The position numbers were made by a program, and so were the translations under genes. DNA of 64,000 nt from Methyloversatilis discipulorum (GTDB taxonomy: Bacteria > Pseudomonadota > Gammaproteobacteria > Burkholderiales > Rhodocyclaceae), in assembly GCF_000527135.1 (NCBI RefSeq), contig NZ_AZUP01000001.1:1736001-1800000 (forward strand). Reading direction: 5' to 3'. Of this stretch, positions 1-64,000 are shown one piece after another. The notes beneath the pieces were generated by a model. That model saw only the letters and a program-made list of their open reading frames with translations. It was not told the origin of the DNA and ran no database searches. Each line of letters opens with the position of its first letter. The stretch's first letter is position 1.

Positions 1-598
1 CGAAGGACAGCAGATGCGGCAGATGGCTGACCGACGCCAGCCAGCGGTCGTGGTGCTCCGGCGTGGTGACCGTCAGCAGTGCGCCGCAGGCCAGCCAGGC
101 CTGGCGCACCAGTTCGATGGCCGCGCCGCCGTTCTCGGCCAGCGGCGTCAGCACGACGCGGCGCCGTTCGTACAGATCGGCACGCGCCGCCTGGGGTCCA
201 CTCTTCTCGGCACCGGCGATCGGATGCCCGGGCACGAACTGACCCACACGGTCGCCGAAGCAGCGGCGGGCCGCCACGACGACGTCGCCCTTGGTGCTGC
301 CGGCATCGGTGACCACGGTATGCGGCGACAGGTGGGGCAGCATCGCCGACATGACCGCGTCCATCTGGCCGACCGGCATCGCCAGCAGCACCAGGTCGGC
401 GCCCGCGAGCGCCGCGGCCCAGTCGGATTCGGCGCGATCGATCAGGCCGAGCTCCAGCGCTTCGCGCTTGCTCTCGGCACTGCGGCCGACACCGACGATT
501 TCCCCGACCTGGCCGGCACGGCGCAGTGCAGCGGCAAAGGAGCCGCCGATCAGGCCGACGCCGACGACGACCAGACGTCCGATCAGCGGTGCGCTCAC
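1..598 (-). CDS. tyrA: Prephenate dehydrogenase TyrA (3' part cut by window edge)
   Basis: Oxidises prephenate (or arogenate) with NAD(P)+ in tyrosine biosynthesis. The protein starts with MSAPLIGRLVVVGVGLIGGS, a Rossmann GxGxxG signature at about residues 12-17, and continues with LLAMPVG, TVVTDAGSTKGDVV and FVPGHPIAGAEKSG, all typical of the TyrA nucleotide- and substrate-binding domain. About 199 codons are present and the reading frame runs off base 1. I chose the GTG at 598-596, which overlaps the hisC stop (GTGA), so translation is probably coupled. It is the last visible gene of gyrA-serC-pheA-hisC-tyrA, the usual betaproteobacterial order, in which aroA normally follows outside this window. 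Confidence 0.93.
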   Translation of the reverse strand, partial: MSAPLIGRLVVVGVGLIGGSFAAALRRAGQVGEIVGVGRSAESKREALELGLIDRAESDWAAALAGADLVLLAMPVGQMDAVMSAMLPHLSPHTVVTDAGSTKGDVVVAARRCFGDRVGQFVPGHPIAGAEKSGPQAARADLYERRRVVLTPLAENGGAAIELVRQAWLACGALLTVTTPEHHDRWLASVSHLPHLLSF

Positions 599-1692
599 GC
601 CAGCGCCTTCTTCAGTGCGTCGATGAAGCGTGCGTTCTCGGCTTCGAGGCCGATCGACACCCGCAGCCACTCGGGCATCGCATAGCCGGCAATCGGCCGC
701 ACGATGACGCCCTGCTCCAGCAGCCGGCGGTTGACGGCTGCACCGTCACCGGCGCGGAAGGCGATGAAGTTGCCGTAGGAGCGGATGTAGCCGATGCCAG
801 CCGCGTCGAAGAAGGCTTCCATCTGCTTCAGGCCGGCCGCGTTCAGTTCGGCCGAGCGGCGCACGAAGTCCTGGTCCGCCAATGCGGCGACGGCAGCCGC
901 CAGACCGACGTTGGTGACGTTGAAGGGCTGACGCACCCGATTGAGCAGGTCTATCACGTCCGGCTGGCCAATGCCATAGCCAACGCGCAGACCGGCCAGA
1001 CCATAGGCCTTGGAGAAGGTGCGCGACACCAGCAGGTTCGGGTAACGCTCGAGCCAGCGGGCGCTGTCGTAGGCGAGATGTGAAGGCAGGTACTCGCTGT
1101 AGGCCTCGTCCAGCACCACCAGCACGTCGCGCGGCACGGCGGCGACAAAACGCTCCAGCGCGCCGGCCTCGATGAAAGTACCGGTCGGATTGTTCGGGTT
1201 GGCGATGAACACCACGCGCGTGTCGTCGCGGATGGCCGCGCGCATCGCGTCGAGATCGCAGCCATAGTCGAGCGCCGGCACTTCGATGCCGGTGGCACCG
1301 GCCGCCAGCGTGGCCAGCGGATAGACGGCGAAGGCATGCTTCGAATAGACGGCGCTGCTGCCCGGGCCGAGCAGCGCGCGGGCGACCATTTCGAGAATGT
1401 CGTTCGAACCGTTGCCGAGCACGATCTGGTTCATCGCGACATCGTGATGACGCGACACGGCCTGCTTCAGGTCGAAACCGTTGCCATCCGGATAGCGCGG
1501 CACTTCGGCAATCGCCGCCACCGCGGCCGCCCTGGCCTTGTCGCTCATGCCGAGCGGATTCTCGTTGGACGCCAGCTTGACGATGCCGGCCTCGTCCAGC
1601 GCCATCTCTCGGGCCAGCTCGGAAATCGGCTTGCCCGGCTGGTAAGGGGAAATCGAACGGATGTGCGCCGAAGCGCGATCGAAGACGCTCAT
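595..1692 (-). CDS. hisC: Histidinol-phosphate aminotransferase HisC
   Basis: A 365-residue fold-type I PLP aminotransferase. It converts histidinol phosphate/imidazole acetol phosphate, and in this tyrA/pheA context probably also transaminates phenylpyruvate or hydroxyphenylpyruvate. Visible motifs are KLASNENPLG near the N terminus, IANPNNPTGTF (PLP phosphate/substrate region), VVLDEAYSEY, and SRTFSKAYGLAGLRVGYG, which contains the Schiff-base lysine. The start ATG overlaps the pheA stop as ATGA (1689-1692), and its own stop overlaps tyrA. Length is normal. The location in an aromatic amino-acid operon rather than a his operon suggests the aromatic role; that is inference. Confidence 0.95.
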   Translation of the reverse strand: MSVFDRASAHIRSISPYQPGKPISELAREMALDEAGIVKLASNENPLGMSDKARAAAVAAIAEVPRYPDGNGFDLKQAVSRHHDVAMNQIVLGNGSNDILEMVARALLGPGSSAVYSKHAFAVYPLATLAAGATGIEVPALDYGCDLDAMRAAIRDDTRVVFIANPNNPTGTFIEAGALERFVAAVPRDVLVVLDEAYSEYLPSHLAYDSARWLERYPNLLVSRTFSKAYGLAGLRVGYGIGQPDVIDLLNRVRQPFNVTNVGLAAAVAALADQDFVRRSAELNAAGLKQMEAFFDAAGIGYIRSYGNFIAFRAGDGAAVNRRLLEQGVIVRPIAGYAMPEWLRVSIGLEAENARFIDALKKALA

Positions 1693-2789
1693 GAACTGCT
1701 CACGGAAACGGGGTAGGAACCGAGCACCTTCAACGAACCGGCCTCGGCACGGATGCGTGAGAGTGCTTCGCTCACCGCGGGTTCGCTCTGGTGACCTTCG
1801 ATATCGACATAGAACACGTACTGCCAGCCACCGTTGCCAAAGCCGCGCACCGGCCGCGACTGCAGCTTGGTCATGCTGACGCCCTGCTCGGCCAGCGGTT
1901 GAAGCAGACGCACGACAGCGCCCGACTTGTTCTGCACGGTGAAGATCATCGAGGTCTTGTCGCGTCCGGACGGGCCGGCATCGTGTTCGCCGATCACCAG
2001 GAAGCGCGTCGTATTGGCTGGATCGTCCTCGATGTTCGCCGCCAGTATCTTCAGGCCATATGCAGCCGCAGCCGCTTCACCGGCGATCGCCGCGGCACGC
2101 TCTTCCTCCGAGGCGCGGATCGCCGCCTCGGCGTTGCTGGCCACCGCGATGACCGGCACGCCAGGCAGGTTGCGGTTCAGCCACTCGTGGCACTGCGCCA
2201 GCGACTGCGCGTGCGAATAGACGCAACGGATGTCCTTCAGCGGCGTGTCGCGCGTCATCAGGTTCTGCTCGACACGCAACATCACTTCGCCGCACACCAT
2301 CTGTGTCGTGCTGAGCAGCATGTCCAGCGTGCGACCGACCGCACCCTCAGTCGAATTCTCGACCGGCACGACGCCGTAGGACGCATTGCCCGACTCGACC
2401 GCGCGGAACACGTCATCGATCGTGGCGTGCGGCATGAAGGTCGGGGCGGAACCGAAATGACGGCGCGCCGCGCTCTCCGAGAAGGTGCCGACCGGTCCCA
2501 GAAAAGCGACCGTCAGCGGCTGCTCCAGCGCCAGACAGACCGACATGATTTCGCGGAACACGGTCTTCACCGCCTGCGGCGGCAGCGGGCCCGGATTGTC
2601 GTCTGCCAGCCGACGCAGCACCTGCGCCTCGCGCTCCGGGCGGTAAATGTTGCCATGCTTGATTTCGCCGATGCGGTGCGCGTGCCGCGCCCGCTCGGAA
2701 ATGAGCTGCAGCACCTGGGTGTCGATCGCATCGATGGCGTCGCGCAGTTTCAGTAGTTCGTCGTTCGAGCTCGGATCGGAGGCCATCAT
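1689..2789 (-). CDS. pheA: Bifunctional chorismate mutase / prephenate dehydratase PheA
   Basis: Committed enzyme of phenylalanine synthesis, 366 residues. It has three domains in order. An AroQ-type chorismate mutase covers about residues 8-95 (LRDAIDAIDTQVLQLISERARHA). A prephenate dehydratase covers about 95-275 (VAFLGPVGTFSE, VVPVENSTEGAVG, and a TRF motif near TTRFLVIG). A C-terminal ACT regulatory domain follows (GAVVRLLQPLAEQGVSMTKL). The usual ESRP feedback motif reads QSRP here. Two in-frame ATGs occur at 2789 and 2786. The stop of serC (2790-2792) abuts the start with no gap, and the 3' end overlaps hisC by 4 nt, so the gene sits in a tightly coupled operon. Confidence 0.95.
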   Translation of the reverse strand: MMASDPSSNDELLKLRDAIDAIDTQVLQLISERARHAHRIGEIKHGNIYRPEREAQVLRRLADDNPGPLPPQAVKTVFREIMSVCLALEQPLTVAFLGPVGTFSESAARRHFGSAPTFMPHATIDDVFRAVESGNASYGVVPVENSTEGAVGRTLDMLLSTTQMVCGEVMLRVEQNLMTRDTPLKDIRCVYSHAQSLAQCHEWLNRNLPGVPVIAVASNAEAAIRASEEERAAAIAGEAAAAAYGLKILAANIEDDPANTTRFLVIGEHDAGPSGRDKTSMIFTVQNKSGAVVRLLQPLAEQGVSMTKLQSRPVRGFGNGGWQYVFYVDIEGHQSEPAVSEALSRIRAEAGSLKVLGSYPVSVSSS

Positions 2790-3875
2790 TCAACCGTGTC
2801 TGCGTTCAAATTCAGTCATGTACTCGGCCAGCTCGCGCGCGCCGTCGAGCGGCATCGCGTTGTAAAGCGAGGCGCGGATGCCGCCGGTCGCACGGTGGCC
2901 CTTCAGGTTCAGCAAACCGCGCCGACGCGCACCGTCGAGAAAACGTGTCTCCAGCCGCGGCTCGCGCAGGAAGAAGGGCACGTTCATGCGCGAGCGCGAA
3001 GCCGGCTGGATACGGTTCGTGTACAACTGCGAGGCGTTCAGCACGTCGTAGATGCACTTCGCCTTCGCTGCGCTGCGGCGCGCCATCTCGATTACGCCGC
3101 CTTCCTTCTTCACATGCTCGAACACCAGGCCTGCCACCCAGATGGCAAAGGCCGCGGGCGTGTTGTACATCGAATCCCATTCGACGTGACGCGCGTAGTT
3201 CATCACCGACGGCACGCTACTGCGCACGCGGCCGAGCAGGTCGTCACGGATGATGACGATGGCCAGGCCTGCGGGACCGATGTTCTTCTGCGCGCCGGCG
3301 TAGATCAGGCCGAAACGCGCGACGTCGAGCGGCTGCGACAGGATGTTGGACGACATGTCGGCCACCAGCGGCACGTCTCCGGTGTCCGGATAGTCGGCAA
3401 ACTCGACGCCGCCTATCGTTTCATTGGCGCAGATGTGCACATAGGCCGCGGCCGGGTCGAGCTGCCAGCCGGCGCGCTCGGGTACGCGATCGAATTCGCT
3501 GGCGGCGGCACTCGCCGCAATGCGCACGTTCACCAGCGAGGTCGCCTCGGCCATCGCCTTGTCCGACCAGTAGCCGGTGTGGATGTAGTCCGCACTCTGC
3601 CCCGGCTGCGCGAGATTGAGCGGCACCATCGCGAAATGCGGTGTGGCGCCGCCGTGCAGGAACAGGATGTGGTGCGTTTCAGGCACCGCCAGCAGTTCAC
3701 GCAGATCAGCCTTGGCGCGGGCGTGAATGTCGGCGAAGTGCTCGCTGCGATGACCCAGCTCCATCGCGGAGTAGCCCTCGCCGCGGAAGTTCTGCCACTC
3801 GCGCGCGATACGTTCGATCACTGCGTCCGGCATCATGGCCGGACCGGCTCCGAAGTTGTACGCGCGCGCACGCAT
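2790..3875 (-). CDS. serC: Phosphoserine aminotransferase SerC
   Basis: PLP-dependent aminotransferase (361 residues) forming phosphoserine from 3-phosphohydroxypyruvate, and also used in pyridoxine synthesis. Motifs seen are YNFGAGPAMMP at the N terminus, FLHGGATPHFA, ADMSSNILSQP, and YAGAQKNIGPAGL, which carries the lysine that binds PLP. The C terminus has the family-typical LKGHRATGGIRASLYNAMP. It starts with ATG at 3875, eight bases after the gyrA stop, and ends immediately before pheA, consistent with a gyrA/serC/pheA transcription unit. Length fits the family. Confidence 0.96.
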   Translation of the reverse strand: MRARAYNFGAGPAMMPDAVIERIAREWQNFRGEGYSAMELGHRSEHFADIHARAKADLRELLAVPETHHILFLHGGATPHFAMVPLNLAQPGQSADYIHTGYWSDKAMAEATSLVNVRIAASAAASEFDRVPERAGWQLDPAAAYVHICANETIGGVEFADYPDTGDVPLVADMSSNILSQPLDVARFGLIYAGAQKNIGPAGLAIVIIRDDLLGRVRSSVPSVMNYARHVEWDSMYNTPAAFAIWVAGLVFEHVKKEGGVIEMARRSAAKAKCIYDVLNASQLYTNRIQPASRSRMNVPFFLREPRLETRFLDGARRRGLLNLKGHRATGGIRASLYNAMPLDGARELAEYMTEFERRHG

Positions 3876-3883
3876 CGCCCTTC

Positions 3884-6493
<2,610 letters not shown>

Positions 6494-6671
6494 CGGGGGA
6501 TCGGGCGGACGTCGGCTGTCTGTTGAAATGAACCCGGCGCATTGAAAACCGCCGGTTTGTTCAGCCAAACCGCAAGTTTAACATGCGCTTGCATCGTCCT
6601 CGGGGCCCCTCAGCGGGCAGCCGCCGGACTACACTGCGCCACCTGAATCAGACCAGCCGAATCCGTCCGCC

Positions 6672-8003
6672 ATGCAGAGCCACGAAGCCCAGACCGACAT
6701 CGACCTGCTGATCGAGGCCCGCTGGGTCATCCCGGTCGAGCCGGCCGGCGTGGTACTCGAACATCACGCCGTTGCCGTGCAGGACGGGCGGATCGCCGAT
6801 CTGCTGCCGTCGGACGAGGCGCGCCGCCGCTACCGGCCGCGCACGCTGCGTACGCTCGGCGAGCACGTGCTCATCCCCGGCCTGATAAACCTGCACGCTC
6901 ACGCCGCGATGAACCTGCTGCGTGGCTACGCCGACGACCAGCCACTGATGCGCTGGCTGACCGAGCACATCTGGCCGGCCGAACAGAAGCACGTGAGCCA
7001 CGATTTCGTGCGCGACGGCACGCTGCTCGCCTGCGCCGAAATGCTGCGCGGCGGCGTCACCACCTTCAGCGACATGTACTTCTTCCCGGATGCAGCGGCC
7101 GAGGCGGCGCTCGAGGCTGGCATGCGCGCCGCACTGGGCATCGTCGTACTGGAATTCCCGAGCGCTTGGGCGGCCGATGCCGACCAGTACCTCAGCAAGG
7201 GCCTGGCCGTGCGCGATCGCTTCAAGCACGAGGCGCTGCTTCACTTCACGCTGGCGCCGCACGCGCCCTACACGGTTTCAGACGCCACTTTCGAACGCGT
7301 CCGCACAATGGCCGAGCAACTGGATCTGCCAGTCCATATGCACATCCACGAAACCGCCGACGAGATCGAACAAGGCATCGCACAACACGGCGTGCGTCCG
7401 CTCGAGCGGCTGCGCCGGCTCGGCCTCGTCGGCCCCAACCTGATCGCCGTCCATTCAGTACACCTGACCGACGACGACATCGCCCTGCTCGCCCGCGAGG
7501 GCGCCAGCGTTGCGCATTGCCCGACGTCGAACATGAAGCTGGCCAGCGGCGCAAGCCCGACCGCCGCGCTGACTGCGGCCGGCGTCAATATCGGGTTGGG
7601 CACCGACGGTGCCGCCAGCAACAACAGGCTGGACATGTTTCAGGAGATGCGCCACGCTGGCCTGCTGGCAAAGCTCACCTCTGGCGACGCCGCCGCGCTT
7701 GCAGCCGGCCACCTGTTGCACATGGCAACACTGGGCGGCGCGCGCGCGCTGGGCCTTGATGCTGAAACGGGTTCCATCGCCACCGGCAAGAGTGCAGACC
7801 TGTGTGCGGTCAGCCTCGACGACGCAGCGACGCGACCGTGCTACTCACCCGTATCGCATCTTGTCTATGCTGCCGGCCGGGAACACGTGACCGATGTATG
7901 GGTCGCAGGGGAAGCGCGCGTGGAGAATGGAAGCTTGTTGCACCTGCACAACAACGATTTGAAGGCACGCGCGCGCCTGTGGCAAAATCAGGTGGCTCTA
8001 TAA
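6672..8003 (+). CDS. TRZ/ATZ-family amidohydrolase (MTA/SAH deaminase-like)
   Basis: A cytosolic metal-dependent amidohydrolase of 443 residues. Motifs in order are LHAHAAMNLLRGYADD (HxH metal site), a long helix with GGVTTFSDMY, HMHIHETADE, AVHSVHL, and GTDGAASNNRLDM (the metal-binding Asp plus the SNN motif of the S-adenosylhomocysteine / methylthioadenosine / deoxyadenosine deaminase group). In many betaproteobacteria a gene of this group lies beside ubiG and gph, as here. The likely reaction is deamination of adenosine-type nucleosides such as 5'-methylthioadenosine or SAH; substrate cannot be decided from sequence. It is divergently arranged with gyrA (about 180 bp shared promoter region). 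Confidence 0.85.
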   Translation: MQSHEAQTDIDLLIEARWVIPVEPAGVVLEHHAVAVQDGRIADLLPSDEARRRYRPRTLRTLGEHVLIPGLINLHAHAAMNLLRGYADDQPLMRWLTEHIWPAEQKHVSHDFVRDGTLLACAEMLRGGVTTFSDMYFFPDAAAEAALEAGMRAALGIVVLEFPSAWAADADQYLSKGLAVRDRFKHEALLHFTLAPHAPYTVSDATFERVRTMAEQLDLPVHMHIHETADEIEQGIAQHGVRPLERLRRLGLVGPNLIAVHSVHLTDDDIALLAREGASVAHCPTSNMKLASGASPTAALTAAGVNIGLGTDGAASNNRLDMFQEMRHAGLLAKLTSGDAAALAAGHLLHMATLGGARALGLDAETGSIATGKSADLCAVSLDDAATRPCYSPVSHLVYAAGREHVTDVWVAGEARVENGSLLHLHNNDLKARARLWQNQVAL

Positions 8004-8143
8004 CGGCTTGCGGCCTTGTTTTCATGCATCGCTGCCCGGCAATACCACAGTGGTACGTGGGTTTGCCGCCAGTTTTGCCTGTCAGGTCCAAGACAGGCGG
8101 GCAGGCCGGTTGACAACCGCTTCAAGTTTTATAAGAGGGGATC

Positions 8144-8887
8144 ATGCTCAAACAACTGACGCAAAAACCGCTGCTCATCGCCCTGCTGGCCGCCACGGCC
8201 GGTTTCGCCTCCAACGTGTCGGCCATGGAAGACATCAAGGTCGACCCGGCAATGAAGGCCCACATTCCCTACGTGATCGACTCGCGTGGCGTCGTCGCCC
8301 GCAGCGCCAACGGCCTGTGCTGGAGAACCGGTTACTGGACGCCGGCCTACGCTGCCTCGATCCCGGAAGTTGGTTGCGCCTGCGACAAGGATCTGCTGCC
8401 GAAGGACGTCTGCGAGAAGCCGGCTCCTGCCGCCGCCCCGGCGCCGAAGGCTGCCGAGCCGGCTCCGGCCCCCGCTCCGGCTCCGAAGCCCGCCGCCCAG
8501 AAGGTGACCCTGTCGGCTGACGCCCTGTTCGATTTCGACAAGGCCACGCTGCGTCCGGAAGGCAAGTCCAAGATCGACGACGCCGTCAGCAAGCTGAGCT
8601 CGATCGACCTGGAAGTCATCATCGCCGTTGGCCACGCCGACCGCATCGGCAAGGACAAGTACAACCAGACCCTGTCGGAAAAGCGCGCTGCTGCCGTCAA
8701 GGACTACCTGGTGAGCAAGGGCGTTGAAGCCAACCGCGTCTACACCGAAGGCAAGGGCGAAGCCCAGCCGGTGACCGGCGACAGCTGCATGAAGATGGGC
8801 AAGGAACACCGCAGCAACAAGAAGCTGGTGGACTGCCTGCAGCCGGATCGTCGCGTTGAAATCGAGATCATCGGTACCCAGAAGTAA
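8144..8887 (+). CDS. OmpA-family outer membrane protein
   Basis: A 248-residue exported protein. A signal peptide (MLKQLTQKPLLIALLAATAGFASNVSA, cleavage after VSA) is followed by a short Cys-containing segment, an Ala/Pro-rich linker (PAPAAAPAPKAAEPAPAPAPAP, about residues 95-120) and a C-terminal OmpA peptidoglycan-binding domain with LFDFDKATLRPEG and the NQTLSEKRAAAVKDYL motif. It lacks the long eight-stranded barrel of E. coli OmpA, so it probably anchors to the envelope by other means. An AGAGGGGA ribosome-binding site precedes the ATG. A strong intrinsic terminator follows at 8911, so it is probably a single-gene unit. Confidence 0.9.
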   Translation: MLKQLTQKPLLIALLAATAGFASNVSAMEDIKVDPAMKAHIPYVIDSRGVVARSANGLCWRTGYWTPAYAASIPEVGCACDKDLLPKDVCEKPAPAAAPAPKAAEPAPAPAPAPKPAAQKVTLSADALFDFDKATLRPEGKSKIDDAVSKLSSIDLEVIIAVGHADRIGKDKYNQTLSEKRAAAVKDYLVSKGVEANRVYTEGKGEAQPVTGDSCMKMGKEHRSNKKLVDCLQPDRRVEIEIIGTQK

Positions 8888-8910
8888 TCGGGTTCCCGAT
8901 CTCGTCAAAA

Positions 8911-8937
8911 GCCCTGCATTCGTGCAGGGCTTTTTTT
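8911..8937 (+). terminator. Intrinsic terminator after ompA-like gene
   Basis: A perfect 8-bp stem GCCCTGCA / TGCAGGGC (8911-8918 and 8923-8930) with a TTCG tetraloop, followed by seven T residues. It begins 24 bp after the ompA stop codon and is preceded by AAAA, so it could also act weakly in the other direction. Confidence 0.93.
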
Positions 8938-9019
8938 CGCCCGTCGCCAACCGGATAGCGGCATTACTATCGCTACCCCGGTGGTGAAACCTCGCGCACG
9001 CCAGACTGTCCTTTCGCTC

Positions 9020-9727
9020 ATGACGACACATCAGAACGCCGATCCGCTCGAACTCGAGAAATTTTCGGAGCTCGCCCACCGTTGGTGGGATCCGGAATCC
9101 GAGTTCAAGCCGCTGCACGACATCAATCCCTTGCGGCTGGACTGGATAGACCGCTGTGTCGGCCTCACCGGCAAGCGTGTACTCGACGTCGGCTGCGGCG
9201 GCGGCATCCTCGCCGAGAGCATGGCAGTGCGGGGGGCCAGCGTGACCGGGATCGATCTCGGCGAGAAGGCGCTGTCAGTCGCGCGCCTGCACCTGCTGGA
9301 AAGCGGGAATCGTGTCGAATACCTGCTCGAATCTGCCGAGGACCATGCCCGCGCGCGCGCCGGGCAGTACGACGTGGTGACCTGCATGGAAATGCTGGAG
9401 CACGTGCCCGATCCTGCCAGCATCGTGCGCGCCTGCGCGAGCCTCGTTCGGCCGGGTGGCACGGTGTTCTTCTCGACGCTGAACCGCAATCCCAAATCGT
9501 GGCTGTTCGCGGTGATCGGCGCCGAGTACGTGCTGCGCCTGCTGCCACGCGGCACCCATGAGTACGAAAAGATGATCAAGCCGTCGGAACTGGCGCGCGA
9601 CGCGCGCGACGCCGGCCTGCGCGAAGCTGAACTGATGGGCATGAGCTACAACCCGTTCACCAAGGTCTACTCGCTCGGCAAGGACACTGCGGTCAATTAC
9701 CTGATGCGGTGTGTACGCGATGAATGA
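9020..9727 (+). CDS. ubiG: Ubiquinone biosynthesis O-methyltransferase UbiG
   Basis: SAM-dependent enzyme performing both O-methylations in ubiquinone synthesis. From ATG 9020 it is 235 residues, starting [25 protein letters not shown], typical of UbiG. Motif I is [13 protein letters not shown], followed by [20 protein letters not shown] and [17 protein letters not shown]. The upstream in-frame extension to 8981 has no family similarity. Its last 8 nt overlap the ATG of gph, so the two are translationally linked, a common arrangement in proteobacteria. Confidence 0.96.
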
Positions 9728-10379
9728 GCCGCGCACACGCGGCGTGCTGTTCGATCTGGACGGCACGCTGGCCGACACTGCGCCCGATCTCGGCGGCGCA
9801 CTGAACCGCCTGCGCATCGAACGCGGTCTGCCCGAGCTTCCTGCAGACACTCTGCGCCCGCACACTTCCGCGGGTGCCCGCGGCCTGATCGGCGCAGGTT
9901 TCGGCGTGACCCCGGATGATGCTGGCTACGCAGAACTGGCCGACCGATTCCTGACGCTCTACGCGTCCGCGATCTGCGTCCATACCCGGCTGTTCGACGG
10001 CATGGGCGAAGTACTGACCCGGTTAGAGCAGGCCGACATCCCGTGGGGCGTGGTGACCAACAAGGCTGCCCGCTTCACCGTGCCGCTGATGCGCGAACTT
10101 GGCCTGCACGAGCGTGCCGCGAGCATTGTCAGCGGCGACAGCGTGCCGGTGCCCAAACCCGATCCGGCAGGTTTGCGCCTCGCAGCGAACGAACTGGGCG
10201 TCGAGGCCGGGGACTGCATCTATGTCGGTGACGACGAACGCGACATCCAGGCGGCGCGCGCCGCCGGCATGCGCTCGGTGACGGCAGCCTTCGGCTATCT
10301 GGGCTGCGCCCGCCACCACAGCGAGTGGGGTGCCGACCACACCATCCATCATCCGCTCGAACTTCTGCCCCTCTTGTAA
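9720..10379 (+). CDS. gph: Phosphoglycolate phosphatase (HAD superfamily) Gph
   Basis: HAD hydrolase that removes phosphate from 2-phosphoglycolate. From ATG 9720 it is 219 residues. HAD motif I is [14 protein letters not shown], motif II lies in the VVTNK region, motif III includes KPDPAGL, and motif IV is [17 protein letters not shown] helical cap domain lies between motifs I and II. A GTG nine bases upstream is an alternative start. The gene ends 31 bases before the mature 5' end of ssrA. Confidence 0.93.
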
Positions 10380-10410
10380 TCGGTCGAGGTGGTACCATCT
10401 ACCGCTCACT

Positions 10411-10773
10411 GGGGGCGACCTGGTCTCGACGTGGGTCGCGAAGCAGCGCAGGGCATACCGAGGGTCGGAGTACCTCGTAAATCCAACCGAAAATTAGATA
10501 GTCGCCAACGACGAATCTTACGCTCTGGCCGCTTAAGGCCGGACGCTGCACCGACTGATTAGCGGGTCGGGCCGGGCAACCGGTCGCAGCGCCATTAACA
10601 GCTAAAGTAAGGGTGCACTCCGCCGCGTGGTGCATCACGAAAATCAAGCGGATCGCCTTTCATCAGCCTGCCGGGTCGGCGGGTGACGGGTTAGATCAAA
10701 TGGCCAGGCTAAGTATGTAGAACTGTCTGTGTAGGGCTTGCGGACGCGGGTTCGATTCCCGCCGCCTCCACCA
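10411..10773 (+). ncRNA. ssrA: tmRNA (transfer-messenger RNA)
   Basis: Rescues stalled ribosomes by trans-translation. The 5' end GGGGGCGACCTGGTCTCGACG and the 3' end with a T-arm (GCGGGTTCGATTCCCGC) and CGCCTCCACCA form the tRNA-like domain. The acceptor arms GGGGGCG and CGCCTCC pair over seven positions with one G-U. The tag reading frame at 10504-10536 (resume codon GCC, stop TAA) encodes ANDESYALAA, a typical proteolysis tag. The length of 363 nt and one-piece organisation are normal. Its downstream terminator is split by the mobile element that begins at 10803. Confidence 0.98.
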
Positions 10774-10780
10774 CCATATC

Positions 10781-10802
10781 AGGGCTCGGATCTCGTTCCG
10801 GG
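10781..10802 (+). terminator. ssrA intrinsic terminator, left portion, interrupted by transposon
   Basis: The left arm AGGGCTCGGA (10781-10790), loop TCTCGT, and right-arm start TCCGGG (10797-10802) end abruptly where the transposon begins. The missing rest, CCCT followed by T residues, is found at 47154-47161 on the far side of the element. Joined through the duplicated CCGGG, the right arm reads TCCGGGCCCT and pairs fully with the left arm (one G-T wobble), followed by a T-run. This is therefore the old ssrA terminator cut in two. Confidence 0.85.
10798..10802. repeat. Left copy of probable 5-bp target-site duplication (CCGGG)
   Basis: CCGGG lies just left of the element, and the same five bases occur directly after its right terminal repeat (47149-47153). 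Five base pairs is the duplication length of Tn7-type transposition. One additional T (10803) separates this copy from the TGTGCCGTTA terminal repeat, so either the left end carries an extra base or a one-base insertion occurred there. Confidence 0.75.
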
Positions 10803-10803
10803 T

Positions 10804-10813
10804 TGTGCCGTTA
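10804..10813 (+). repeat. Left terminal inverted repeat TGTGCCGTTA
   Basis: Ten bases beginning with TGT, exactly complementary to the right end at 47139-47148. The TGT...ACA termini match the Tn7-like/Mu-like DDE transposase superfamily. Confidence 0.88.
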
Positions 10814-10848
10814 AGCATAAAGTGGCCACTTGGTCACTTTATGCTTAA
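10811..10848. repeat. Perfect 14-bp inverted repeat at the left transposon end
   Basis: Arms TTAAGCATAAAGTG (10811-10824) and CACTTTATGCTTAA (10835-10848) are perfectly complementary around a 10-base spacer, followed by TTTCTC. The AAGCATAAAGTG core recurs in degenerate form at the right end (reading inward, AAGGCATAAGTTGTCC at about 47102-47119), so it is probably a pair of transposase-binding sites in opposite orientation. In RNA from ssrA it would fold into an A/U-rich hairpin and may stand in for the disrupted terminator. Confidence 0.7.
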
Positions 10849-10853
10849 TTTCT

Positions 10854-10875
10854 CGATAGGCCACATTTTGCTTTT
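10854..10875 (+). repeat. Putative TnsB-type binding site, left end
   Basis: A 22-bp motif beginning CGATAGGCCA and ending TGCTTTT. It matches 47043-47064 near the right end at 18 of 22 positions, in the same orientation on the plus strand. Multiple ~20-bp binding sites at each end are a hallmark of Tn7-like elements. Confidence 0.6.
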
Positions 10876-10950
10876 TCGGCTTTTTGTGGTAGGCGATTAA
10901 GCATCTGAACTGGAACCAGCCCGGCTGGAAGAGGGCTTATGTCCGGACGA

Positions 10951-10980
10951 AGAAAAGCCGGCTCATGGCCGGCTTTTTCT
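10951..10980. terminator. Bidirectional intrinsic terminator after tniQ
   Basis: The stem AGAAAAGCCGGC (10951-10962) / GCCGGCTTTTTCT (10968-10980) around loop TCATG carries an A-run on one side and a T-run on the other. It lies 16 bp beyond the tniQ stop and would end the outward-reading tnsAB-tnsC-tniQ transcript before it enters ssrA, and also stop read-through from ssrA. Confidence 0.85.
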
Positions 10981-10996
10981 GTTCGAAATTTGCGCG

Positions 10997-12298
10997 TCAG
11001 TTCGCGTCGAGTTCCTGTTTGATGTTCTGGAGCATATCGAACAGATGTTCGACTGAAGACAGGATGTCGTGCGGTACGCGCGCCTCCAGTTCCCGCAAGG
11101 TAATCGCCCTACCCTCCTCAATCAGCGCTCGACACGCCGCCTCGATATATGGGCGTGCCCGAGCCTGCACCTCTTCCCCGCGGCTGCGCACATAGCGTTT
11201 CCAGCGCTCACCCAATATCCGCGCCTCCTTGTTCGCCTGCAGGTAGAGATGACGCCGATCCACGTTCAGGCGCTGCGCGGCCTGTGCGACGCTGATCGGC
11301 ACGGGTAAGGCAGCAAATCGCGTCAGTTCTGCCCGCATGCTCTCCCAGTTCAGCTCTCGGGGTGCCCTTCTGATCCCGACTGATCCCAGATCGAGTTCTC
11401 TTTGAGCAATCGCGAAAGGTACCAACCACCCTCCGAGGTCTCCTGCCAGCAGTTTCGGTAACGGCAACCCAACGTGAAGCGCGATGCGAAGACTGGCCTC
11501 CAGCGTGGGGACACCGCCAACTTGTACCCAGTGATGCACCGTACCCTTCCCAAGCCCGATGCGGCGAGCGAAAGCGGCACTCCGTCCATGATCGAGACGG
11601 GCGACCAGTTCGCCAATTACTGCGCGCAGCCCTTCCCGCGTCGGCTGCATCGACAAGTCGCACTGAGCGCTCAGCAGCAGGCCAACCTGGCGAGCCGTCC
11701 AAATGGCCTCAGGCGACACGACTGCTTGAGCCTGGAGAGCGCTGCGGCCTAGGAAAGCTCCGCAATGGGTGCACCAGCCCGGCACCACATAAGTCGCCCG
11801 GTGACGGGTGCCAGGGCGGCCGCAGTCAGGACAGACATCCACGAGCGAAGTGTGGTGCTTGTGACATGTCGTCACAGCTGCGATGTCCCAGGCCAAACGG
11901 AAGTACGGAGAGGCGCCGCTCCTCCTATCCTCCTCCAGGCAATCGGGACACCACCGCCCGCCTTTGGCTGCCAGTCCGCGCTGGGCGATGACCTGTCGCC
12001 ATGGCAGCAATGTCAAGCGGTCAAGATGGCCGACACTCGTGAGGGCCGCCAATGCCCCCGCCCATGTCTCCGCCGCTTCGCCCAAGCCACAGAGGTTGCG
12101 CTCGTGCCAGTCGAACCCCTCTCGCAACTCGCTACCCATTTGCTTGACCACGATACGAGAGAGCGACGTCACCGAAACGCTGTGGGACAACGCCAGTCGG
12201 CAGAAATAGCTGAGCAGGCTCTCTACGTCAGGCGTATTCCAGCCTCGCGGTTCTAGCGCATGCAGGACAGAGCGCGGATTGCGCACGACGCGATTCAT
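10997..12298 (-). CDS. tniQ: TniQ-family target-selection protein
   Basis: TniQ/TnsD proteins bridge a target site and the TnsC ATPase. From ATG 12298 the protein has 433 residues, starting MNRVVRNPRSVLHALEPRGW. The N-terminal TniQ domain contains WHERNLCGLGEAAETWAGALAALT and LLPWRQVI. Zinc-ligand pairs follow: WCPDCLEED, TTCHKHHTSLVDVCPDCGRPG and WCTHCGAFLG. The C-terminal half, after about residue 200, contains helix-turn-helix-like segments (FARRIGLGKGTVHHWVQVGG; VAQAAQRLNVDRRHLYLQANKE). The start overlaps the tnsC stop as ATGA. The length suits a TnsD-like target reader, so I infer it recognises the ssrA 3' end, but that is not visible directly. Confidence 0.87.
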   Translation of the reverse strand: MNRVVRNPRSVLHALEPRGWNTPDVESLLSYFCRLALSHSVSVTSLSRIVVKQMGSELREGFDWHERNLCGLGEAAETWAGALAALTSVGHLDRLTLLPWRQVIAQRGLAAKGGRWCPDCLEEDRRSGASPYFRLAWDIAAVTTCHKHHTSLVDVCPDCGRPGTRHRATYVVPGWCTHCGAFLGRSALQAQAVVSPEAIWTARQVGLLLSAQCDLSMQPTREGLRAVIGELVARLDHGRSAAFARRIGLGKGTVHHWVQVGGVPTLEASLRIALHVGLPLPKLLAGDLGGWLVPFAIAQRELDLGSVGIRRAPRELNWESMRAELTRFAALPVPISVAQAAQRLNVDRRHLYLQANKEARILGERWKRYVRSRGEEVQARARPYIEAACRALIEEGRAITLRELEARVPHDILSSVEHLFDMLQNIKQELDAN

Positions 12299-13335
12299 GC
12301 TGCACCCCGTCTCTGCACCCGGGCGCGCGAAGCCGGCACTTTGAGTGTGTGGCGCGTCAAACCCGCGTTGATCGCAGCCTCCCCCTCCAGGATCTCCTCC
12401 AAAATCCGCTGCCGCTGGGCATCGGTGAGCAGCGCTCGCTGCAATGCATCCACCGACCAGCCGCCGGCTTTTTGGGCCAGCATGGCTGCGCGCATCAGCA
12501 CCGCACTCAGCGTACCCACGCAACCCAAAGTGTTTTCCTGAAGCACCTCAGCGTGCGGCAGCAACTGGTCACCCCACAGCTCGGGCAAAGCAGCTTGGAA
12601 CTTCAGCACGCAGGCGCGAAATGCTCGCAGATCAGGATCCAGATCCTGACGGTAGCGTTCGAAATGCAGCACATGTGTGCGACGAGCAAGCTGCCCCGAG
12701 AGCGAAACCAGTTGGTAAAGATCGTAAGAGCCAATCAGCACCATCTGGGTACCACACTCGTTGGCGAGTGATTTGAGCGTATCGAGTTGGATTTCCAGTC
12801 GGTTGCGACGGGTCTGGCGAATGATATGGGCCGCTTCGTCAATGACGAGGAAGCGGGTGCCTCGCTCGCGCAGACCTCGTTCCACTGCCGTACGCAATGC
12901 CGCCAAAGTGTTGCGGGAGGCTCCCTTAGGCCACACCGCGCGTCCACTATTCGCATCCACACCAAAAGCGACCTTCGGGAGGTCGAGGTCACCTGCGAGT
13001 TGGTCGAGGATGCGCTGGTAGAACGAAGTCCATGAAAAGTCGCTCTCGCCTGAAGCGGGTGCCTGCACATATACAGCGGGGATGACGCCAGCGTTGGCTT
13101 CCATCTGCGCCGAGGCGTCCATCAGCGCGGCCTGAACAAACTGGCGCGCGAGGGTGCTCTTACCGACGCCCGTCGGGCCACAGACCAGAAGAATGCTGTC
13201 CTGGCTGCCTGGGTAGATCAGTGTGTCAAGTTCGCTCATGACCTGCGCAATCCGGGTGTGCTTGATGCACAGCGAAAGCAGGCTTTGTGCGGAGACGGGT
13301 ACGGTACTGACGGAAGTGTTTGGTTGATTGGTCAT
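12295..13335 (-). CDS. tnsC: TnsC/TniB-like AAA+ transposition regulator
   Basis: ATPase that links the target selector to the transposase. From ATG 13335 it has 346 residues, MTNQPNTSVSTVPVS. Walker A is GPTGVGKS (residues 53-60), Walker B is RFLVIDEAAH (161-170), and sensor-like IGSYDLYQLV follows. The fold order matches the AAA_22/TniB group. A TTG at 13347, just overlapping the tnsAB stop (13344-13346), is the alternative start. The 3' end overlaps tniQ by 4 nt. It is part of the three-gene transposition operon. Confidence 0.88.
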   Translation of the reverse strand: MTNQPNTSVSTVPVSAQSLLSLCIKHTRIAQVMSELDTLIYPGSQDSILLVCGPTGVGKSTLARQFVQAALMDASAQMEANAGVIPAVYVQAPASGESDFSWTSFYQRILDQLAGDLDLPKVAFGVDANSGRAVWPKGASRNTLAALRTAVERGLRERGTRFLVIDEAAHIIRQTRRNRLEIQLDTLKSLANECGTQMVLIGSYDLYQLVSLSGQLARRTHVLHFERYRQDLDPDLRAFRACVLKFQAALPELWGDQLLPHAEVLQENTLGCVGTLSAVLMRAAMLAQKAGGWSVDALQRALLTDAQRQRILEEILEGEAAINAGLTRHTLKVPASRARVQRRGAA

Positions 13336-13343
13336 GGTGCGCC

Positions 13344-16046
13344 TCAAAAGGTATCGAAGTCGGGGAGGTCGTCCGGCGCATCGGCCTCTGGCGGGCGAGC
13401 GGACGGTGTGGCTTTAGATGACCTGATACCTGCCGACGGTGTGTCAGCCTGTGGAATGTCCTGAGAGAGGCGGCGTTGCTGAACAGGAGCAACCGGGGTG
13501 ATGCAGCCCAGCTGCAAAGCGTTGAAGAGGTGCTTGTTTTCTTGCTGGCGCTCCAAGGCAATGGCTAACGCCCCTTCGGGCGTTAAGACCTGCATGAACT
13601 CGCGAATACGCTGCGCACTGCCCTCATCATCAAGAGACGTGCCGCTCCTGCGGGTGTATTCCTCGGTGAGTGACCGGCGCTCAAGGTCGGTCAGTTGCCC
13701 CAAACCAATGAGGACGCGACAGGTAGCCTGCACCCAGCGGTCCTTCAGCCGGACATACACGGAGGAGGCATCCCAAGGGTCGTAGCGCACCGGAAGATTC
13801 CGCCCGGCAACTCGCGGGTCCCGGAACTCTTGGCACCAGTAAAACAACCCAGACACCTTGACGCCGCGCTGGCGATTCACGAGTCGAACGCCCTGCCGGT
13901 CGACCGGTGGGCAGGTTGCAATCAAGAAATCCCGATTGAACTGAATCAGCCGTTGCGGGCGGGCGCCGTTCTCCCGCAGCCCACGCTGAAACGCCTCGCG
14001 CGGGCTGCAGTCCAGCGCAACGTGTGGCTCTTGATCGTAATACTCGGTCGCCCAGTATTCGAGGCCGAAATACATGGCCTCCAGAGTCCATTCAGCAAAG
14101 TTCACGGGCAGGTGCTTTCCGGTGACCATACGTACGTTCTTGGTCGCCTTCGTATTTCCCGCCAAGTTGTGGACGTATTCGCTGTGCACTCGCCCGAAGA
14201 GCCGCTCGAGCACTGCCCCATGTCGAGGCTGCCCGGCGGGCCGAAAGCGCAGATGTACGCCCATCACCTGCAGAAAGCTTTCGAACGCGGCTGACATGAA
14301 ATCTCGCCCGTTGTCGACAACGACGAATTCGGGCAAGCGCCCGAAGCGCCGCACCATGTCGCGTATCACCATCATGACCGAGTGGTACGACGGAGGATCA
14401 AAGGTCAGATGCAGCGCAACAATCCGACGCGACCACGCATCGACCGCCAGGGACAGCCACGGGCGCCCCAACGGTTTGCCCGATCTACTCGAAACCAGTT
14501 CGATATCAAGTTGTGTGTGATCGATATGGACGTACTGGAAGGGGCGACTGCCATGTGCGGGAGTATCGGCATAAAGCACCTCGACAAATTCACCCTGCTG
14601 ATAGGCCATGCGCTTGCCGTGGCGAATACGCAGGTCGCCCGAAGTCTCCGCTTGCTTTATGCGCGCTATGAAGGTTGGATAGGAAGGCGTTTTAACCCCG
14701 GCTTCTTCACACGCGAGGACGAGCCAGCGATAGCACGCTTTGAAATTGATGGCCTCACTGCTTCGCCATTTGTCCGCAATGACCTCTTGCATGACTTCTT
14801 CTTGCCGCTCGATCAGGCGGGGAGATCGATTACCGCGGGCATACGTACGGGGTACCAGCGCCAGCACTTCATGGGCTCCGTTTGCCTGAGCAGCATGCTC
14901 ACGCGCGCGCCAGCGCCTCTGAGTGCGATCGCTTGCGCCCTTAACTGAGGTCTCGGACTCCAAGATCGCTTTGCGTTGCAAGGCGATATCGAGATCCTCT
15001 TTGGTATGGCGTGCGAGATCCAGCGCGAGCGGATTCGTACCGGCTACAGCGGTAATCGAACCTCGCTCAAGAGCAGCCTCGATCCAGACCCGGCTAAGAT
15101 TGACCGTCGCCCCCGCTTGCCGGGTGCAGACCACGTCCTTTTCGCCCACCAGCGAGATGGTAAGTTCCTGCGACCCGTAGGAGAAACGCGCGCCCTCTGC
15201 GATCTCGAAGACAAAACGCTCTTGTCCTGGCACGGCACCGACATGCGTCTCACCCGCCATGAAATCGCGCAATGTCTCGTCACGGTACAGTCGCGCACGC
15301 CGCGTGTCCGACAACAAGTCCCTATCCAGATCAGCGACAACCAGGTGATCAGGGATCGCCTTGAGCATTACATCGGCTGAAAACGCTTGGGGGGCCGCCA
15401 TCAGGAAATCGAGGGTACAGCTGCCGTGTTCAGCAAGAACGGCGGTCAGCCGCTCGACGTCGCTCTGCAAACAGGGTTCTGCGGCCGGGTGACAGTAATC
15501 CGCAAGATGGAGAAGATTCTCGACACGCCGGCGGGGAATGGCCTCTTCGCTGTATATGCGGTAAGTGATTCCGAGCTCCGCCAATGCGCGCTCGATCTGA
15601 GGGGCTAACCAGCGTCCGTCGGCGTCTCGCTCGTACCGATACGGCTGCTTTTCCGCAAGGCGGGTCAGTTTTTGGACCGACTTCCACTCTTCAAGCGTGA
15701 TTCCGTCTTCGCGGAGCACAAGGAAGTCCGGGTAATGCCGGATAGTGCGGAGGTCGCCTAAGGCCGGATCGAACAGTTCAAGACGCAGTTCGCAGGGCTG
15801 AGCGTAGTACTCAAGGACGCGCGCATCGAATTCGTGGTCCACGGCTGCGGCAAACTCGATATGCCGGCTCTCCGTGCTGATCTCGCAACCCATTTTGCGG
15901 CTTGCAAGCACGGTGATGACGTTGCCGCCCCGGGATTTGACCGGTCGTACCGGTGCCTCGATGCGCGCTTTGAGGACAAGTTTTCGCCCCGCATCGGGCG
16001 TGCCGAGACGGTCGAACAGTTCTGTGAGGTGTGTGGTATCCAGCAT
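13344..16046 (-). CDS. tnsAB: Fused TnsA-TnsB transposase (endonuclease plus DDE transposase)
   Basis: A single 900-residue protein. Residues about 30-170 form a TnsA-like endonuclease with ESRHIEF (Glu59/64), HYPDF (Asp107) and LEEWKS (Glu120/Lys122), a PD-(D/E)xK layout. Residues about 190-490 hold DNA-binding regions. The RNase H-like DDE core contains HIDHTQLD (Asp509), VVVDNGRDF (Asp578) and HGAVLERLFG (Glu614), followed by a Mu-type C-terminal barrel and a C-terminal tail likely to contact TnsC. Both active sites look complete, so the element could perform cut-and-paste. The ATG at 16046 is the first codon after a clear promoter/operator region. Codon use resembles the host less than core genes do. 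Confidence 0.9.
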   Translation of the reverse strand: MLDTTHLTELFDRLGTPDAGRKLVLKARIEAPVRPVKSRGGNVITVLASRKMGCEISTESRHIEFAAAVDHEFDARVLEYYAQPCELRLELFDPALGDLRTIRHYPDFLVLREDGITLEEWKSVQKLTRLAEKQPYRYERDADGRWLAPQIERALAELGITYRIYSEEAIPRRRVENLLHLADYCHPAAEPCLQSDVERLTAVLAEHGSCTLDFLMAAPQAFSADVMLKAIPDHLVVADLDRDLLSDTRRARLYRDETLRDFMAGETHVGAVPGQERFVFEIAEGARFSYGSQELTISLVGEKDVVCTRQAGATVNLSRVWIEAALERGSITAVAGTNPLALDLARHTKEDLDIALQRKAILESETSVKGASDRTQRRWRAREHAAQANGAHEVLALVPRTYARGNRSPRLIERQEEVMQEVIADKWRSSEAINFKACYRWLVLACEEAGVKTPSYPTFIARIKQAETSGDLRIRHGKRMAYQQGEFVEVLYADTPAHGSRPFQYVHIDHTQLDIELVSSRSGKPLGRPWLSLAVDAWSRRIVALHLTFDPPSYHSVMMVIRDMVRRFGRLPEFVVVDNGRDFMSAAFESFLQVMGVHLRFRPAGQPRHGAVLERLFGRVHSEYVHNLAGNTKATKNVRMVTGKHLPVNFAEWTLEAMYFGLEYWATEYYDQEPHVALDCSPREAFQRGLRENGARPQRLIQFNRDFLIATCPPVDRQGVRLVNRQRGVKVSGLFYWCQEFRDPRVAGRNLPVRYDPWDASSVYVRLKDRWVQATCRVLIGLGQLTDLERRSLTEEYTRRSGTSLDDEGSAQRIREFMQVLTPEGALAIALERQQENKHLFNALQLGCITPVAPVQQRRLSQDIPQADTPSAGIRSSKATPSARPPEADAPDDLPDFDTF

Positions 16047-16109
16047 CGCGTCGTCAAATCAGTTCTAGATGTCCACGTCTAGGAACCGGATTTGGCTGAA
16101 AATGGCGAT

Positions 16110-16127
16110 TCGGTCGTATACGACCGA
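16110..16127. promoter_or_regulatory. 18-bp perfect palindrome between tnsAB and DUF6471 gene
   Basis: TCGGTCGTATACGACCGA lies in the 148-bp divergent interval between tnsAB and the small gene at 16195, flanked by an outer imperfect pair (CTGAAA...TTTCAG). The position and symmetry suggest an operator controlling one or both genes. The small DUF6471-type protein is the natural candidate regulator; this is inference. Confidence 0.5.
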
Positions 16128-16194
16128 TTTCAGCGCATTGAGAGCGCTCAGTCGTCGCGTCCGCCCTTTTTCGTAACCGCCTGGGAAACCTTTG

Positions 16195-16476
16195 ATGCCG
16201 CAGAAGCCCGCCCGCGCAGCCGCGAGCGATAACCCGCACGCACGCTGGGAAGACCTCGCGTTCGATCTGCTGAAGAGCGAGATGCGCGAGAAGAAGATCG
16301 ACTACAAGGAATTGTCCCGACGGCTGGAAGCGCTCGGGCTTGATGAATTGCCCGACCAGATCAACCGGAAGGTCAACCGGAGGCGTTTTTCGGCCGCCTT
16401 CCTGCTCGCTTGTCTGGTGGCGATGGAAAAAGGCGTCTTGATCCTGCCAAGAGCGGCCGACATGAAGCCGAAGTGA
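16195..16476 (+). CDS. Small DUF6471-type protein
   Basis: A 94-residue basic protein (MPQKPARAAASDNPHARWEDLAFDLLKSEM...). The segment LLKSEMREKKIDYKELSRRLEALGLDELPDQINRKVNRRRFSAAFLLACLVAME matches my memory of the DUF6471 family and looks like a compact helix-turn-helix. ATG 16195 is preceded by GGGAAACC. It is divergent from tnsAB across a palindromic operator candidate and is the first cargo-side gene. It may regulate the transposition operon. No enzyme motifs are visible. Confidence 0.6.
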   Translation: MPQKPARAAASDNPHARWEDLAFDLLKSEMREKKIDYKELSRRLEALGLDELPDQINRKVNRRRFSAAFLLACLVAMEKGVLILPRAADMKPK

Positions 16477-16794
16477 AAAGCGACTCTCTGGAAGATTGCT
16501 ATTCGCTAGAAGTGCAAAATTTGCAGCAAACTCTTTGTTTGGCAAGACTTTCTCCAGTTTGTCTGTTCACAAAATGGAGAGAGCCTGACCTCTCGGCCGC
16601 AGGATCTAGGCTGCGAAGCCCTTCAGCTGTGCTTACGCTTTCCCACAACCGAGTCACTCGTACGGTGCAGGCACGAAGAAAGTTACTTCAGTCGCATGGC
16701 TAATGGCAACTCTATTCCTTGGTTAAGGGCGGCGGCCCAAAAAATGGAAGTGCTCGGATCAATACCTCCGCTGCAAAATCAGCGTCCAAAACGT
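16477..16794. other. Intergenic stretch with no recognisable gene
   Basis: About 318 bp between the DUF6471 gene and the converging res gene. I see no conserved open frame, RNA gene or strong terminator. Base composition is more AT-rich than the neighbouring core. It may be a junction between the transposition module and the cargo. Confidence 0.5.
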
Positions 16795-19700
16795 TCATGG
16801 ATTTAGGATTCTCTCGACGCTCAGCAGCCCATCAACGTCCTTGAACTTGCCGTAAATAGCCGGATTTTCACCGACCGCCAGCGCCTCGAAGTGCGCCGCG
16901 CCGCACTTGATCCGGGCGCTTTCGGCGTCACGCAAGTCGTCATCGAACAGGCTGCTCTTGGTCTCTACTACAAAGTACAGCCTCTCCTGACCGTCGCGCT
17001 CCACCAGCACGGCCCAATCAGGGTTGTAGGCTCCCAATGGGGTAGGCACCTTGAACCAGCCGGGTAGCTTGGCATAGACCTTGATGGCCTCATTCCGCTC
17101 CAACGCCTCGGCGAAGTCACGCTCAACCGAGGAGTCGTACACCACGTGCTCGTAAACCGATTTCGTGGTGTTTTGCACCAGGTTCTTCAGGTAGCCGGTC
17201 AGCTCTTCGGTCTCGAAAAGCTCTTGGGCATAGAAATGCTCATCGCCTAGGCGTTGGTACTTGATGCCATCAACCAACGCGAGTCGCTTGCAGCGGTTGA
17301 TGGCATCGGCTGCCAACTCGATGAACTGTTGCGGGTTGCGCTTGAATTCGTTCAGCCGGTGGCTTTCGGTCAGGATGCGAGCAATCGTTTTGCGAGTGAG
17401 GTGCGTTCGATCCTGCAGCTCCGTCAGAACGTCGGGCAGTTCAATGTCACCCTCGTTCAAAGTGATCGAATCAGACACGGAGATCAAGGAAGCATCAACG
17501 CCCGCCTTGCCAATCGCTATGCCCGCCTTCTTCCACTGCAGCCGGGTTTTTGCTACGGGGGGAGCATCGTTCAAGGCTTCGATGCAACTCTCAATCAGCT
17601 TCTCGTTGTCAAACTGCACCCGGTATGTGGTTTTGTGTTTGATTCGATCCCACAAGGCACGGAACTCAGGGCTGACTAGCACCGACTTACGCACTGCAAT
17701 GTGTTTACGGTCATCGGCGTTCTTGATTTCGAGCTTGCCTGACAGCTTCTTCAACACCGCGACGACTTGCTGACGTTGAGCCTCGAACTCACCTGGCAGT
17801 GACAGGGTGCCCTCCTTCAGGGCCGTTTTCAGGGTGTCCTGAACCTTGCCCTTGTCATTGATGTAGCCCTCGGCCTTCAGGTGAGCCCACAGGGCCTTGG
17901 ATGCCTCAAAGCCCAGCGGTTGCACGTCACCGGCAGATCGCACGACCGCAATGCCTGCGAATTCATGGTCTTGCACAACGCCAAACTGAATGCCGGTGTC
18001 TTTCTCAATGTCCTTCTGCAGGTTCTCGGCGAACTGTTCATAGCTTTCGGTAGCAATCACCGTCAACGTATTGACCTCAAAGCCGCGCAGTCGCTCACCC
18101 TTCTGGTTCACACACAGGCGCAAGCCTCGGCCAATGGTTTGCCTACGCCAACGCTCGGTTTCACGGGTCGAGAAGTTGCAGATCTGGAAGACGTTGGGGT
18201 TGTCCCAACCCTCCTTCAGGGCCGAGTGGGAGAAGATGAACTTCAGCGGCGACTCAAAGCTCAGCAGCTTTTCTTTGTCGCGCATGATCAGGTTGTAGGT
18301 GTCGTCATCGGCGGCCGTGCTGCCGCTGGTGTCTTTGACCACCTCAACCGTCTTGCCGCCAATCTTCTTCTTGTCGATAGAGAAGTAGCCGTTGTGCACG
18401 TCGTGGGCGGCCATGCTCAGGTCCACCTCTGCAAACAGGCTTTGGTAGTCCGGATGACGCGCCCAGCGTTTGTACTCTTCCTCGAACATCAAGGCGTACT
18501 CCCCCTTCACCGGGTTGCCTTGATCGTCGTACTGGCGGTATTTCGCTACCTCGTCAATGAAGAACAGGCTGAGCACCTTGACCCCGAGCGGGCGTAGGCG
18601 TTTCTCCTTGTCCAGGTGCTCTTTGATCGTGCGGCGGATCATCTCGCGTTGCACGGCACTGGCGTCCACGTCACCCCATGCTTCACCCACCCGCAGGTAC
18701 ACCTCGCTGCCGGGCACTTTCAGTTCCAGGAACTGATCGCCCTTGGCCGTGCGGATCTCACCAATACGAATGTCGGCATACAGCGGGCGACCGGTTTCTT
18801 GCTCCAGGTCGAACCCGTCTTGCACAGAGATGACATCCCGCCTGACAGCACCAGCCGCGTTCTCACGATCTACCTCGATGCTGGCCGTGATGACACCGCG
18901 CTTGTTGCTCACCGCAAGCAGCTTCACGTAGGGCTTGTTGTTACCCCCTTTCACCGTGGCTGCTGCCACCTCGATCTGCTTCACCAGCCTTTGCTCATAG
19001 GCATCCACGGCGTCGAGTCGGTACACCATGTTGTGCTTGTCAACGTGCGTGGCGGAATAGCGCAGCGTACAAAGTGGTGACATGTGCGCCAGGGCCTTCT
19101 TGCCTTTGCCGTCGATGCCACCATCCACACTTTGTGGCTCATCCACGATCAAGATGGGCTGAGTGCCGCGAATCAGGTCGATGGGGCGCTCGCCACCCGT
19201 TTTCTCACTGGCGCGGTACATCTTGTTCTTGGACTTCTCCCGGCGCTTGGCCTCGTCAGACTCCTCAGCCAATGCAGCAGTCTCATCACCGAACTTGTTG
19301 ATAGCACCGACCGTGATGACCATGATTTGGATGTTCGGGCTGGTCGCAAAGTTACGCACCTGGCCGAGTTTGTCCGAGTCGTACTGGAAAAACTCGTAGC
19401 CCTTGGCGCCTGGGTACAGCGTTTCAAAGTGATCGCGGGTGATCTGAAGCGTTTTGTTCACACCCTCTTTGATGGCAACCGAAGGCACCACGACCACGAA
19501 CTTGGTGAAGCCATACCGCTGGTTCAACTCGAACACGGTTCGCAAGTACACATAGGTCTTGCCCGTCCCTGTTTCCATCTCCACGGTAAAGTCGAGCGGT
19601 TGCGCAGCTGACAAGGGCTGAGACGGAGGCAAGCCATTGCGAAGCTGCACCGCCTGCAAGTTGGCATACAGCTCCTCGTCCACCACCAGTTGCAGCGCAT

Positions 19701-19881
19701 TGCCAATACCACCGCTTTCGGTGAAGTGCTTGCCCTCAAAGCTCTGCTGTGCGCCAGCCGCCAATGCCTGCGCGGTGACCGTGAAAACCGAGCGGCAGAC
19801 CTCCTGACCACGGAAAAGGTCACACACCGCCTCGATGGCCTCGATCTGGTACGGCAGGTCGGATTCAAAATGCAGTTTCAT
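16795..19881 (-). CDS. Type III restriction endonuclease Res-like subunit
   Basis: A 1028-residue SF2 helicase-nuclease. Walker A METGTGKTY occurs at about residues 102-110, the Walker B variant IVDEPQSVDGG at about 240-250, and the motif VI region GRGLRLCVNQKGER later. Near the C terminus YNPDWAVLVERDGQERLYFVVETKSS fits the PD...ExK nuclease. The type III architecture and length (about 1000) agree. The ATG at 19881 overlaps the mod stop (ATGA); a GTG directly upstream is an alternative. As in EcoP systems it would cleave DNA only with its Mod partner. It is the last gene of a five-gene operon. Confidence 0.9.
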   Translation of the reverse strand: MKLHFESDLPYQIEAIEAVCDLFRGQEVCRSVFTVTAQALAAGAQQSFEGKHFTESGGIGNALQLVVDEELYANLQAVQLRNGLPPSQPLSAAQPLDFTVEMETGTGKTYVYLRTVFELNQRYGFTKFVVVVPSVAIKEGVNKTLQITRDHFETLYPGAKGYEFFQYDSDKLGQVRNFATSPNIQIMVITVGAINKFGDETAALAEESDEAKRREKSKNKMYRASEKTGGERPIDLIRGTQPILIVDEPQSVDGGIDGKGKKALAHMSPLCTLRYSATHVDKHNMVYRLDAVDAYEQRLVKQIEVAAATVKGGNNKPYVKLLAVSNKRGVITASIEVDRENAAGAVRRDVISVQDGFDLEQETGRPLYADIRIGEIRTAKGDQFLELKVPGSEVYLRVGEAWGDVDASAVQREMIRRTIKEHLDKEKRLRPLGVKVLSLFFIDEVAKYRQYDDQGNPVKGEYALMFEEEYKRWARHPDYQSLFAEVDLSMAAHDVHNGYFSIDKKKIGGKTVEVVKDTSGSTAADDDTYNLIMRDKEKLLSFESPLKFIFSHSALKEGWDNPNVFQICNFSTRETERWRRQTIGRGLRLCVNQKGERLRGFEVNTLTVIATESYEQFAENLQKDIEKDTGIQFGVVQDHEFAGIAVVRSAGDVQPLGFEASKALWAHLKAEGYINDKGKVQDTLKTALKEGTLSLPGEFEAQRQQVVAVLKKLSGKLEIKNADDRKHIAVRKSVLVSPEFRALWDRIKHKTTYRVQFDNEKLIESCIEALNDAPPVAKTRLQWKKAGIAIGKAGVDASLISVSDSITLNEGDIELPDVLTELQDRTHLTRKTIARILTESHRLNEFKRNPQQFIELAADAINRCKRLALVDGIKYQRLGDEHFYAQELFETEELTGYLKNLVQNTTKSVYEHVVYDSSVERDFAEALERNEAIKVYAKLPGWFKVPTPLGAYNPDWAVLVERDGQERLYFVVETKSSLFDDDLRDAESARIKCGAAHFEALAVGENPAIYGKFKDVDGLLSVERILNP

Positions 19882-21947
19882 CACAGGCTCCGTACCTGCT
19901 TGATGCCATGCTGGTTCAGGATCGCCGCCAGGTTGCTCTTGGCAATGTCATTCTCGAATGCGCTGTCTCGGAAGACGGCTGTGGTATCGCCCACGGTGCC
20001 TTGCTCCTCGCGCCAGGCGAGCATACCCAAGGCCAGAGCCTCGGCTTCAGAGGCCTTGATACTTTCGTCCAGACAGGCCATCAGCACACCAGCGCCGACG
20101 CTGTTGACTTGCTTGCCAGCTATTTCGCGTGTTTCGATCGGTACGCAAAGGTCGAGCCCGAGCTTGATCAGGATCTCGTAGAGGATGTCGTCGCTGCTGC
20201 GGCCAGCTTCCAAGTGGTCGAGGTGATCGAACAGTGATGCTTTTAGGTCGGCGGCGTTAGGGTTCCAGGCGCGGATGTTAGAGGTATCTAGTTTGAAAAC
20301 GCGGAAGCCATTGTCTCCAGTAAAAAAAAGCGGATTATCGGTCTTAACTTCTGCCGAAGCCCGGCGCAGTCGCTCTTTAGTTATTTCTGCGATATTCCGC
20401 GGTTTATTCAACTTATCGCAAAGATCAGACGATACCTTTTGCTCGCTATTGTTGGGGTCGAGAGGCTCGGGAAGCTGCACCATCACATAGCGAAGATTTT
20501 TATTATTTTCCGCACTTAATTGCATTACTGCATGTGCGGTGGTCCCACTACCGGCAAAAAAATCCAGCACAATACCATCAGTAGCAATATTTGCCCATTT
20601 TATTAATTGTTTAATCAGTCGAACAGGTTTTTTCCCGTTTGAATAAGCCACATCACCTTCTTTGGCAACATTTCCCATATCCTGATGAAAACCCTTCCAA
20701 AGATCGCCCCTGATTACGGTTCGACCGAAGCGCGGCTTATAGTCATCAGATTCCCTGTAGTTCAGTGCCAATGGCATTAACGCCTGCAACGTCCCATTGC
20801 TGAGTGTTGTCAAAAAATAGGTTCGGTGATCGACTTCAAAAGCTTCCCATTGACCAACGATGGTAGATCGACCGGCAGCAGAAACTGGAGGACGGTCTAC
20901 ACGAGCAATTCTATTAAGATTAGCCTCAACAAAAGATTTCGCAGCCTCGGACAACAAAAGTAGCTTACTCAGGTTATTTACACTGAATCTACCCCGATCT
21001 AGAAACCCATATTTCTGAATATCATCGGCTACCGCTCTATTAGAGAGAAGTGCATCCGCCAGCGACCCAAGTGTTCCATCATCATTCAGCCATACGGAGT
21101 AATGGATATCATAGTTCTCGATCCCATCGAGTAATGGCGTATGTGGCCCCAAGTCAAACGCCGCTGATTTTCTAAAGATATGAACGAATTCGACGTTTTT
21201 TACAATAGTTCCTTGCTGTGCATTAACAGTCTTCGGGCCTGACGTGGTGGACATTTCCACCGCTATTGTGTCTATATAGTTCTCTTCGCCAAATATTTCA
21301 GAAAGAAGAAATTTAAGGTTGGCTGATTCACTATCGTCAATAGAAACAAAGATCACCCCATCATCAGACAGAAGATTCCTTGCCAACCTCAACCTTGGAT
21401 ACATCATATTTAGCCAATCGGTGTGAAAACGACCACTGGCATCGGTATTGGTGGTAATCTTGGCCCCACCTTCGGTCTGGCCCGTAAGTTCCAGATAGTT
21501 TCTGATGTTGTCCTGAAAGTTGTCAGGGTAAACAAAGTCCTTGCCTGTGTTATACGGCGGGTCAATATAGATCAGTTTCACCTTCCCTGCGTAGCTCTTC
21601 TGCAGCAGTTTGAGCACCTCCAGGTTGTCGCCCTCGATCATTAGGTTCTTCGCGGAATCCCAATCGACACTTTCTTCGGGGCAGGGACGTAGAGTTCCAG
21701 TGCTCGGCGTCAGAGCAATCTGACGCGCTTTGCGCTTGCCGTGCCAGTTCAGCCCGTATTTCTCATCTCCGTCATAGGCGGTGGCATCCCCCACCAATTG
21801 CTTAAGTACATCCACATTGACGGTGGCACGGGTACCACTTTCCGTCAGCAATTCGGGAAACATGGCACGCAGCTTGGCAATGTTGTCGGCGATGAGGTCT
21901 GCGCTTTGTGCCTCTGGCGAATGCGCTTCGATCTTTTGGAGAGTCAT
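19881..21947 (-). CDS. Type III DNA methyltransferase Mod-like subunit
   Basis: A 688-residue N6-adenine methyltransferase. The catalytic motif YIDPPYNTGKDFVY lies at about 127-140 and the SAM motif DFFAGSGTTAHAVMQL comes late (about residue 465), the beta-class order. FVSIDDSE and the DWLNMMYPRL region are typical of type III Mod. The central part (about bases 20300-21350) encoding the target-recognition region is visibly AT-richer than either end, as expected when recognition domains are exchanged. It is coupled to res by ATGA and lies 36 nt after the DUF262 gene. Confidence 0.91.
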   Translation of the reverse strand: MTLQKIEAHSPEAQSADLIADNIAKLRAMFPELLTESGTRATVNVDVLKQLVGDATAYDGDEKYGLNWHGKRKARQIALTPSTGTLRPCPEESVDWDSAKNLMIEGDNLEVLKLLQKSYAGKVKLIYIDPPYNTGKDFVYPDNFQDNIRNYLELTGQTEGGAKITTNTDASGRFHTDWLNMMYPRLRLARNLLSDDGVIFVSIDDSESANLKFLLSEIFGEENYIDTIAVEMSTTSGPKTVNAQQGTIVKNVEFVHIFRKSAAFDLGPHTPLLDGIENYDIHYSVWLNDDGTLGSLADALLSNRAVADDIQKYGFLDRGRFSVNNLSKLLLLSEAAKSFVEANLNRIARVDRPPVSAAGRSTIVGQWEAFEVDHRTYFLTTLSNGTLQALMPLALNYRESDDYKPRFGRTVIRGDLWKGFHQDMGNVAKEGDVAYSNGKKPVRLIKQLIKWANIATDGIVLDFFAGSGTTAHAVMQLSAENNKNLRYVMVQLPEPLDPNNSEQKVSSDLCDKLNKPRNIAEITKERLRRASAEVKTDNPLFFTGDNGFRVFKLDTSNIRAWNPNAADLKASLFDHLDHLEAGRSSDDILYEILIKLGLDLCVPIETREIAGKQVNSVGAGVLMACLDESIKASEAEALALGMLAWREEQGTVGDTTAVFRDSAFENDIAKSNLAAILNQHGIKQVRSL

Positions 21948-21983
21948 TGAGGTGCCTCGTAATGGGTTCTGGCTTCGTGCGGC

Positions 21984-23648
21984 TTAAACGATCAACCAGG
22001 AAAATTTGGCTGCGATCAATTTCTTACGCTCAGCAATGAAGTCTTCAAACCGGTCCATGCTCCACAGGCTCTTGTCCTTGGGGATGAGGTGGAGGTTCAG
22101 GTAGTCGTCGTCTTTGTCTTTGAACCAGTCTGCGGGCTCGGTGTCGCTCTTCCCACCAGATCCGTTCTCTGCTCGGGTCAGTAGCATGCAATTCGCCAAC
22201 TGGTTGCGGGCGTCATCGCGGTACTTCATAACCGGGCGTCCAGTTTCAAGGCTGTTGATCTTCACCGCCCGCAACCGGCTCTGCGGAAACACATGGTCCA
22301 CCTGCGGCAGGTTGTTGTCGTAGGCAGGTGTGTGGCTGAATGCGGGATACCAAAGGTTAAGGATCAGATGGATGGTCTTTGAGCCATAGCCCATCTCGAA
22401 GAACCGATCTTTGGTTATTTCAAGACTGCGGTTTTGAGAGCGAATCACAGCAAAGCCCTCATCCGCGTCAAAGCGTTCGATCTCTTTGAAACGTTTGACA
22501 AGAGCATCAATGACCCGGTCAGACTGTCCACTGAAGGCACCTGCTAGAAGGGAGCGCACCAAAAACGTATCGACTTGCTTGGCGGTGGTCCAGGCCATCG
22601 GGTAGTGGTGACGAATGTAGATCAGTGGGATCAAGGCCAAATAGGAAGGCAAGGCTTTGTCGCACTGGATGTACGTCTTGCTTCTAACAAAGTCCGCCAC
22701 TGCCTTGATGGATGCACTCAATTCGTCCCACTTTTCTTCGATTGCTTCACGCACTCCTGGTTTGCGGAACTTGGACACTTCGTATTGTGCCCCTTGGTTT
22801 AGCAAAACCAAACAGGTCTTGAGAACGAAGTCCCGGTCGAATGAGAAGCCGTGTCGATTCAGTTCATCTAACAGTTCTTCCATGCGGTTGTCAGCCACAT
22901 CCCAGGTGGCGTTGAGCAATGAGAACAGCAGGTCCGACTTCTCCAACTTGGTGCCACCGGAGTTGGCGCGAATGAAGACTTCCACCACATCGTCCTCGGT
23001 GTACAGGTCTGGGTTGTCGATGCTGTCGAGTTCCTGATAGGTGATGGATTCATCCATCTTGAAGGTTCGATCCACCAGATCAAGATTGCCTTCGATCTTG
23101 TCCTTCTCTTCGTTGGTGAAGGCTCGGCCAGCTTTGGCTTCCATGTCTTGAATCAACTCACGCTTCTTGCGCGTCGTGAAAACCATGTCTTTGAATTTGA
23201 CCCATGGAAAGCCAGTGGCCGCGCTCTGTCGAAACTCGAATCGGTATTTGATGTCGTCCGGCAAGGCCGCAGTACCGCTCATTACATCAAAGTGCAGTTC
23301 TCTTCCGGAAAAGCTACCGCAAAGGCCGATGTACAGGCTCTGCAAGCGTTGCTGACCATCAAGAACCAAACATTTCTTCTTGGTGTCTTCCGGAACGTAG
23401 AAGCTGCTCAACTTGAGGGTGTTGGACCAGTTGTCAATAAACTTGCGGCGACGAATACCGCTGGTGGTCTTCCACACAAGCAGGGTGCTGATGGGGTACT
23501 CGCGCAAAATCGAATCGAACAGACGACAGATTTGTTCTTCGCCCCAAACAAAAGGACGTTGAATGTTAGGTAGCCAGAAGCCGCCGTCTTCATCTGAGTT
23601 ATTCAAGAAGCCGACAATCTTGCGAATGGTTTGTTTTTGATTCTTCAT
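21984..23648 (-). CDS. DUF262/HNH protein (GmrSD-like)
   Basis: A 554-residue protein. The N-terminal DUF262 (ParB/Srx-like nucleotide-processing) domain shows LPNIQRPFVWGEEQICRLFDSI and VLDGQQRLQSLY (DGQQR at 97-101). Near the C terminus VDHVFPQSRLR followed by RNQLANCMLLTRAENGSK-like text fits the DUF1524/HNH nuclease of GmrSD type IV restriction proteins. The ATG at 23648 has an AAGGGA ribosome-binding site and follows the DUF4391 stop by 11 nt; a longer in-frame start inside DUF4391 is not needed. Its place inside a type III operon is unusual. It may cleave modified phage DNA, or gate the system by nucleotide state; both are inference. Confidence 0.83.
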   Translation of the reverse strand: MKNQKQTIRKIVGFLNNSDEDGGFWLPNIQRPFVWGEEQICRLFDSILREYPISTLLVWKTTSGIRRRKFIDNWSNTLKLSSFYVPEDTKKKCLVLDGQQRLQSLYIGLCGSFSGRELHFDVMSGTAALPDDIKYRFEFRQSAATGFPWVKFKDMVFTTRKKRELIQDMEAKAGRAFTNEEKDKIEGNLDLVDRTFKMDESITYQELDSIDNPDLYTEDDVVEVFIRANSGGTKLEKSDLLFSLLNATWDVADNRMEELLDELNRHGFSFDRDFVLKTCLVLLNQGAQYEVSKFRKPGVREAIEEKWDELSASIKAVADFVRSKTYIQCDKALPSYLALIPLIYIRHHYPMAWTTAKQVDTFLVRSLLAGAFSGQSDRVIDALVKRFKEIERFDADEGFAVIRSQNRSLEITKDRFFEMGYGSKTIHLILNLWYPAFSHTPAYDNNLPQVDHVFPQSRLRAVKINSLETGRPVMKYRDDARNQLANCMLLTRAENGSGGKSDTEPADWFKDKDDDYLNLHLIPKDKSLWSMDRFEDFIAERKKLIAAKFSWLIV

Positions 23649-23659
23649 GTCTATTTCCC

Positions 23660-24451
23660 TTAAAGAATGTTGGCGGCTTGCTGGCGTTCGGCTATCAAAG
23701 CCTTGATTTCTAGGTTCGCCGCCACTTGGCGGGCTAGTTGTTTCTCTTTGCTGGCGGCTGATCGCAAGCTGGCAATCCGGGCATCCAGTTCCCGGCATCG
23801 CTGCAGTGCAGCACGCCGCTCAGCGGCATGGGCGGTCGATTGGCTCAGCGCAAACCGCCCAGATACTTTGGCGGCTTGCCATGCTGACAGCGTGTCCATC
23901 CAGCCCTGGTACAGCGTGCACAAATGGGTGCGTGGCTGTTGGCTCATCGCCAACGCCTCCAGAAAGGCGGAGCAGAACTCATCAGCCGTGAGTGTGGCGA
24001 ACAAGGGCTCCCCATCGAGCACAGTTTTGTCTGCTTCTTTCTGCGCCCAGCGGATGTGGCACATTGACATGAACAGGTGCTCGCCTTCGCTCAGCACCAC
24101 CACGAGGGGGTACGGAATGGCGCGGTGGAGCAGTTCGCTGATGCGCTTCACTTTGGTTGAGTTTGCGGTCAGTCCGCCCAAGTCACGCATGGCGACAGTT
24201 AGGACAGCCACCTCCAGGTAGGTGCGCTGTTCATCTTGAAAGTCGGGCACCCCAGCGTTAGCTGGCTTCAGAGCGGCGACCCACGTCACCTGTTCAATGT
24301 GGTCCTGAATCAACTTGCGGTCTGCTGCCGTGGGCACTCCGTTTTCAAGCAGCATTTTTTTGGGAACGCGCTGATTCACTATGGCCGCATCTGGCAAGCC
24401 CATGGCTGACACGACTTGATCGGCAGTTAAGCCCAGCATGGCTTGACTCAT
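23660..24451 (-). CDS. DUF4391-family protein
   Basis: 263 residues, MSQAMLGLTADQVVSAMGLPDAAIVNQRVPKKML. The N-terminal half has RVPKKMLLENGVPTAADRKLIQDHIEQVTWVAALKP, EVAVLTVAMRD and VKRISELLHRAIPYPLVVVLS, which I associate with DUF4391 proteins encoded next to SNF2 helicases and DNA methyltransferases. The last about 60 residues form a charged coiled coil (AAERRAALQRCRELDARIASLRSAASK region). No catalytic motif is evident. The ATG overlaps the helicase stop (ATGA). It is probably an adaptor between helicase and the restriction/methylation subunits; that role is inference. Confidence 0.75.
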   Translation of the reverse strand: MSQAMLGLTADQVVSAMGLPDAAIVNQRVPKKMLLENGVPTAADRKLIQDHIEQVTWVAALKPANAGVPDFQDEQRTYLEVAVLTVAMRDLGGLTANSTKVKRISELLHRAIPYPLVVVLSEGEHLFMSMCHIRWAQKEADKTVLDGEPLFATLTADEFCSAFLEALAMSQQPRTHLCTLYQGWMDTLSAWQAAKVSGRFALSQSTAHAAERRAALQRCRELDARIASLRSAASKEKQLARQVAANLEIKALIAERQQAANIL

Positions 24452-27400
24452 GCAGCAGGCCCTTCAGCGTGGTTGGGCAGCACCACCAGATAGGCCAGCA
24501 CTTCAAAGTCATTCGAGCCAGCAAACTCGCCCTTCATGGCATGGGTGCCGCCTGGTGAGAACAAACTGGCAATGGCCCGTTCTTCCGACTTGCCGACGAT
24601 GGACGACACTGCCGCGGACAACAGCTTTTGTGCGTGGCGCATGTCTTCGCCTTGCTTGGTGGCACGGTCGAACTGGGCGCACGCGGATGCGTCAGGCAGG
24701 TCCCGGCCAAGGCTCAGGCGCTTGAGTCGGTCTAGGACGCGCTTGGCTTGTGTGTAAGGCAACAGCACCGAGCCATCTTCGCCCACGTGGACCAAGTAGT
24801 GGGGGGCCAAGGGGTAGCTGGGGTCAATGGCCTTCTCAGCAGCCGCATCTTCTGCGCGAAGGCAAAAAATGATTCCTGGGGGAACTTCGGCATTGATGCT
24901 GGTCGTCACGGCGAAACAGCCCAGCGGCAGGGATTCCAGCTTGCCTGGGTGCGCTTTGACGAACTCGGCCAGGTCAATACGAGAGTCGGTCAGCGTGAGG
25001 TCTGTGATGGCAACGCCACTGGACAGGTCTTCCATGTCGATGACGGTTTCCTGCAGCTTTAGCAACTGGTTGCGGCGGTATTCCAGATCGTTCATCTGGT
25101 TGCCGGACTGCTGCTCGATGATGTTTTCTTCGCCCGTGGCGGATATGTCCAACAGGACCATGCGACCGCTGACGCGCTGTTCCAGGTTGATGTATTCCTC
25201 CAGCTCCATGTTGGGCCAGAAGTTGACCAGTTGAATGCGGCTGTTGGTGGAGCCGATTCGGTCGATGCGGCCAAACCGCTGAATGATGCGAACCGGGTTC
25301 CAGTGGATGTCGTAGTTGATGAGCCAGTCGCAGTCTTGCAGGTTCTGGCCCTCGCTGATGCAGTCGGTGGCGATCAACAGGTCGATTTCACCTTCGCCAG
25401 CTAACTCCTCGGGGCGTTCTTTTGAGCGGGGGGAGAAGGCAGTCAGGATGCTGGTCAAATCACGCCGCAAGCTGGGAAGCGTGGTTTGGTTACGGCCAGA
25501 CCCGGTGACCAGTGCTGTTTCAAGGCCCAACTCTGCCTTGGCCCATCCGGCCAGTTGCTCGTACAGGTAGGTGGCGGTGTCGGCAAAAGCCGTGAACACC
25601 ATGACCTTGCGGTTTCCGCTGTTGATCGGGTTCTTGCACTTGCTGGCGACTTGGTCGCGCAATTTCAGCAGCTTGTCGTCTCGCGCAATGCTGACTTGCT
25701 CTGCTGCCGCGTACAACGTGGCAAGGCGGTTGCGATCCTCGATCAGGTCTTGTTTCCAACGCAGCAAATCAACATCGCCCAGCAGCACCTTGACCTTGCG
25801 CCCGACCAGCAGGGTCTCAAAGGCTGGGTCGTCAATGTCCACGTCTGCAATGTCGAGTTCTTCGATTTCCTCGCTGTGCGCTTCGATCTGTGCCAGGGTC
25901 GTTTCGACGTCCTTAAGCTGGCGACGCACAGTCAATGCAAACGACGACACCGCACTTTCCATGCGCTTGAGAACATTGACGCGCAGCAGATGAATCAAGC
26001 TTTCTTCGCGGTCCACCTGGCGGAAGAAGCTCTCGCCGCCACGAATTTGAGTGCTGTACTTGGCATCGTATGCAGCCTGTTTGTGAGGCAGTACGTAGCG
26101 CAGTGGCGCGTAGGCAGCGAGGTTGAGCCGTTTGATCTCCAGGTTGATTTCGCGGATCGAGCGAAACTCTCCCGCCCGGTCCACATCCGCCTTGATGTTG
26201 ATCGGGGGCAGTCGGTCAGGGAAGCGACCTGTCTCACTCGTGCCGTAGTACTTTTCAATGTGACGGCGTGAGCGGGCGATGGTGAGGTGATCGAGCAAGG
26301 CGAAGTAGTCAAAGCCAAGCATCTCCACCAGCAGCGATGGTGTCTTTTCTTCGCTGGGTAGCTCAAGCCAGCGGTTGAAGGCTTTCTGCGCTCGCCGCGT
26401 GGTGCTGTCTATGCTGGCAATACCATGTTCAAACAGCGCGGTATCGTCCCCTTCAGTCACGAAAGCGATCTGGTTTCGCAAGTCAGCCAAACGGTTGTTG
26501 ACTGGGGTGGCAGACAGCATCAGCACCCTGGTCTTCACACCCTCACGGATGATCTTTCGCATCAGCCGGTCGTAACGGGTTTCGTTGCCTTGGCGGGGTG
26601 ACTTCTTGTTGCGGAAGTTGTGCGACTCGTCGATCACCACCAGGTCGTAGTTGCCCCAGTTGATGTGAGACAGGTCAATGTCTCCGGAATGGCCGCCGTC
26701 ACGTGACAGATCCGTGTGGTTGAGCACGTCATAGTTCAGTCGATCCGGGGCCAAGACATTGCGCCGGTCGTTGGCCTTGTAGAGCGTCCAGTTGTCACGC
26801 AGACGCTTCGGGCAAAGCACCAACACGCGGTCGTTGCGTAGCTCGTGGTACTTGATGATCGCCAGTGCCTCGAACGTCTTACCCAAGCCCACGCTGTCGG
26901 CGATGATGCAGCCGCCAAACCGTTCCAACTTGTCGATGGCCCCCACAACACCGTCACGCTGGAACTTGTACAGCTTCTTCCAAACCACCGTGTTGCGGAT
27001 ACCCGTGGCCGATTTGACGATGCGCTCCTCGTCAAGACCGTCGCCACTGGAGGCAAACAGGTGCTGCAGCATCAACGCATACACGCTGGTGGCGTCTCGA
27101 TGGACAGAGAGGCTCTTGACCGCTGCGATCAGGTCGGCCTTGGCTTGAGGGTGTTCCTTCAGCGTGGCCCATTGCATGTCGAACCACTGACTGAGCATTT
27201 GCGCCTCAGCAGGGCTTTCGGACGCCTGAATCAGGCTGAGCGGGTTGCCCGGGGTGACGCCCAAGCCTTCACTACTGAAGGAAAACGAGCCGAGCGCAGC
27301 CTGTTGTGCTGAGCCTTTGCCATCCCTCAGAACCAATGTGCCCTGAGGAATGGGGCCGCTGGCATGGCGAACATCAGCCTTGCTTTCAAGCCAGGCCACC

Positions 27401-27684
27401 AACTTTTTCGCCAACCAAGGAGCTTGCAACTTGTTTCGAGAAGCCCGGTCGGCAGCCGTCCCCAACAAGCCCAGTTGCTCTTGCTCCGTACCCCTGGTAG
27501 GGGCTGTGGAGGTCGGCGGCACCACCAGTCGGGCATTGGACAGGTGAGGTAGCTCGGTCAAGACCTCGGAGAAGGCATACAGCGAAAAGGACGGGGACAC
27601 CATGTCCATCCGATGTGCAGGCTTGAGCCACGGGCGGATCAGGTCTAAAACCCGATCAGATCCGGCGTTGCTGACAAACTTCAT
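24448..27684 (-). CDS. SNF2-type helicase with degenerate PLD N-terminal domain
   Basis: A 1078-residue superfamily 2 ATPase, first gene of the five-gene operon. Residues 1-145 resemble a phospholipase D-like fold (SNAGSDRVLDLI ... ALGSFSFSSEGL), but the usual HxK catalytic pair is not visible, so this part is probably structural. Motif I is IADSVGLGKTFEA (261-273), motif II is VVIDESHNFRN (349-359), then LMLSATPVNN. The C-terminal helicase lobe includes DLLIATDCISEGQNLQDCDWLINYDIHWNPVRIIQRFGRIDRIGS. It resembles the stand-alone SNF2 helicases of DISARM and related islands, but the drmA/drmB genes are absent. Confidence 0.86.
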   Translation of the reverse strand: MKFVSNAGSDRVLDLIRPWLKPAHRMDMVSPSFSLYAFSEVLTELPHLSNARLVVPPTSTAPTRGTEQEQLGLLGTAADRASRNKLQAPWLAKKLVAWLESKADVRHASGPIPQGTLVLRDGKGSAQQAALGSFSFSSEGLGVTPGNPLSLIQASESPAEAQMLSQWFDMQWATLKEHPQAKADLIAAVKSLSVHRDATSVYALMLQHLFASSGDGLDEERIVKSATGIRNTVVWKKLYKFQRDGVVGAIDKLERFGGCIIADSVGLGKTFEALAIIKYHELRNDRVLVLCPKRLRDNWTLYKANDRRNVLAPDRLNYDVLNHTDLSRDGGHSGDIDLSHINWGNYDLVVIDESHNFRNKKSPRQGNETRYDRLMRKIIREGVKTRVLMLSATPVNNRLADLRNQIAFVTEGDDTALFEHGIASIDSTTRRAQKAFNRWLELPSEEKTPSLLVEMLGFDYFALLDHLTIARSRRHIEKYYGTSETGRFPDRLPPINIKADVDRAGEFRSIREINLEIKRLNLAAYAPLRYVLPHKQAAYDAKYSTQIRGGESFFRQVDREESLIHLLRVNVLKRMESAVSSFALTVRRQLKDVETTLAQIEAHSEEIEELDIADVDIDDPAFETLLVGRKVKVLLGDVDLLRWKQDLIEDRNRLATLYAAAEQVSIARDDKLLKLRDQVASKCKNPINSGNRKVMVFTAFADTATYLYEQLAGWAKAELGLETALVTGSGRNQTTLPSLRRDLTSILTAFSPRSKERPEELAGEGEIDLLIATDCISEGQNLQDCDWLINYDIHWNPVRIIQRFGRIDRIGSTNSRIQLVNFWPNMELEEYINLEQRVSGRMVLLDISATGEENIIEQQSGNQMNDLEYRRNQLLKLQETVIDMEDLSSGVAITDLTLTDSRIDLAEFVKAHPGKLESLPLGCFAVTTSINAEVPPGIIFCLRAEDAAAEKAIDPSYPLAPHYLVHVGEDGSVLLPYTQAKRVLDRLKRLSLGRDLPDASACAQFDRATKQGEDMRHAQKLLSAAVSSIVGKSEERAIASLFSPGGTHAMKGEFAGSNDFEVLAYLVVLPNHAEGPAA

Positions 27685-27882
27685 CGATACTCTCCTTAAA
27701 TCTCCAAGGGTTTCGCTGAGGCCCGAGGAGGGTTAAGTCGGCCCTCCAGTGAGGAAGCGTGACGGGCAAGTTGGGGCGCTAGCATGCCCTTGCATCCACA
27801 TTACGGAATGTAGCTCTTAGATTCCGGAGACCTTGCTGGCCGAACCAAGAAAACCACAATACCATGCCATAAGGGTGATAAT

Positions 27883-28467
27883 TTGACGACCTTTCGCGAA
27901 ATAAGAAAATTATCCTGTGAAAATTGTGCAGGGCGTAGAACCCTATCCCAAAAAACCGAAAAAGCATGTTCATGCTGTGAGGGCAGAGGCTGGATATCCC
28001 CTACCTTCGAAGATGAAAAAATATGTCCCGAATGTAATGGCGACGGCAGGACCCCCATCACACTGGAGTATTTATGCAAAAACTGCGAGGGAAAAGGCTA
28101 CCTTATTCGGATTTTTGAGATATCGAAAACCAGCCGGATTTGCGATACGTGCAACGGCAAAGGAAATATCGATGGTAAATACAAAATCTGTGCAAGATGC
28201 GATGGCCTTGGAGTAGTTGACGACAATAATCCGGGGGTAAAAACATGTTGGACATGCAAGGGCAACGGCCAAGTCGGTGATTTAACTTGTGAGCGCTGTG
28301 GGGGTATAGGGATGATAGATTCCTTGCCCCACGGTTTTGAAGAAAATTCATGTTGCCCCGAGTGTCGCGGCTCAGGTAGCGTGCGGGACAAAGTCAAGTG
28401 CAGGGAATGCTGCGGCATGGGCTCAGTTGAGCACACAAAGGAGAAGGACATTACTCCAAAGCCATGA
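27883..28467 (+). CDS. Cysteine-rich DnaJ-type zinc-finger protein
   Basis: A 194-residue protein made almost entirely of CxxCxGxG-like units: CENCAGR, CSCCEGRG, CPECNGDG, CKNCEGKG, CDTCNGKG, CARCDGLG, CWTCKGNG, CERCGGIG, CPECRGSG, CRECCGMG. That makes ten units against four in DnaJ, with no J domain. TTG 27883 is chosen because AAGGGTGAT stands at the right distance upstream. Base composition is clearly lower in GC than the chromosome, suggesting recent acquisition. It is divergent from the helicase operon across about 200 bp. It would bind zinc and perhaps unfolded protein or RNA; the function is unknown. Confidence 0.7.
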   Translation: MTTFREIRKLSCENCAGRRTLSQKTEKACSCCEGRGWISPTFEDEKICPECNGDGRTPITLEYLCKNCEGKGYLIRIFEISKTSRICDTCNGKGNIDGKYKICARCDGLGVVDDNNPGVKTCWTCKGNGQVGDLTCERCGGIGMIDSLPHGFEENSCCPECRGSGSVRDKVKCRECCGMGSVEHTKEKDITPKP

Positions 28468-28640
28468 ACCATGGATTTATCATTCCGACAGGGGTAAGTT
28501 TGCCTCCTAACCGGACGACGATCCGAACCTCTCAATTTTTAGGCGATTTTTGCTCGAATAATTAGCATTATTTCTCTTTACCCAAGAACCATTTACTCTC
28601 ACACCAATTGGAAAGCACGCGACGAAAAGTGCAATGCAAT

Positions 28641-30704
28641 TCAGATATCTGGCGTGATATGCTGCTTGGCGTACTCCCAGTTCTTCACTCCATCTGGGTT
28701 CTTGCGCTTCCACTCCTCAAGAGCCTTTCCAGTCAGCCAAGTATTTTCAAGGGGCGGTGGGGAAAAGGAGTCAGTCAGCAGATCTGGCTGGCCTCCAGGA
28801 TGCCGCTTCGTTGTTGAAGCTTGCACCCTGGGTACGGGGCCTTCTTGCCCTGCAGATCGCAGGCTCAAAAGAGGGGCCAACTCCGGAAAAAGCTCAGCAA
28901 GCAAGGGATCAAATTTCCAAGGTCTGTCGAAACGTCCTTCACCGGCTTTGATGCTGGCCCAGACCTGGGCTCTTCGTTGATCAACCCAGGCCTGCTGTTC
29001 CGGGGTCAAGTTGGGCCTGAAGACCTTGAGCGCCATCAGGTACAGGGTCTGCCAACGAGCACCAGCCCTGTCCTCTTGAAGAAGATCCTGGACCACGTCC
29101 CAAGTGGACGCGTCTTCACGGGCGATCGCTCGATCGAGCTTGATTGTCAGGATGACTTCAACAAGGCCAACCAGTGTCCAATTGGGCCTGCCCAGTTCCA
29201 TTGCATAGGAGTGCCCGTGCAAAGCAAGGCCTTCTGCACAACGCGCAAGATCATCCAGCGCTTCTTTGGTGGGCGCACCTGATCGACCATAATGGAGGAA
29301 TGCGTCCGCATGCGCGAGGATCGCATCCAAGTATCGGTTAAGCCAGACGGCAAGCGAAACGCCGAATGGGCTCTCCCCTGCTTGCGAAGAGATGCTTCGA
29401 GATTCTGCCGCGGAGTCTGCCTTGGCCAGCGCCTCATTGACTTCAATCTCAAGACGGGAGCGTTCGACCTCAATCTGGGGGTGGTGAAGCCAACGCTTGC
29501 CGGTCAAGCCTTCGACAAGCAGCTCTTCAAACTGGGTTTGCGTTACGACGCCGCCAAGGACGGACAGGTCGATCTCTAGAGCAGGCAGATCTTGAGCCTG
29601 GATGCGGGCAAGTCGCTCATCAGAAATGCCGTGTGTGACTGTAATTTCAATCAGCACGGGCCCCGCTGGCCACAGAGGAGCTTCAACTGTGAAAGCCACG
29701 ACATCAGGGCGAATTCTTCCCATGGGGCGTTCGAGCTGTACAGAAGAGAGCTCGAGTATCTGACCGGGAACCGAGAAGCTCCGGCTTTCCGTTTTTCCCG
29801 ATCTGCCTCTCTTAGCGACATCTACCCTGAGCTCAGGCAGATTGATACGCCGAGCCCGCTCCAGGATCTCCTTGGCCTTGAGATGGAGAAGGCTTTCGCG
29901 CTTGAGCAGCGGGCTGAGCGCATCAGGGATCTCTAAGCCATCCGGCACCCAGTCCACATGAGCATTCGCCTGGTCAATCGCGGCTTGAGTGGCTTTCTCC
30001 AGAAGAGACGCGTCTTGCCAATGCGAGCACCAGACACCTGCCCCGATGAGAAGTTGAATTCGCTTGCGCAACTCTTCCGGTGGAAGGGCTGCAATCTCGG
30101 GGTCATCGATGAGGATCTCAAGCGTTGGGATGTCCGAGGGGTCATTGAATCCAACGTCTTCAGAAACCCGTACCCGTCCAGTCAGCCGGACCCTCAATCT
30201 CCGGCCGTCATCCAGAGTGAGGATCGCGTGAGCGCGATCGACAATGTCGAACCGGTGTGTCTTTACTCGCTCAGGCGGAAATTCGACCCAGGCATCGTAG
30301 GTCTGCCCGCTCAGGCCGGAAATCCGCTGCCCCCTGCCTCGCCCGGGCAGAGTAAGCAGTCCTTCATTCCTGAACCGATCCAGTACGAGGGCACGCGCGG
30401 CCAGCACTTCACAGGAGTCCTTTACCGCCCCTTCTGGATGACGAAAATGTGGCCGTCGCTTGAAAACATGCTTGCCTGCATTCACCGCGACCAAGGGGAG
30501 TCCGCAACTGAGGCACTCGCACCCTGAGCCCTTTCCGTTCTGGGCCGGGCTGAGCTCGCCTATGTACCGCAACTCTTGGGAGCGGATATCGCGAGCCCAA
30601 GCCATCACCAATCTGTCGCCCTCCTCTGCAGGAGAAGGCTTGACCGGTGGAACTGGCCTATCGGAGGCGCCGCGATCAGGGTCTTCTTGTGTTGGGCTGC
30701 TCAT
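28641..30704 (-). CDS. CoiA-like protein with N-terminal zinc site and nuclease-like core
   Basis: 687 residues. The N-terminal segment GCECLSCGLPLVAVNAGKHVFKRRPHFRHPEGAVKDSCE (residues about 61-99; Cys62/64/67, His86/89, Cys98) is the zinc-ribbon type seen in CoiA-like proteins. A central block with IRPDVVAFTVEAPLWPAGPVLIEITVTHGISDERLARI (about residues 335-375) resembles a PD-(D/E)xK nuclease (Asp, then E-x-T in place of ExK). The remainder is helical. CoiA proteins act in DNA uptake/recombination, and homologues are frequent on mobile elements. Its ATG 30704 faces the hipBA promoter region. Catalytic competence is uncertain because the lysine is replaced. Confidence 0.6.
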   Translation of the reverse strand: MSSPTQEDPDRGASDRPVPPVKPSPAEEGDRLVMAWARDIRSQELRYIGELSPAQNGKGSGCECLSCGLPLVAVNAGKHVFKRRPHFRHPEGAVKDSCEVLAARALVLDRFRNEGLLTLPGRGRGQRISGLSGQTYDAWVEFPPERVKTHRFDIVDRAHAILTLDDGRRLRVRLTGRVRVSEDVGFNDPSDIPTLEILIDDPEIAALPPEELRKRIQLLIGAGVWCSHWQDASLLEKATQAAIDQANAHVDWVPDGLEIPDALSPLLKRESLLHLKAKEILERARRINLPELRVDVAKRGRSGKTESRSFSVPGQILELSSVQLERPMGRIRPDVVAFTVEAPLWPAGPVLIEITVTHGISDERLARIQAQDLPALEIDLSVLGGVVTQTQFEELLVEGLTGKRWLHHPQIEVERSRLEIEVNEALAKADSAAESRSISSQAGESPFGVSLAVWLNRYLDAILAHADAFLHYGRSGAPTKEALDDLARCAEGLALHGHSYAMELGRPNWTLVGLVEVILTIKLDRAIAREDASTWDVVQDLLQEDRAGARWQTLYLMALKVFRPNLTPEQQAWVDQRRAQVWASIKAGEGRFDRPWKFDPLLAELFPELAPLLSLRSAGQEGPVPRVQASTTKRHPGGQPDLLTDSFSPPPLENTWLTGKALEEWKRKNPDGVKNWEYAKQHITPDI

Positions 30705-30978
30705 GGCCGGATCCTTGCTGAAAGAGCTGTCCGTGTCTTCAACCAGTCCAGAGCATAGCTCTCTGCAACGCGGAAGAATTCATCTTGGGCCAATGAAACA
30801 GGGCTGCCCAAATGGACAGCCCTGCAGAGTCAGATCAAGCAAGCGCCGGTGCGGCGGGGATAGCTTGTGGAGAGAGAGGCTCAGAGGCGCATCTTGCGAT
30901 GCGCGTGAATCCGGGTTCAGTCACACTGGTCCAGAACGAGGCCAATCCTCTTGTGCCACTTGTGACAACGGACGCGGG

Positions 30979-31065
30979 TTACTGCAGCCCTAGCGTGGAG
31001 GGAGAGCGAATCGCCTGGATTTTCGAGAGCAGCTTTCACACCCCGGTAGCACTTCTGAAAATATC
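30979..31065 (+). repeat. 87-bp direct repeat, copy 1
   Basis: Begins TTACTGCAGCCCTA and ends CTGAAAATATC. It differs from copy 2 (34829-34915) at four positions. The two copies are in the same orientation and enclose hipBA and the AbiE pair, about 3.76 kb. It is preceded by CGGACGCGGGTT, also present in the ssrA 3' end. Confidence 0.9.
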
Positions 31066-31114
31066 CACATTGGATGTGAATGGGTGTCAATTTGAAATTG
31101 AGAGCAGATTTTTG

Positions 31115-31130
31115 TTTCCCGATCGGGAAA
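31115..31130. promoter_or_regulatory. HipB operator candidate O1
   Basis: Perfect 16-bp palindrome TTTCCCGATCGGGAAA, first of three copies upstream of hipB, with centres exactly 50 bp apart. HipB antitoxins autoregulate by binding repeated palindromes upstream of hipBA. Confidence 0.82.
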
Positions 31131-31165
31131 TAAAAGGCCGGCTCTTGCAATAACCACACAGAACA

Positions 31166-31179
31166 TTCCCGATCGGGAA
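31166..31179. promoter_or_regulatory. HipB operator candidate O2
   Basis: Palindrome TTCCCGATCGGGAA, differing from O1 only at the first outer base of the 16-mer. Its centre is 50 bp from both O1 and O3. Confidence 0.82.
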
Positions 31180-31214
31180 ATGTCGCTTGCACTTAGTCCG
31201 GTTGCGGCTGATAA

Positions 31215-31230
31215 TTTCCCGATCGGGAAA
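31215..31230. promoter_or_regulatory. HipB operator candidate O3
   Basis: Perfect TTTCCCGATCGGGAAA ending 11 bp before the hipB ATG (31242). Binding here would block translation initiation or the promoter. Confidence 0.82.
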
Positions 31231-31241
31231 CATTGCAAGCC

Positions 31242-31505
31242 ATGACATCCATTCGATCACCTCAACAACTCGGCGATGCACTGCGCGCCGCTCGCAAGCA
31301 GCTCGGGCTGACCCAGCCCCAGCTGGCACTGGCGGCTGGGGTGGGTGTGCGCTTCATTGTCGACCTTGAAGCAGGCAAGCCCACCTTGCGACTGGAAAAC
31401 GTGCTGCGGGTCATTGATGCCTTGGGCGGTGAAATCCATTTGAGCGGATTGTCGTCAGTTGCGTCCGACGATCAACGAGAGGATGACGGCCATGGCACAA
31501 CATGA
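31242..31505 (+). CDS. hipB: HipB-like antitoxin (Xre helix-turn-helix)
   Basis: An 87-residue DNA-binding antitoxin. MTSIRSPQQLGDALRAARKQLGLTQPQLALAAGVGVRFIVDLEAGKPT is a standard HTH_3 domain (helices over residues 8-50), followed by LRLENVLRVIDALGGEI and a short acidic tail. It should neutralise HipA and repress the operon through the three upstream palindromes. ATG 31242 fits the HipB consensus; a TTG nine bases upstream is possible. It overlaps hipA by 14 nt, the usual coupled order. Confidence 0.9.
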   Translation: MTSIRSPQQLGDALRAARKQLGLTQPQLALAAGVGVRFIVDLEAGKPTLRLENVLRVIDALGGEIHLSGLSSVASDDQREDDGHGTT

Positions 31506-32790
31506 GCTGGAAGTCTGGCTTTTCGCAGATCGTGTCGGCACGTTGGCGCTGGTAGATGGGCGGCTAAACTTTTGCTACGCCCCCGGTTGGCTGTCACACA
31601 AAGACACCGTTGCCTTGTCCACCTCGCTCCCTCTGCAAGCAGAGCCATTTGACGATCGCAAAACGCGCCCGTTCTTTGCGGGTCTACTGCCCGAAGGGCA
31701 GATGCGCCGCCTGATTGCGCAGCAGTTTCAGGTGTCTGGCCAAAACGACTTTGCGCTGCTGGAGCACATCGGCGGCGAATGTGCCGGAGCAGTGACGTTC
31801 CTTGAGCCGGGTCAGGCTTTGCCTGTGCCGAGCCGCGGAGATGACGTTCAATGGCTGAGCGATGAGGAAGTCGTGGCCATCCTGGATGAACTGCCGCGTC
31901 GTCCAATGCTCGCAGGCAAAGACGGCTTGCGGCTTTCCTTGGCCGGCGCCCAGGACAAGTTGCCAGTGGTTTTCGATGGTGCGCGCATCGGGCTGCCCCT
32001 CAACGGCACGCCTAGCTCGCACATCCTGAAACCGGCCATCCACGCCGTTGAAGACAGTGTGATCAACGAAGGATTTTGCATGGCACTGGCTGAGGCCATG
32101 CAGCTCAAGCCCGCAAAATCAAAAGTTCACTGGGTGTTGAATCGCTCGTTTCTGCTGGTTGAGCGCTACGACCGACTGATCGATGCCCAGGGGCACCGGC
32201 AACGGCTTCATCAAGAGGACTTTTGCCAGGCACTGGGCGTGGTGCCCGAAATGAAGTACCAGAATGAAGGTGGTCCGGATCTGGCGCAGTGTTTTGATCT
32301 GGTGCGCAGTGCCACGCGCCCCAGTGCGCCGCAGGTCTTGCGACTGCTCGACTATGTGATCTTCAATGCGCTGATTGGCAATCATGATGCGCACGCTAAG
32401 AATTTCTCGCTGCTTTACTCAGGCAAAGCGCCCGTTCTGGCATCGCTTTACGACACGCTCTCGACGGCGGTGTATCCAACACTGACGCAGAAGATGGCAA
32501 TGAAAATCGGCAGCAAGTACAAGTTCAGCGAAGTCCAGGCGCGTCACTGGGAGCAGTTCGCCCAAGGCATAGGCTTTACCAAGGCTCAGGCCAAACGGCG
32601 AATTCTGGAATTGGCAAAGTTACTGCCAGCCACGGCGCGCAAGCTCCAGTCTGACCCCGGACACAGTTTTGCTGGCAATGCCGTGGTGGAGCAAATCAAT
32701 ACCTTGATTGAACAACGCTGCGCCGTGACGATTCGCAGGCTCACCGACCCCGCCGCCGAAAATGACGCAGCCGCCGAGCCCTCCGTTTGA
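31492..32790 (+). CDS. hipA: HipA-family serine/threonine kinase toxin
   Basis: 432 residues from ATG 31492, preceded by GAGAGGA. The N-terminal subdomain reads VWLFADRVGTLALVDGRLNFCYAPGWL, then PFFAGLLPEG, LSLAGAQDKLPVV and SHILKPAI (ATP-binding region). The catalytic loop is IGNHDAHAKNFSLLY (about residues 295-309), and DTLSTAVYPTL holds the metal-binding Asp. The order matches full-length HipA kinases, which phosphorylate glutamyl-tRNA synthetase or similar targets and cause growth arrest. All motifs look intact, so the toxin is probably functional. Confidence 0.92.
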   Translation: MAQHELEVWLFADRVGTLALVDGRLNFCYAPGWLSHKDTVALSTSLPLQAEPFDDRKTRPFFAGLLPEGQMRRLIAQQFQVSGQNDFALLEHIGGECAGAVTFLEPGQALPVPSRGDDVQWLSDEEVVAILDELPRRPMLAGKDGLRLSLAGAQDKLPVVFDGARIGLPLNGTPSSHILKPAIHAVEDSVINEGFCMALAEAMQLKPAKSKVHWVLNRSFLLVERYDRLIDAQGHRQRLHQEDFCQALGVVPEMKYQNEGGPDLAQCFDLVRSATRPSAPQVLRLLDYVIFNALIGNHDAHAKNFSLLYSGKAPVLASLYDTLSTAVYPTLTQKMAMKIGSKYKFSEVQARHWEQFAQGIGFTKAQAKRRILELAKLLPATARKLQSDPGHSFAGNAVVEQINTLIEQRCAVTIRRLTDPAAENDAAAEPSV

Positions 32791-32798
32791 ACCGCCAA

Positions 32799-32818
32799 GC
32801 GGACGCGGGTTCGATTCC
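32799..32818 (+). repeat. 20-bp match to the ssrA 3' end
   Basis: GCGGACGCGGGTTCGATTCC is identical to ssrA 10740-10759 (T-arm region). It continues GGATTAGCTACCA, so it also resembles a broken tRNA or tmRNA 3' end. It begins nine bases after the hipA stop. It is either an attachment-site remnant or a tRNA fragment; it is not a complete RNA gene. Confidence 0.6.
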
Positions 32819-33072
32819 GGATTAGCTACCAAAGTGGGCAAACGGCCATGGCTCAAAGCCAGTTGAGTTGCCCTGCGTTCTGCTCGATCTGTTGAAACAG
32901 TTTCTGGGCTGCGAACCGGGCAACAGCGTCTTGCGCCGGAGCGAGTACTAATAGCCCATGTTTCATCTAACTGCACGCGTTGCTTGGCACGACTCCCGTT
33001 GGAACGGCACCGTCTGTCGTCTTCCCTCCTGCAGTCAGTAGCTCTGTTCGAGTTTCTTGCCTGTGTGGCCAG

Positions 33073-34122
33073 CTATTCCAGTTCCTTGCGGGGCCACCCA
33101 AGCATGGCCCGCCGATTGGCCTCGTCCTGGATGATGCGGCACTGTTCGATGATGTCTGCAAAGCTCAGCTGATTCAGCGGCAGCAGACCATCCTCCAGCA
33201 TCGCGGCGTAATCCTTTTCGAGCGCCACGAGCGATTCACCTGCCGGAATCAGTTGCAACTGACCACGGACAGCGGCGAAGTAATCGATCTTGTTGCCGGT
33301 CGCATCTTTCTCAATGAAGAACACCGATTTGTGTTCTGCAACGGCCTGAGCCAGCGCCTGGTCTGCGCAAGCTGCAGCAAAGTATGGCGTTTTTGCGATA
33401 GCCACCAAGTCGTACCAGTGACGTGAATAGCGCTCACCGCGCAAACGCCCCTGCAGACAATACACATGAGCAGCGGTGGCCTTTTCCCAGAAAGTGCGCT
33501 CTGCCGCCATCACCAAGGGCTGGGCAACAGGGAAAGCGACCTCCTCGATTTCTGGCGCAATATCGCAAGCCACCGACTGCACATGGTGCGGCTCGCCCGT
33601 GGCGCGGGCACCGAACTCCAGCAGAATCGTGGGCGCTGAATATCCGGTTCCCGTTCTGACCGCCGGATAGGCCAGGATCAGCTTGTCCTTATCTTTGCCG
33701 GCCAGCGCCAAGCTCGCGCCCAGCCCAGATTTCTGCAAGGCCGCCGCGATGACCGGCATGACCGTCGCTTCGATCCAGTCCGGCAGGCGGTGGCGAACCG
33801 CGCTGCTGATCTTTTTCTCTTGGCTGGCCGAATCAGGTATAGGGTTGCCTTGTTTCAACAGGTCGGCGGCCAGTTCGCGGATGTCATAGGTAAGGTCCAC
33901 GTCCTCGGAGAACCGGTCAATGATGCGATAGACCTTTGACAGCGAGGTGCCGCCCTTGAAAGTGAGTTTACTGGCCAAGTCGGACTCGTAGATGGCAGAA
34001 AGCACCCAGACCACCCAGATGTCCTTTTCGAGCAGGTGTGCAGGCCGCCCGGTACGGGCGGCAGCGAACTCCAAGGTTTCAACCTGATCGTCCCGACTGA
34101 GCGAAAACCAGGACTCAGCCAT
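33073..34122 (-). CDS. AbiEii-family nucleotidyltransferase toxin
   Basis: 349 residues from ATG 34122, MAESWFSLSRDDQVETLEFAA. The nucleotidyltransferase signature is LTFKGGTSLSKVYRIIDRFSEDVDLTYD (GGTS followed by DxD), then the WEKATAAHVYC and SRHWYDLV motifs characteristic of AbiEii/AbiGii. It is the toxin of a type IV toxin-antitoxin phage-exclusion pair. It overlaps the antitoxin gene by 8 nt. The upstream in-frame extension lies wholly inside the antitoxin gene and is rejected. Motifs are complete. Confidence 0.91.
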   Translation of the reverse strand: MAESWFSLSRDDQVETLEFAAARTGRPAHLLEKDIWVVWVLSAIYESDLASKLTFKGGTSLSKVYRIIDRFSEDVDLTYDIRELAADLLKQGNPIPDSASQEKKISSAVRHRLPDWIEATVMPVIAAALQKSGLGASLALAGKDKDKLILAYPAVRTGTGYSAPTILLEFGARATGEPHHVQSVACDIAPEIEEVAFPVAQPLVMAAERTFWEKATAAHVYCLQGRLRGERYSRHWYDLVAIAKTPYFAAACADQALAQAVAEHKSVFFIEKDATGNKIDYFAAVRGQLQLIPAGESLVALEKDYAAMLEDGLLPLNQLSFADIIEQCRIIQDEANRRAMLGWPRKELE

Positions 34123-34711
34123 GTGCGATTGCCTCGCTGACCACTTTAGCCATCCAGCTCGGCAATGCGGCCCGCGCGCCAAGCACGGCCTCCCATTCGG
34201 ACTCGGACAATTTAGAGCGAAGTTGCTTCAATGCCGCCGGTGCGGCTTCCGGCCCCAGCCATGACAGCGCACGAATCACTTTGCCCGCAGGGCGCTTGCC
34301 CAACAAAAGTTGCCAGCGGTTACCGTGCTTTAGCTCCACGCGCCGGCCACCCAGATGCAGGGTGCGGGATGCGCCGGATGTTAGAAAAACCTCACGGGTC
34401 GGAACCTGCGTAGTCAGACCCAGCACATTGGCTTCAGCAGCACCATGAGCCACCACAATTTCGCCGCTACGAGCCTCAATGGCTTGCACTAGTGATTCGG
34501 TAGACGGCGGACGGGGGCCAAATCGTCCCCGATGAGGCGCGACATAGGCGCCACGACTGACGCGGAGCAATCTTCCTTCCTGAGCCAAGCGGGACAAGGT
34601 TTTGTCGATTGCAGCCCGCGACCCCAGATGCAGGAACTCCTTGGGCGACAGCAAACCGCCCTCGGGCATCGCCTGGGCAGCAGACACGATGTGCTCAGCA
34701 AGACGACTCAT
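34115..34711 (-). CDS. AbiEi-family antitoxin/repressor
   Basis: 198 residues from ATG 34711 with a GGAG ribosome-binding site. The N-terminal winged helix is KEFLHLGSRAAIDKTLSRLAQEGRLLRVSRGAYVAP, typical of AbiEi/DUF6088. The C-terminal antitoxin part includes EIVVAHGAAEANVLGLTTQVP and VFLTSGASRTLHLGGRRVELKH. It neutralises AbiEii and represses its own promoter. A 10-bp inverted repeat lies 14 bp upstream, at the expected operator position. Confidence 0.9.
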   Translation of the reverse strand: MSRLAEHIVSAAQAMPEGGLLSPKEFLHLGSRAAIDKTLSRLAQEGRLLRVSRGAYVAPHRGRFGPRPPSTESLVQAIEARSGEIVVAHGAAEANVLGLTTQVPTREVFLTSGASRTLHLGGRRVELKHGNRWQLLLGKRPAGKVIRALSWLGPEAAPAALKQLRSKLSESEWEAVLGARAALPSWMAKVVSEAIAHG

Positions 34712-34724
34712 GGTCAAGACTCCT

Positions 34725-34754
34725 TTGTCAGAAATATAAAGTAGTTTCTGACAA
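34725..34754 (-). promoter_or_regulatory. AbiEi operator/promoter: 10-bp inverted repeat
   Basis: Arms TTGTCAGAAA (34725-34734) and TTTCTGACAA (34745-34754) flank a 10-bp A/T-rich centre. On the minus strand a possible -35 TTGCGG and -10 TATATT with a 17-bp spacer overlap it. AbiEi family repressors bind such inverted repeats upstream of their genes. Confidence 0.75.
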
Positions 34755-34828
34755 CCCGCAATTTGCTATGGCAGGTCGAGCCAATGGTCGCAGCTAGCCC
34801 CGAAGTCCACAGTCGATGGAAGATCTGC

Positions 34829-34915
34829 TTACTGCAGCCCTAACGTGGAGGGAGAACGAATCGCCTGGATTTTCGAGAGCAGCTTTCACACCCCGGCGGC
34901 ACTTCTGAAAATATC
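34829..34915 (+). repeat. 87-bp direct repeat, copy 2
   Basis: Matches 30979-31065 at 83 of 87 positions in the same orientation. The open frames crossing the repeat differ by amino-acid-changing substitutions between copies, so it is better viewed as a non-coding repeat or relic than as a gene. Confidence 0.9.
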
Positions 34916-35037
34916 GAATTCCAGAGACACGCCCCCGCCTTAGGGCGATCGCTCGGCCGAAGTGCCAACGAAAGCGCCTCGAGCCATCTGCCCCGATGTG
35001 GCGGAGGAACAAACGCCCTCCTGTTAGAAACACGGTT

Positions 35038-35381
35038 TCAGAAAGGGGGCGAACCGCGTGTCGAGTCTTCAAATCGCCTCATGTTCTCGCGAAGGCGACG
35101 TTTGACCCGCGAGCGAAACGATTCGTCAACGGATCGGACCTGTTCGTCGTCTGGCGGCAATGGGATGCCGACCTCTACCGAGACACCGCGGACCAGGGAT
35201 TGAGCACGTCGCGCCAGTTCGGCAGTGATGGGCTCCAATCGTTCAGGGTGCAAAACGATGTCCAGATCGAGAGTATCCAGAAGTCCTCTCGACTGCTCTG
35301 TCGAGTGCTCTGATGAGTGCCTACGCCGGCTAAGACGTATTCAGCTACATCCAAATTTTCCACACCCCAAGGAGCCGTCAC
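35038..35381 (-). pseudogene. Possible frameshifted small gene relic
   Basis: One frame encodes GVENLDVAEYVLAGVGTHQS. After a shift near 35290, another encodes LLDTLDLDIVLHPERLEPIT and continues to a stop at 35038. The second part is protein-like and faintly resembles a nucleotidyltransferase (LDLDIVL). It could be a decayed toxin or antitoxin gene, or chance. I cannot assign a family. Confidence 0.25.
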
Positions 35382-35492
35382 GAATCAACCGACCATCCAT
35401 TCCGGGTAGAGTTCGAACAGCGTTGCATTCTTGAACACCGAGATCATCAAGAGAACCTGGGACGATTCAACCCCGCAATGGGAGTGAACTGT

Positions 35493-36821
35493 ATGAGCAA
35501 ACGGCCTCAACAAATTCGTAGCTATCGCGACTTTTTCGTTGCGGTGGTCTTCGTATTGGTCGTTAGGCCCGGTGTCGTCGAGGCGACGCCGACGCGCGCA
35601 TTCGAGGCGGTCGCGCCGGCGCTGCTGTCCTTGCGCACACACGCGCCCGGAAACGACAAAGCCCTGTCACAGGGCAGTGCCTTCCTCGTTGACGCCGATG
35701 GCCGGGCGGTCACCGCGTTCCACGTCGTGAAGGACACTGTCGAACAACCGGCGGAGCGCCTGCTGCGCTATCGCACCATGGACGGTGAAGAAGGCACAGC
35801 CTCGGTGCTGGCGGTGGATCTGATCAACGACGTTGCGATCATCGCGACTGATCTCAAAGGCCGCTCACACCTCAGACTGCCCGAGGGCGACGTTCGCCTG
35901 CCTCGCCCTGGCGACACGCTTTACGCCTTCGGCGACCCTCTCGGACTCGGCATGTACATGACCGCGGGCTCCTACGGCGGCCCGTCCGCTGGTTCCGGAC
36001 GCGGCCGACTGCGTTACGGTGGCGCGCTCAATCCGGGAATGAGTGGTGGCCCCACCGTGAGCGCTGATGGCGCTCTGGTCGGCGTGAATGTATCGAAGGT
36101 TCTGTTCAGCGAAGCGATCGGATTCCTGAGCGGCATCGAAGGGGTCAACCGCATATACCGCGAAGCGCTCGCAGCGCCGGCCGGCGCCGGGCAGACGGAT
36201 CTGCGCGCGGTCGTGGCCCACCGCGTCAAGGACCACCTCGACGCCTTCTCGGCGCAGATCACCCCGCCGTGGAAGCCGGTGCAACTGGGTACGTATCACT
36301 TCCACGTGCCATCCAGCGACAACTGGATCTGCAGCGCACGGGCAAAGGACATCAAGCCGGACAGCCGTTACGACCGGCGGGGGATTGGATGCCGTTTCGT
36401 GGCCGGCATCGAAGAACTCGACGGACGCGCTCTCACGCGGGTTGGCATCAGCGCCACCTACCTGGCTGCCATACGCCTGCATCCGATGCATCTTGCGTCG
36501 ATCGTACGCACCGAAGTCCGCGAGGCACGTGGCTGGTACGACACTCGCAAGGTTGTCGGACAGCGCTGCGAAGACCGCACGCTCAAGGGCGCGGAGTCTG
36601 CGTTCCCGCTTCGTCTGATCTGGTGTGCATCACCGATGCGCAATACTACGGACCGGTACAACTTCACCATTACCGCAGTCACGCAGGACGACGATGACAA
36701 AGCCCTCATCGTCGCATTCGATGTTGAAGGCGTGAGCTGGCAGCACGGCATGACCATGACCGAGCGGCTGATCAAGGGCATGAACAAGGCGGAAACCCAT
36801 GCTGTCGCTCGTTCTCACTGA
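35493..36821 (+). CDS. Exported trypsin-like serine protease
   Basis: 442 residues from ATG 35493 (GGGAGTG upstream; another ATG lies at 35478). An N-terminal signal/anchor (FFVAVVFVLVV, likely cleavage near VEA) precedes a chymotrypsin-fold protease with the triad His77 (VTAFHVVKD), Asp113 (LINDVAII) and Ser184 (NPGMSGGP). The C-terminal about 200 residues contain paired cysteines but no PDZ domain I can recognise. It probably works in the periplasm. It overlaps the FHA-like gene by 23 nt, so both are co-translated. Related proteases occur in bacterial conflict and stress systems, but the substrate is unknown. Confidence 0.83.
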   Translation: MSKRPQQIRSYRDFFVAVVFVLVVRPGVVEATPTRAFEAVAPALLSLRTHAPGNDKALSQGSAFLVDADGRAVTAFHVVKDTVEQPAERLLRYRTMDGEEGTASVLAVDLINDVAIIATDLKGRSHLRLPEGDVRLPRPGDTLYAFGDPLGLGMYMTAGSYGGPSAGSGRGRLRYGGALNPGMSGGPTVSADGALVGVNVSKVLFSEAIGFLSGIEGVNRIYREALAAPAGAGQTDLRAVVAHRVKDHLDAFSAQITPPWKPVQLGTYHFHVPSSDNWICSARAKDIKPDSRYDRRGIGCRFVAGIEELDGRALTRVGISATYLAAIRLHPMHLASIVRTEVREARGWYDTRKVVGQRCEDRTLKGAESAFPLRLIWCASPMRNTTDRYNFTITAVTQDDDDKALIVAFDVEGVSWQHGMTMTERLIKGMNKAETHAVARSH

Positions 36822-37761
36822 CTCCCAAAGGCCGGATGCTCCGCTGCGGCGCGTCGGCATCGACACACTGCCAGTTACTTTGGGCGGTAGCCCCGACTGC
36901 GACATCGCTCTGGACGATCCGGCGCTATCCGACTGGTCTGGCACACTGAGGCGCGCGAAAGACGGGCGGCTTTGGCTGAGGGGCAATACCGCCATGCTGC
37001 GCGCGGGGGAAAACCAACCCATGTGCAGTGAGCTCGAGATCAGGCCCGGGGTGGCGCTGGAGCTTGGCCGCCTCCGCCTGCTGCTTGAATCGATCGGGCC
37101 AGCGACGGCCAGGCCGGAATCGTCCATCGGACGTGGGCACTTTCTGCGCGCGCCATTGGCCATGCTCGCGATCCTGTCTGCCGTCTTCCTCGAAATCTGG
37201 ATGAATGCACACGGGCCGCGTCCGTTCGACAAGATCCTGTCGAACCTGGTGGTGACAGGCGCGCTGATCGGCATCCTGCTGCTTGTGGCGTTGTGCATCG
37301 ACAAGCTCATCGGACGCGCCTTCGACGCAAGTGCCACCCTGATACGCCTGAGCGCGGTTTTTGTGCTGATCGTCGGCGGCGAAGCCGGCTATTCGATGGC
37401 CAGTTTTGCTCTTGGTCTTCCTCCTCTCAACCTGAATGACGCTGCGACCATCTCGCTCTGGTCGCTCGGCCTGGGCCTCGCGCTGCTGTCGCCTTCGTTC
37501 AGCCTACTGCGCCGCTGGCGCCGCTCGCACAACCTGGCCCCTTTTCTGACCATTGCCCTGCTTCTCTCGGGCAGCGGTACGGTCATGGCCCTGCACGACG
37601 CCGACGACACTCGTCAGACCTCGATAGGGCAAACTTTTCCACCGTCCTTCCGGCTGATCGGCATCGAGGATGCAAGCGAGGTTCTGGCTGAGCTGCAAGG
37701 CATGCACGAATCGCTGGAAAAGATGCGGCGCGATGCGCCGCCGGTGCAGGCAGAGGATTGA
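36799..37761 (+). CDS. FHA-like membrane protein
   Basis: 320 residues. Residues 1-100 follow the forkhead-associated pattern (TLPVTLGGSPDCDIALDDPALSDWSGTLRR), but the usual phosphothreonine-binding GR and SxxH residues are replaced (GG, SDWSG), so phosphopeptide binding may be lost or changed. About five hydrophobic segments follow (near residues 115-133, 147-166, 176-200, 210-226, 238-254), then a soluble tail ending with a helix (EVLAELQGMHESLEKMRR). It likely couples a cytosolic FHA-like sensor to the membrane beside the exported protease. The AAGGCGGA ribosome-binding site lies inside the protease gene. Confidence 0.68.
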   Translation: MLSLVLTDSQRPDAPLRRVGIDTLPVTLGGSPDCDIALDDPALSDWSGTLRRAKDGRLWLRGNTAMLRAGENQPMCSELEIRPGVALELGRLRLLLESIGPATARPESSIGRGHFLRAPLAMLAILSAVFLEIWMNAHGPRPFDKILSNLVVTGALIGILLLVALCIDKLIGRAFDASATLIRLSAVFVLIVGGEAGYSMASFALGLPPLNLNDAATISLWSLGLGLALLSPSFSLLRRWRRSHNLAPFLTIALLLSGSGTVMALHDADDTRQTSIGQTFPPSFRLIGIEDASEVLAELQGMHESLEKMRRDAPPVQAED

Positions 37762-37976
37762 ACTTCCAACCGAGCACGGAGCCAAGCGGCGCTCTCGCCG
37801 CAGCACGCTGCTCGTGTTGAACGAGTTGCCGGCGAACAGACGGAAGGTCGCCGCGGAGTCGCTGCAAAAGACCACTGAAGAAATGGATTTCTCGGTCCAG
37901 CCGAATCACGCATAGCGCATCCCGTAAGATTCCAACGCGATACCAAGGCGTACCTGCGACGAAAGCCATAACCGAA

Positions 37977-40900
37977 ATGACCGATCGCCCGCCTTTCCGC
38001 TACTACGGCGACAACACCCTGCTCGCTTTCGTGCGACGGCTGCTGATCGCCTTCCTTCCCGCTGCGCTCGTCGTTTATGACCTGAACCTCGTGCTCGGTC
38101 TGTTTCAGAGCGATGGTGGCTGGCTGGCCGATGCATACGGTGCCGTGCGTGGCATCAAGCTTTTCGAGACAGTTCTGCCGGAACGCTTGAATAGCCCTGG
38201 CGGGTTGATCGCGGCGACCCTGCCGCTTGGGCTTCTGATCCACCGGAAGCTTGCCCGCAGGATCGATGCCTGGTTGTTCGCGCCCTTTGACCTGCAGGTC
38301 ATGGAGCCGATACGCCGCGCGACCGGAATTCTGACATGGGTGCCGTCGCCCGAGGCAAAACGCATCTACGACGAACTGCTCGCCTGGACAAGAGACGATA
38401 GTCGCTTGCAGGCGCTGCCGTTGCACTGGCTGCTGTCCGAGCCCGATCATGGCCTAGATCCGGAAAATGCTCCGTTCGAGCCCTTTGCCGTCGCCGCGCT
38501 GCTGGGGCCAAACGGTTGTGGCAAGTCGCAACTCGTGCGGGAGTTGGCGCGTGCACTGTCGCAACGAGGCACGCTGGGCGATCCGCCCGACGGATGCGGC
38601 TTTCCGGAGAGAGTACGGCGCCTGCGGGCTGCACTGCGCTATTGGTGGCATCGCGTCAATCCGGGACGAGCCGAAACAAGCGACCCTTGGGACGCCGGCA
38701 TGCTGCGAAGCGACATCGCGGCCCTCAGCGCCTTGAAAAACTGGAGGCCGCGCGCCCCCTCGCTGCTGGTGCTGGACGATCCCGGGCATGGGGTGTGCGG
38801 CAAGGTGGTCGATGCCCTTGTGTCCACGCGCAACCACTTCGCCTTCCCGGTTCGCCTGATCGTTGTCGATCAGTTCATTCCGGCCGATCTGCCGGTGTCG
38901 CCGCCGGCGCCGCCGCTCGTAACGGATTGGTGCTACGGCCAGAAGGTGGCGCACCGAAAGCCCTTCACCTTGTTCAGGCTGCCCGAAGCCCGTTTCGACC
39001 AAGCGCAGTTCCGCCAGGCCTCTGCCGAATTCTGGCGGCCGGTGCCTTCGCGTGGACTAGTTGGCCGCATGCTGCTTGAAAAAACGCGCAGTACCGATAT
39101 TCGCGCCCTCTACAAGCGGGAAGACCTCCAGCGCCTGATCGATGCGTACGACGGCGCGCCTCTGCTGCTCGCCCTCGCGGTGTTGTGGTTGGACCGCAAT
39201 CCTTCGCGCAGCGTCGCCGACCTGCTGGAGACCGAACCTACGGAGGCAGAGCGCAAGCTGTTCGAGCACTTCAGCGACGCCCAATCGACAGACGGTACGC
39301 GCGTGTTTCGGCTCATCTGGCACCGAGTGAAGGAGTTGTACGACTCCCACCACGACTTCCACGACAAGCTGCCGTATGCGGTGGCCGCGGCAACCTTGGC
39401 TGGCGGTCTGGCGACGACGGAAGCCAACACGAAGTTCACTCTGCAGATTTCGCGGGATCTTCCACGCTTCGGCGACTGGAACGACAATCATCGGATCGCC
39501 CCGGTCAGTCCGCGCCCGCTCGGCAAGTACTACGCGCAACTGGTTCGAGACACGGATTTCCGCGACAACCCGGGCGCATTCATGGAAACGATCGTGGCGG
39601 CAGCGCTGCAGACCGCCCCAGGTCAAACCCTGAAGTGGCTCGTCCGCGCCAAATGGCTGGGCGAAGAGCGCACCAGCTGGGTAGATAGTCGTCGCGCAGA
39701 CGATCCCGACTGGGCGTTCGTCCGCTGGCAGGCCTACGCAAGCGCCGCGCTCGATCACATGCCGGACATGCTGCCCCGTGCCGCACAGGCCCTTGCCGGC
39801 CTTGCCGACGCGCAACTGGACACGGCGCTGCAGACGCTCGAAAGACTTGAACATTCCGTCGCGGGTGCTGATCCCTCGTCGCTGGGCGAATTGCGCTTCG
39901 GCATCGGCACCCGCAGGCTGCTGGCGTCGGACCACGCAGTTGAGCACGAAGTGGAGTGGTTGGCGCGCTGGGTCGAGTTCTCGCCTGACGTGAATGATGA
40001 CTCACCTGCCGCCTGGATCACCCGTTGGGCGGATGCGCTGGCACAGATACTCGCGCGCCGCGACAATTCGGATCAACTGCTCCGGACGTTCTACCCCTCG
40101 CTGCGCAACTTTCGTGGCCGGCAGGTCCGGCGCAGCCTTGCGCGCGCTTTGGCAAGCGAACCCGGAGTAGGATGCAACGACGGCACCTTGCACTGCTGGG
40201 CAGCACTGCTCGAGGTGCAAGATGAGGCGACGCCGATCACAGACACTGCGCCCGCAGTGCACTACCCGGTCTTGCCTGCGCCACCGGCCTGGAGCGGGAG
40301 CGAAATTGAGCTCTGGTCGGTCATGGTGCTCAATGCGGATATCCGACGACAAGTTTCCTATAGCGGTGCGAAGTGCTCGATCGATGTGCTGAAGGATGAG
40401 GTTCGGCAAATCGAGCGCATCGTCCAGCCCTTCGCTCACGATCCGCTCAAGTGGCACCGCCTGCATTACGAGTGGGCGGAAGCCTGGCGACAGCTCGCCT
40501 ATGCGCTGTCACAGGAAGCAGATCAGTCCAACGCCTGCCGCCACGCCGTAGAAACGGTCGAGCGCATCGTCCAGCCCTTCGCTCACGATCCGCTCAAGTG
40601 GCACCGCCTGCATGCGCAGTGGGCGGGAGCCTGGCAACACCTCGCCTATGCGCTATGCAACGAACCCGGTCAGTCCGACGCCTGCCGCCACGCCGTAGAA
40701 ACGGTCGAGCGCATCGTCCGGCCCTTCGCTCACGATCCGCTCAAGTGGCACCGCCTGCATTACGAGTGGGCGGAAGCCTGGCGACAGCTCGCCTATGCGC
40801 TGTCACAGGAAGCAGATCAGTCCAACGCCTGCCGCCACGCCGTAGAAACGGTCGAGCGCATCGTACAGCCCTTCGCTCACGATCCGCTCAAGTGGCACGG

Positions 40901-42002
40901 CCTGCATGAGGCGTGGGCGACCGCCTGGCGATATTTCGCTCATGCGCTGGCCGGCGAACCGGGCAGGCATGACGCCTGCCGCGATGCTGTGAATAAGGTC
41001 GAGCGCATCGTCCAGCCCTTTGCCCACGATCCGCTTAAGTGGCACAGCCTGCATCACAAATGGGCGTCCGCTTGGCGAGAACTCGCCCGTGCGCTGAGCA
41101 ATAAATCGGGAGAGTCCGAAGCCTGCCGCAATGCGGTGAATAAGGTCGAGCGCATGGTCCAGCCCTTCGCTCACGATCCGCTCAAGTGGAATCGCCTGCA
41201 GTTGGAGTGGGCCAAAGCCTGGCGAGATCTCGCCCATGCGCTGTGCCAGGAACCCGGTAAGTCCGACGCCTGCCGCGATGCCGTGAATACGGTGGAGCGC
41301 ATCGTCCAGCCCTTCACTGACGACCCGCTCAATTGGCACAGCCTGCATCAGGTACGGGCAGCCACTTGGGGATGCCTCGCCCATGCGCTGTGCCAGGAAC
41401 CCGGTAAGTTCGACGCCTGCCGCGATGCGGTGGATACAGTCGAGCGCATCGTCCAGCCGTTCACTAACGATCCGCTCAAGTGGCACAGCATTCACGCTGA
41501 CTGGGCAGCCGCCTGGGGATATCTCGTCCATTCGCTGGGCCAGGAACCTGGTAAATCCGACGCCTGCCGCGATGCGGTGAATACGGTCGAGCGGATTGTC
41601 CAGCCCTTTGCCCACGATCCGCTCAAGTGGCACGAACTGCATCAGAAACGTGCCGCTGCCTGGCGACACCTCGCCTATGCGCTGTGCCAGGGACCCGCCA
41701 AGCTTAACGTCTGCCGCGATGCGGTGAATACGGTCGAGCGGATTGTCCAGCCCTTTGCCCACGATCCGCTGAAGTGGCACAGCCTGCATTATGAGTGGGC
41801 GGCCGCATGGGGGATACTCGCCTATTCGCTGAGTCAGGAATCCGGCAACTCCGACGCGTGCCGCGATGCGGTGGACAGGGTCGAGCGCATCGTCCAGCCT
41901 TTCAATAACGACCCCGTGACATGGCACGCGCTGCACGCGTTTCGCGACGCTGCGCGCAGCTTAATTCGGGAATCACTGATCCGCGCACGGCCCTGCGATT
42001 AA
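37977..42002 (+). CDS. Large membrane-anchored P-loop ATPase with tandem 49-residue repeats
   Basis: 1341 residues. Two hydrophobic segments lie near the N terminus (about 21-42 and 77-90). A P-loop domain follows with GPNGCGKS (177-184) and Walker B SLLVLDDPG (262-270), next to long helical regions. Residues 809-1298 hold ten 49-residue units of the form ERIVQPFAHDPLKWH..LH..WA.AW..LA.AL.......ACR.A, plus a decayed eleventh, probably helical solenoid (TPR-like). The layout (ATPase core with C-terminal superstructure repeats) resembles STAND-type sensors, but I cannot place the ATPase in a named clade. It follows the FHA gene by 215 bp and precedes the amidohydrolase by 67 bp. Confidence 0.72.
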   Translation: MTDRPPFRYYGDNTLLAFVRRLLIAFLPAALVVYDLNLVLGLFQSDGGWLADAYGAVRGIKLFETVLPERLNSPGGLIAATLPLGLLIHRKLARRIDAWLFAPFDLQVMEPIRRATGILTWVPSPEAKRIYDELLAWTRDDSRLQALPLHWLLSEPDHGLDPENAPFEPFAVAALLGPNGCGKSQLVRELARALSQRGTLGDPPDGCGFPERVRRLRAALRYWWHRVNPGRAETSDPWDAGMLRSDIAALSALKNWRPRAPSLLVLDDPGHGVCGKVVDALVSTRNHFAFPVRLIVVDQFIPADLPVSPPAPPLVTDWCYGQKVAHRKPFTLFRLPEARFDQAQFRQASAEFWRPVPSRGLVGRMLLEKTRSTDIRALYKREDLQRLIDAYDGAPLLLALAVLWLDRNPSRSVADLLETEPTEAERKLFEHFSDAQSTDGTRVFRLIWHRVKELYDSHHDFHDKLPYAVAAATLAGGLATTEANTKFTLQISRDLPRFGDWNDNHRIAPVSPRPLGKYYAQLVRDTDFRDNPGAFMETIVAAALQTAPGQTLKWLVRAKWLGEERTSWVDSRRADDPDWAFVRWQAYASAALDHMPDMLPRAAQALAGLADAQLDTALQTLERLEHSVAGADPSSLGELRFGIGTRRLLASDHAVEHEVEWLARWVEFSPDVNDDSPAAWITRWADALAQILARRDNSDQLLRTFYPSLRNFRGRQVRRSLARALASEPGVGCNDGTLHCWAALLEVQDEATPITDTAPAVHYPVLPAPPAWSGSEIELWSVMVLNADIRRQVSYSGAKCSIDVLKDEVRQIERIVQPFAHDPLKWHRLHYEWAEAWRQLAYALSQEADQSNACRHAVETVERIVQPFAHDPLKWHRLHAQWAGAWQHLAYALCNEPGQSDACRHAVETVERIVRPFAHDPLKWHRLHYEWAEAWRQLAYALSQEADQSNACRHAVETVERIVQPFAHDPLKWHGLHEAWATAWRYFAHALAGEPGRHDACRDAVNKVERIVQPFAHDPLKWHSLHHKWASAWRELARALSNKSGESEACRNAVNKVERMVQPFAHDPLKWNRLQLEWAKAWRDLAHALCQEPGKSDACRDAVNTVERIVQPFTDDPLNWHSLHQVRAATWGCLAHALCQEPGKFDACRDAVDTVERIVQPFTNDPLKWHSIHADWAAAWGYLVHSLGQEPGKSDACRDAVNTVERIVQPFAHDPLKWHELHQKRAAAWRHLAYALCQGPAKLNVCRDAVNTVERIVQPFAHDPLKWHSLHYEWAAAWGILAYSLSQESGNSDACRDAVDRVERIVQPFNNDPVTWHALHAFRDAARSLIRESLIRARPCD
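40401..41870 (+). repeat. Ten tandem 147-bp coding repeats
   Basis: Units start every 147 bp from 40401 (for example 40548, 40695); a diverged eleventh begins at 41871. Units 1 and 3 are nearly identical at nucleotide level (one change seen over the unit), while unit 2 differs, implying recent duplication of a two-unit block. Later units are more diverged. The period is a multiple of three, so copy number can change without a frameshift. Confidence 0.93.
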
Positions 42003-42069
42003 GTTTGGGCCGGCTGATCTATGCAGGTCGACGGCAGCCGAAACGACGAGAATTGAGGCGACGGACAGC

Positions 42070-43722
42070 ATGAACACTTCGCGTCGACAAGCATTGAAAG
42101 CACTGGGCAGCACAACGGCGTTGGCGCTGGCCGGCTGCTGCGGGCCGGCGGCGCGGACCTTGCCCGACCTCACCGGGCGCGCCTCGACACGGGATAACGT
42201 GCCCTTCCTGCTGCGGCCTGAGCTGGCCAGAGCCCGCACAACGGTCCTGCCCTGTCTCGACGTTCATGCGCATTTTTTCAATGCGCGGGACGTACCGGTG
42301 CGCGCATTCCTGCAGAAGTCGGTCGGGCACGACATGCCCAGCTACATCCAGTTGCTGCTGGCAGTGCTGGCACCGGCTATCGAGGCAGCCGCGCAGGACA
42401 TGGCGCCATCGGCGGCCGAGGAGTGGCGCGACCTGCAGGAAATGAGGCTGCGCTTCGCCGGCATGGCGCCCGCTGAGGCCACCGCACGGCTGGATGCGGA
42501 GGCATCTGACCGCGCAGAAGAAGTGGGCAAGGCACTCTATCGCGAAACCAGACGTCGCGCGCCGGAGGCCATCGCGCTGTTCGATTCGCTGGCGCGCGAG
42601 GCGGAACGCAGCGGGCGAAGGACAGGCGTGGGTATCGACCGCTTCAGCGAAGCAACGCTCACCCGGGTGATCCGGGAGTCGCCCGAGCCCACAGATCCAG
42701 GTGCGCTCGACGACCGGGTGGAGGCGAGGGCACGCATGCGCGCTTTGTCACTGCGCAGCGTGATCGAGTTTGCCGGCTTCATGACCTCGCCCCGTTACCA
42801 GAACCTGAGTGCCTATATGCGGGTATATGGCGCACACAACGGTGGGGTGCAGCTTGCGGGTTGCTATGCGGCGCTGGTCGATTTCAATTACTGGCTGGAC
42901 TGCCCGGACGTGTCGACGCATGTGCACGACCAGATCATTCTGCACGCGGAGCTGAGCCGCCTGTCGGGCGGCTTCATGCAGCCGCTGGCGCCCTACAACC
43001 CCTGGGTGGATATCAAGGAGGACGGTGCATCGCTTGCGCTGGTGCGCACCGCCGTGAAGCATCACGGCTTCGTCGGCGCCAAGCTCTACCCACCGATGGG
43101 CTTTCTGCCTTACGGCAACGCCGCCGGGCCGCTCGATTCGACCGAGCGCCGGCCCGATCTGCAGGAACTCGACCGGAATCTGCTGAGATTCTTCGAAACC
43201 TGCGTGGACGAAGGCATTCCGGTGATGGCGCATGCCAATCGCTCCATGGGCCGCGACGCCGCGCACGACGATCTTCCCGGCCCCGACGGCTGGAAGAGCT
43301 TGCGTGACGCGCTGGCCGCAAGACCCGGCGCCTCGCGGTCTGCTTCGTTGCGCGTGAACGCCGGCCATTTTGCGGGCGAAACGGGCATCGCATGGGCGCG
43401 CGACTTCGTCGATCTGGCCGAGCAGTGCGATGGCACGCTCGACCTGTATGGCGACACCGGATACTGGGACGGACTGCTGCAGGGTGGTGCGGCCGCCGAG
43501 CGGCTGGTAGCGCTGCTGTCGGCGAAGTCGCCCGCTCCCTGCCGCATGGCCGACAAGCTCATGTTCGGCACTGACTGGCTCATGCTCAGCCAGGTACCGG
43601 GCTGGAAGGACTATCTCGGCGCGGTAGAACGGGCACTCGACGGCCTGGATGACGACGCGGCCAGGCAGGCGTTTCTAAGTGGCAATGCCCGCCGGTTCTT
43701 CAGCCGGGAACACGGAGTATAG
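42070..43722 (+). CDS. Amidohydrolase-family protein with Tat/lipoprotein signal
   Basis: 550 residues. The N terminus SRRQALKALGSTTALALAGC combines a twin-arginine motif with a lipobox, Cys23 being the possible lipidation site. The metal-dependent hydrolase core shows CLDVHAHFFNA (His66, His68), AKLYPPMGF, VMAHANRS, VNAGHFAGETG and LMFGTDWLMLS (metal Asp). A long helical insertion (about residues 90-190) separates the first motif from the rest. It belongs to the amidohydrolase_2-like group; the substrate is not deducible. It is the last gene of the protease/FHA/ATPase set and probably acts outside the cytoplasm like the protease. Confidence 0.78.
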   Translation: MNTSRRQALKALGSTTALALAGCCGPAARTLPDLTGRASTRDNVPFLLRPELARARTTVLPCLDVHAHFFNARDVPVRAFLQKSVGHDMPSYIQLLLAVLAPAIEAAAQDMAPSAAEEWRDLQEMRLRFAGMAPAEATARLDAEASDRAEEVGKALYRETRRRAPEAIALFDSLAREAERSGRRTGVGIDRFSEATLTRVIRESPEPTDPGALDDRVEARARMRALSLRSVIEFAGFMTSPRYQNLSAYMRVYGAHNGGVQLAGCYAALVDFNYWLDCPDVSTHVHDQIILHAELSRLSGGFMQPLAPYNPWVDIKEDGASLALVRTAVKHHGFVGAKLYPPMGFLPYGNAAGPLDSTERRPDLQELDRNLLRFFETCVDEGIPVMAHANRSMGRDAAHDDLPGPDGWKSLRDALAARPGASRSASLRVNAGHFAGETGIAWARDFVDLAEQCDGTLDLYGDTGYWDGLLQGGAAAERLVALLSAKSPAPCRMADKLMFGTDWLMLSQVPGWKDYLGAVERALDGLDDDAARQAFLSGNARRFFSREHGV

Positions 43723-43906
43723 AGACTGCTTCACTTAGCGAAGAATAACGCCTGCCTCTCGCCCTCTCCAGGGCCGACAAGCCGGCTTGATTCACGACTC
43801 TTGCCTAGATTCGCGGCCAGTGCAAACCGACTGTAAAATCCGTCCGAGGGAAATGGAGGCGCGCTAGGATTCTGCCAATCAAGCTTTTCGTGTCAGGGGA
43901 GCTACG

Positions 43907-44311
43907 ATGCACCATATGGCAAATAACGCATTCGCATCGATCCGCGACTTCGAAGACCTCCTGGACTACCTACGAGACAGGGAGGCAGGCTCGGCGGTGC
44001 TGTCTTCGACTCGATTCTGCGAGATCCTGGGCATTGATACCGAGTTGCTCGCCGACTTGGCCAAAGTTCCTGGCAGCGCCGCAGGTCCGGTGTCAGCTTG
44101 GGAGGGCGCGCAGTGCTTCATACGTGGCACCCTGCGTGTGTTGCACGCTGCCAGCGACCTGAACGGCGACATCGAGCGGACGGTCTTCTGGTTCCGCAAT
44201 GAGCCTTTGGTGCCATTCGGTCAAGAGACTGCTGAGCGTCTTGTGGCGAAAGGACGTGTTGACGACGTTATCAGGTATGTAATGTCACTCGACGCCGGCG
44301 TTGTAGGGTGA
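43907..44311 (+). CDS. DUF2384 (MbcA/ParS/Xre) antitoxin-like protein
   Basis: 134 residues from ATG 43907 with an AGGGGA ribosome-binding site. The C-terminal FRNEPLVPFGQETAERLVAKGRVDDVIRYVMS is the toxin-binding domain that normally masks RES-type toxins. The N-terminal part (TRFCEILGIDTELLADLAKV) is a short helical DNA-binding-like segment. The next gene is a HAD protein, not a RES toxin, so it looks solitary. Confidence 0.72.
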   Translation: MHHMANNAFASIRDFEDLLDYLRDREAGSAVLSSTRFCEILGIDTELLADLAKVPGSAAGPVSAWEGAQCFIRGTLRVLHAASDLNGDIERTVFWFRNEPLVPFGQETAERLVAKGRVDDVIRYVMSLDAGVVG

Positions 44312-44486
44312 ATTGGATTCAGCCGACGAGCTCGCCGACCTGCTTTGCTCCCTCGGGCCACGATTTCGGCCGGTAGCCTCCGTTTGGTCGACCCCAACAG
44401 ACGCGCGCTGCACCGGCACTCCATCAAGCCGCAATCCTCCACCGTCCGCCACGCGGCCTTGGCCCTGACGCATACTCTCCATCGAA

Positions 44487-45020
44487 ATGGCGAATGGGGA
44501 GTGCATAACAGTGGTCACTAGTATTAGGCAGCGAGAACCAAAGCTCCCTACGCTGTTTCTTGACTTTGACGGAGTACTACACCCCGACGAAGTCTTTCGA
44601 GTCGGCGAGCGCATCGTTCTGCGTATGGACGGTTTCAGTTTGTTTGAGTGGTCGGAAGTCCTTGACGAGCTTATTGCGCCTTATCCCTCGCTGCAGATCG
44701 TTCTTTCCACCAGTTGGGTACGGATTCTTGGATTCGAAGTCGCTGGAGCGTACTTGCCAGAGTCACTACAGCGCCGGGTTGTCGGCGCCACATGGCATCA
44801 GACCGCGCCGCGCGGATGGGAAAGGCTTACGAGGTATGAGCAGATTCAGCTGAGCGTCGTTCGACACCGGCACGAGCGTTGGTTGGCAATCGATGACGAT
44901 AGTCATGGCTGGTCGGATGAGCAACGCTCAAACTTGGTCCTTACCGACTCGCTACTTGGGCTTGGCGCGGCATCTGCGCAAGATGAGTTGCGAGATAAGC
45001 TCGCGCGTCTATGTCAGTGA
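44487..45020 (+). CDS. HAD-domain protein (SAK-type)
   Basis: 177 residues (GTG 44511 with GGGGAG upstream is an equally good start). Motif I is TLFLDFDGVLHPDE, motif II LSTSW, and motif IV WLAIDDDSHGW. This compact form is seen in the HAD domain of RNA-repair-associated proteins (HAD_SAK_2). It is predicted to be a small phosphatase or nucleotidase. It lies between two antitoxin-like genes within the transposon cargo, and its role is unknown. Confidence 0.75.
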   Translation: MANGECITVVTSIRQREPKLPTLFLDFDGVLHPDEVFRVGERIVLRMDGFSLFEWSEVLDELIAPYPSLQIVLSTSWVRILGFEVAGAYLPESLQRRVVGATWHQTAPRGWERLTRYEQIQLSVVRHRHERWLAIDDDSHGWSDEQRSNLVLTDSLLGLGAASAQDELRDKLARLCQ

Positions 45021-45132
45021 GATCGACGATGCGGAGCAACGGCGGACGGCGCGAAGAGGGCTTCGCTCAAGGTACGGCAGGTCGGTTGGAAGCAGCCCGG
45101 GTACGGCGAGAAGTGTTTTGTTGGGAGAAAAC

Positions 45133-45606
45133 ATGATGGCGCGCAGTACGTCAGGTTCGATGACCAGACAGCAGGCGATCCGGCGTTTTCAGGAGCTGAA
45201 TTCGGCGAGTTTGGGAGAGCGTGAAGCCGCCATTCGCCGAGGGGTTCCCGCCATGGAACTCGAAGAACTGGCTGCCTTGCTCGGCTTGCCTATTGTTAAC
45301 CTGTCACGTGCTCTGGGCGTGCCTCCATCGACGCTCCGCCGCAAAGCTAAGAACAGGGACGCTCTGCCCGCGGATCAGGGCGAACGTGTGCTGGGCCTTC
45401 AGCGCATAGTTGGCCAGGTACAAAAGATGGTGGAAGAGTGCGGCGATCCTTCGAACTTTGATGCAGCAACTTGGACAGGCAACTGGCTCATGGCACCTCA
45501 GCCTGCGCTCGGCGGCAGACTGGCATTGGAGTTTCTCCGTACTTCCACAGGACTGCAGCTCTTGTCCGAATTGCTCTCGCACAACGTCACGGGCGCATAT
45601 GCCTAG
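45133..45606 (+). CDS. Second DUF2384/ParS-type antitoxin-like protein
   Basis: 157 residues from ATG 45133 (GGGAGA upstream; the open frame extends earlier but overlaps the HAD gene). ELAALLGLPIVNLSRALGVPPSTLRRKAKNRDALPADQGERVLGLQRIVGQVQKMVEECG is the Xre-like DNA-binding part, and NWLMAPQPALGGRLALEFLRTSTGLQLLSELL the toxin-binding part, as in ParS. A RES toxin normally starts at the stop of such a gene. Here only a 27-codon open frame starts there (45599), with no RES similarity, so the toxin has been lost or never existed. Confidence 0.8.
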   Translation: MMARSTSGSMTRQQAIRRFQELNSASLGEREAAIRRGVPAMELEELAALLGLPIVNLSRALGVPPSTLRRKAKNRDALPADQGERVLGLQRIVGQVQKMVEECGDPSNFDAATWTGNWLMAPQPALGGRLALEFLRTSTGLQLLSELLSHNVTGAYA

Positions 45607-45772
45607 TTCCGGCGACAAACGCGACGCCCCCTTTGCCTGCAGGAACCTACCGACTACTTCGTTTCCATCGACACCTCCGTGAAGCCTAATTCTGAGGCAA
45701 GTGGGTGTCTAGAAAACTGGAGCGATTCAGGTGTGCCTTGCTGGCCGCAACCAAATATGACTGGAAACGGTG

Positions 45773-46963
45773 ATGCAGAAGACCGAGAAGTCGGTTGACC
45801 GGGAGACGCTCTACAACGAAGTATGGACCGAGCCCGTGGTGGTGGTTGCCCCACGCTACGGCCTCTCTGATGTCGGACTCGCGAAAATATGCAGGTCACT
45901 CGCGATTCCGCTTCCCAGCCGGGGTTATTGGGCCAAGGTCAAAGCCGGAAGAATCATGCGACGGGTGCCGCTTCCCGAACTGAAAGTACCTTGGTCAGTG
46001 CCAACCAGGCTGGTCAAGCTGCCGACGGAACAACTGGCCGGAAGAGAGGCAACCCGCAAAAGGGCCACACGGGTGCGCAAAGAGACTGCCCTCGTGCCTC
46101 TACCTGAGGCCGCGTCGGCCCCACATCCTCTCGTCCTTGCCGCATCCCGGCGGCTGCGCAAACGCCACGGCTGGACAGAAAGCTCTCCGCTGCGTTCCGC
46201 CCCGAATGAAGTGCTGAATCTGTCGGTGACGAAAGGGGCGCTCGACCGGGCACTTGCCATTACAGATTCGCTGGTCAAAGTACTGGTCAAGCACGGATTC
46301 GCATTTGAAATCGATGTGGAGAATCGTGTAACCCGGATCAAGTGGCTTGAAACAGGCACGACGATGGAGTTTTCTTTGACTGAACACGTGCCGAGAACTC
46401 AGCACGTGGTCACGCCGGCCGAAGAGCGGGCGCAGAAGCGATACTGGAATCGCTCCCGACTAGACAGCTCGATGAGCTATCCGCAAATCCCGCGGTATGA
46501 CTTCAGACCAACCGGGATCTTGACCATCCAGGTTGGTCGCTGGCCGTCCAAGTCATGGAAAGACACGCCAAAAACGCAGCTCGAACGGCGTTTGGGTGAA
46601 GTAGCCGGCGGCATTGTGACTCTGGCACAGGAGACCCACGCCAAAGAGCAGGAAGAAGAGCGCCGGAAGGCGGCGCATCGTCGCGCGGTAGACCAATACG
46701 AATTTCTGACTACGCGCCGTGCCAATGAGATACGGCGCTTTGAGCAACTCGAGACACAGGTGTCGAATTGGGAGCAGGCAGCGAGGTTGCGTGCGTATGC
46801 TGAGGTCGCGGAACAGCGTGCGAGAGCATTTGGGCAGATCACCGGAGAACTCGAGGATTGGCTGGCTTGGGTGCGCGCCAAGGCTGATTGGCTGGACCCG
46901 CTTGTGCTCGTCTCCGATTCCATTCTCGACGCACCTGAACCCAAGCGGCCACTTGGTTACTAG
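45773..46963 (+). CDS. Conserved hypothetical protein at the right transposon end
   Basis: 396 residues from ATG 45773 (GGAAACGG upstream). The N terminus VDRETLYNEVWTEPVVVVAPRYGLSDVGLAKICRSLAIPLPSRGYWAKVKAGR is a helix-turn-helix-like block that I have seen in uncharacterised proteins on mobile elements. The middle is basic, and residues about 280-350 form a strong coiled coil rich in E/R/A. No catalytic motif is visible. Its last codons and stop lie in sequence (GGCCACTTGGTTAC) resembling the transposon left end, so it was trimmed by or evolved with the element end. Confidence 0.65.
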   Translation: MQKTEKSVDRETLYNEVWTEPVVVVAPRYGLSDVGLAKICRSLAIPLPSRGYWAKVKAGRIMRRVPLPELKVPWSVPTRLVKLPTEQLAGREATRKRATRVRKETALVPLPEAASAPHPLVLAASRRLRKRHGWTESSPLRSAPNEVLNLSVTKGALDRALAITDSLVKVLVKHGFAFEIDVENRVTRIKWLETGTTMEFSLTEHVPRTQHVVTPAEERAQKRYWNRSRLDSSMSYPQIPRYDFRPTGILTIQVGRWPSKSWKDTPKTQLERRLGEVAGGIVTLAQETHAKEQEEERRKAAHRRAVDQYEFLTTRRANEIRRFEQLETQVSNWEQAARLRAYAEVAEQRARAFGQITGELEDWLAWVRAKADWLDPLVLVSDSILDAPEPKRPLGY

Positions 46964-47042
46964 AAGTGGTCGCACCTAGATCAGCCTAACATATTGTTTT
47001 TACATGATAAATATTTTGGTCACGTTTTGCTTTATTTTCTAC

Positions 47043-47064
47043 CGATAGGCCAAGATATGCTTTT
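47043..47064 (+). repeat. Putative TnsB-type binding site, right end
   Basis: Begins CGATAGGCCA and ends TGCTTTT. It matches 10854-10875 at 18 of 22 positions. Confidence 0.6.
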
Positions 47065-47138
47065 CTCGATGTAAGGATCGGGCCGTAACTGCTTGAAAAG
47101 AGGACAACTTATGCCTTATCCGACGGTCAATTTTCGGG

Positions 47139-47148
47139 TAACGGCACA
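47139..47148 (-). repeat. Right terminal inverted repeat
   Basis: TAACGGCACA, the exact complement of the left TGTGCCGTTA. Confidence 0.88.
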
Positions 47149-47153
47149 CCGGG
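47149..47153. repeat. Right copy of target-site duplication (CCGGG)
   Basis: CCGGG directly follows the right terminal repeat and continues CCCTTTTT, the second half of the ssrA terminator. Confidence 0.78.
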
Positions 47154-47462
47154 CCCTTTTTCCTGCCTGATCGCAGCGTGATCGGGACGCGTTGACGGGG
47201 TTCTTCTCCGCGACCGGCGTCAGACGTCTTCCCTCGCGCTACCCGTCCGGGACGGCCGCCCGGAACCCTTTCCGATGTGCACTTCGCATCATCCGGAGCG
47301 CTCGCGCGGTTGCGCCGTCCGGCCTTCCGGCCGAATATCCACCCTGTAGCGGATTATGCCGGCGGCGATGAAGCCAGCCGCCGACGCGCCGCACGCGCGT
47401 GCAGCCCGGTCAGAGTGCGGGCTTATTCCAGACCCTGGAACAGATATCGGAGAGCGCCCGGA
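47154..47462. other. Displaced ssrA terminator tail and promoter region of the GGDEF gene
   Basis: Starts with CCC and a T-run (47154-47161), the orphaned end of the ssrA terminator, followed by about 300 bp of high-GC core sequence with no gene I can support before the ATG at 47463. Before the insertion this was the interval between ssrA and the regulator gene. Confidence 0.7.
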
Positions 47463-48785
47463 ATGCACGGCGAGCAACACAACCCCGACATTGACCTCGA
47501 GAGGACGGACGACGAGTCGCCGCTCATCCTTGTTGCCGACGACGATCCCATCATTCCGCTGATGGTGAACAAGGTGCTGTCCACGCGCGGCATGAGGATG
47601 CACGCCGTGGCCGACGGCCTCGCCGCGATCGAGGCATTCCGCCAGGCGCCACCCGATCTGGCACTGCTGGACGTGCACATGCCGGGTGCCGACGGCTACG
47701 AAACCTGCGCCCGCATGCGCGAACTGGGCGGCGAGGACACCTGCCCCATCATCATCATGACGGCGAGTGACGATGCCGCATCGGTGCAACGCGCCTTCGC
47801 AGTCGGCGCGAGCGACTTCCTGACAAAGCCGATCAGCTGGACCCTGCTGCCGCATCGCATCCGTTTCGTGCTGCGTGCCGCGGAGGCGGCGCGTCGGCTG
47901 CGCGAGTCGCTGCGTCGCTCGGAAATCCTGTTCGCCACCTCGGCCGAGGGCATCCTGATCGTCGACGTGGCAACCCGTCGCTGTGTCGACGCCAATCCAG
48001 CGCTGTGCGCCATGCTGGGCTACTCAAGAGACGAGATGCGCACGCTTGAGTGGCGCGATCTGCAGCCTCCGGAACTGTATCCCGCCAACGTGGAGCAGTT
48101 CGCGCGCTGCGCCGGCATCGAGAGCGGTCGTCTCGAAGGCGCGCTGATGCGCCGCAAGGACGGCGTGCTCTTCCATGCCGACATCACGCACAACCTGATC
48201 GATATCGATGACCGCCGCTGTCTGGCCGGCTTCTTCGTCGATGTCACCGAGAAACGACTGGCCGACGAAGCATTGATGCGTCGCGCCAGTCACGACGCGC
48301 TGACCGGTCTGCCCAACCGCGCGCTGCTGCTCGAACGTCTGGCGCAAGCGCTCAAGCAGGCGCAGCGGCGCATGGCGCGCGTCGGCCTGCTGTTCGTCGA
48401 TCTCGATCGCTTCAAGGAGGTTAACGACGAACACGGGCATGCCGTCGGCGACCTGCTGCTGAAACAGGTGGCCGACCGGCTGCAGCATGAGCTGCGCGGC
48501 GAGGACACCGTTGCGCGTCTGGGCGGCGACGAATTCGTCGTGCTGATGCCGCTGCTGGACAACGAGCCGCAGCCCTGCACCCAGCTTGCTGCACGCATTG
48601 TCGGTGCGCTCGGCAGCGCGTTCGAGGTGAGTGGCCACACGCTGCACATTGGGGCCAGTATCGGCATCGCGCTCTACCCGGACGACGCCGACAACTCGGC
48701 CGCCCTGATCGACTGCGCCGACGAGGCGATGTACGACGCCAAGCGCGCCGGGCGCGGACAGTATCGCCGTTACCGTTCGTCCTGA
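47463..48785 (+). CDS. Response regulator with PAS and GGDEF domains
   Basis: 440 residues from ATG 47463; the longer frame upstream overlaps non-coding DNA. The N-terminal REC domain has LILVADDDP and the phosphoacceptor in ALLDVHMPGADGYE, then MTASDDAASVQRAF and FLTKPI. A PAS domain (SEILFATSAEGILIVDVATRRCVDANPALCAMLGYSRDEM) follows. The C-terminal diguanylate cyclase has FVDLDRFKEVND and RLGGDEFVVL. It makes c-di-GMP in response to a sensor kinase not encoded nearby. No EAL domain is present. Confidence 0.92.
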   Translation: MHGEQHNPDIDLERTDDESPLILVADDDPIIPLMVNKVLSTRGMRMHAVADGLAAIEAFRQAPPDLALLDVHMPGADGYETCARMRELGGEDTCPIIIMTASDDAASVQRAFAVGASDFLTKPISWTLLPHRIRFVLRAAEAARRLRESLRRSEILFATSAEGILIVDVATRRCVDANPALCAMLGYSRDEMRTLEWRDLQPPELYPANVEQFARCAGIESGRLEGALMRRKDGVLFHADITHNLIDIDDRRCLAGFFVDVTEKRLADEALMRRASHDALTGLPNRALLLERLAQALKQAQRRMARVGLLFVDLDRFKEVNDEHGHAVGDLLLKQVADRLQHELRGEDTVARLGGDEFVVLMPLLDNEPQPCTQLAARIVGALGSAFEVSGHTLHIGASIGIALYPDDADNSAALIDCADEAMYDAKRAGRGQYRRYRSS

Positions 48786-48872
48786 CTTCGTTCTGCGGCC
48801 GCAGCCGCGCTGTTGCATTGCAGCATGCGCGTGCGCATACTGAATCGTCATCGACATTCCCGGACGACCCTC

Positions 48873-50006
48873 ATGCTCCTGCCCGGTCTGCGCCGCCTCG
48901 TCCTCCTCACGCTGGCCGTCGCTGTTCTTGTTCCTCGCATCGCGTTCGGCGAGGCGCCGCCGGTGCTCGAGCGGATCGAACGTACCGACTTCACGGTGTC
49001 CGGCCTGTCGTCCGGCGCCGCCATGGCGGTCCAGCTGGGCGTAGCGCATTCGTCGCGGGTACGCGGCATCGGCATCGTGTCGGGGCCGCCCTATCTGTGC
49101 GCCCAGGGCTTCGTTACGCGGGCCACCAATGACTGCCTGGTGCTCGGCCGCGACCGGCTGCGCGAGCTGTTCGGCCCCTTGTTCGGGCTGTCACTGTTCA
49201 GTTCCGGCGAACGCGACATCGACGTGGACGATCTGGTGAGCGATACGCGCAAGCTGGCGCGACAGCGGCGGATCGACCCGATCGACGGCATCGCCTCGCA
49301 GCAGATATGGGAGTACCGCGGCCAGGATGATCGGGTGGTCGGCGCCAAGGCATCAGCCGCCCAGCACACCTACTTCCGCGCCTTCGGTGCCGCGCCAAAA
49401 CGGGGCGAGCCGCGCTCGACGCCACACACCATGCCGACCAGCGACCCGGCCCAGGGCAGCTGCGACACCCGTGACGAGGACTTTGTCAGCGGCTGCGATT
49501 TCGATGCCGCCGGCGAGCTGCTGCGCCATCTGCATCGTCAGCCCGACGCGCGGCCGAATGCCGGCAACGGCCGCTGGTACGTGCTCAAGCAGGCCGACTT
49601 CGTACCGGCCGGCCCGGGCGATGCGCAGACCCGGCGTCGCGCGCTGGGCCTCGCGGAGGAGGCACGCGTCTATGTGCCCCAGCGCTGCGGCAGCGAAAGC
49701 TGCCAGATCCACGTCGCACTGCACGGCTGCAAGCAAGGCATGAGTGACGCGTCCTACCGCGCCTTCACCGAGGGCGCCGGCTACGTGCGCTGGGCCGGTC
49801 CGTTGAAGCTGGTGCTGCTGTTCCCGCGCGTCGGCGCGATCGAACCGTTCGAGCGCGGACTGTGGGACAGCGTCGGCAACCCGATGGGCTGCTGGGACTG
49901 GTGGGGCTACACCGCGCCGGGCGACCTCTACGGCTACGCGACGCGGGAAGCGCCGCAGATGCGCACCCTCATCAACATGGTCGATCACCTCGGTCGGCGG
50001 CAATAG
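48873..50006 (+). CDS. PHA depolymerase-like extracellular esterase
   Basis: 377 residues from ATG 48873. The signal peptide LRRLVLLTLAVAVLVPRIAFG precedes an alpha/beta hydrolase with lipase box VSGLSSGAAMAVQLG (nucleophile Ser in GLSSG), Asp-containing YRGQDDRVVGAK and oxyanion-type IHVALHGCKQG. Paired cysteines (LCAQG, NDCLVLG, SCDTRDEDFVSGCD) suit a secreted protein. This matches short-chain-length PHA depolymerases with a type 2 catalytic domain, but no substrate-binding domain is visible, so other esters are possible. Confidence 0.8.
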   Translation: MLLPGLRRLVLLTLAVAVLVPRIAFGEAPPVLERIERTDFTVSGLSSGAAMAVQLGVAHSSRVRGIGIVSGPPYLCAQGFVTRATNDCLVLGRDRLRELFGPLFGLSLFSSGERDIDVDDLVSDTRKLARQRRIDPIDGIASQQIWEYRGQDDRVVGAKASAAQHTYFRAFGAAPKRGEPRSTPHTMPTSDPAQGSCDTRDEDFVSGCDFDAAGELLRHLHRQPDARPNAGNGRWYVLKQADFVPAGPGDAQTRRRALGLAEEARVYVPQRCGSESCQIHVALHGCKQGMSDASYRAFTEGAGYVRWAGPLKLVLLFPRVGAIEPFERGLWDSVGNPMGCWDWWGYTAPGDLYGYATREAPQMRTLINMVDHLGRRQ

Positions 50007-50184
50007 GCGGACCATGGGCGGATCGCCCGGCGCGCAGCCGGGCTGGCGTGGTCGGGCATAGGGTCGGGAAGATGTCCCTTTTCGCACAGGCCCACAACCG
50101 GGACATTTGGCCGCCAGCAACTGCCTGACGGCACGGTGAGACCGGGTTCGTCAGGCGCTTTCCGACACTGCCCCCCGCCTTGCC

Positions 50185-50694
50185 ATGCAGAAGACTGCCG
50201 ACGACACCGGGTTCACGTCCTTCTATCTGGATCACCAGCCCTGGCTGATAGGCTGGCTGGCACGTCGCATGAACTCGCGCATCGATGCCGCCGACCTCGC
50301 CCAGGACACCTTCGTCAGCGTATGGACAACTACGCCGTCACATCCGCTGGAGCGCATCGTCGAGCCGCGCGCTTACCTGGCCACCATTGCCCGTCGCATC
50401 CTCATCAACCTCCGGCGCCGTCAGTCGCTCGAGAAGGCCTATGTCGAAGCGCTGGCTCACTTGCCCGAAGCCTTTGCCATCAGCCCTGAGGAACGGACTG
50501 TGCTACTGCAGACGCTGCAGCAGATCGACGACCTGCTGGCGCGTCTACCCGGCCGCGTACGCGAGGCCTTCCTGCTGTCGCAACTCGAGGGCCTGACCTA
50601 TGCCGACATTGCCGCCCGCTTCGGCAGCAGCGAACGCACCATCAAGCGCTACATGGCCCAGGCGATGATCCACTGCCTCGAACACATCGATTGA
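50185..50694 (+). CDS. FecI-type ECF sigma factor
   Basis: 169 residues. Region 2 is NSRIDAADLAQDTFVSVW and region 4 is LPGRVREAFLLSQLEGLTYADIAARFGSSERTIKRYMAQAM. It is typical of iron-starvation ECF sigma factors, which are released when a surface receptor binds its ligand. It ends four bases before the FecR gene, with the TonB receptor after that: a complete signalling triad. Confidence 0.93.
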   Translation: MQKTADDTGFTSFYLDHQPWLIGWLARRMNSRIDAADLAQDTFVSVWTTTPSHPLERIVEPRAYLATIARRILINLRRRQSLEKAYVEALAHLPEAFAISPEERTVLLQTLQQIDDLLARLPGRVREAFLLSQLEGLTYADIAARFGSSERTIKRYMAQAMIHCLEHID

Positions 50695-50698
50695 TGCG

Positions 50699-51658
50699 AT
50701 GGCGCCCTACCCTACTCCAATCGAGCGGCCGGATGGCGCGGTGCTGCGCGAAGCCGCCGAGTGGCTGCTGCGCATGCAGGAAGGTCCGCTGAGCCCCGAA
50801 GAACAGCAGGCCCTGGACAGTTGGCGTGCGCGCAGCGCCCTGCACGCGGCGGCTTGGCAGCGTGCCGAAAAACTCCAGCGCGCATTGAGCGGCATCCCAC
50901 CGAAGCTCGGCATGCATGTGCTCGGTGACGACCGCCGCATGGTGCTGAAAGCGCTCTCGGTCGCTCTCGCATCCGGGTCGGTGGCCACGCTGTCCTGGCA
51001 GTTCCTGCCGTGGGAAGGGTGGCTGGCAGACCACCGCACCGCCGTCGGAGAACGCCGCACAGTCGCACTGGCGGACGGCAGCACCCTGCATCTGAACACC
51101 GACAGCGCGGTCGACGTCCGTTTCGACACACGGGAAAGACGCCTCCTGCTGCAGAGAGGAGAGATCCATGTCGAAACCGCCCCGGACAGCAGCCACCGCC
51201 CCCTCGTCGTCGACGTCGAACATGGGCGGATGCGCGCATTGGGCACGCGTTTTACGGTGCGACGGGACGCGCAGACCACCTATCTCGGCGTCAGCGAGGG
51301 TGCGGTCGAGGTCCGGCCGGCGGATGCGCCGGGCCACGCACTGATCATCGAGAGCGGCAGCGAGACCTTCTTCGGGCACGACAGGGCGTCGCCACCGCGA
51401 CCGCTGGACGACAACGCCCTCGCCTGGCTGGAGGGCACTCTGTACGCCGACCACATGCCGCTGCGGCAATTCATCGACCTCCTGTCGCGTTACCGCAGCG
51501 GGGTGCTGCGCTGCGATCCGGCCGTCGCCGACATGGCGATTTCCGGCGCCTTCCAGCTCGACGACCCCGACCGCATCCTCGACAGCCTGCAGCGCACGCG
51601 TCCGCTGCGCATCGTCTGGCGCACCCGCTATTGGGGTCTCATCCAAGCGGCAGGCTGA
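50699..51658 (+). CDS. FecR-type anti-sigma/signal-transducing protein
   Basis: 319 residues. The cytoplasmic N-terminal DUF4880 part is LREAAEWLLRMQEGPLSPEEQQALDSWRARS. A weak membrane segment (VLKALSVALASGSVATLSW) precedes the periplasmic FecR domain (RRTVALADGSTLHLNTDSAVDVRF, RGEIHVETA, RALGTRFTVRRD, GAVEV) and the C-terminal LPLRQFIDLLSRYR secretin/TonB-like region, here DHMPLRQFIDLLSRYR. It relays ligand binding by the receptor to the sigma factor. Confidence 0.93.
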   Translation: MAPYPTPIERPDGAVLREAAEWLLRMQEGPLSPEEQQALDSWRARSALHAAAWQRAEKLQRALSGIPPKLGMHVLGDDRRMVLKALSVALASGSVATLSWQFLPWEGWLADHRTAVGERRTVALADGSTLHLNTDSAVDVRFDTRERRLLLQRGEIHVETAPDSSHRPLVVDVEHGRMRALGTRFTVRRDAQTTYLGVSEGAVEVRPADAPGHALIIESGSETFFGHDRASPPRPLDDNALAWLEGTLYADHMPLRQFIDLLSRYRSGVLRCDPAVADMAISGAFQLDDPDRILDSLQRTRPLRIVWRTRYWGLIQAAG

Positions 51659-51737
51659 GAGATTTCGTCCGGGCTGTCACCTTTTGCTGTGCTCGATTGA
51701 CCTGTCCTGCAGGAGAGCGTCATCGAGGAGAGGCAGC

Positions 51738-54700
51738 ATGACCCGGAACAGAAGGACGCGGACGGCCGTCGCACTCGGCCTGATGGTGAGCGCGCTAAAT
51801 TCCGCACCCGACGCGCGCGCCCAGACCGCCGCCAATACGCAGATCCGCGGCTACGACCTGCCGGCCGGCCCGCTCGGGCGCGCGCTGTCGCGCTTCGCCG
51901 GTCAGAGCGGCATCACGCTGTCGTTCGACCCCAAGCTCACGGAGGGGCTGGACAGCCGGCCGCTCAAAGGGCAGCACAGTCTGACGGAAGGCTTCCGCAT
52001 CCTGCTCGAGGGCAGCGGCCTGGAAGTCGTCAGTGACGGCCGCGGCGGCTACTTCCTCGACCGGGCGGCACCGAGGCCGGCGAAGAGCGACGCGCTGCCG
52101 GCACTGGGCAGCGATTCGGCACCCGTGCTGCTCGAAGAGATCAAGGTGCGCGCCAAGCGCTTTCACGAGATCGGCCCGCTGCCCGGGCTGGGCCTGACGC
52201 GGGAGGAGATTCCGGGGAATGTGCAGAGCATCACCGCCGAGGAGATCCGTCAGGCCCATTCGCTCAGCATGAGCGACCTGCTCAACCGCAAGCTGCAGTC
52301 AGTCACCGTTAACGACTATCAGGGCAATCCGTTCCAGATGGACGTGCAGTACCGCGGCTTCACCGCCGGTCCGCAGATCGGCACGCCGCAGGGACTGTCC
52401 GTGTTCTTCGACGGCATACGCGTGAACGAGCCGTTCGGCGACGTCGTGAACTGGGACATGATTCCGATGAATGCGCTCGCAGGTGTCGATGTCTTTCCGG
52501 GCTCCAATCCGATCTTCGGACTGAACACCCTGGGCGGCGCCTTCACCGTGAAAACCAAGGACGGCTTCAATCACGCGGGCTTCGACGCCGAGCTGTTGTC
52601 CGGCTCCTACGGCCGCAACCAGCTCCAGGTCGAAGGCGGCTGGAACAATGGCAGCGTCGCGCTGTTCGGCGCGGGCAACTTCTTCGTCGAGGATGGCTGG
52701 CGCACCGATTCGCCGAGCAAGGTAAACCAGGCTTTCGGCAAGGCGAGCTGGCGGGGCGAGCGGCTGGACCTGAACCTGAGCACCCTGCTCGTACGCACCG
52801 AACTGGTGGGCAACGGTCTGCTGCCCACCGAGATGTATGCGCAGGACCGCAGCAGTATCTACAGCTCGCCAGACACTACGACCAACACGCTGACCCAGTT
52901 CCAGCTGTCCGGCGCCTTCCAGGTCAGCGACAGCTTTTCCGTCACCGGGCAGGCCTATCGCCGCAACAGCCGCCGTCATCAGATCGGCGCCGACGTATTC
53001 ACCGACTACGACGAACTGCGCGCTGCGAAACGCCTGCCTGCCGCCGGTGAAGGCCACACCTGCCTGATGCGGAGCACGAACCAGCACGGTGTTCCGGACT
53101 ACATCGTCATACCGATCAACCGTACGGCGGGCGAGAACATCTACACCTCCGACATCTTCAATGAGTGGTTGAACAACAATGGCGTGGTCGATCTTGATGG
53201 AAAGTACGCGGCACAGAAGAACCTGCCGCTGCCCGAGTTCTTCGTGACGGCGCTGAAGGAATACATGGACTCCAGCAAGAACGCGTTCGAGGTGTTTTTC
53301 TACAATCGCGGCTATGTACCGAAGACTGAACCCAGCGGCGGACTGATCGATTTCGATGGAGATGGTGCCCTGGAAAGTGCCTACGACGTGGGCGTCTACA
53401 CGTTTTCGCCCAACGGCCCGCTTGGCGCGTCCAATGGCTTCCCGGGCCAGAACCTGCTTTTCCTCGGAGGTGAGGCTTTCTACAGCGAAGAAATCAACGG
53501 CGACATCTACCAGAATTTCGTGCTCTACCTTGCACCGGTCAACAACGACACCTGTCGCAGCGATCCGAACCAGGCCGTGGACTTCCCTGGCCCTTACAAC
53601 GTCATCGATGAAAGCGATCCGAATCGCTGGCCGCGGCTGATCGACGGTTTTGCACTCGGCCAGCCGGGCTGGGTCGAAGGAACGCCCACGGCTGTCATCA
53701 CCGACAACCGCATCGACCAGATCGTAAGTGGCGGTTCAATGCAGCTGAACTGGAGTCTCGATCACCACAAGGTGATGGTGGGCGCGTCGATTGACGCAGC
53801 GCGCGCCACCTATCTCAATACGCAACAACTGGGCTTCCTGACGGCAGACCGCCACGCCTTCCTGGCACCCGATCTGGCACACCCCCAGTTCGGCGACGCC
53901 GACGCTCCGATTTCAAACAACGATTTCGGCGGCACGAGCACCACAAAGAGCCTGTACTTCAGCGAAACCTGGAGCCCGGTCGATACCCTGCACATCACCG
54001 CGTCCGGTCGCTACAACCATACCGACGGCAAGAACGTCATCGCCACCCGCTACGGTTTCGGCGCCTTCCAGATCGGCGACGTGCGTTCGAATCCGGACGA
54101 ATTCGACACCTGCACCTCGGACGAGGACTGCAGCACGCCGCGCAACTACGTCCCGGTGCGCATCAAGCATCCGAAACAGCTGCAGCCGGCCGAGACTGAA
54201 AAGTTCACCTACCGGTCGTTCAACCCGTCCATCGGCATGAGCTGGCAGGCACGCGAAACGCTGAACGTCTATGGCAACGTGTCGCGCGGCGCTCGCACGC
54301 CCAGCGTGATCGAACTGGGCTGCGCCTTCGACAAGACGCCGGTGTTCGTCGGCAGCGACCCGAACAATCCGGCGCACTACTGGCCGAAAAGCATCTTCGA
54401 GAACCGCTCCTGCTCATTGCCCACCACGCTGTCCGGTGACCCGTTCCTCCCGCAGATCCGGTCAACGTCCTACGAGGTCGGCCTGCGCGGCGCAGCGGGT
54501 GAGAACGCGCAATGGAACGTTGCGCTCTATCAGACGGACCTCAAGGACGACATCTACTTCGTCGCCCGCGGCAATGGTCAGGGCTTCTTCGACACCATAG
54601 GTAACACCCGGCGGCGCGGCGTCGAAACGGGTCTTTCCGGGCGCAAGGAACGCTTCGGATTCAGTATCAACTACTCGATGACTGACGCGACCTTCGAAGA

Positions 54701-55265
54701 CGACTTCCTGATGATGAACCAAGATAACAGCAGCGCCTTCAACCTAAATGGCATTGGCCAGGTGATCCGCGTGCGTCCGGGCAGCCGCATGCCCGGCGTC
54801 GCGCTGCACAATCTCAACGCGAGCGTGAGCTACGATCTGACCGACGACTGGACCATAGGCTTCAGCGTCGTCGCACACTCAGACAGTTACGTCCGTGGCA
54901 ACGAGAACAACGAGCACCGGCAGGGGGTTGCCCGGACGGTGCTCTATACGACCTCGACCGGTACCGTCAGTGCGACACGGCAACCGACGCGCAACCCGGG
55001 CTCTGTCCCCGGCTATGCCGTGTTCAACTTCATGACCAGCTACAAGCTGGGCAAAGGGCTGACCGCCGGCCTGCTGATCAACAACCTGTTCGATACCGAG
55101 TACTTCACCGCCGGCCGCCTTGGCCGCAATCCCTTCTCGCCCTCCATCCTCGGAGCCATCGGTCCCGATGGCTACAACCACAACTCGGGCGACTGGCTCA
55201 GCACAAACTTCATCGCGCCGGGCGCGCCGCGCGGCGTCTGGTTCACGCTGCGTTACTCGATGTGA
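51738..55265 (+). CDS. TonB-dependent receptor with N-terminal signalling (STN) domain
   Basis: 1175 residues from ATG 51738 (GAGGAGAGG upstream). The signal peptide ends near ARA, followed by an STN domain (IRGYDLPAGPLGRALSRFAGQSGITLSFD), a plug domain (IPGNVQSITAEEIRQ ... GLSVFFDGIRVNEPFGDVVNW ... GLNTLGGAFTVKT) and a beta-barrel ending WFTLRYSM. It is longer than usual. An insertion of about 230 residues (about 440-670), rich in Asn/Asp/Pro, lies in an extracellular loop region. The substrate is unknown; the FecI/FecR partners suggest regulated uptake of a siderophore or other ligand. Confidence 0.93.
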   Translation: MTRNRRTRTAVALGLMVSALNSAPDARAQTAANTQIRGYDLPAGPLGRALSRFAGQSGITLSFDPKLTEGLDSRPLKGQHSLTEGFRILLEGSGLEVVSDGRGGYFLDRAAPRPAKSDALPALGSDSAPVLLEEIKVRAKRFHEIGPLPGLGLTREEIPGNVQSITAEEIRQAHSLSMSDLLNRKLQSVTVNDYQGNPFQMDVQYRGFTAGPQIGTPQGLSVFFDGIRVNEPFGDVVNWDMIPMNALAGVDVFPGSNPIFGLNTLGGAFTVKTKDGFNHAGFDAELLSGSYGRNQLQVEGGWNNGSVALFGAGNFFVEDGWRTDSPSKVNQAFGKASWRGERLDLNLSTLLVRTELVGNGLLPTEMYAQDRSSIYSSPDTTTNTLTQFQLSGAFQVSDSFSVTGQAYRRNSRRHQIGADVFTDYDELRAAKRLPAAGEGHTCLMRSTNQHGVPDYIVIPINRTAGENIYTSDIFNEWLNNNGVVDLDGKYAAQKNLPLPEFFVTALKEYMDSSKNAFEVFFYNRGYVPKTEPSGGLIDFDGDGALESAYDVGVYTFSPNGPLGASNGFPGQNLLFLGGEAFYSEEINGDIYQNFVLYLAPVNNDTCRSDPNQAVDFPGPYNVIDESDPNRWPRLIDGFALGQPGWVEGTPTAVITDNRIDQIVSGGSMQLNWSLDHHKVMVGASIDAARATYLNTQQLGFLTADRHAFLAPDLAHPQFGDADAPISNNDFGGTSTTKSLYFSETWSPVDTLHITASGRYNHTDGKNVIATRYGFGAFQIGDVRSNPDEFDTCTSDEDCSTPRNYVPVRIKHPKQLQPAETEKFTYRSFNPSIGMSWQARETLNVYGNVSRGARTPSVIELGCAFDKTPVFVGSDPNNPAHYWPKSIFENRSCSLPTTLSGDPFLPQIRSTSYEVGLRGAAGENAQWNVALYQTDLKDDIYFVARGNGQGFFDTIGNTRRRGVETGLSGRKERFGFSINYSMTDATFEDDFLMMNQDNSSAFNLNGIGQVIRVRPGSRMPGVALHNLNASVSYDLTDDWTIGFSVVAHSDSYVRGNENNEHRQGVARTVLYTTSTGTVSATRQPTRNPGSVPGYAVFNFMTSYKLGKGLTAGLLINNLFDTEYFTAGRLGRNPFSPSILGAIGPDGYNHNSGDWLSTNFIAPGAPRGVWFTLRYSM

Positions 55266-55328
55266 GCGGCACGCTGCGGCTCTGCTGCCGCAGCGATAAT
55301 GGCGGGTCTGCCTGTCCGGATTCCGCTG

Positions 55329-56174
55329 ATGTACGACCCCTCGCTGCTCACCAAACTGCTGGTATCGCTGGTCATTGTCGCGCTGGCCGTGCTTATCACC
55401 CGCACCGCCCGCCGTGTCGCCGCGGCGCGCTTCGAAGACCCGTCGCAGCGCAAACAAGCGTGGATCACGATCCGCAATATCGCGCTGCTGGTCTGCCTGG
55501 CGCTGCTCGGCCTGACCTGGACACTGGGCGGCGACCAGTCCTCGCTGCCGCTGGCCGCTGTAGCGGGTGCTTCGCTCATCGTATCCAAGGACATCCTGAT
55601 CTCGGCGATGGGCGGTACGGTGCTTTTCCTGACGCGCACCTACCAGGTCGGCGATTTCGTCGAAGTCGGCAGCGTGCGCGGCCGGGTCGCCGACATCCGC
55701 TTTCTCAGCACCTTGCTCGACGCCAGCGGCGACGCCGACTTGATCAACGGCAGCCGCGTGCTGCTGCAGCACAGTGCCGTCATCACCAGCACGCTGCGGG
55801 TCACCCCGCACGAACACTTCATGCTGACGACGCTGCGCGTATTCGTCGGCGACCCGGTCGCCTGTCTGGACAGGCGCGCGCTGCTCGAAGCGGCGGCGCT
55901 GGAAGTGTGCGCACCGTGGATCGATGAAGCCGAACGCGGCCTGCTCGACCTCGAGGCGGCGCACTGGAGCCGCCTGCCCTCGGCGCGCCCGCGCGTGTTC
56001 ATCGATCTGGCGAGCGACAAGGGCGCGCAGCTGGTGGCGGCCTTTCCGTGCCGGGTCGAAGAGCGGCTGCGTATCGAACAGCGGGTGCTGTCGGAGTACC
56101 TGACGCGGGTTCAGGCCGCCGCGGCGGCCCAGCCATCGGAGGCGCTCACGCCGGCCGACGACGTGCCGGCCTGA
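55329..56174 (+). CDS. MscS-like mechanosensitive channel family protein
   Basis: 281 residues from ATG 55329 (ATG 55299 gives ten more). Hydrophobic segments occupy about residues 5-25 (LLTKLLVSLVIVALAVLI), 52-66 and 73-100. The pore/beta region shows SLIVSKDILISAMGGTVLFLTRTYQVGDFVEVGSVRGRVADIRFLSTLL and INGSRVLLQHSAV, the MscS signature. It is shorter than E. coli MscS but covers the core. Its 3' end overlaps the convergent dusC gene by 64 bp. Confidence 0.82.
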   Translation: MYDPSLLTKLLVSLVIVALAVLITRTARRVAAARFEDPSQRKQAWITIRNIALLVCLALLGLTWTLGGDQSSLPLAAVAGASLIVSKDILISAMGGTVLFLTRTYQVGDFVEVGSVRGRVADIRFLSTLLDASGDADLINGSRVLLQHSAVITSTLRVTPHEHFMLTTLRVFVGDPVACLDRRALLEAAALEVCAPWIDEAERGLLDLEAAHWSRLPSARPRVFIDLASDKGAQLVAAFPCRVEERLRIEQRVLSEYLTRVQAAAAAQPSEALTPADDVPA

Positions 56175-57145
56175 AGCGGCAGCGCCGCCAGCAGTTCGCC
56201 GATGCGCACGTTGTCGCGTACCGGGCGCATCGCCTGGTACAGCAGTTCGGCCTGCGGGTAGACGCGGCGCAGCAGGTTCAGCCACTGCTTGAGCCGCCCC
56301 GCCGCGTGACGCGCCTCGACATGGCCGAGCACGCGCTGCCAGTAGTCACCGAGCAGCGGTGCGATGCGCGGCCAGTCCAGCGCCGGGTCGATGGCTTCGT
56401 CGCCGCGCAGCCGGGCACGGATGCGCTCGACCAGCAGCGGATCGGCCACCGCGCCGCGACCCATCATCACGTCGGCCAGCCCGCTTTCGCTGCGGCAGCG
56501 CAGGTAGTCATCCACCGACCAGATTTCGCCGTTGGCGACCACCGGCACGCGCACCGCCTCGGCGATGCGGGCGATCCACGGCCAGTGCGCCGGCGGTTTG
56601 TAGCCGTCGACCTTGGTGCGCGCATGCACGACGATCATTTCCGCGCCGCCCTCGGCCAGCGCCTGCGCCGCCTCGATGGCGCGCGAGGTGTCGCGCACGC
56701 CCAGGCGCATCTTCGCGGTGAAAGGCACGCGCCCGGCCACGGCTCGACCAACCGCGCTGACAATGTCGTACAGCAGTTCGGGCTCGTCCAGCAGCACCGC
56801 GCCGCCGCGATGGCGGTTCACGGTGGGCGCCGGACAGCCGAAGTTGAGGTCGATGCCCGCCGGATTCAGCCGCGCCAACTGGTCAGCGTTGTCGGCCAGC
56901 CGCGCCGGATCCGAACCGAGCAACTGCACCCGCACCGGCACCCCGCTGGCGGTGCGCGAGCCGGTTTTCAGTTCGGGCGCCACCCGCTGGTAACTGCGTG
57001 GCGGCAGCACGCTGTCGGTGACGCGCACGAACTCGGTCACGCACCAGTCGTAGTGCGCCGCCCGCGTCACGACTGCGCGCAGCCGCGCGTCGAGCAGGCC
57101 TTCCATCGGCGCGAGCAGCAGGCGGGGAGATACAGCGGTGGTCAC
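56111..57145 (-). CDS. dusC: tRNA-dihydrouridine synthase, DusC type
   Basis: Reduces uridine in the tRNA D-loop, 344 residues. FMN-binding TIM barrel with LLLAPMEGLLDARLR, VQLLGSDP, GIDLNFGCPAPTVNRHRGGAVLLDEP (catalytic Cys), FTAKMRLGV, VVHARTKVDGYKPPAHW, PVVANGEIWS and DVMMGRGAVADP. The spacing fits DusC (U16) rather than DusA/B. Start is GTG at 57145. It overlaps the mscS-like gene tail to tail. Confidence 0.92.
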   Translation of the reverse strand: MTTAVSPRLLLAPMEGLLDARLRAVVTRAAHYDWCVTEFVRVTDSVLPPRSYQRVAPELKTGSRTASGVPVRVQLLGSDPARLADNADQLARLNPAGIDLNFGCPAPTVNRHRGGAVLLDEPELLYDIVSAVGRAVAGRVPFTAKMRLGVRDTSRAIEAAQALAEGGAEMIVVHARTKVDGYKPPAHWPWIARIAEAVRVPVVANGEIWSVDDYLRCRSESGLADVMMGRGAVADPLLVERIRARLRGDEAIDPALDWPRIAPLLGDYWQRVLGHVEARHAAGRLKQWLNLLRRVYPQAELLYQAMRPVRDNVRIGELLAALPLQAGTSSAGVSASDGWAAAAA

Positions 57146-57285
57146 GGGTGAGGGCTTGCAGGAAGTAACAGCGGATTATCGCCGCATACGCTTCCCGCTG
57201 TCCCGGCCGCCTGCGCCGCGAATATCGCTTGGGTTCCATGGGAGCGGCCGCAGGCCCCTCCCATGGATACATCAAGCGCCCACGC

Positions 57286-59874
<2,589 letters not shown>

Positions 59875-59904
59875 GAACGCCTCCGTGAACTTTGTCTGGA
59901 CGCT

Positions 59905-59932
59905 ATCTGGGGCGAACGATCCGCTTTTCAAC
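59905..59932 (-). promoter_or_regulatory. Sigma32-type heat-shock promoter of clpB
   Basis: On the minus strand GTTGAAAA (59932-59925), 12 bp, then CCCCAGAT (59912-59905), close to the heat-shock consensus CTTGAAA / CCCCATNT. It lies 31 bp upstream of the clpB ATG. Confidence 0.7.
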
Positions 59933-60008
59933 CGGCAAACGCTTGATGCGGGTCAAATACGGCCTCGACGTCCGGTAAAGTGACGTCATCGCACGCCACA
60001 AGCTTCCG

Positions 60009-61640
60009 ATGCCCGAGTCGTCCCACATGCCGCACACCCGCAGCAAGATCATGAGCGCAGCCGAAGCCGTGGCGCGCATCCCGGACGGCGCCACGCTGGC
60101 CACCACCGGCTTCGTCGGCATCGGCTTCGCCGAACACCTCGCCATCGCGGTCGAACAGCGCTTCATTGACAGCGGCGCGCCGCGCGACCTCACCCTGGTC
60201 TACGCCGCCGGCCAGGGCGATGGCAAGCATCGCGGTCTCAACCACTTCGGTCACGCCGGGCTGGTGAAGCGCGTGATCGGCGGCCATTGGGGCCTGGTGC
60301 CGCGGCTGCAGGCGCTGGCGGTGACGAATCAGATCGAGGCCTGGAACCTGCCGCAGGGCGTGATCTCGCAGTTGTTCCGCGACATCGCCGCGCACCGGCC
60401 GGGCCAGCTCACGCGAGTCGGGCTGGACACCTTCGTCGATCCGCTGCACGGCGGCGGCAAGATCAACGCGGCCACCACCACCGATCTGGTGCGGCGCATG
60501 CAGATCGACGGCGACGATTTCCTCTTCTACAAGGCCTTCCCGATCCACGTCGCCCTCGTGCGCGGCACCACCGCCGACCCGGATGGCAACGTGACGATGG
60601 AACGCGAGGCGCTGACGCAGGAGGCGCTGGCGGTGGCGATGGCGGCGCACAACAGCGGCGGTCTGGTCATCGTGCAGGTCGAGCGCACCGTCGGACGCGG
60701 CGAACTGAACCCGCGCCAGGTCAAGGTGCCGGGCGTGCTGGTCGATTGCGTCGTCGTGTCGCCGCCGGACCACCACCACCAGACCTTCGCCACCGCCTAC
60801 AACCCGGCCTATTCCGGCGAGGCGCGGCTGGCGGCCGACGCGCTGCCGGCGATGGCGCTGGACATCCGCAAGGTGATCGCCCGCCGCGCCGCCTTCGAGC
60901 TGCAGCCGGGCAATGTGGTCAATCTGGGCATCGGCATGCCGGAAGGCGTCGCTTCGGTGGTGGCCGAAGAGGGCCTGATCGACGCCGTCACGCTGACCGC
61001 CGAGCCCGGCGTGATCGGCGGCATACCGGCCGGCGGCCTCGACTTCGGCGCCGCGGTGAACACCCAGGCGGTGATCGACCAGCCCTACCAGTTCGATTTC
61101 TACGATGGCGGCGGGTTGGATGTCGCCTTCCTCGGCATGGCGCAGACCGACGCCGAAGGCAATGTGAACGTATCGCGCTTCGGTCACCGGCTGGCCGGCG
61201 CCGGCGGCTTCATCAACATTTCACAGAACGCGCGCCGGCTGGTATTCGTCGGCAGCTTCACCGCCGGCGCTGCCGACATCGCGGTGCGCGACGGCGCGCT
61301 CGTCATCGCCGCCGAGGGCAACAGCCGCAAGTTCGTGCAGGCGGTGGAGCACCGTACCTTCAGCGGCCGCGAAGCGCGCCGGCGCGGGCAGCAGGTGCTC
61401 TACGTGACCGAGCGCGCCGTGTTCCGGCTGGCCGACGAGGGCATCGAACTGATCGAGGTCGCGCCCGGCGTCGACCCGGCGCGCGACGTGCTCGCCCACA
61501 TGGACTTCACGCCCCGCCTGTCACCGGCGCTGCGCACCATGCATCCCGCCATTTTTGCCGACCGTGTCATGGCACTGTCCGATCTCTGGCGGCACAATCC
61601 TGTTTCCCCCACCGAGGAGTCTCGCGATGAACAAAACTGA
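60009..61640 (+). CDS. Acyl-CoA:acetate/propionate CoA-transferase (fused subunits)
   Basis: 543 residues, a one-chain family I CoA-transferase combining alpha ([22 protein letters not shown] ... [39 protein letters not shown]) and beta halves ([14 protein letters not shown] ... [23 protein letters not shown], with the catalytic Glu of the EPG/EVG type). It transfers CoA between short acyl groups, for example propionyl-CoA to acetate, or acetoacetate. Its last 14 nt overlap the phasin gene, linking it with polyhydroxyalkanoate metabolism. Confidence 0.86.
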
Positions 61641-62331
61641 ACAGATGTCGGAACTGCAGAAGAAGAACATCGAGGCGGCCATGCGTCTGGCGCAGCTGTC
61701 GATGGACAATTCGCAGCGCATCATGCAGTTGCAGGTGGATACCGCCCGCGCTCTGTTCGAGGAAAGCGTCAACAACGCGCGCGCCGTGACGGAAACGCGC
61801 GAGCCGGCTGCACAGGTCGAACTGCGCGCCAAGCTGGCGCGCAACACCACCGAGAAGATGCTCGGCTGCGCGCGGCAGATCGCTGAAATCACCGCCGAAA
61901 CCCAGGCTGAATTCGGCCGCCTGGTCGGGGAACAGTTGAACAGCGGCGGCTCCGACCTGATGGACAGCCTGCGCAAGATGCTGGCGGGCATGCCGATCAG
62001 CAGCCAGCAGTCGATGGGCACCATGCAGGACGCGATGGACAAGGCACGTCAGGCCTTCGAACAGATCAGCACGGTCGCGCGCACCGCCTTCCAGCAGTTC
62101 GGCACCGCTGCCAGCCAGGCCGCCAAGGCACCCGCTGCCGCCGCAGCGGCAGCTGCTGCGGCTCCGGCCGCCAAACCGGCAAGCGCCCCGAAGGCAGCAG
62201 CACCGAAGACCGCTGCGAAGACGGCTGCACCGAAGGCGGCGGCTAAACCCGCAGCAAAACCGGCCGCCAAGCCCGCCGCAAAAAGCGCTGCCAAACCAGC
62301 GGCCTCGCGCAGCAAGAAGCCGTCCGCCTGA
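61627..62331 (+). CDS. Phasin family protein
   Basis: 234 residues from ATG 61627, starting [36 protein letters not shown], the usual PHA-granule phasin fold (amphipathic helices to about residue 165). The C terminus is an Ala/Lys/Pro-rich tail ([15 protein letters not shown] region) resembling histone H1, also found in granule proteins that bind nucleoid DNA. It is translated from an overlapping frame at the end of the CoA-transferase gene with a GAGGAG ribosome-binding site. Confidence 0.9.
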
Positions 62332-62353
62332 ACGGCGCTCGCTGATCCGCGCC

Positions 62354-64000
62354 TCAGGAGCGGATCAGCCGCAGCGTGCGCCCCTGCCCCTCGGGGGCGC
62401 CGAGCAAGCCCTCGCTGACCACCAGGTCGGCGGGTACCGGCTGCGAGAACAGATAGCCCTGCACCAGATCGCACTGCTGGGCGGCCAGCATGTTCAGCTG
62501 TTCGACGTTCTCGACGCCTTCGGCCACGACGCGCATGCCCAAGCCGTGCGCCAGCGCGATGGTCGCGCGCACGATGGCCGCGTCGTCGGCATCGCCCACC
62601 AGATCGCGCACGAAGGAACGGTCCACCTTCAGTTCGTCGATCGGGAAGCGCTTCAGATAGGACAGCGACGAATAGCCGGTGCCGAAGTCGTCCACCGACA
62701 GGTGCACGCCCAGTGCGCGGATGTCTGCCAGCAAGGTGGCGACGTGGTCGACGTCGCCCATCGCGGTGCTTTCGGTCAGTTCCAGCCGCAGCAGCGACGG
62801 TGCGATGCGCGACTGGCGCAACGCATTCTCGACCCGCCGGACCAGCGAGCGCCCGAGGCACTGGCGCGCCGACACATTGACCGCCACCGGCACCACCGCC
62901 AGCCCCTGCTTCGACCAGTCGGCGATCTGCTGCGTCACCTGCAGCAGCACCCACTCGCCTATGCCCTCGATCAGGCCAGACTCCTCGGCCACCGCGATGA
63001 AGTCACCGGGCGACAGCAGCTGTCCATCGCGGCGACGGAAGCGCAGCAGCGCCTCGAAGGCGGCCAGCCTGCCGCTCGCCAGCTCGTACTGCGGCTGGTA
63101 ATGCACTTCGAAGCGCCCCTCGTCGAGGCCATGGCGCAGGTCTGATTCCAGTTCGATCCAGTCGCGCGTGCCGGCGCTCATGTCGTGCGCGTAGAAGTGG
63201 ATGGCCGCACCGGACTGCGACTTGCTGCGGTACATCGCGGTATCGGCCATCGCGAACAGCACGTCGGCGTCGTCGCTGTCTTCGTGCGCGATGGCGATGC
63301 CGATGCTGCACGAGAAGCGGAAGTCGACGTCGTCCAGCGTGATGGTCTGACCGACCGCCTGCATCACCTTGGCGGCCACCCGCGCCACCGCGTCGCGGTC
63401 GGCCAGCCCCTGCAGGATGATCATGAATTCGTCGCCGCCCCAGCGCGCCACCGTGTCGCCGACGCGGCAGACGGTGCGCAGGCGGCTGGCCAGCGTGGTG
63501 AGCACCTTGTCGCCCTGCTGGTGGCCAAGGCTGTCGTTGATGCGCTTGAAACGGTCGAGATCGACGAACAGCACCGCCACCATGCCGGCGTCGCGCTGCG
63601 CCAGCGCCTGCCGCAGGCGGTCGCGCAGCAGCACGCGGTTGGGCAGGCCGGTCAACGCGTCGTGCGTCGCCTGATGTGCCAGCTTGTCGGCCGCTGCCAC
63701 GGTATCGCTGACGTCGTTCAGCACCAGCACCACGCCATCGACCCGCCCCGTCATGCCGAACAGCGGGCTGGCGCCCGGGCGCAGCGCCCGCGCCGGGCCG
63801 AAGCGCCCGGCCGGCATCAACACGTGGCCGGGCATCACCTGCGCCCGCGCCTCGTCGCGACAACGGCGCAAAAGATCCTGCAGCAGGTCGCGCAGCGCGC
63901 CCTCGATGGCGGGCAGCCCCTCTATGCCCCGATCGCGCACCTCGGCCAGCCGACAGGCGCACAGCTCCTCCGCCTTGCGATTCAGGTAGCGCAGCCGCAG
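62354..64000 (-). CDS. GGDEF-EAL c-di-GMP protein (5' part outside window)
   Basis: The open frame continues to the last base, so the N terminus is missing. Residues near the edge (YLNRKAEELCACRLAEVRDRGIEGL) look like a PAS-type sensor. Then GGDEF (FVDLDRFKRINDSLGH; RWGGDEFMIILQG) and EAL (FEALLRFRRRDG; VNVSARQCLG; ELTESTAMGD; VDDFGTGYSSL) domains follow. Both catalytic signatures are present, so it may both make and break c-di-GMP. It is convergent with the phasin gene. An in-frame GTG at 63940 is not needed as a start. Confidence 0.9.
   Translation of the reverse strand: MRLRYLNRKAEELCACRLAEVRDRGIEGLPAIEGALRDLLQDLLRRCRDEARAQVMPGHVLMPAGRFGPARALRPGASPLFGMTGRVDGVVLVLNDVSDTVAAADKLAHQATHDALTGLPNRVLLRDRLRQALAQRDAGMVAVLFVDLDRFKRINDSLGHQQGDKVLTTLASRLRTVCRVGDTVARWGGDEFMIILQGLADRDAVARVAAKVMQAVGQTITLDDVDFRFSCSIGIAIAHEDSDDADVLFAMADTAMYRSKSQSGAAIHFYAHDMSAGTRDWIELESDLRHGLDEGRFEVHYQPQYELASGRLAAFEALLRFRRRDGQLLSPGDFIAVAEESGLIEGIGEWVLLQVTQQIADWSKQGLAVVPVAVNVSARQCLGRSLVRRVENALRQSRIAPSLLRLELTESTAMGDVDHVATLLADIRALGVHLSVDDFGTGYSSLSYLKRFPIDELKVDRSFVRDLVGDADDAAIVRATIALAHGLGMRVVAEGVENVEQLNMLAAQQCDLVQGYLFSQPVPADLVVSEGLLGAPEGQGRTLRLIRS

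Follow-up and report, generated by a model that had tools for sequence, protein, structure and literature searches.

A Tn7-like transposon with fused TnsAB at the tmRNA gene ssrA, its probable chromosomal attachment site

Insertion Site behind ssrA

The terminator of the tmRNA gene ssrA lies in two halves 36 kb apart in the window (the whole 64,000-nt stretch of Methyloversatilis discipulorum DNA analyzed here), and the question is whether the intervening element, described in a first-pass annotation as a Tn7-like transposon, landed there by chance or uses ssrA as its attachment site. The gene itself is intact, being called on the forward strand at 10411..10773 (ARAGORN; Rfam RF00023, 200.6 bits) with its CCA at 10771-10773. 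It is followed on the same strand by the 5' part of the terminator hairpin (10781..10802), the last bases of which form the left copy of the target duplication CCGGG (10798..10802). The element comprises 36,346 bp (10803..47148), namely an extra T at 10803 and then TGTGCCGTTA...TAACGGCACA; beyond it lie the right CCGGG copy (47149..47153) and, on the forward strand, the 3' part of the terminator (CCC and the T-run, 47154..47161), which the element separates from ssrA. The inverted termini noted earlier were reproduced, with TGTGCCGTTA starting at 10804 and its inverse copy ending at 47148, as were CCGGG on both sides and the split terminator, a 10-bp stem with a T-run being restored by in silico excision that leaves one CCGGG. 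The mature tmRNA sequence is unaffected by the insertion, which interrupts the terminator.

The reported distance of 29 nt past the tmRNA CCA agrees with our count when the T at 10803 is assigned to the element, and is otherwise 30 nt. This T, located between CCGGG and TGTG, is not accounted for by a clean 5-bp duplication, so that the window holds a 5-bp target duplication plus one extra base on the left. Both termini are of the Tn7 type, having TGT...ACA ends with several internal sites inferred to be TnsB-like. Three such sites were found at the left end (10813..10873), starting at 10813 (reverse strand), 10832, and 10859 (both forward), and two at the right end (47018..47062), at 47018 and 47048 on the forward strand, versus a background of 0.02 per 260 bp. 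The left-end sites at 10813 and 10832 form an inverted pair that could fold into an 18-bp hairpin.

Empty and Occupied Sites in Congeners

An intact terminator spanning both flanks, predicted by the first-pass annotation for element-free relatives, was seen in one congener. Eleven congeners were read at ssrA, and the right flank of the window was present in only two of them, G003 (empty site) and G010 (occupied site). The empty site, known from this one genome, contains a single CCGGG copy; the left flank (96% identity to that of the window) and the right flank (93%) join there with a 5-base overlap, and 3 differences from the rejoined window site occur within the first 60 nt past CCA. The sister element of G010 occupies the same ssrA site and carries mostly other cargo. 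It has a C in place of the extra T of the window and a perfect CGGGC/CGGGC duplication shifted by 1 bp. In the remaining 9 congeners the left flank stops alike at the tmRNA gene and is followed by a different right flank (BLAST), and these genomes are therefore neutral with respect to the empty site.

Transposition Genes

Domains of TnsA and TnsB, the TnsC ATPase, and a TniQ/TnsD protein are all encoded by adjacent reverse-strand genes at 10997-16046 (Pfam), and the tniQ end of the element faces ssrA. The TniQ/TnsD-like target selector (10997..12301, ~434 aa with the start set at ATG) matches Pfam TniQ (E 1e-19) and the fold of 8v32. It is followed by a TnsC-like AAA+ ATPase of ~350 aa (12295..13347; Pfam TniB and AAA_22; TnsC 8fcu, E 5e-41) and by a fused TnsA-TnsB transposase (13344..16046; Pfam Tn7_TnsA-like_N, rve, and Mu-transpos_C; 9bw1 'Integrase', E 1.4e-133), a single ORF of 900 aa holding both sets of domains. 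The predicted TniQ model (mean pLDDT 88.1) aligns over its full length with TnsD 8v32 (442 columns, TM 0.70, 23% identity), and the modeled protein has a TnsD-type build, including a putative C-terminal DNA-binding part. The best solved-structure matches of TnsAB (9bw1), TnsC (8fcu), and TniQ (8v32), which we take, partly from an abstract, to be entries of PmcCAST, point toward the fused-TnsAB, tRNA-homing branch (I-B2/I-D relatives).

Targets and Spacing in Related Elements

A strong TniQ match was obtained in 18 genomes. Half of them (9/18, from four families) have an intact tmRNA gene beside the element, 5 have tRNA-Ala(CGC), and in the remaining 4 the locus is truncated, stacked, or interrupted where a contig ends. 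Homologous elements thus occur behind intact tmRNA at the same distance in 8 further genomes, as the first-pass annotation had anticipated. The element starts 28-30 nt past CCA at all 16 measured junctions, including that of G499 (30 nt); insertion at a constant distance from some conserved gene characterizes Tn7-like transposons. Exact 5-bp duplications were found in 5 relatives (CGGGC, AAAGG, GATGT, GGCCT, and TAGAG). Among the 12 elements for which long sequence was available, a right end with a matching duplication was located in 6 and was not found in G550, G202, G712, G1125, G1413, and G1119. The stretch between CCA and the element varies between loci, whereas the left end and the spacing are constant, and hence the constant signal is probably located inside the RNA gene.

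Several matches are partial or distant. The G499 member adjoins a truncated tRNA-like 3' end, TCCGCCA. The TniQ match of G1119 is set ~6 kb inward from the left end, and no ssrA body is present there; G550 gave a partial TniQ match only, with TnsC and TnsAB unmatched within the 60 kb read, and G667 gave no TnsAB match. A 1.3-Mb Caballeronia replicon contains TnsAB, TnsC, and TniQ (45%), and neither the left end nor an RNA gene was recognizable in the stretch read. G492 has two copies that point toward one another on a single contig, perhaps through an assembly artefact, and this genome was counted once. A TniQ scan of genome contigs yielded one distant match (26%), titled Metabacillus. The 15-base end pattern occurred in 14 stretches of viral contigs, with a full left end, judged by eye, only in L084, where it lies 29 nt past a truncated tRNA-like end, GGCCCACCA; the alignment search of viral contigs found one relative (L158, 49%), in which a left end of the window type is not present. 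TniQ searches gave no match among phages, none in the family of G041 (0/4), and 69 records among plasmids, all below 60% identity and one with query coverage of at least 80%.

This transposon family thus lands regularly at tmRNA, its members in other bacteria being spaced equally from either a tmRNA gene or an alanine-tRNA gene. The proposal that ssrA is the attachment site therefore stands, and it has to be widened to include a sister TniQ clade at tRNA-Ala(CGC), at the same distance. With this clade and the truncated end in G499, the window element is best seen as the tmRNA-using branch of a tRNA-homing family. We consider it very probable that it is a fused-TnsAB Tn7-like transposon that uses ssrA as its chromosomal attachment site through the proposed TniQ-TnsC-TnsAB pathway. 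The TnsD-like TniQ would most likely bind the tRNA-like 3' end of the ssrA gene as DNA, the bound TniQ would recruit TnsC, and TnsAB would insert the element 28-30 nt downstream of CCA, its tniQ end toward the gene. The insertion would fall inside the ssrA terminator because the terminator happens to lie at that distance.

Target Recognition

The TniQ tree requires a single change between the two intact targets, tmRNA and tRNA-Ala; its root is unsure, as it is set by a very long outgroup branch. The five tRNA-Ala TniQs form one group (support 93/100); the tree leaves out G1119 (partial match) and G499 (stop in frame). The last 34 nt of the 11 distinct intact targets share the pattern GG.CG.G.GTTC.A..C.C......TCCACCA. 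Of the 43 distinct tRNAs in the window genome, 4 end in TCCACCA, three for Ala and one for Tyr.

Mimicry of alanine tRNA gained no support. A matrix built from the tRNA-Ala sites (4 distinct) placed seven other tRNAs of the genome above the best tmRNA site, and when the tmRNA sites (7 distinct) supplied the matrix, tRNA-Ser(gga) came out at the top and the tRNA-Ala sites far down; the TCCGCCA end of G499 weakens an alanine-only rule further. We infer that TniQ reads a tRNA-like 3' end, the alanine-mimicry version lacking support. A tentative reading, to which we give somewhat less than an even chance, is that this TniQ family reads the T-arm and acceptor-end DNA shared by tRNA-Ala and tmRNA, with a single evolutionary step between them, the site being defined by tRNA mimicry and the specificity being retunable in one scaffold. 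On this view, the tRNA-like end of its gene is what makes tmRNA usable by Tn7-like selectors. Recognition could instead proceed through the interior of the RNA gene rather than its 3' end. TniQ is presumably the protein that reads the site, and the element is presumably active at the present day.

A looser relation, in which TniQ reads tRNA-like 3' ends generally and the elements drift with little specificity among tRNA-Ala, tmRNA, and other tRNA ends, agrees with the identical spacing at tRNA-Ala(CGC) and with the truncated tRNA-like ends in G499 (TCCGCCA) and 29 nt from the left end in L084 (GGCCCACCA). However, the targets follow the TniQ clades, one target change being enough and the tRNA-Ala group being supported at 93/100, and the tRNA-Ala(CGC) gene of the window genome itself has no element within the 97 nt read behind it. 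We regard such drift as rather unlikely.

Cargo and Other Mechanisms

The element carries a large load of probable anti-phage (defence) genes. Next to the transposase, a reverse-strand gene (16054..16545) encodes a 163-aa protein with no Pfam or PADLOC match, which has a match in G010 (83%) and none in the 10 other element sequences searched. It is followed, also on the reverse strand, by a type III restriction enzyme and methyltransferase (16795..21947) and by a GmrSD/HEC-05-like protein, a DUF4391 protein, and an SNF2 helicase (21984..27684; top PADLOC model HKD+Snf2). Further genes encode a HipA-like kinase (forward) and an AbiEii/AbiEi-like pair (reverse) at 31459..34717 and, on the forward strand, a trypsin-like protease, a protein with a weak, sub-cutoff Yop-YscD_cpl match, a 1341-aa repeat protein, and an amidohydrolase-like protein (35478..43722), as well as HAD_SAK_2, an Xre-like antitoxin, and a 397-aa protein without a Pfam match (44487..46963).

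This inventory bears on two other mechanisms. Guide-RNA targeting by a CRISPR-associated transposon (CAST) with a spacer against ssrA is suggested by the origin of the nearest solved TnsAB, TnsC, and TnsD, but it is highly improbable: a Pfam scan of 20 ORFs of the element shows no Cas family, and the direct-repeat search of the element gave only a 147-nt coding repeat and no CRISPR-like array, so that the Cas effectors and array defining such transposons are both missing from the scan. An ordinary tyrosine-recombinase island at ssrA would fit the wide use of the tmRNA gene for integration, as described in PMC10121019, and the different right flank behind ssrA in 9 of the 11 congeners. It is less credible still, given that the 20 ORFs include no integrase family other than the TnsB core, that the junction lies outside the gene with a 5-bp duplication and Tn7-type ends, and that the right border lacks the long duplicated ssrA 3' end expected as an att repeat. 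A one-off random insertion that hit the ssrA terminator by chance, in favor of which no point was found, is refuted by the 9 genomes from four families in which the element keeps this distance from an intact tmRNA gene, and it has a negligible probability.

Comparison with Known Systems

Nearly all bacteria possess ssrA. As a known landing site of integrase-type islands, this gene gains a second, unrelated mechanism that spares the gene. The two clades, one at tmRNA and the other at tRNA-Ala with equal spacing, form a natural pair in which to compare DNA choice by TnsD-type proteins, knowledge of which has practical use in targeted large-DNA insertion.

Integrase-type islands and prophages at ssrA share the host gene with the window element and differ in the enzyme; their crossover lies inside the gene and their att repeats are longer. 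The tmRNA gene is described as a widely used integration position in PMC10121019, an E. coli survey that also notes transposons of unspecified type at this locus. In the literature searched, the coverage of which was incomplete, no Tn7-like element was found to use tmRNA.

Tn7 reads the end of glmS, has separate TnsA and TnsB, and also possesses TnsE, in all of which it differs from the window element. The two are alike in the TGT...ACA ends, the 5-bp duplication, the TnsD-type selector, and a safe site past a conserved gene (Tn7 features partly from PMC2918618). CAST I-D (CyCAST and McCAST) belongs to the fused-TnsAB subfamily with tRNA attachment sites (PMC11406308), and its TnsD homing is placed 30-33 nt past the end of tRNA-Leu in PMC10293859. 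It resembles the window element in the fused TnsAB and the short fixed distance past a tRNA-type end, whereas it is CRISPR-associated, cyanobacterial, and directed to another tRNA. PmcCAST (type I-B2 CAST, Tn7744) provides the best solved matches for the window TnsAB, TnsC, and TniQ and shares the full-length TnsD fold, and its TnsD homing likewise uses attachment beside a tRNA gene, according to the review PMC11406308. Unlike PmcCAST, the window element has no CRISPR-Cas part in the scan, its target is tmRNA, and its TniQ is 23% identical in the structure alignment. The kind of element is already known, and tmRNA is its apparently new attachment site.

Insertion site and empty site

The association of the 36.3-kb Tn7-like element with the tmRNA gene ssrA (window positions 10411-10773) is real and regular. 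The CCA end of the gene is followed by 29 nt ending in CCGGG, a single T, and then the left end of the element (TGTGCCGTTA from 10804); the right end (TAACGGCACA) extends to 47148 and is followed by CCGGGCCCTTTTT. In silico removal of the element with one CCGGG yields a 10-bp terminator stem and T-run. The T at 10803, which separates CCGGG from TGTG, is one base extra and is absent in five relatives with an exact duplication.

We examined ssrA in 11 congeners, excluding one genome (G006) in which the tmRNA match is cut. A matching empty site was found in G003, with three differences from the window in the first 60 nt past CCA; the left and right flanks of the window are 96 and 93% identical to this genome, where they overlap by the 5 bases of the duplication. 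In G010, an element is present at the same ssrA site. In the remaining nine congeners, the left flank is 82-87% identical, with an alignment that runs to the end of the tmRNA gene or slightly beyond it, and the right flank is unmatched at ssrA save for short inverted stretches (71-72%; G002 and G008), so that these nine genomes provide no test of the empty site. Since the right flank differs from that of the window in 9 of 11 congeners, ssrA in this genus looks like a general exchange point (loci L033-L043).

Identity between the elements of the window and G010 is 88% over the first 5.8 kb, 96% over 1.9 kb of cargo surrounding hipA, and 82-89% over approximately 3 kb on the right; elsewhere the two elements differ. 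The host flanks of the two genomes are 96 and 90-92% identical, and the duplications lie one base apart. Separate insertions fit these observations best; an old insertion shared by both genomes, with cargo exchange and later changes at the junctions, fits them less well.

Relatives of the element and their targets

The TniQ search covered 1512 genome slots, repeats included. Matches were found in the window genome itself (1/1) and at the levels of genus (3/13), family (7/249), order (4/399), and class (1/369), as well as in the families of G202 (5/117), G378 (1/18), G084 (2/299), and G331 (3/43), the counts in large searches being lower bounds, as scoring there was restricted to a few top candidates from each genome. 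None of the four genomes from the family of G041 had a match. At least 18 genomes contain a match with an E value of 1e-60 or lower; a weak match in G005 was set aside.

An intact tmRNA gene adjoins the tniQ end in 9 of these 18 genomes, representing four family codes (the window genome G000 and G010, G202, G550, G667, G713, G1125, G1413, and G1429), and Rfam confirms tmRNA in all nine; at locus L069, Rfam detected no tmRNA. The neighbor is tRNA-Ala(CGC) in five genomes (G331, G439, G469, G492, and G712). In G1119, with a TniQ match approximately 6 kb inside the left end, the ssrA terminator and the last 6 nt remain (94% over 36 nt to those of G020), the gene body is gone, and no RNA family was detected at the site. 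The left end in G499 lies 30 nt past a truncated tRNA-like 3' end, TCCGCCA. The G653 element is stacked on the right end of another copy, with no RNA gene within the 6 kb examined, and the G378 contig stops 115 bp beyond TniQ, ahead of any left end.

Several further loci were noted. Beside the G499 element, a sub-threshold group I intron match (L066, 900-1260; 34.1 bits, cut-off 50) adjoins two truncated tRNA-like 3' ends. On a viral contig (L084, approximately 1400-1470), a left end lies 29 nt past a tRNA-like 3' half; the element may have moved into a site carried by a phage, or a phage may have cut in afterwards. In L158 (1648-1730), an RNA-like 3' end, GTTCAAATTCCCCGTGGTCCACCA, and a sequence resembling a terminator come immediately after a TniQ (49% identity) that adjoins two recombinase-like ORFs. 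The 1.3-Mb replicon of Caballeronia sp. M1242 (L159) encodes TnsAB-, TnsC-, and TniQ-like (45%) ORFs, with neither an end nor an RNA gene recognized in the stretch examined.

Spacing, duplication, and stacking

In all 16 junctions, G499 included, CCA and TGTG are 28-30 nt apart. The left end (TGTGnCGTnAAGCATAAAGTGGCC) is conserved, with 0-3 mismatches; sequence conservation is lacking between CCA and the element. A right end and a matching 5-bp duplication were found for 6 of the 12 elements with long sequence, i.e., the window element and those of G010 (33.6 kb), G439 (40.1 kb), G469 (23.9 kb), G667 (5.6 kb), and G1429 (24.1 kb). The insertion falls in the terminator hairpin or its T-run in all five that were refolded (all of these except G469). 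The 5.6-kb copy at ssrA in G667 (L102) has TniQ and TnsC, together with matching ends and duplication; a TnsAB match is absent, and the copy is seemingly non-autonomous.

The first element in G469 is followed by GATGT, one base, and a second left end, which belongs to a unit of approximately 3.4 kb with no tns matches (L096-L098). Stacked ends at one site were also observed in G1119 (L105) and G653 (L161), and thus the site is not closed by one insertion.

The tmRNA gene is left whole by the insertion. Directly after the broken terminator, the left end can be folded as an 18-bp hairpin, weaker in G439 and G1429, which, speculatively, may substitute for the ssrA terminator.

Proposed target recognition by TniQ

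The predicted TniQ model (mean pLDDT 88.1) aligns over its full length to TnsD in structure 8v32, a TnsD-TnsC-DNA complex, and the best solved matches of TnsAB and TnsC come from the same system. This system is probably PmcCAST, judging in part from an abstract according to which TnsD bends att DNA strongly (PMC12585508).

On the TniQ tree (17 rows), the five tRNA-Ala TniQs cluster with a support of 93/100, and the tmRNA and tRNA-Ala users are a single change apart. The two groups are least alike in the C-terminal part, with an identity of 0.30 (versus 0.43 and 0.59 within groups). These comparisons and the structural model fit a TniQ that would read the 3' end of an RNA gene. At the tRNA-Ala(CGC) gene of the window genome itself, the 97 nt examined downstream contain no element. 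Alanine-type mimicry as the rule of TniQ was unsupported by a matrix test.

Element genes and cargo

Pfam assigned TniQ, a TniB/AAA ATPase, and a fused TnsA-TnsB to window positions 10997-16046. TnsB-like sites number three in the left and two in the right 260 bp, versus 0.02 per 260 bp elsewhere in the element. Twenty of the larger ORFs were scanned by Pfam, 10 of them also by PADLOC; neither a Cas family (Pfam on the 20 ORFs) nor a CRISPR-like array (repeat search) was seen. Among the cargo genes are those for a type III restriction system, a GmrSD/HEC-05 protein, an SNF2 helicase, HipA, and an AbiE pair (Pfam and PADLOC).

A plus-strand group (35478-43722) encodes a trypsin-like protease, a weakly FHA-like protein, a protein of 1341 aa, and an amidohydrolase-like protein. 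The repeats within the 1341-aa ORF (37977-42002) consist of a 147-nt unit of 49 codons, present ten times in tandem (40411-41880; 76-100% identity to the reference copy). Among three proteins of the group, PADLOC matched the protease alone, and weakly. The group is possibly an undescribed defence system.

Comparison with known systems

The E. coli tmRNA hotspot is described, in the accessible part of PMC10121019, as a possible site of prophages, satellites, integrative elements "and transposons" (citing table S2), and an earlier sighting is therefore possible; that part names Tn6230 at yhiN alone. The main text of PMC10293859 contains neither tmRNA nor ssrA, and tmRNA is absent from the main texts of PMC8649781 and of a 2024 review (PMC11406308). 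The accessible parts of PMC3384475 and PMC10434147 describe no such attachment site. In the literature searched, we found no paper pairing Tn7-like elements with tRNA-Ala, and pairing them with ssrA gave, in the text excerpts retrieved, ssrA as a qPCR reference. As far as these main texts and excerpts extend, tmRNA is unreported as a Tn7-like attachment site.

According to the accessible part of the 2024 review, I-D and I-B2 CASTs derive from fused-TnsAB elements, and their TnsD uses various tRNA genes (PMC11406308, citing Hsieh and Peters, 2022). The transposon is of a known kind; the tmRNA gene as its attachment site is apparently new, and the tmRNA and tRNA-Ala users of one TniQ family offer a natural comparison.
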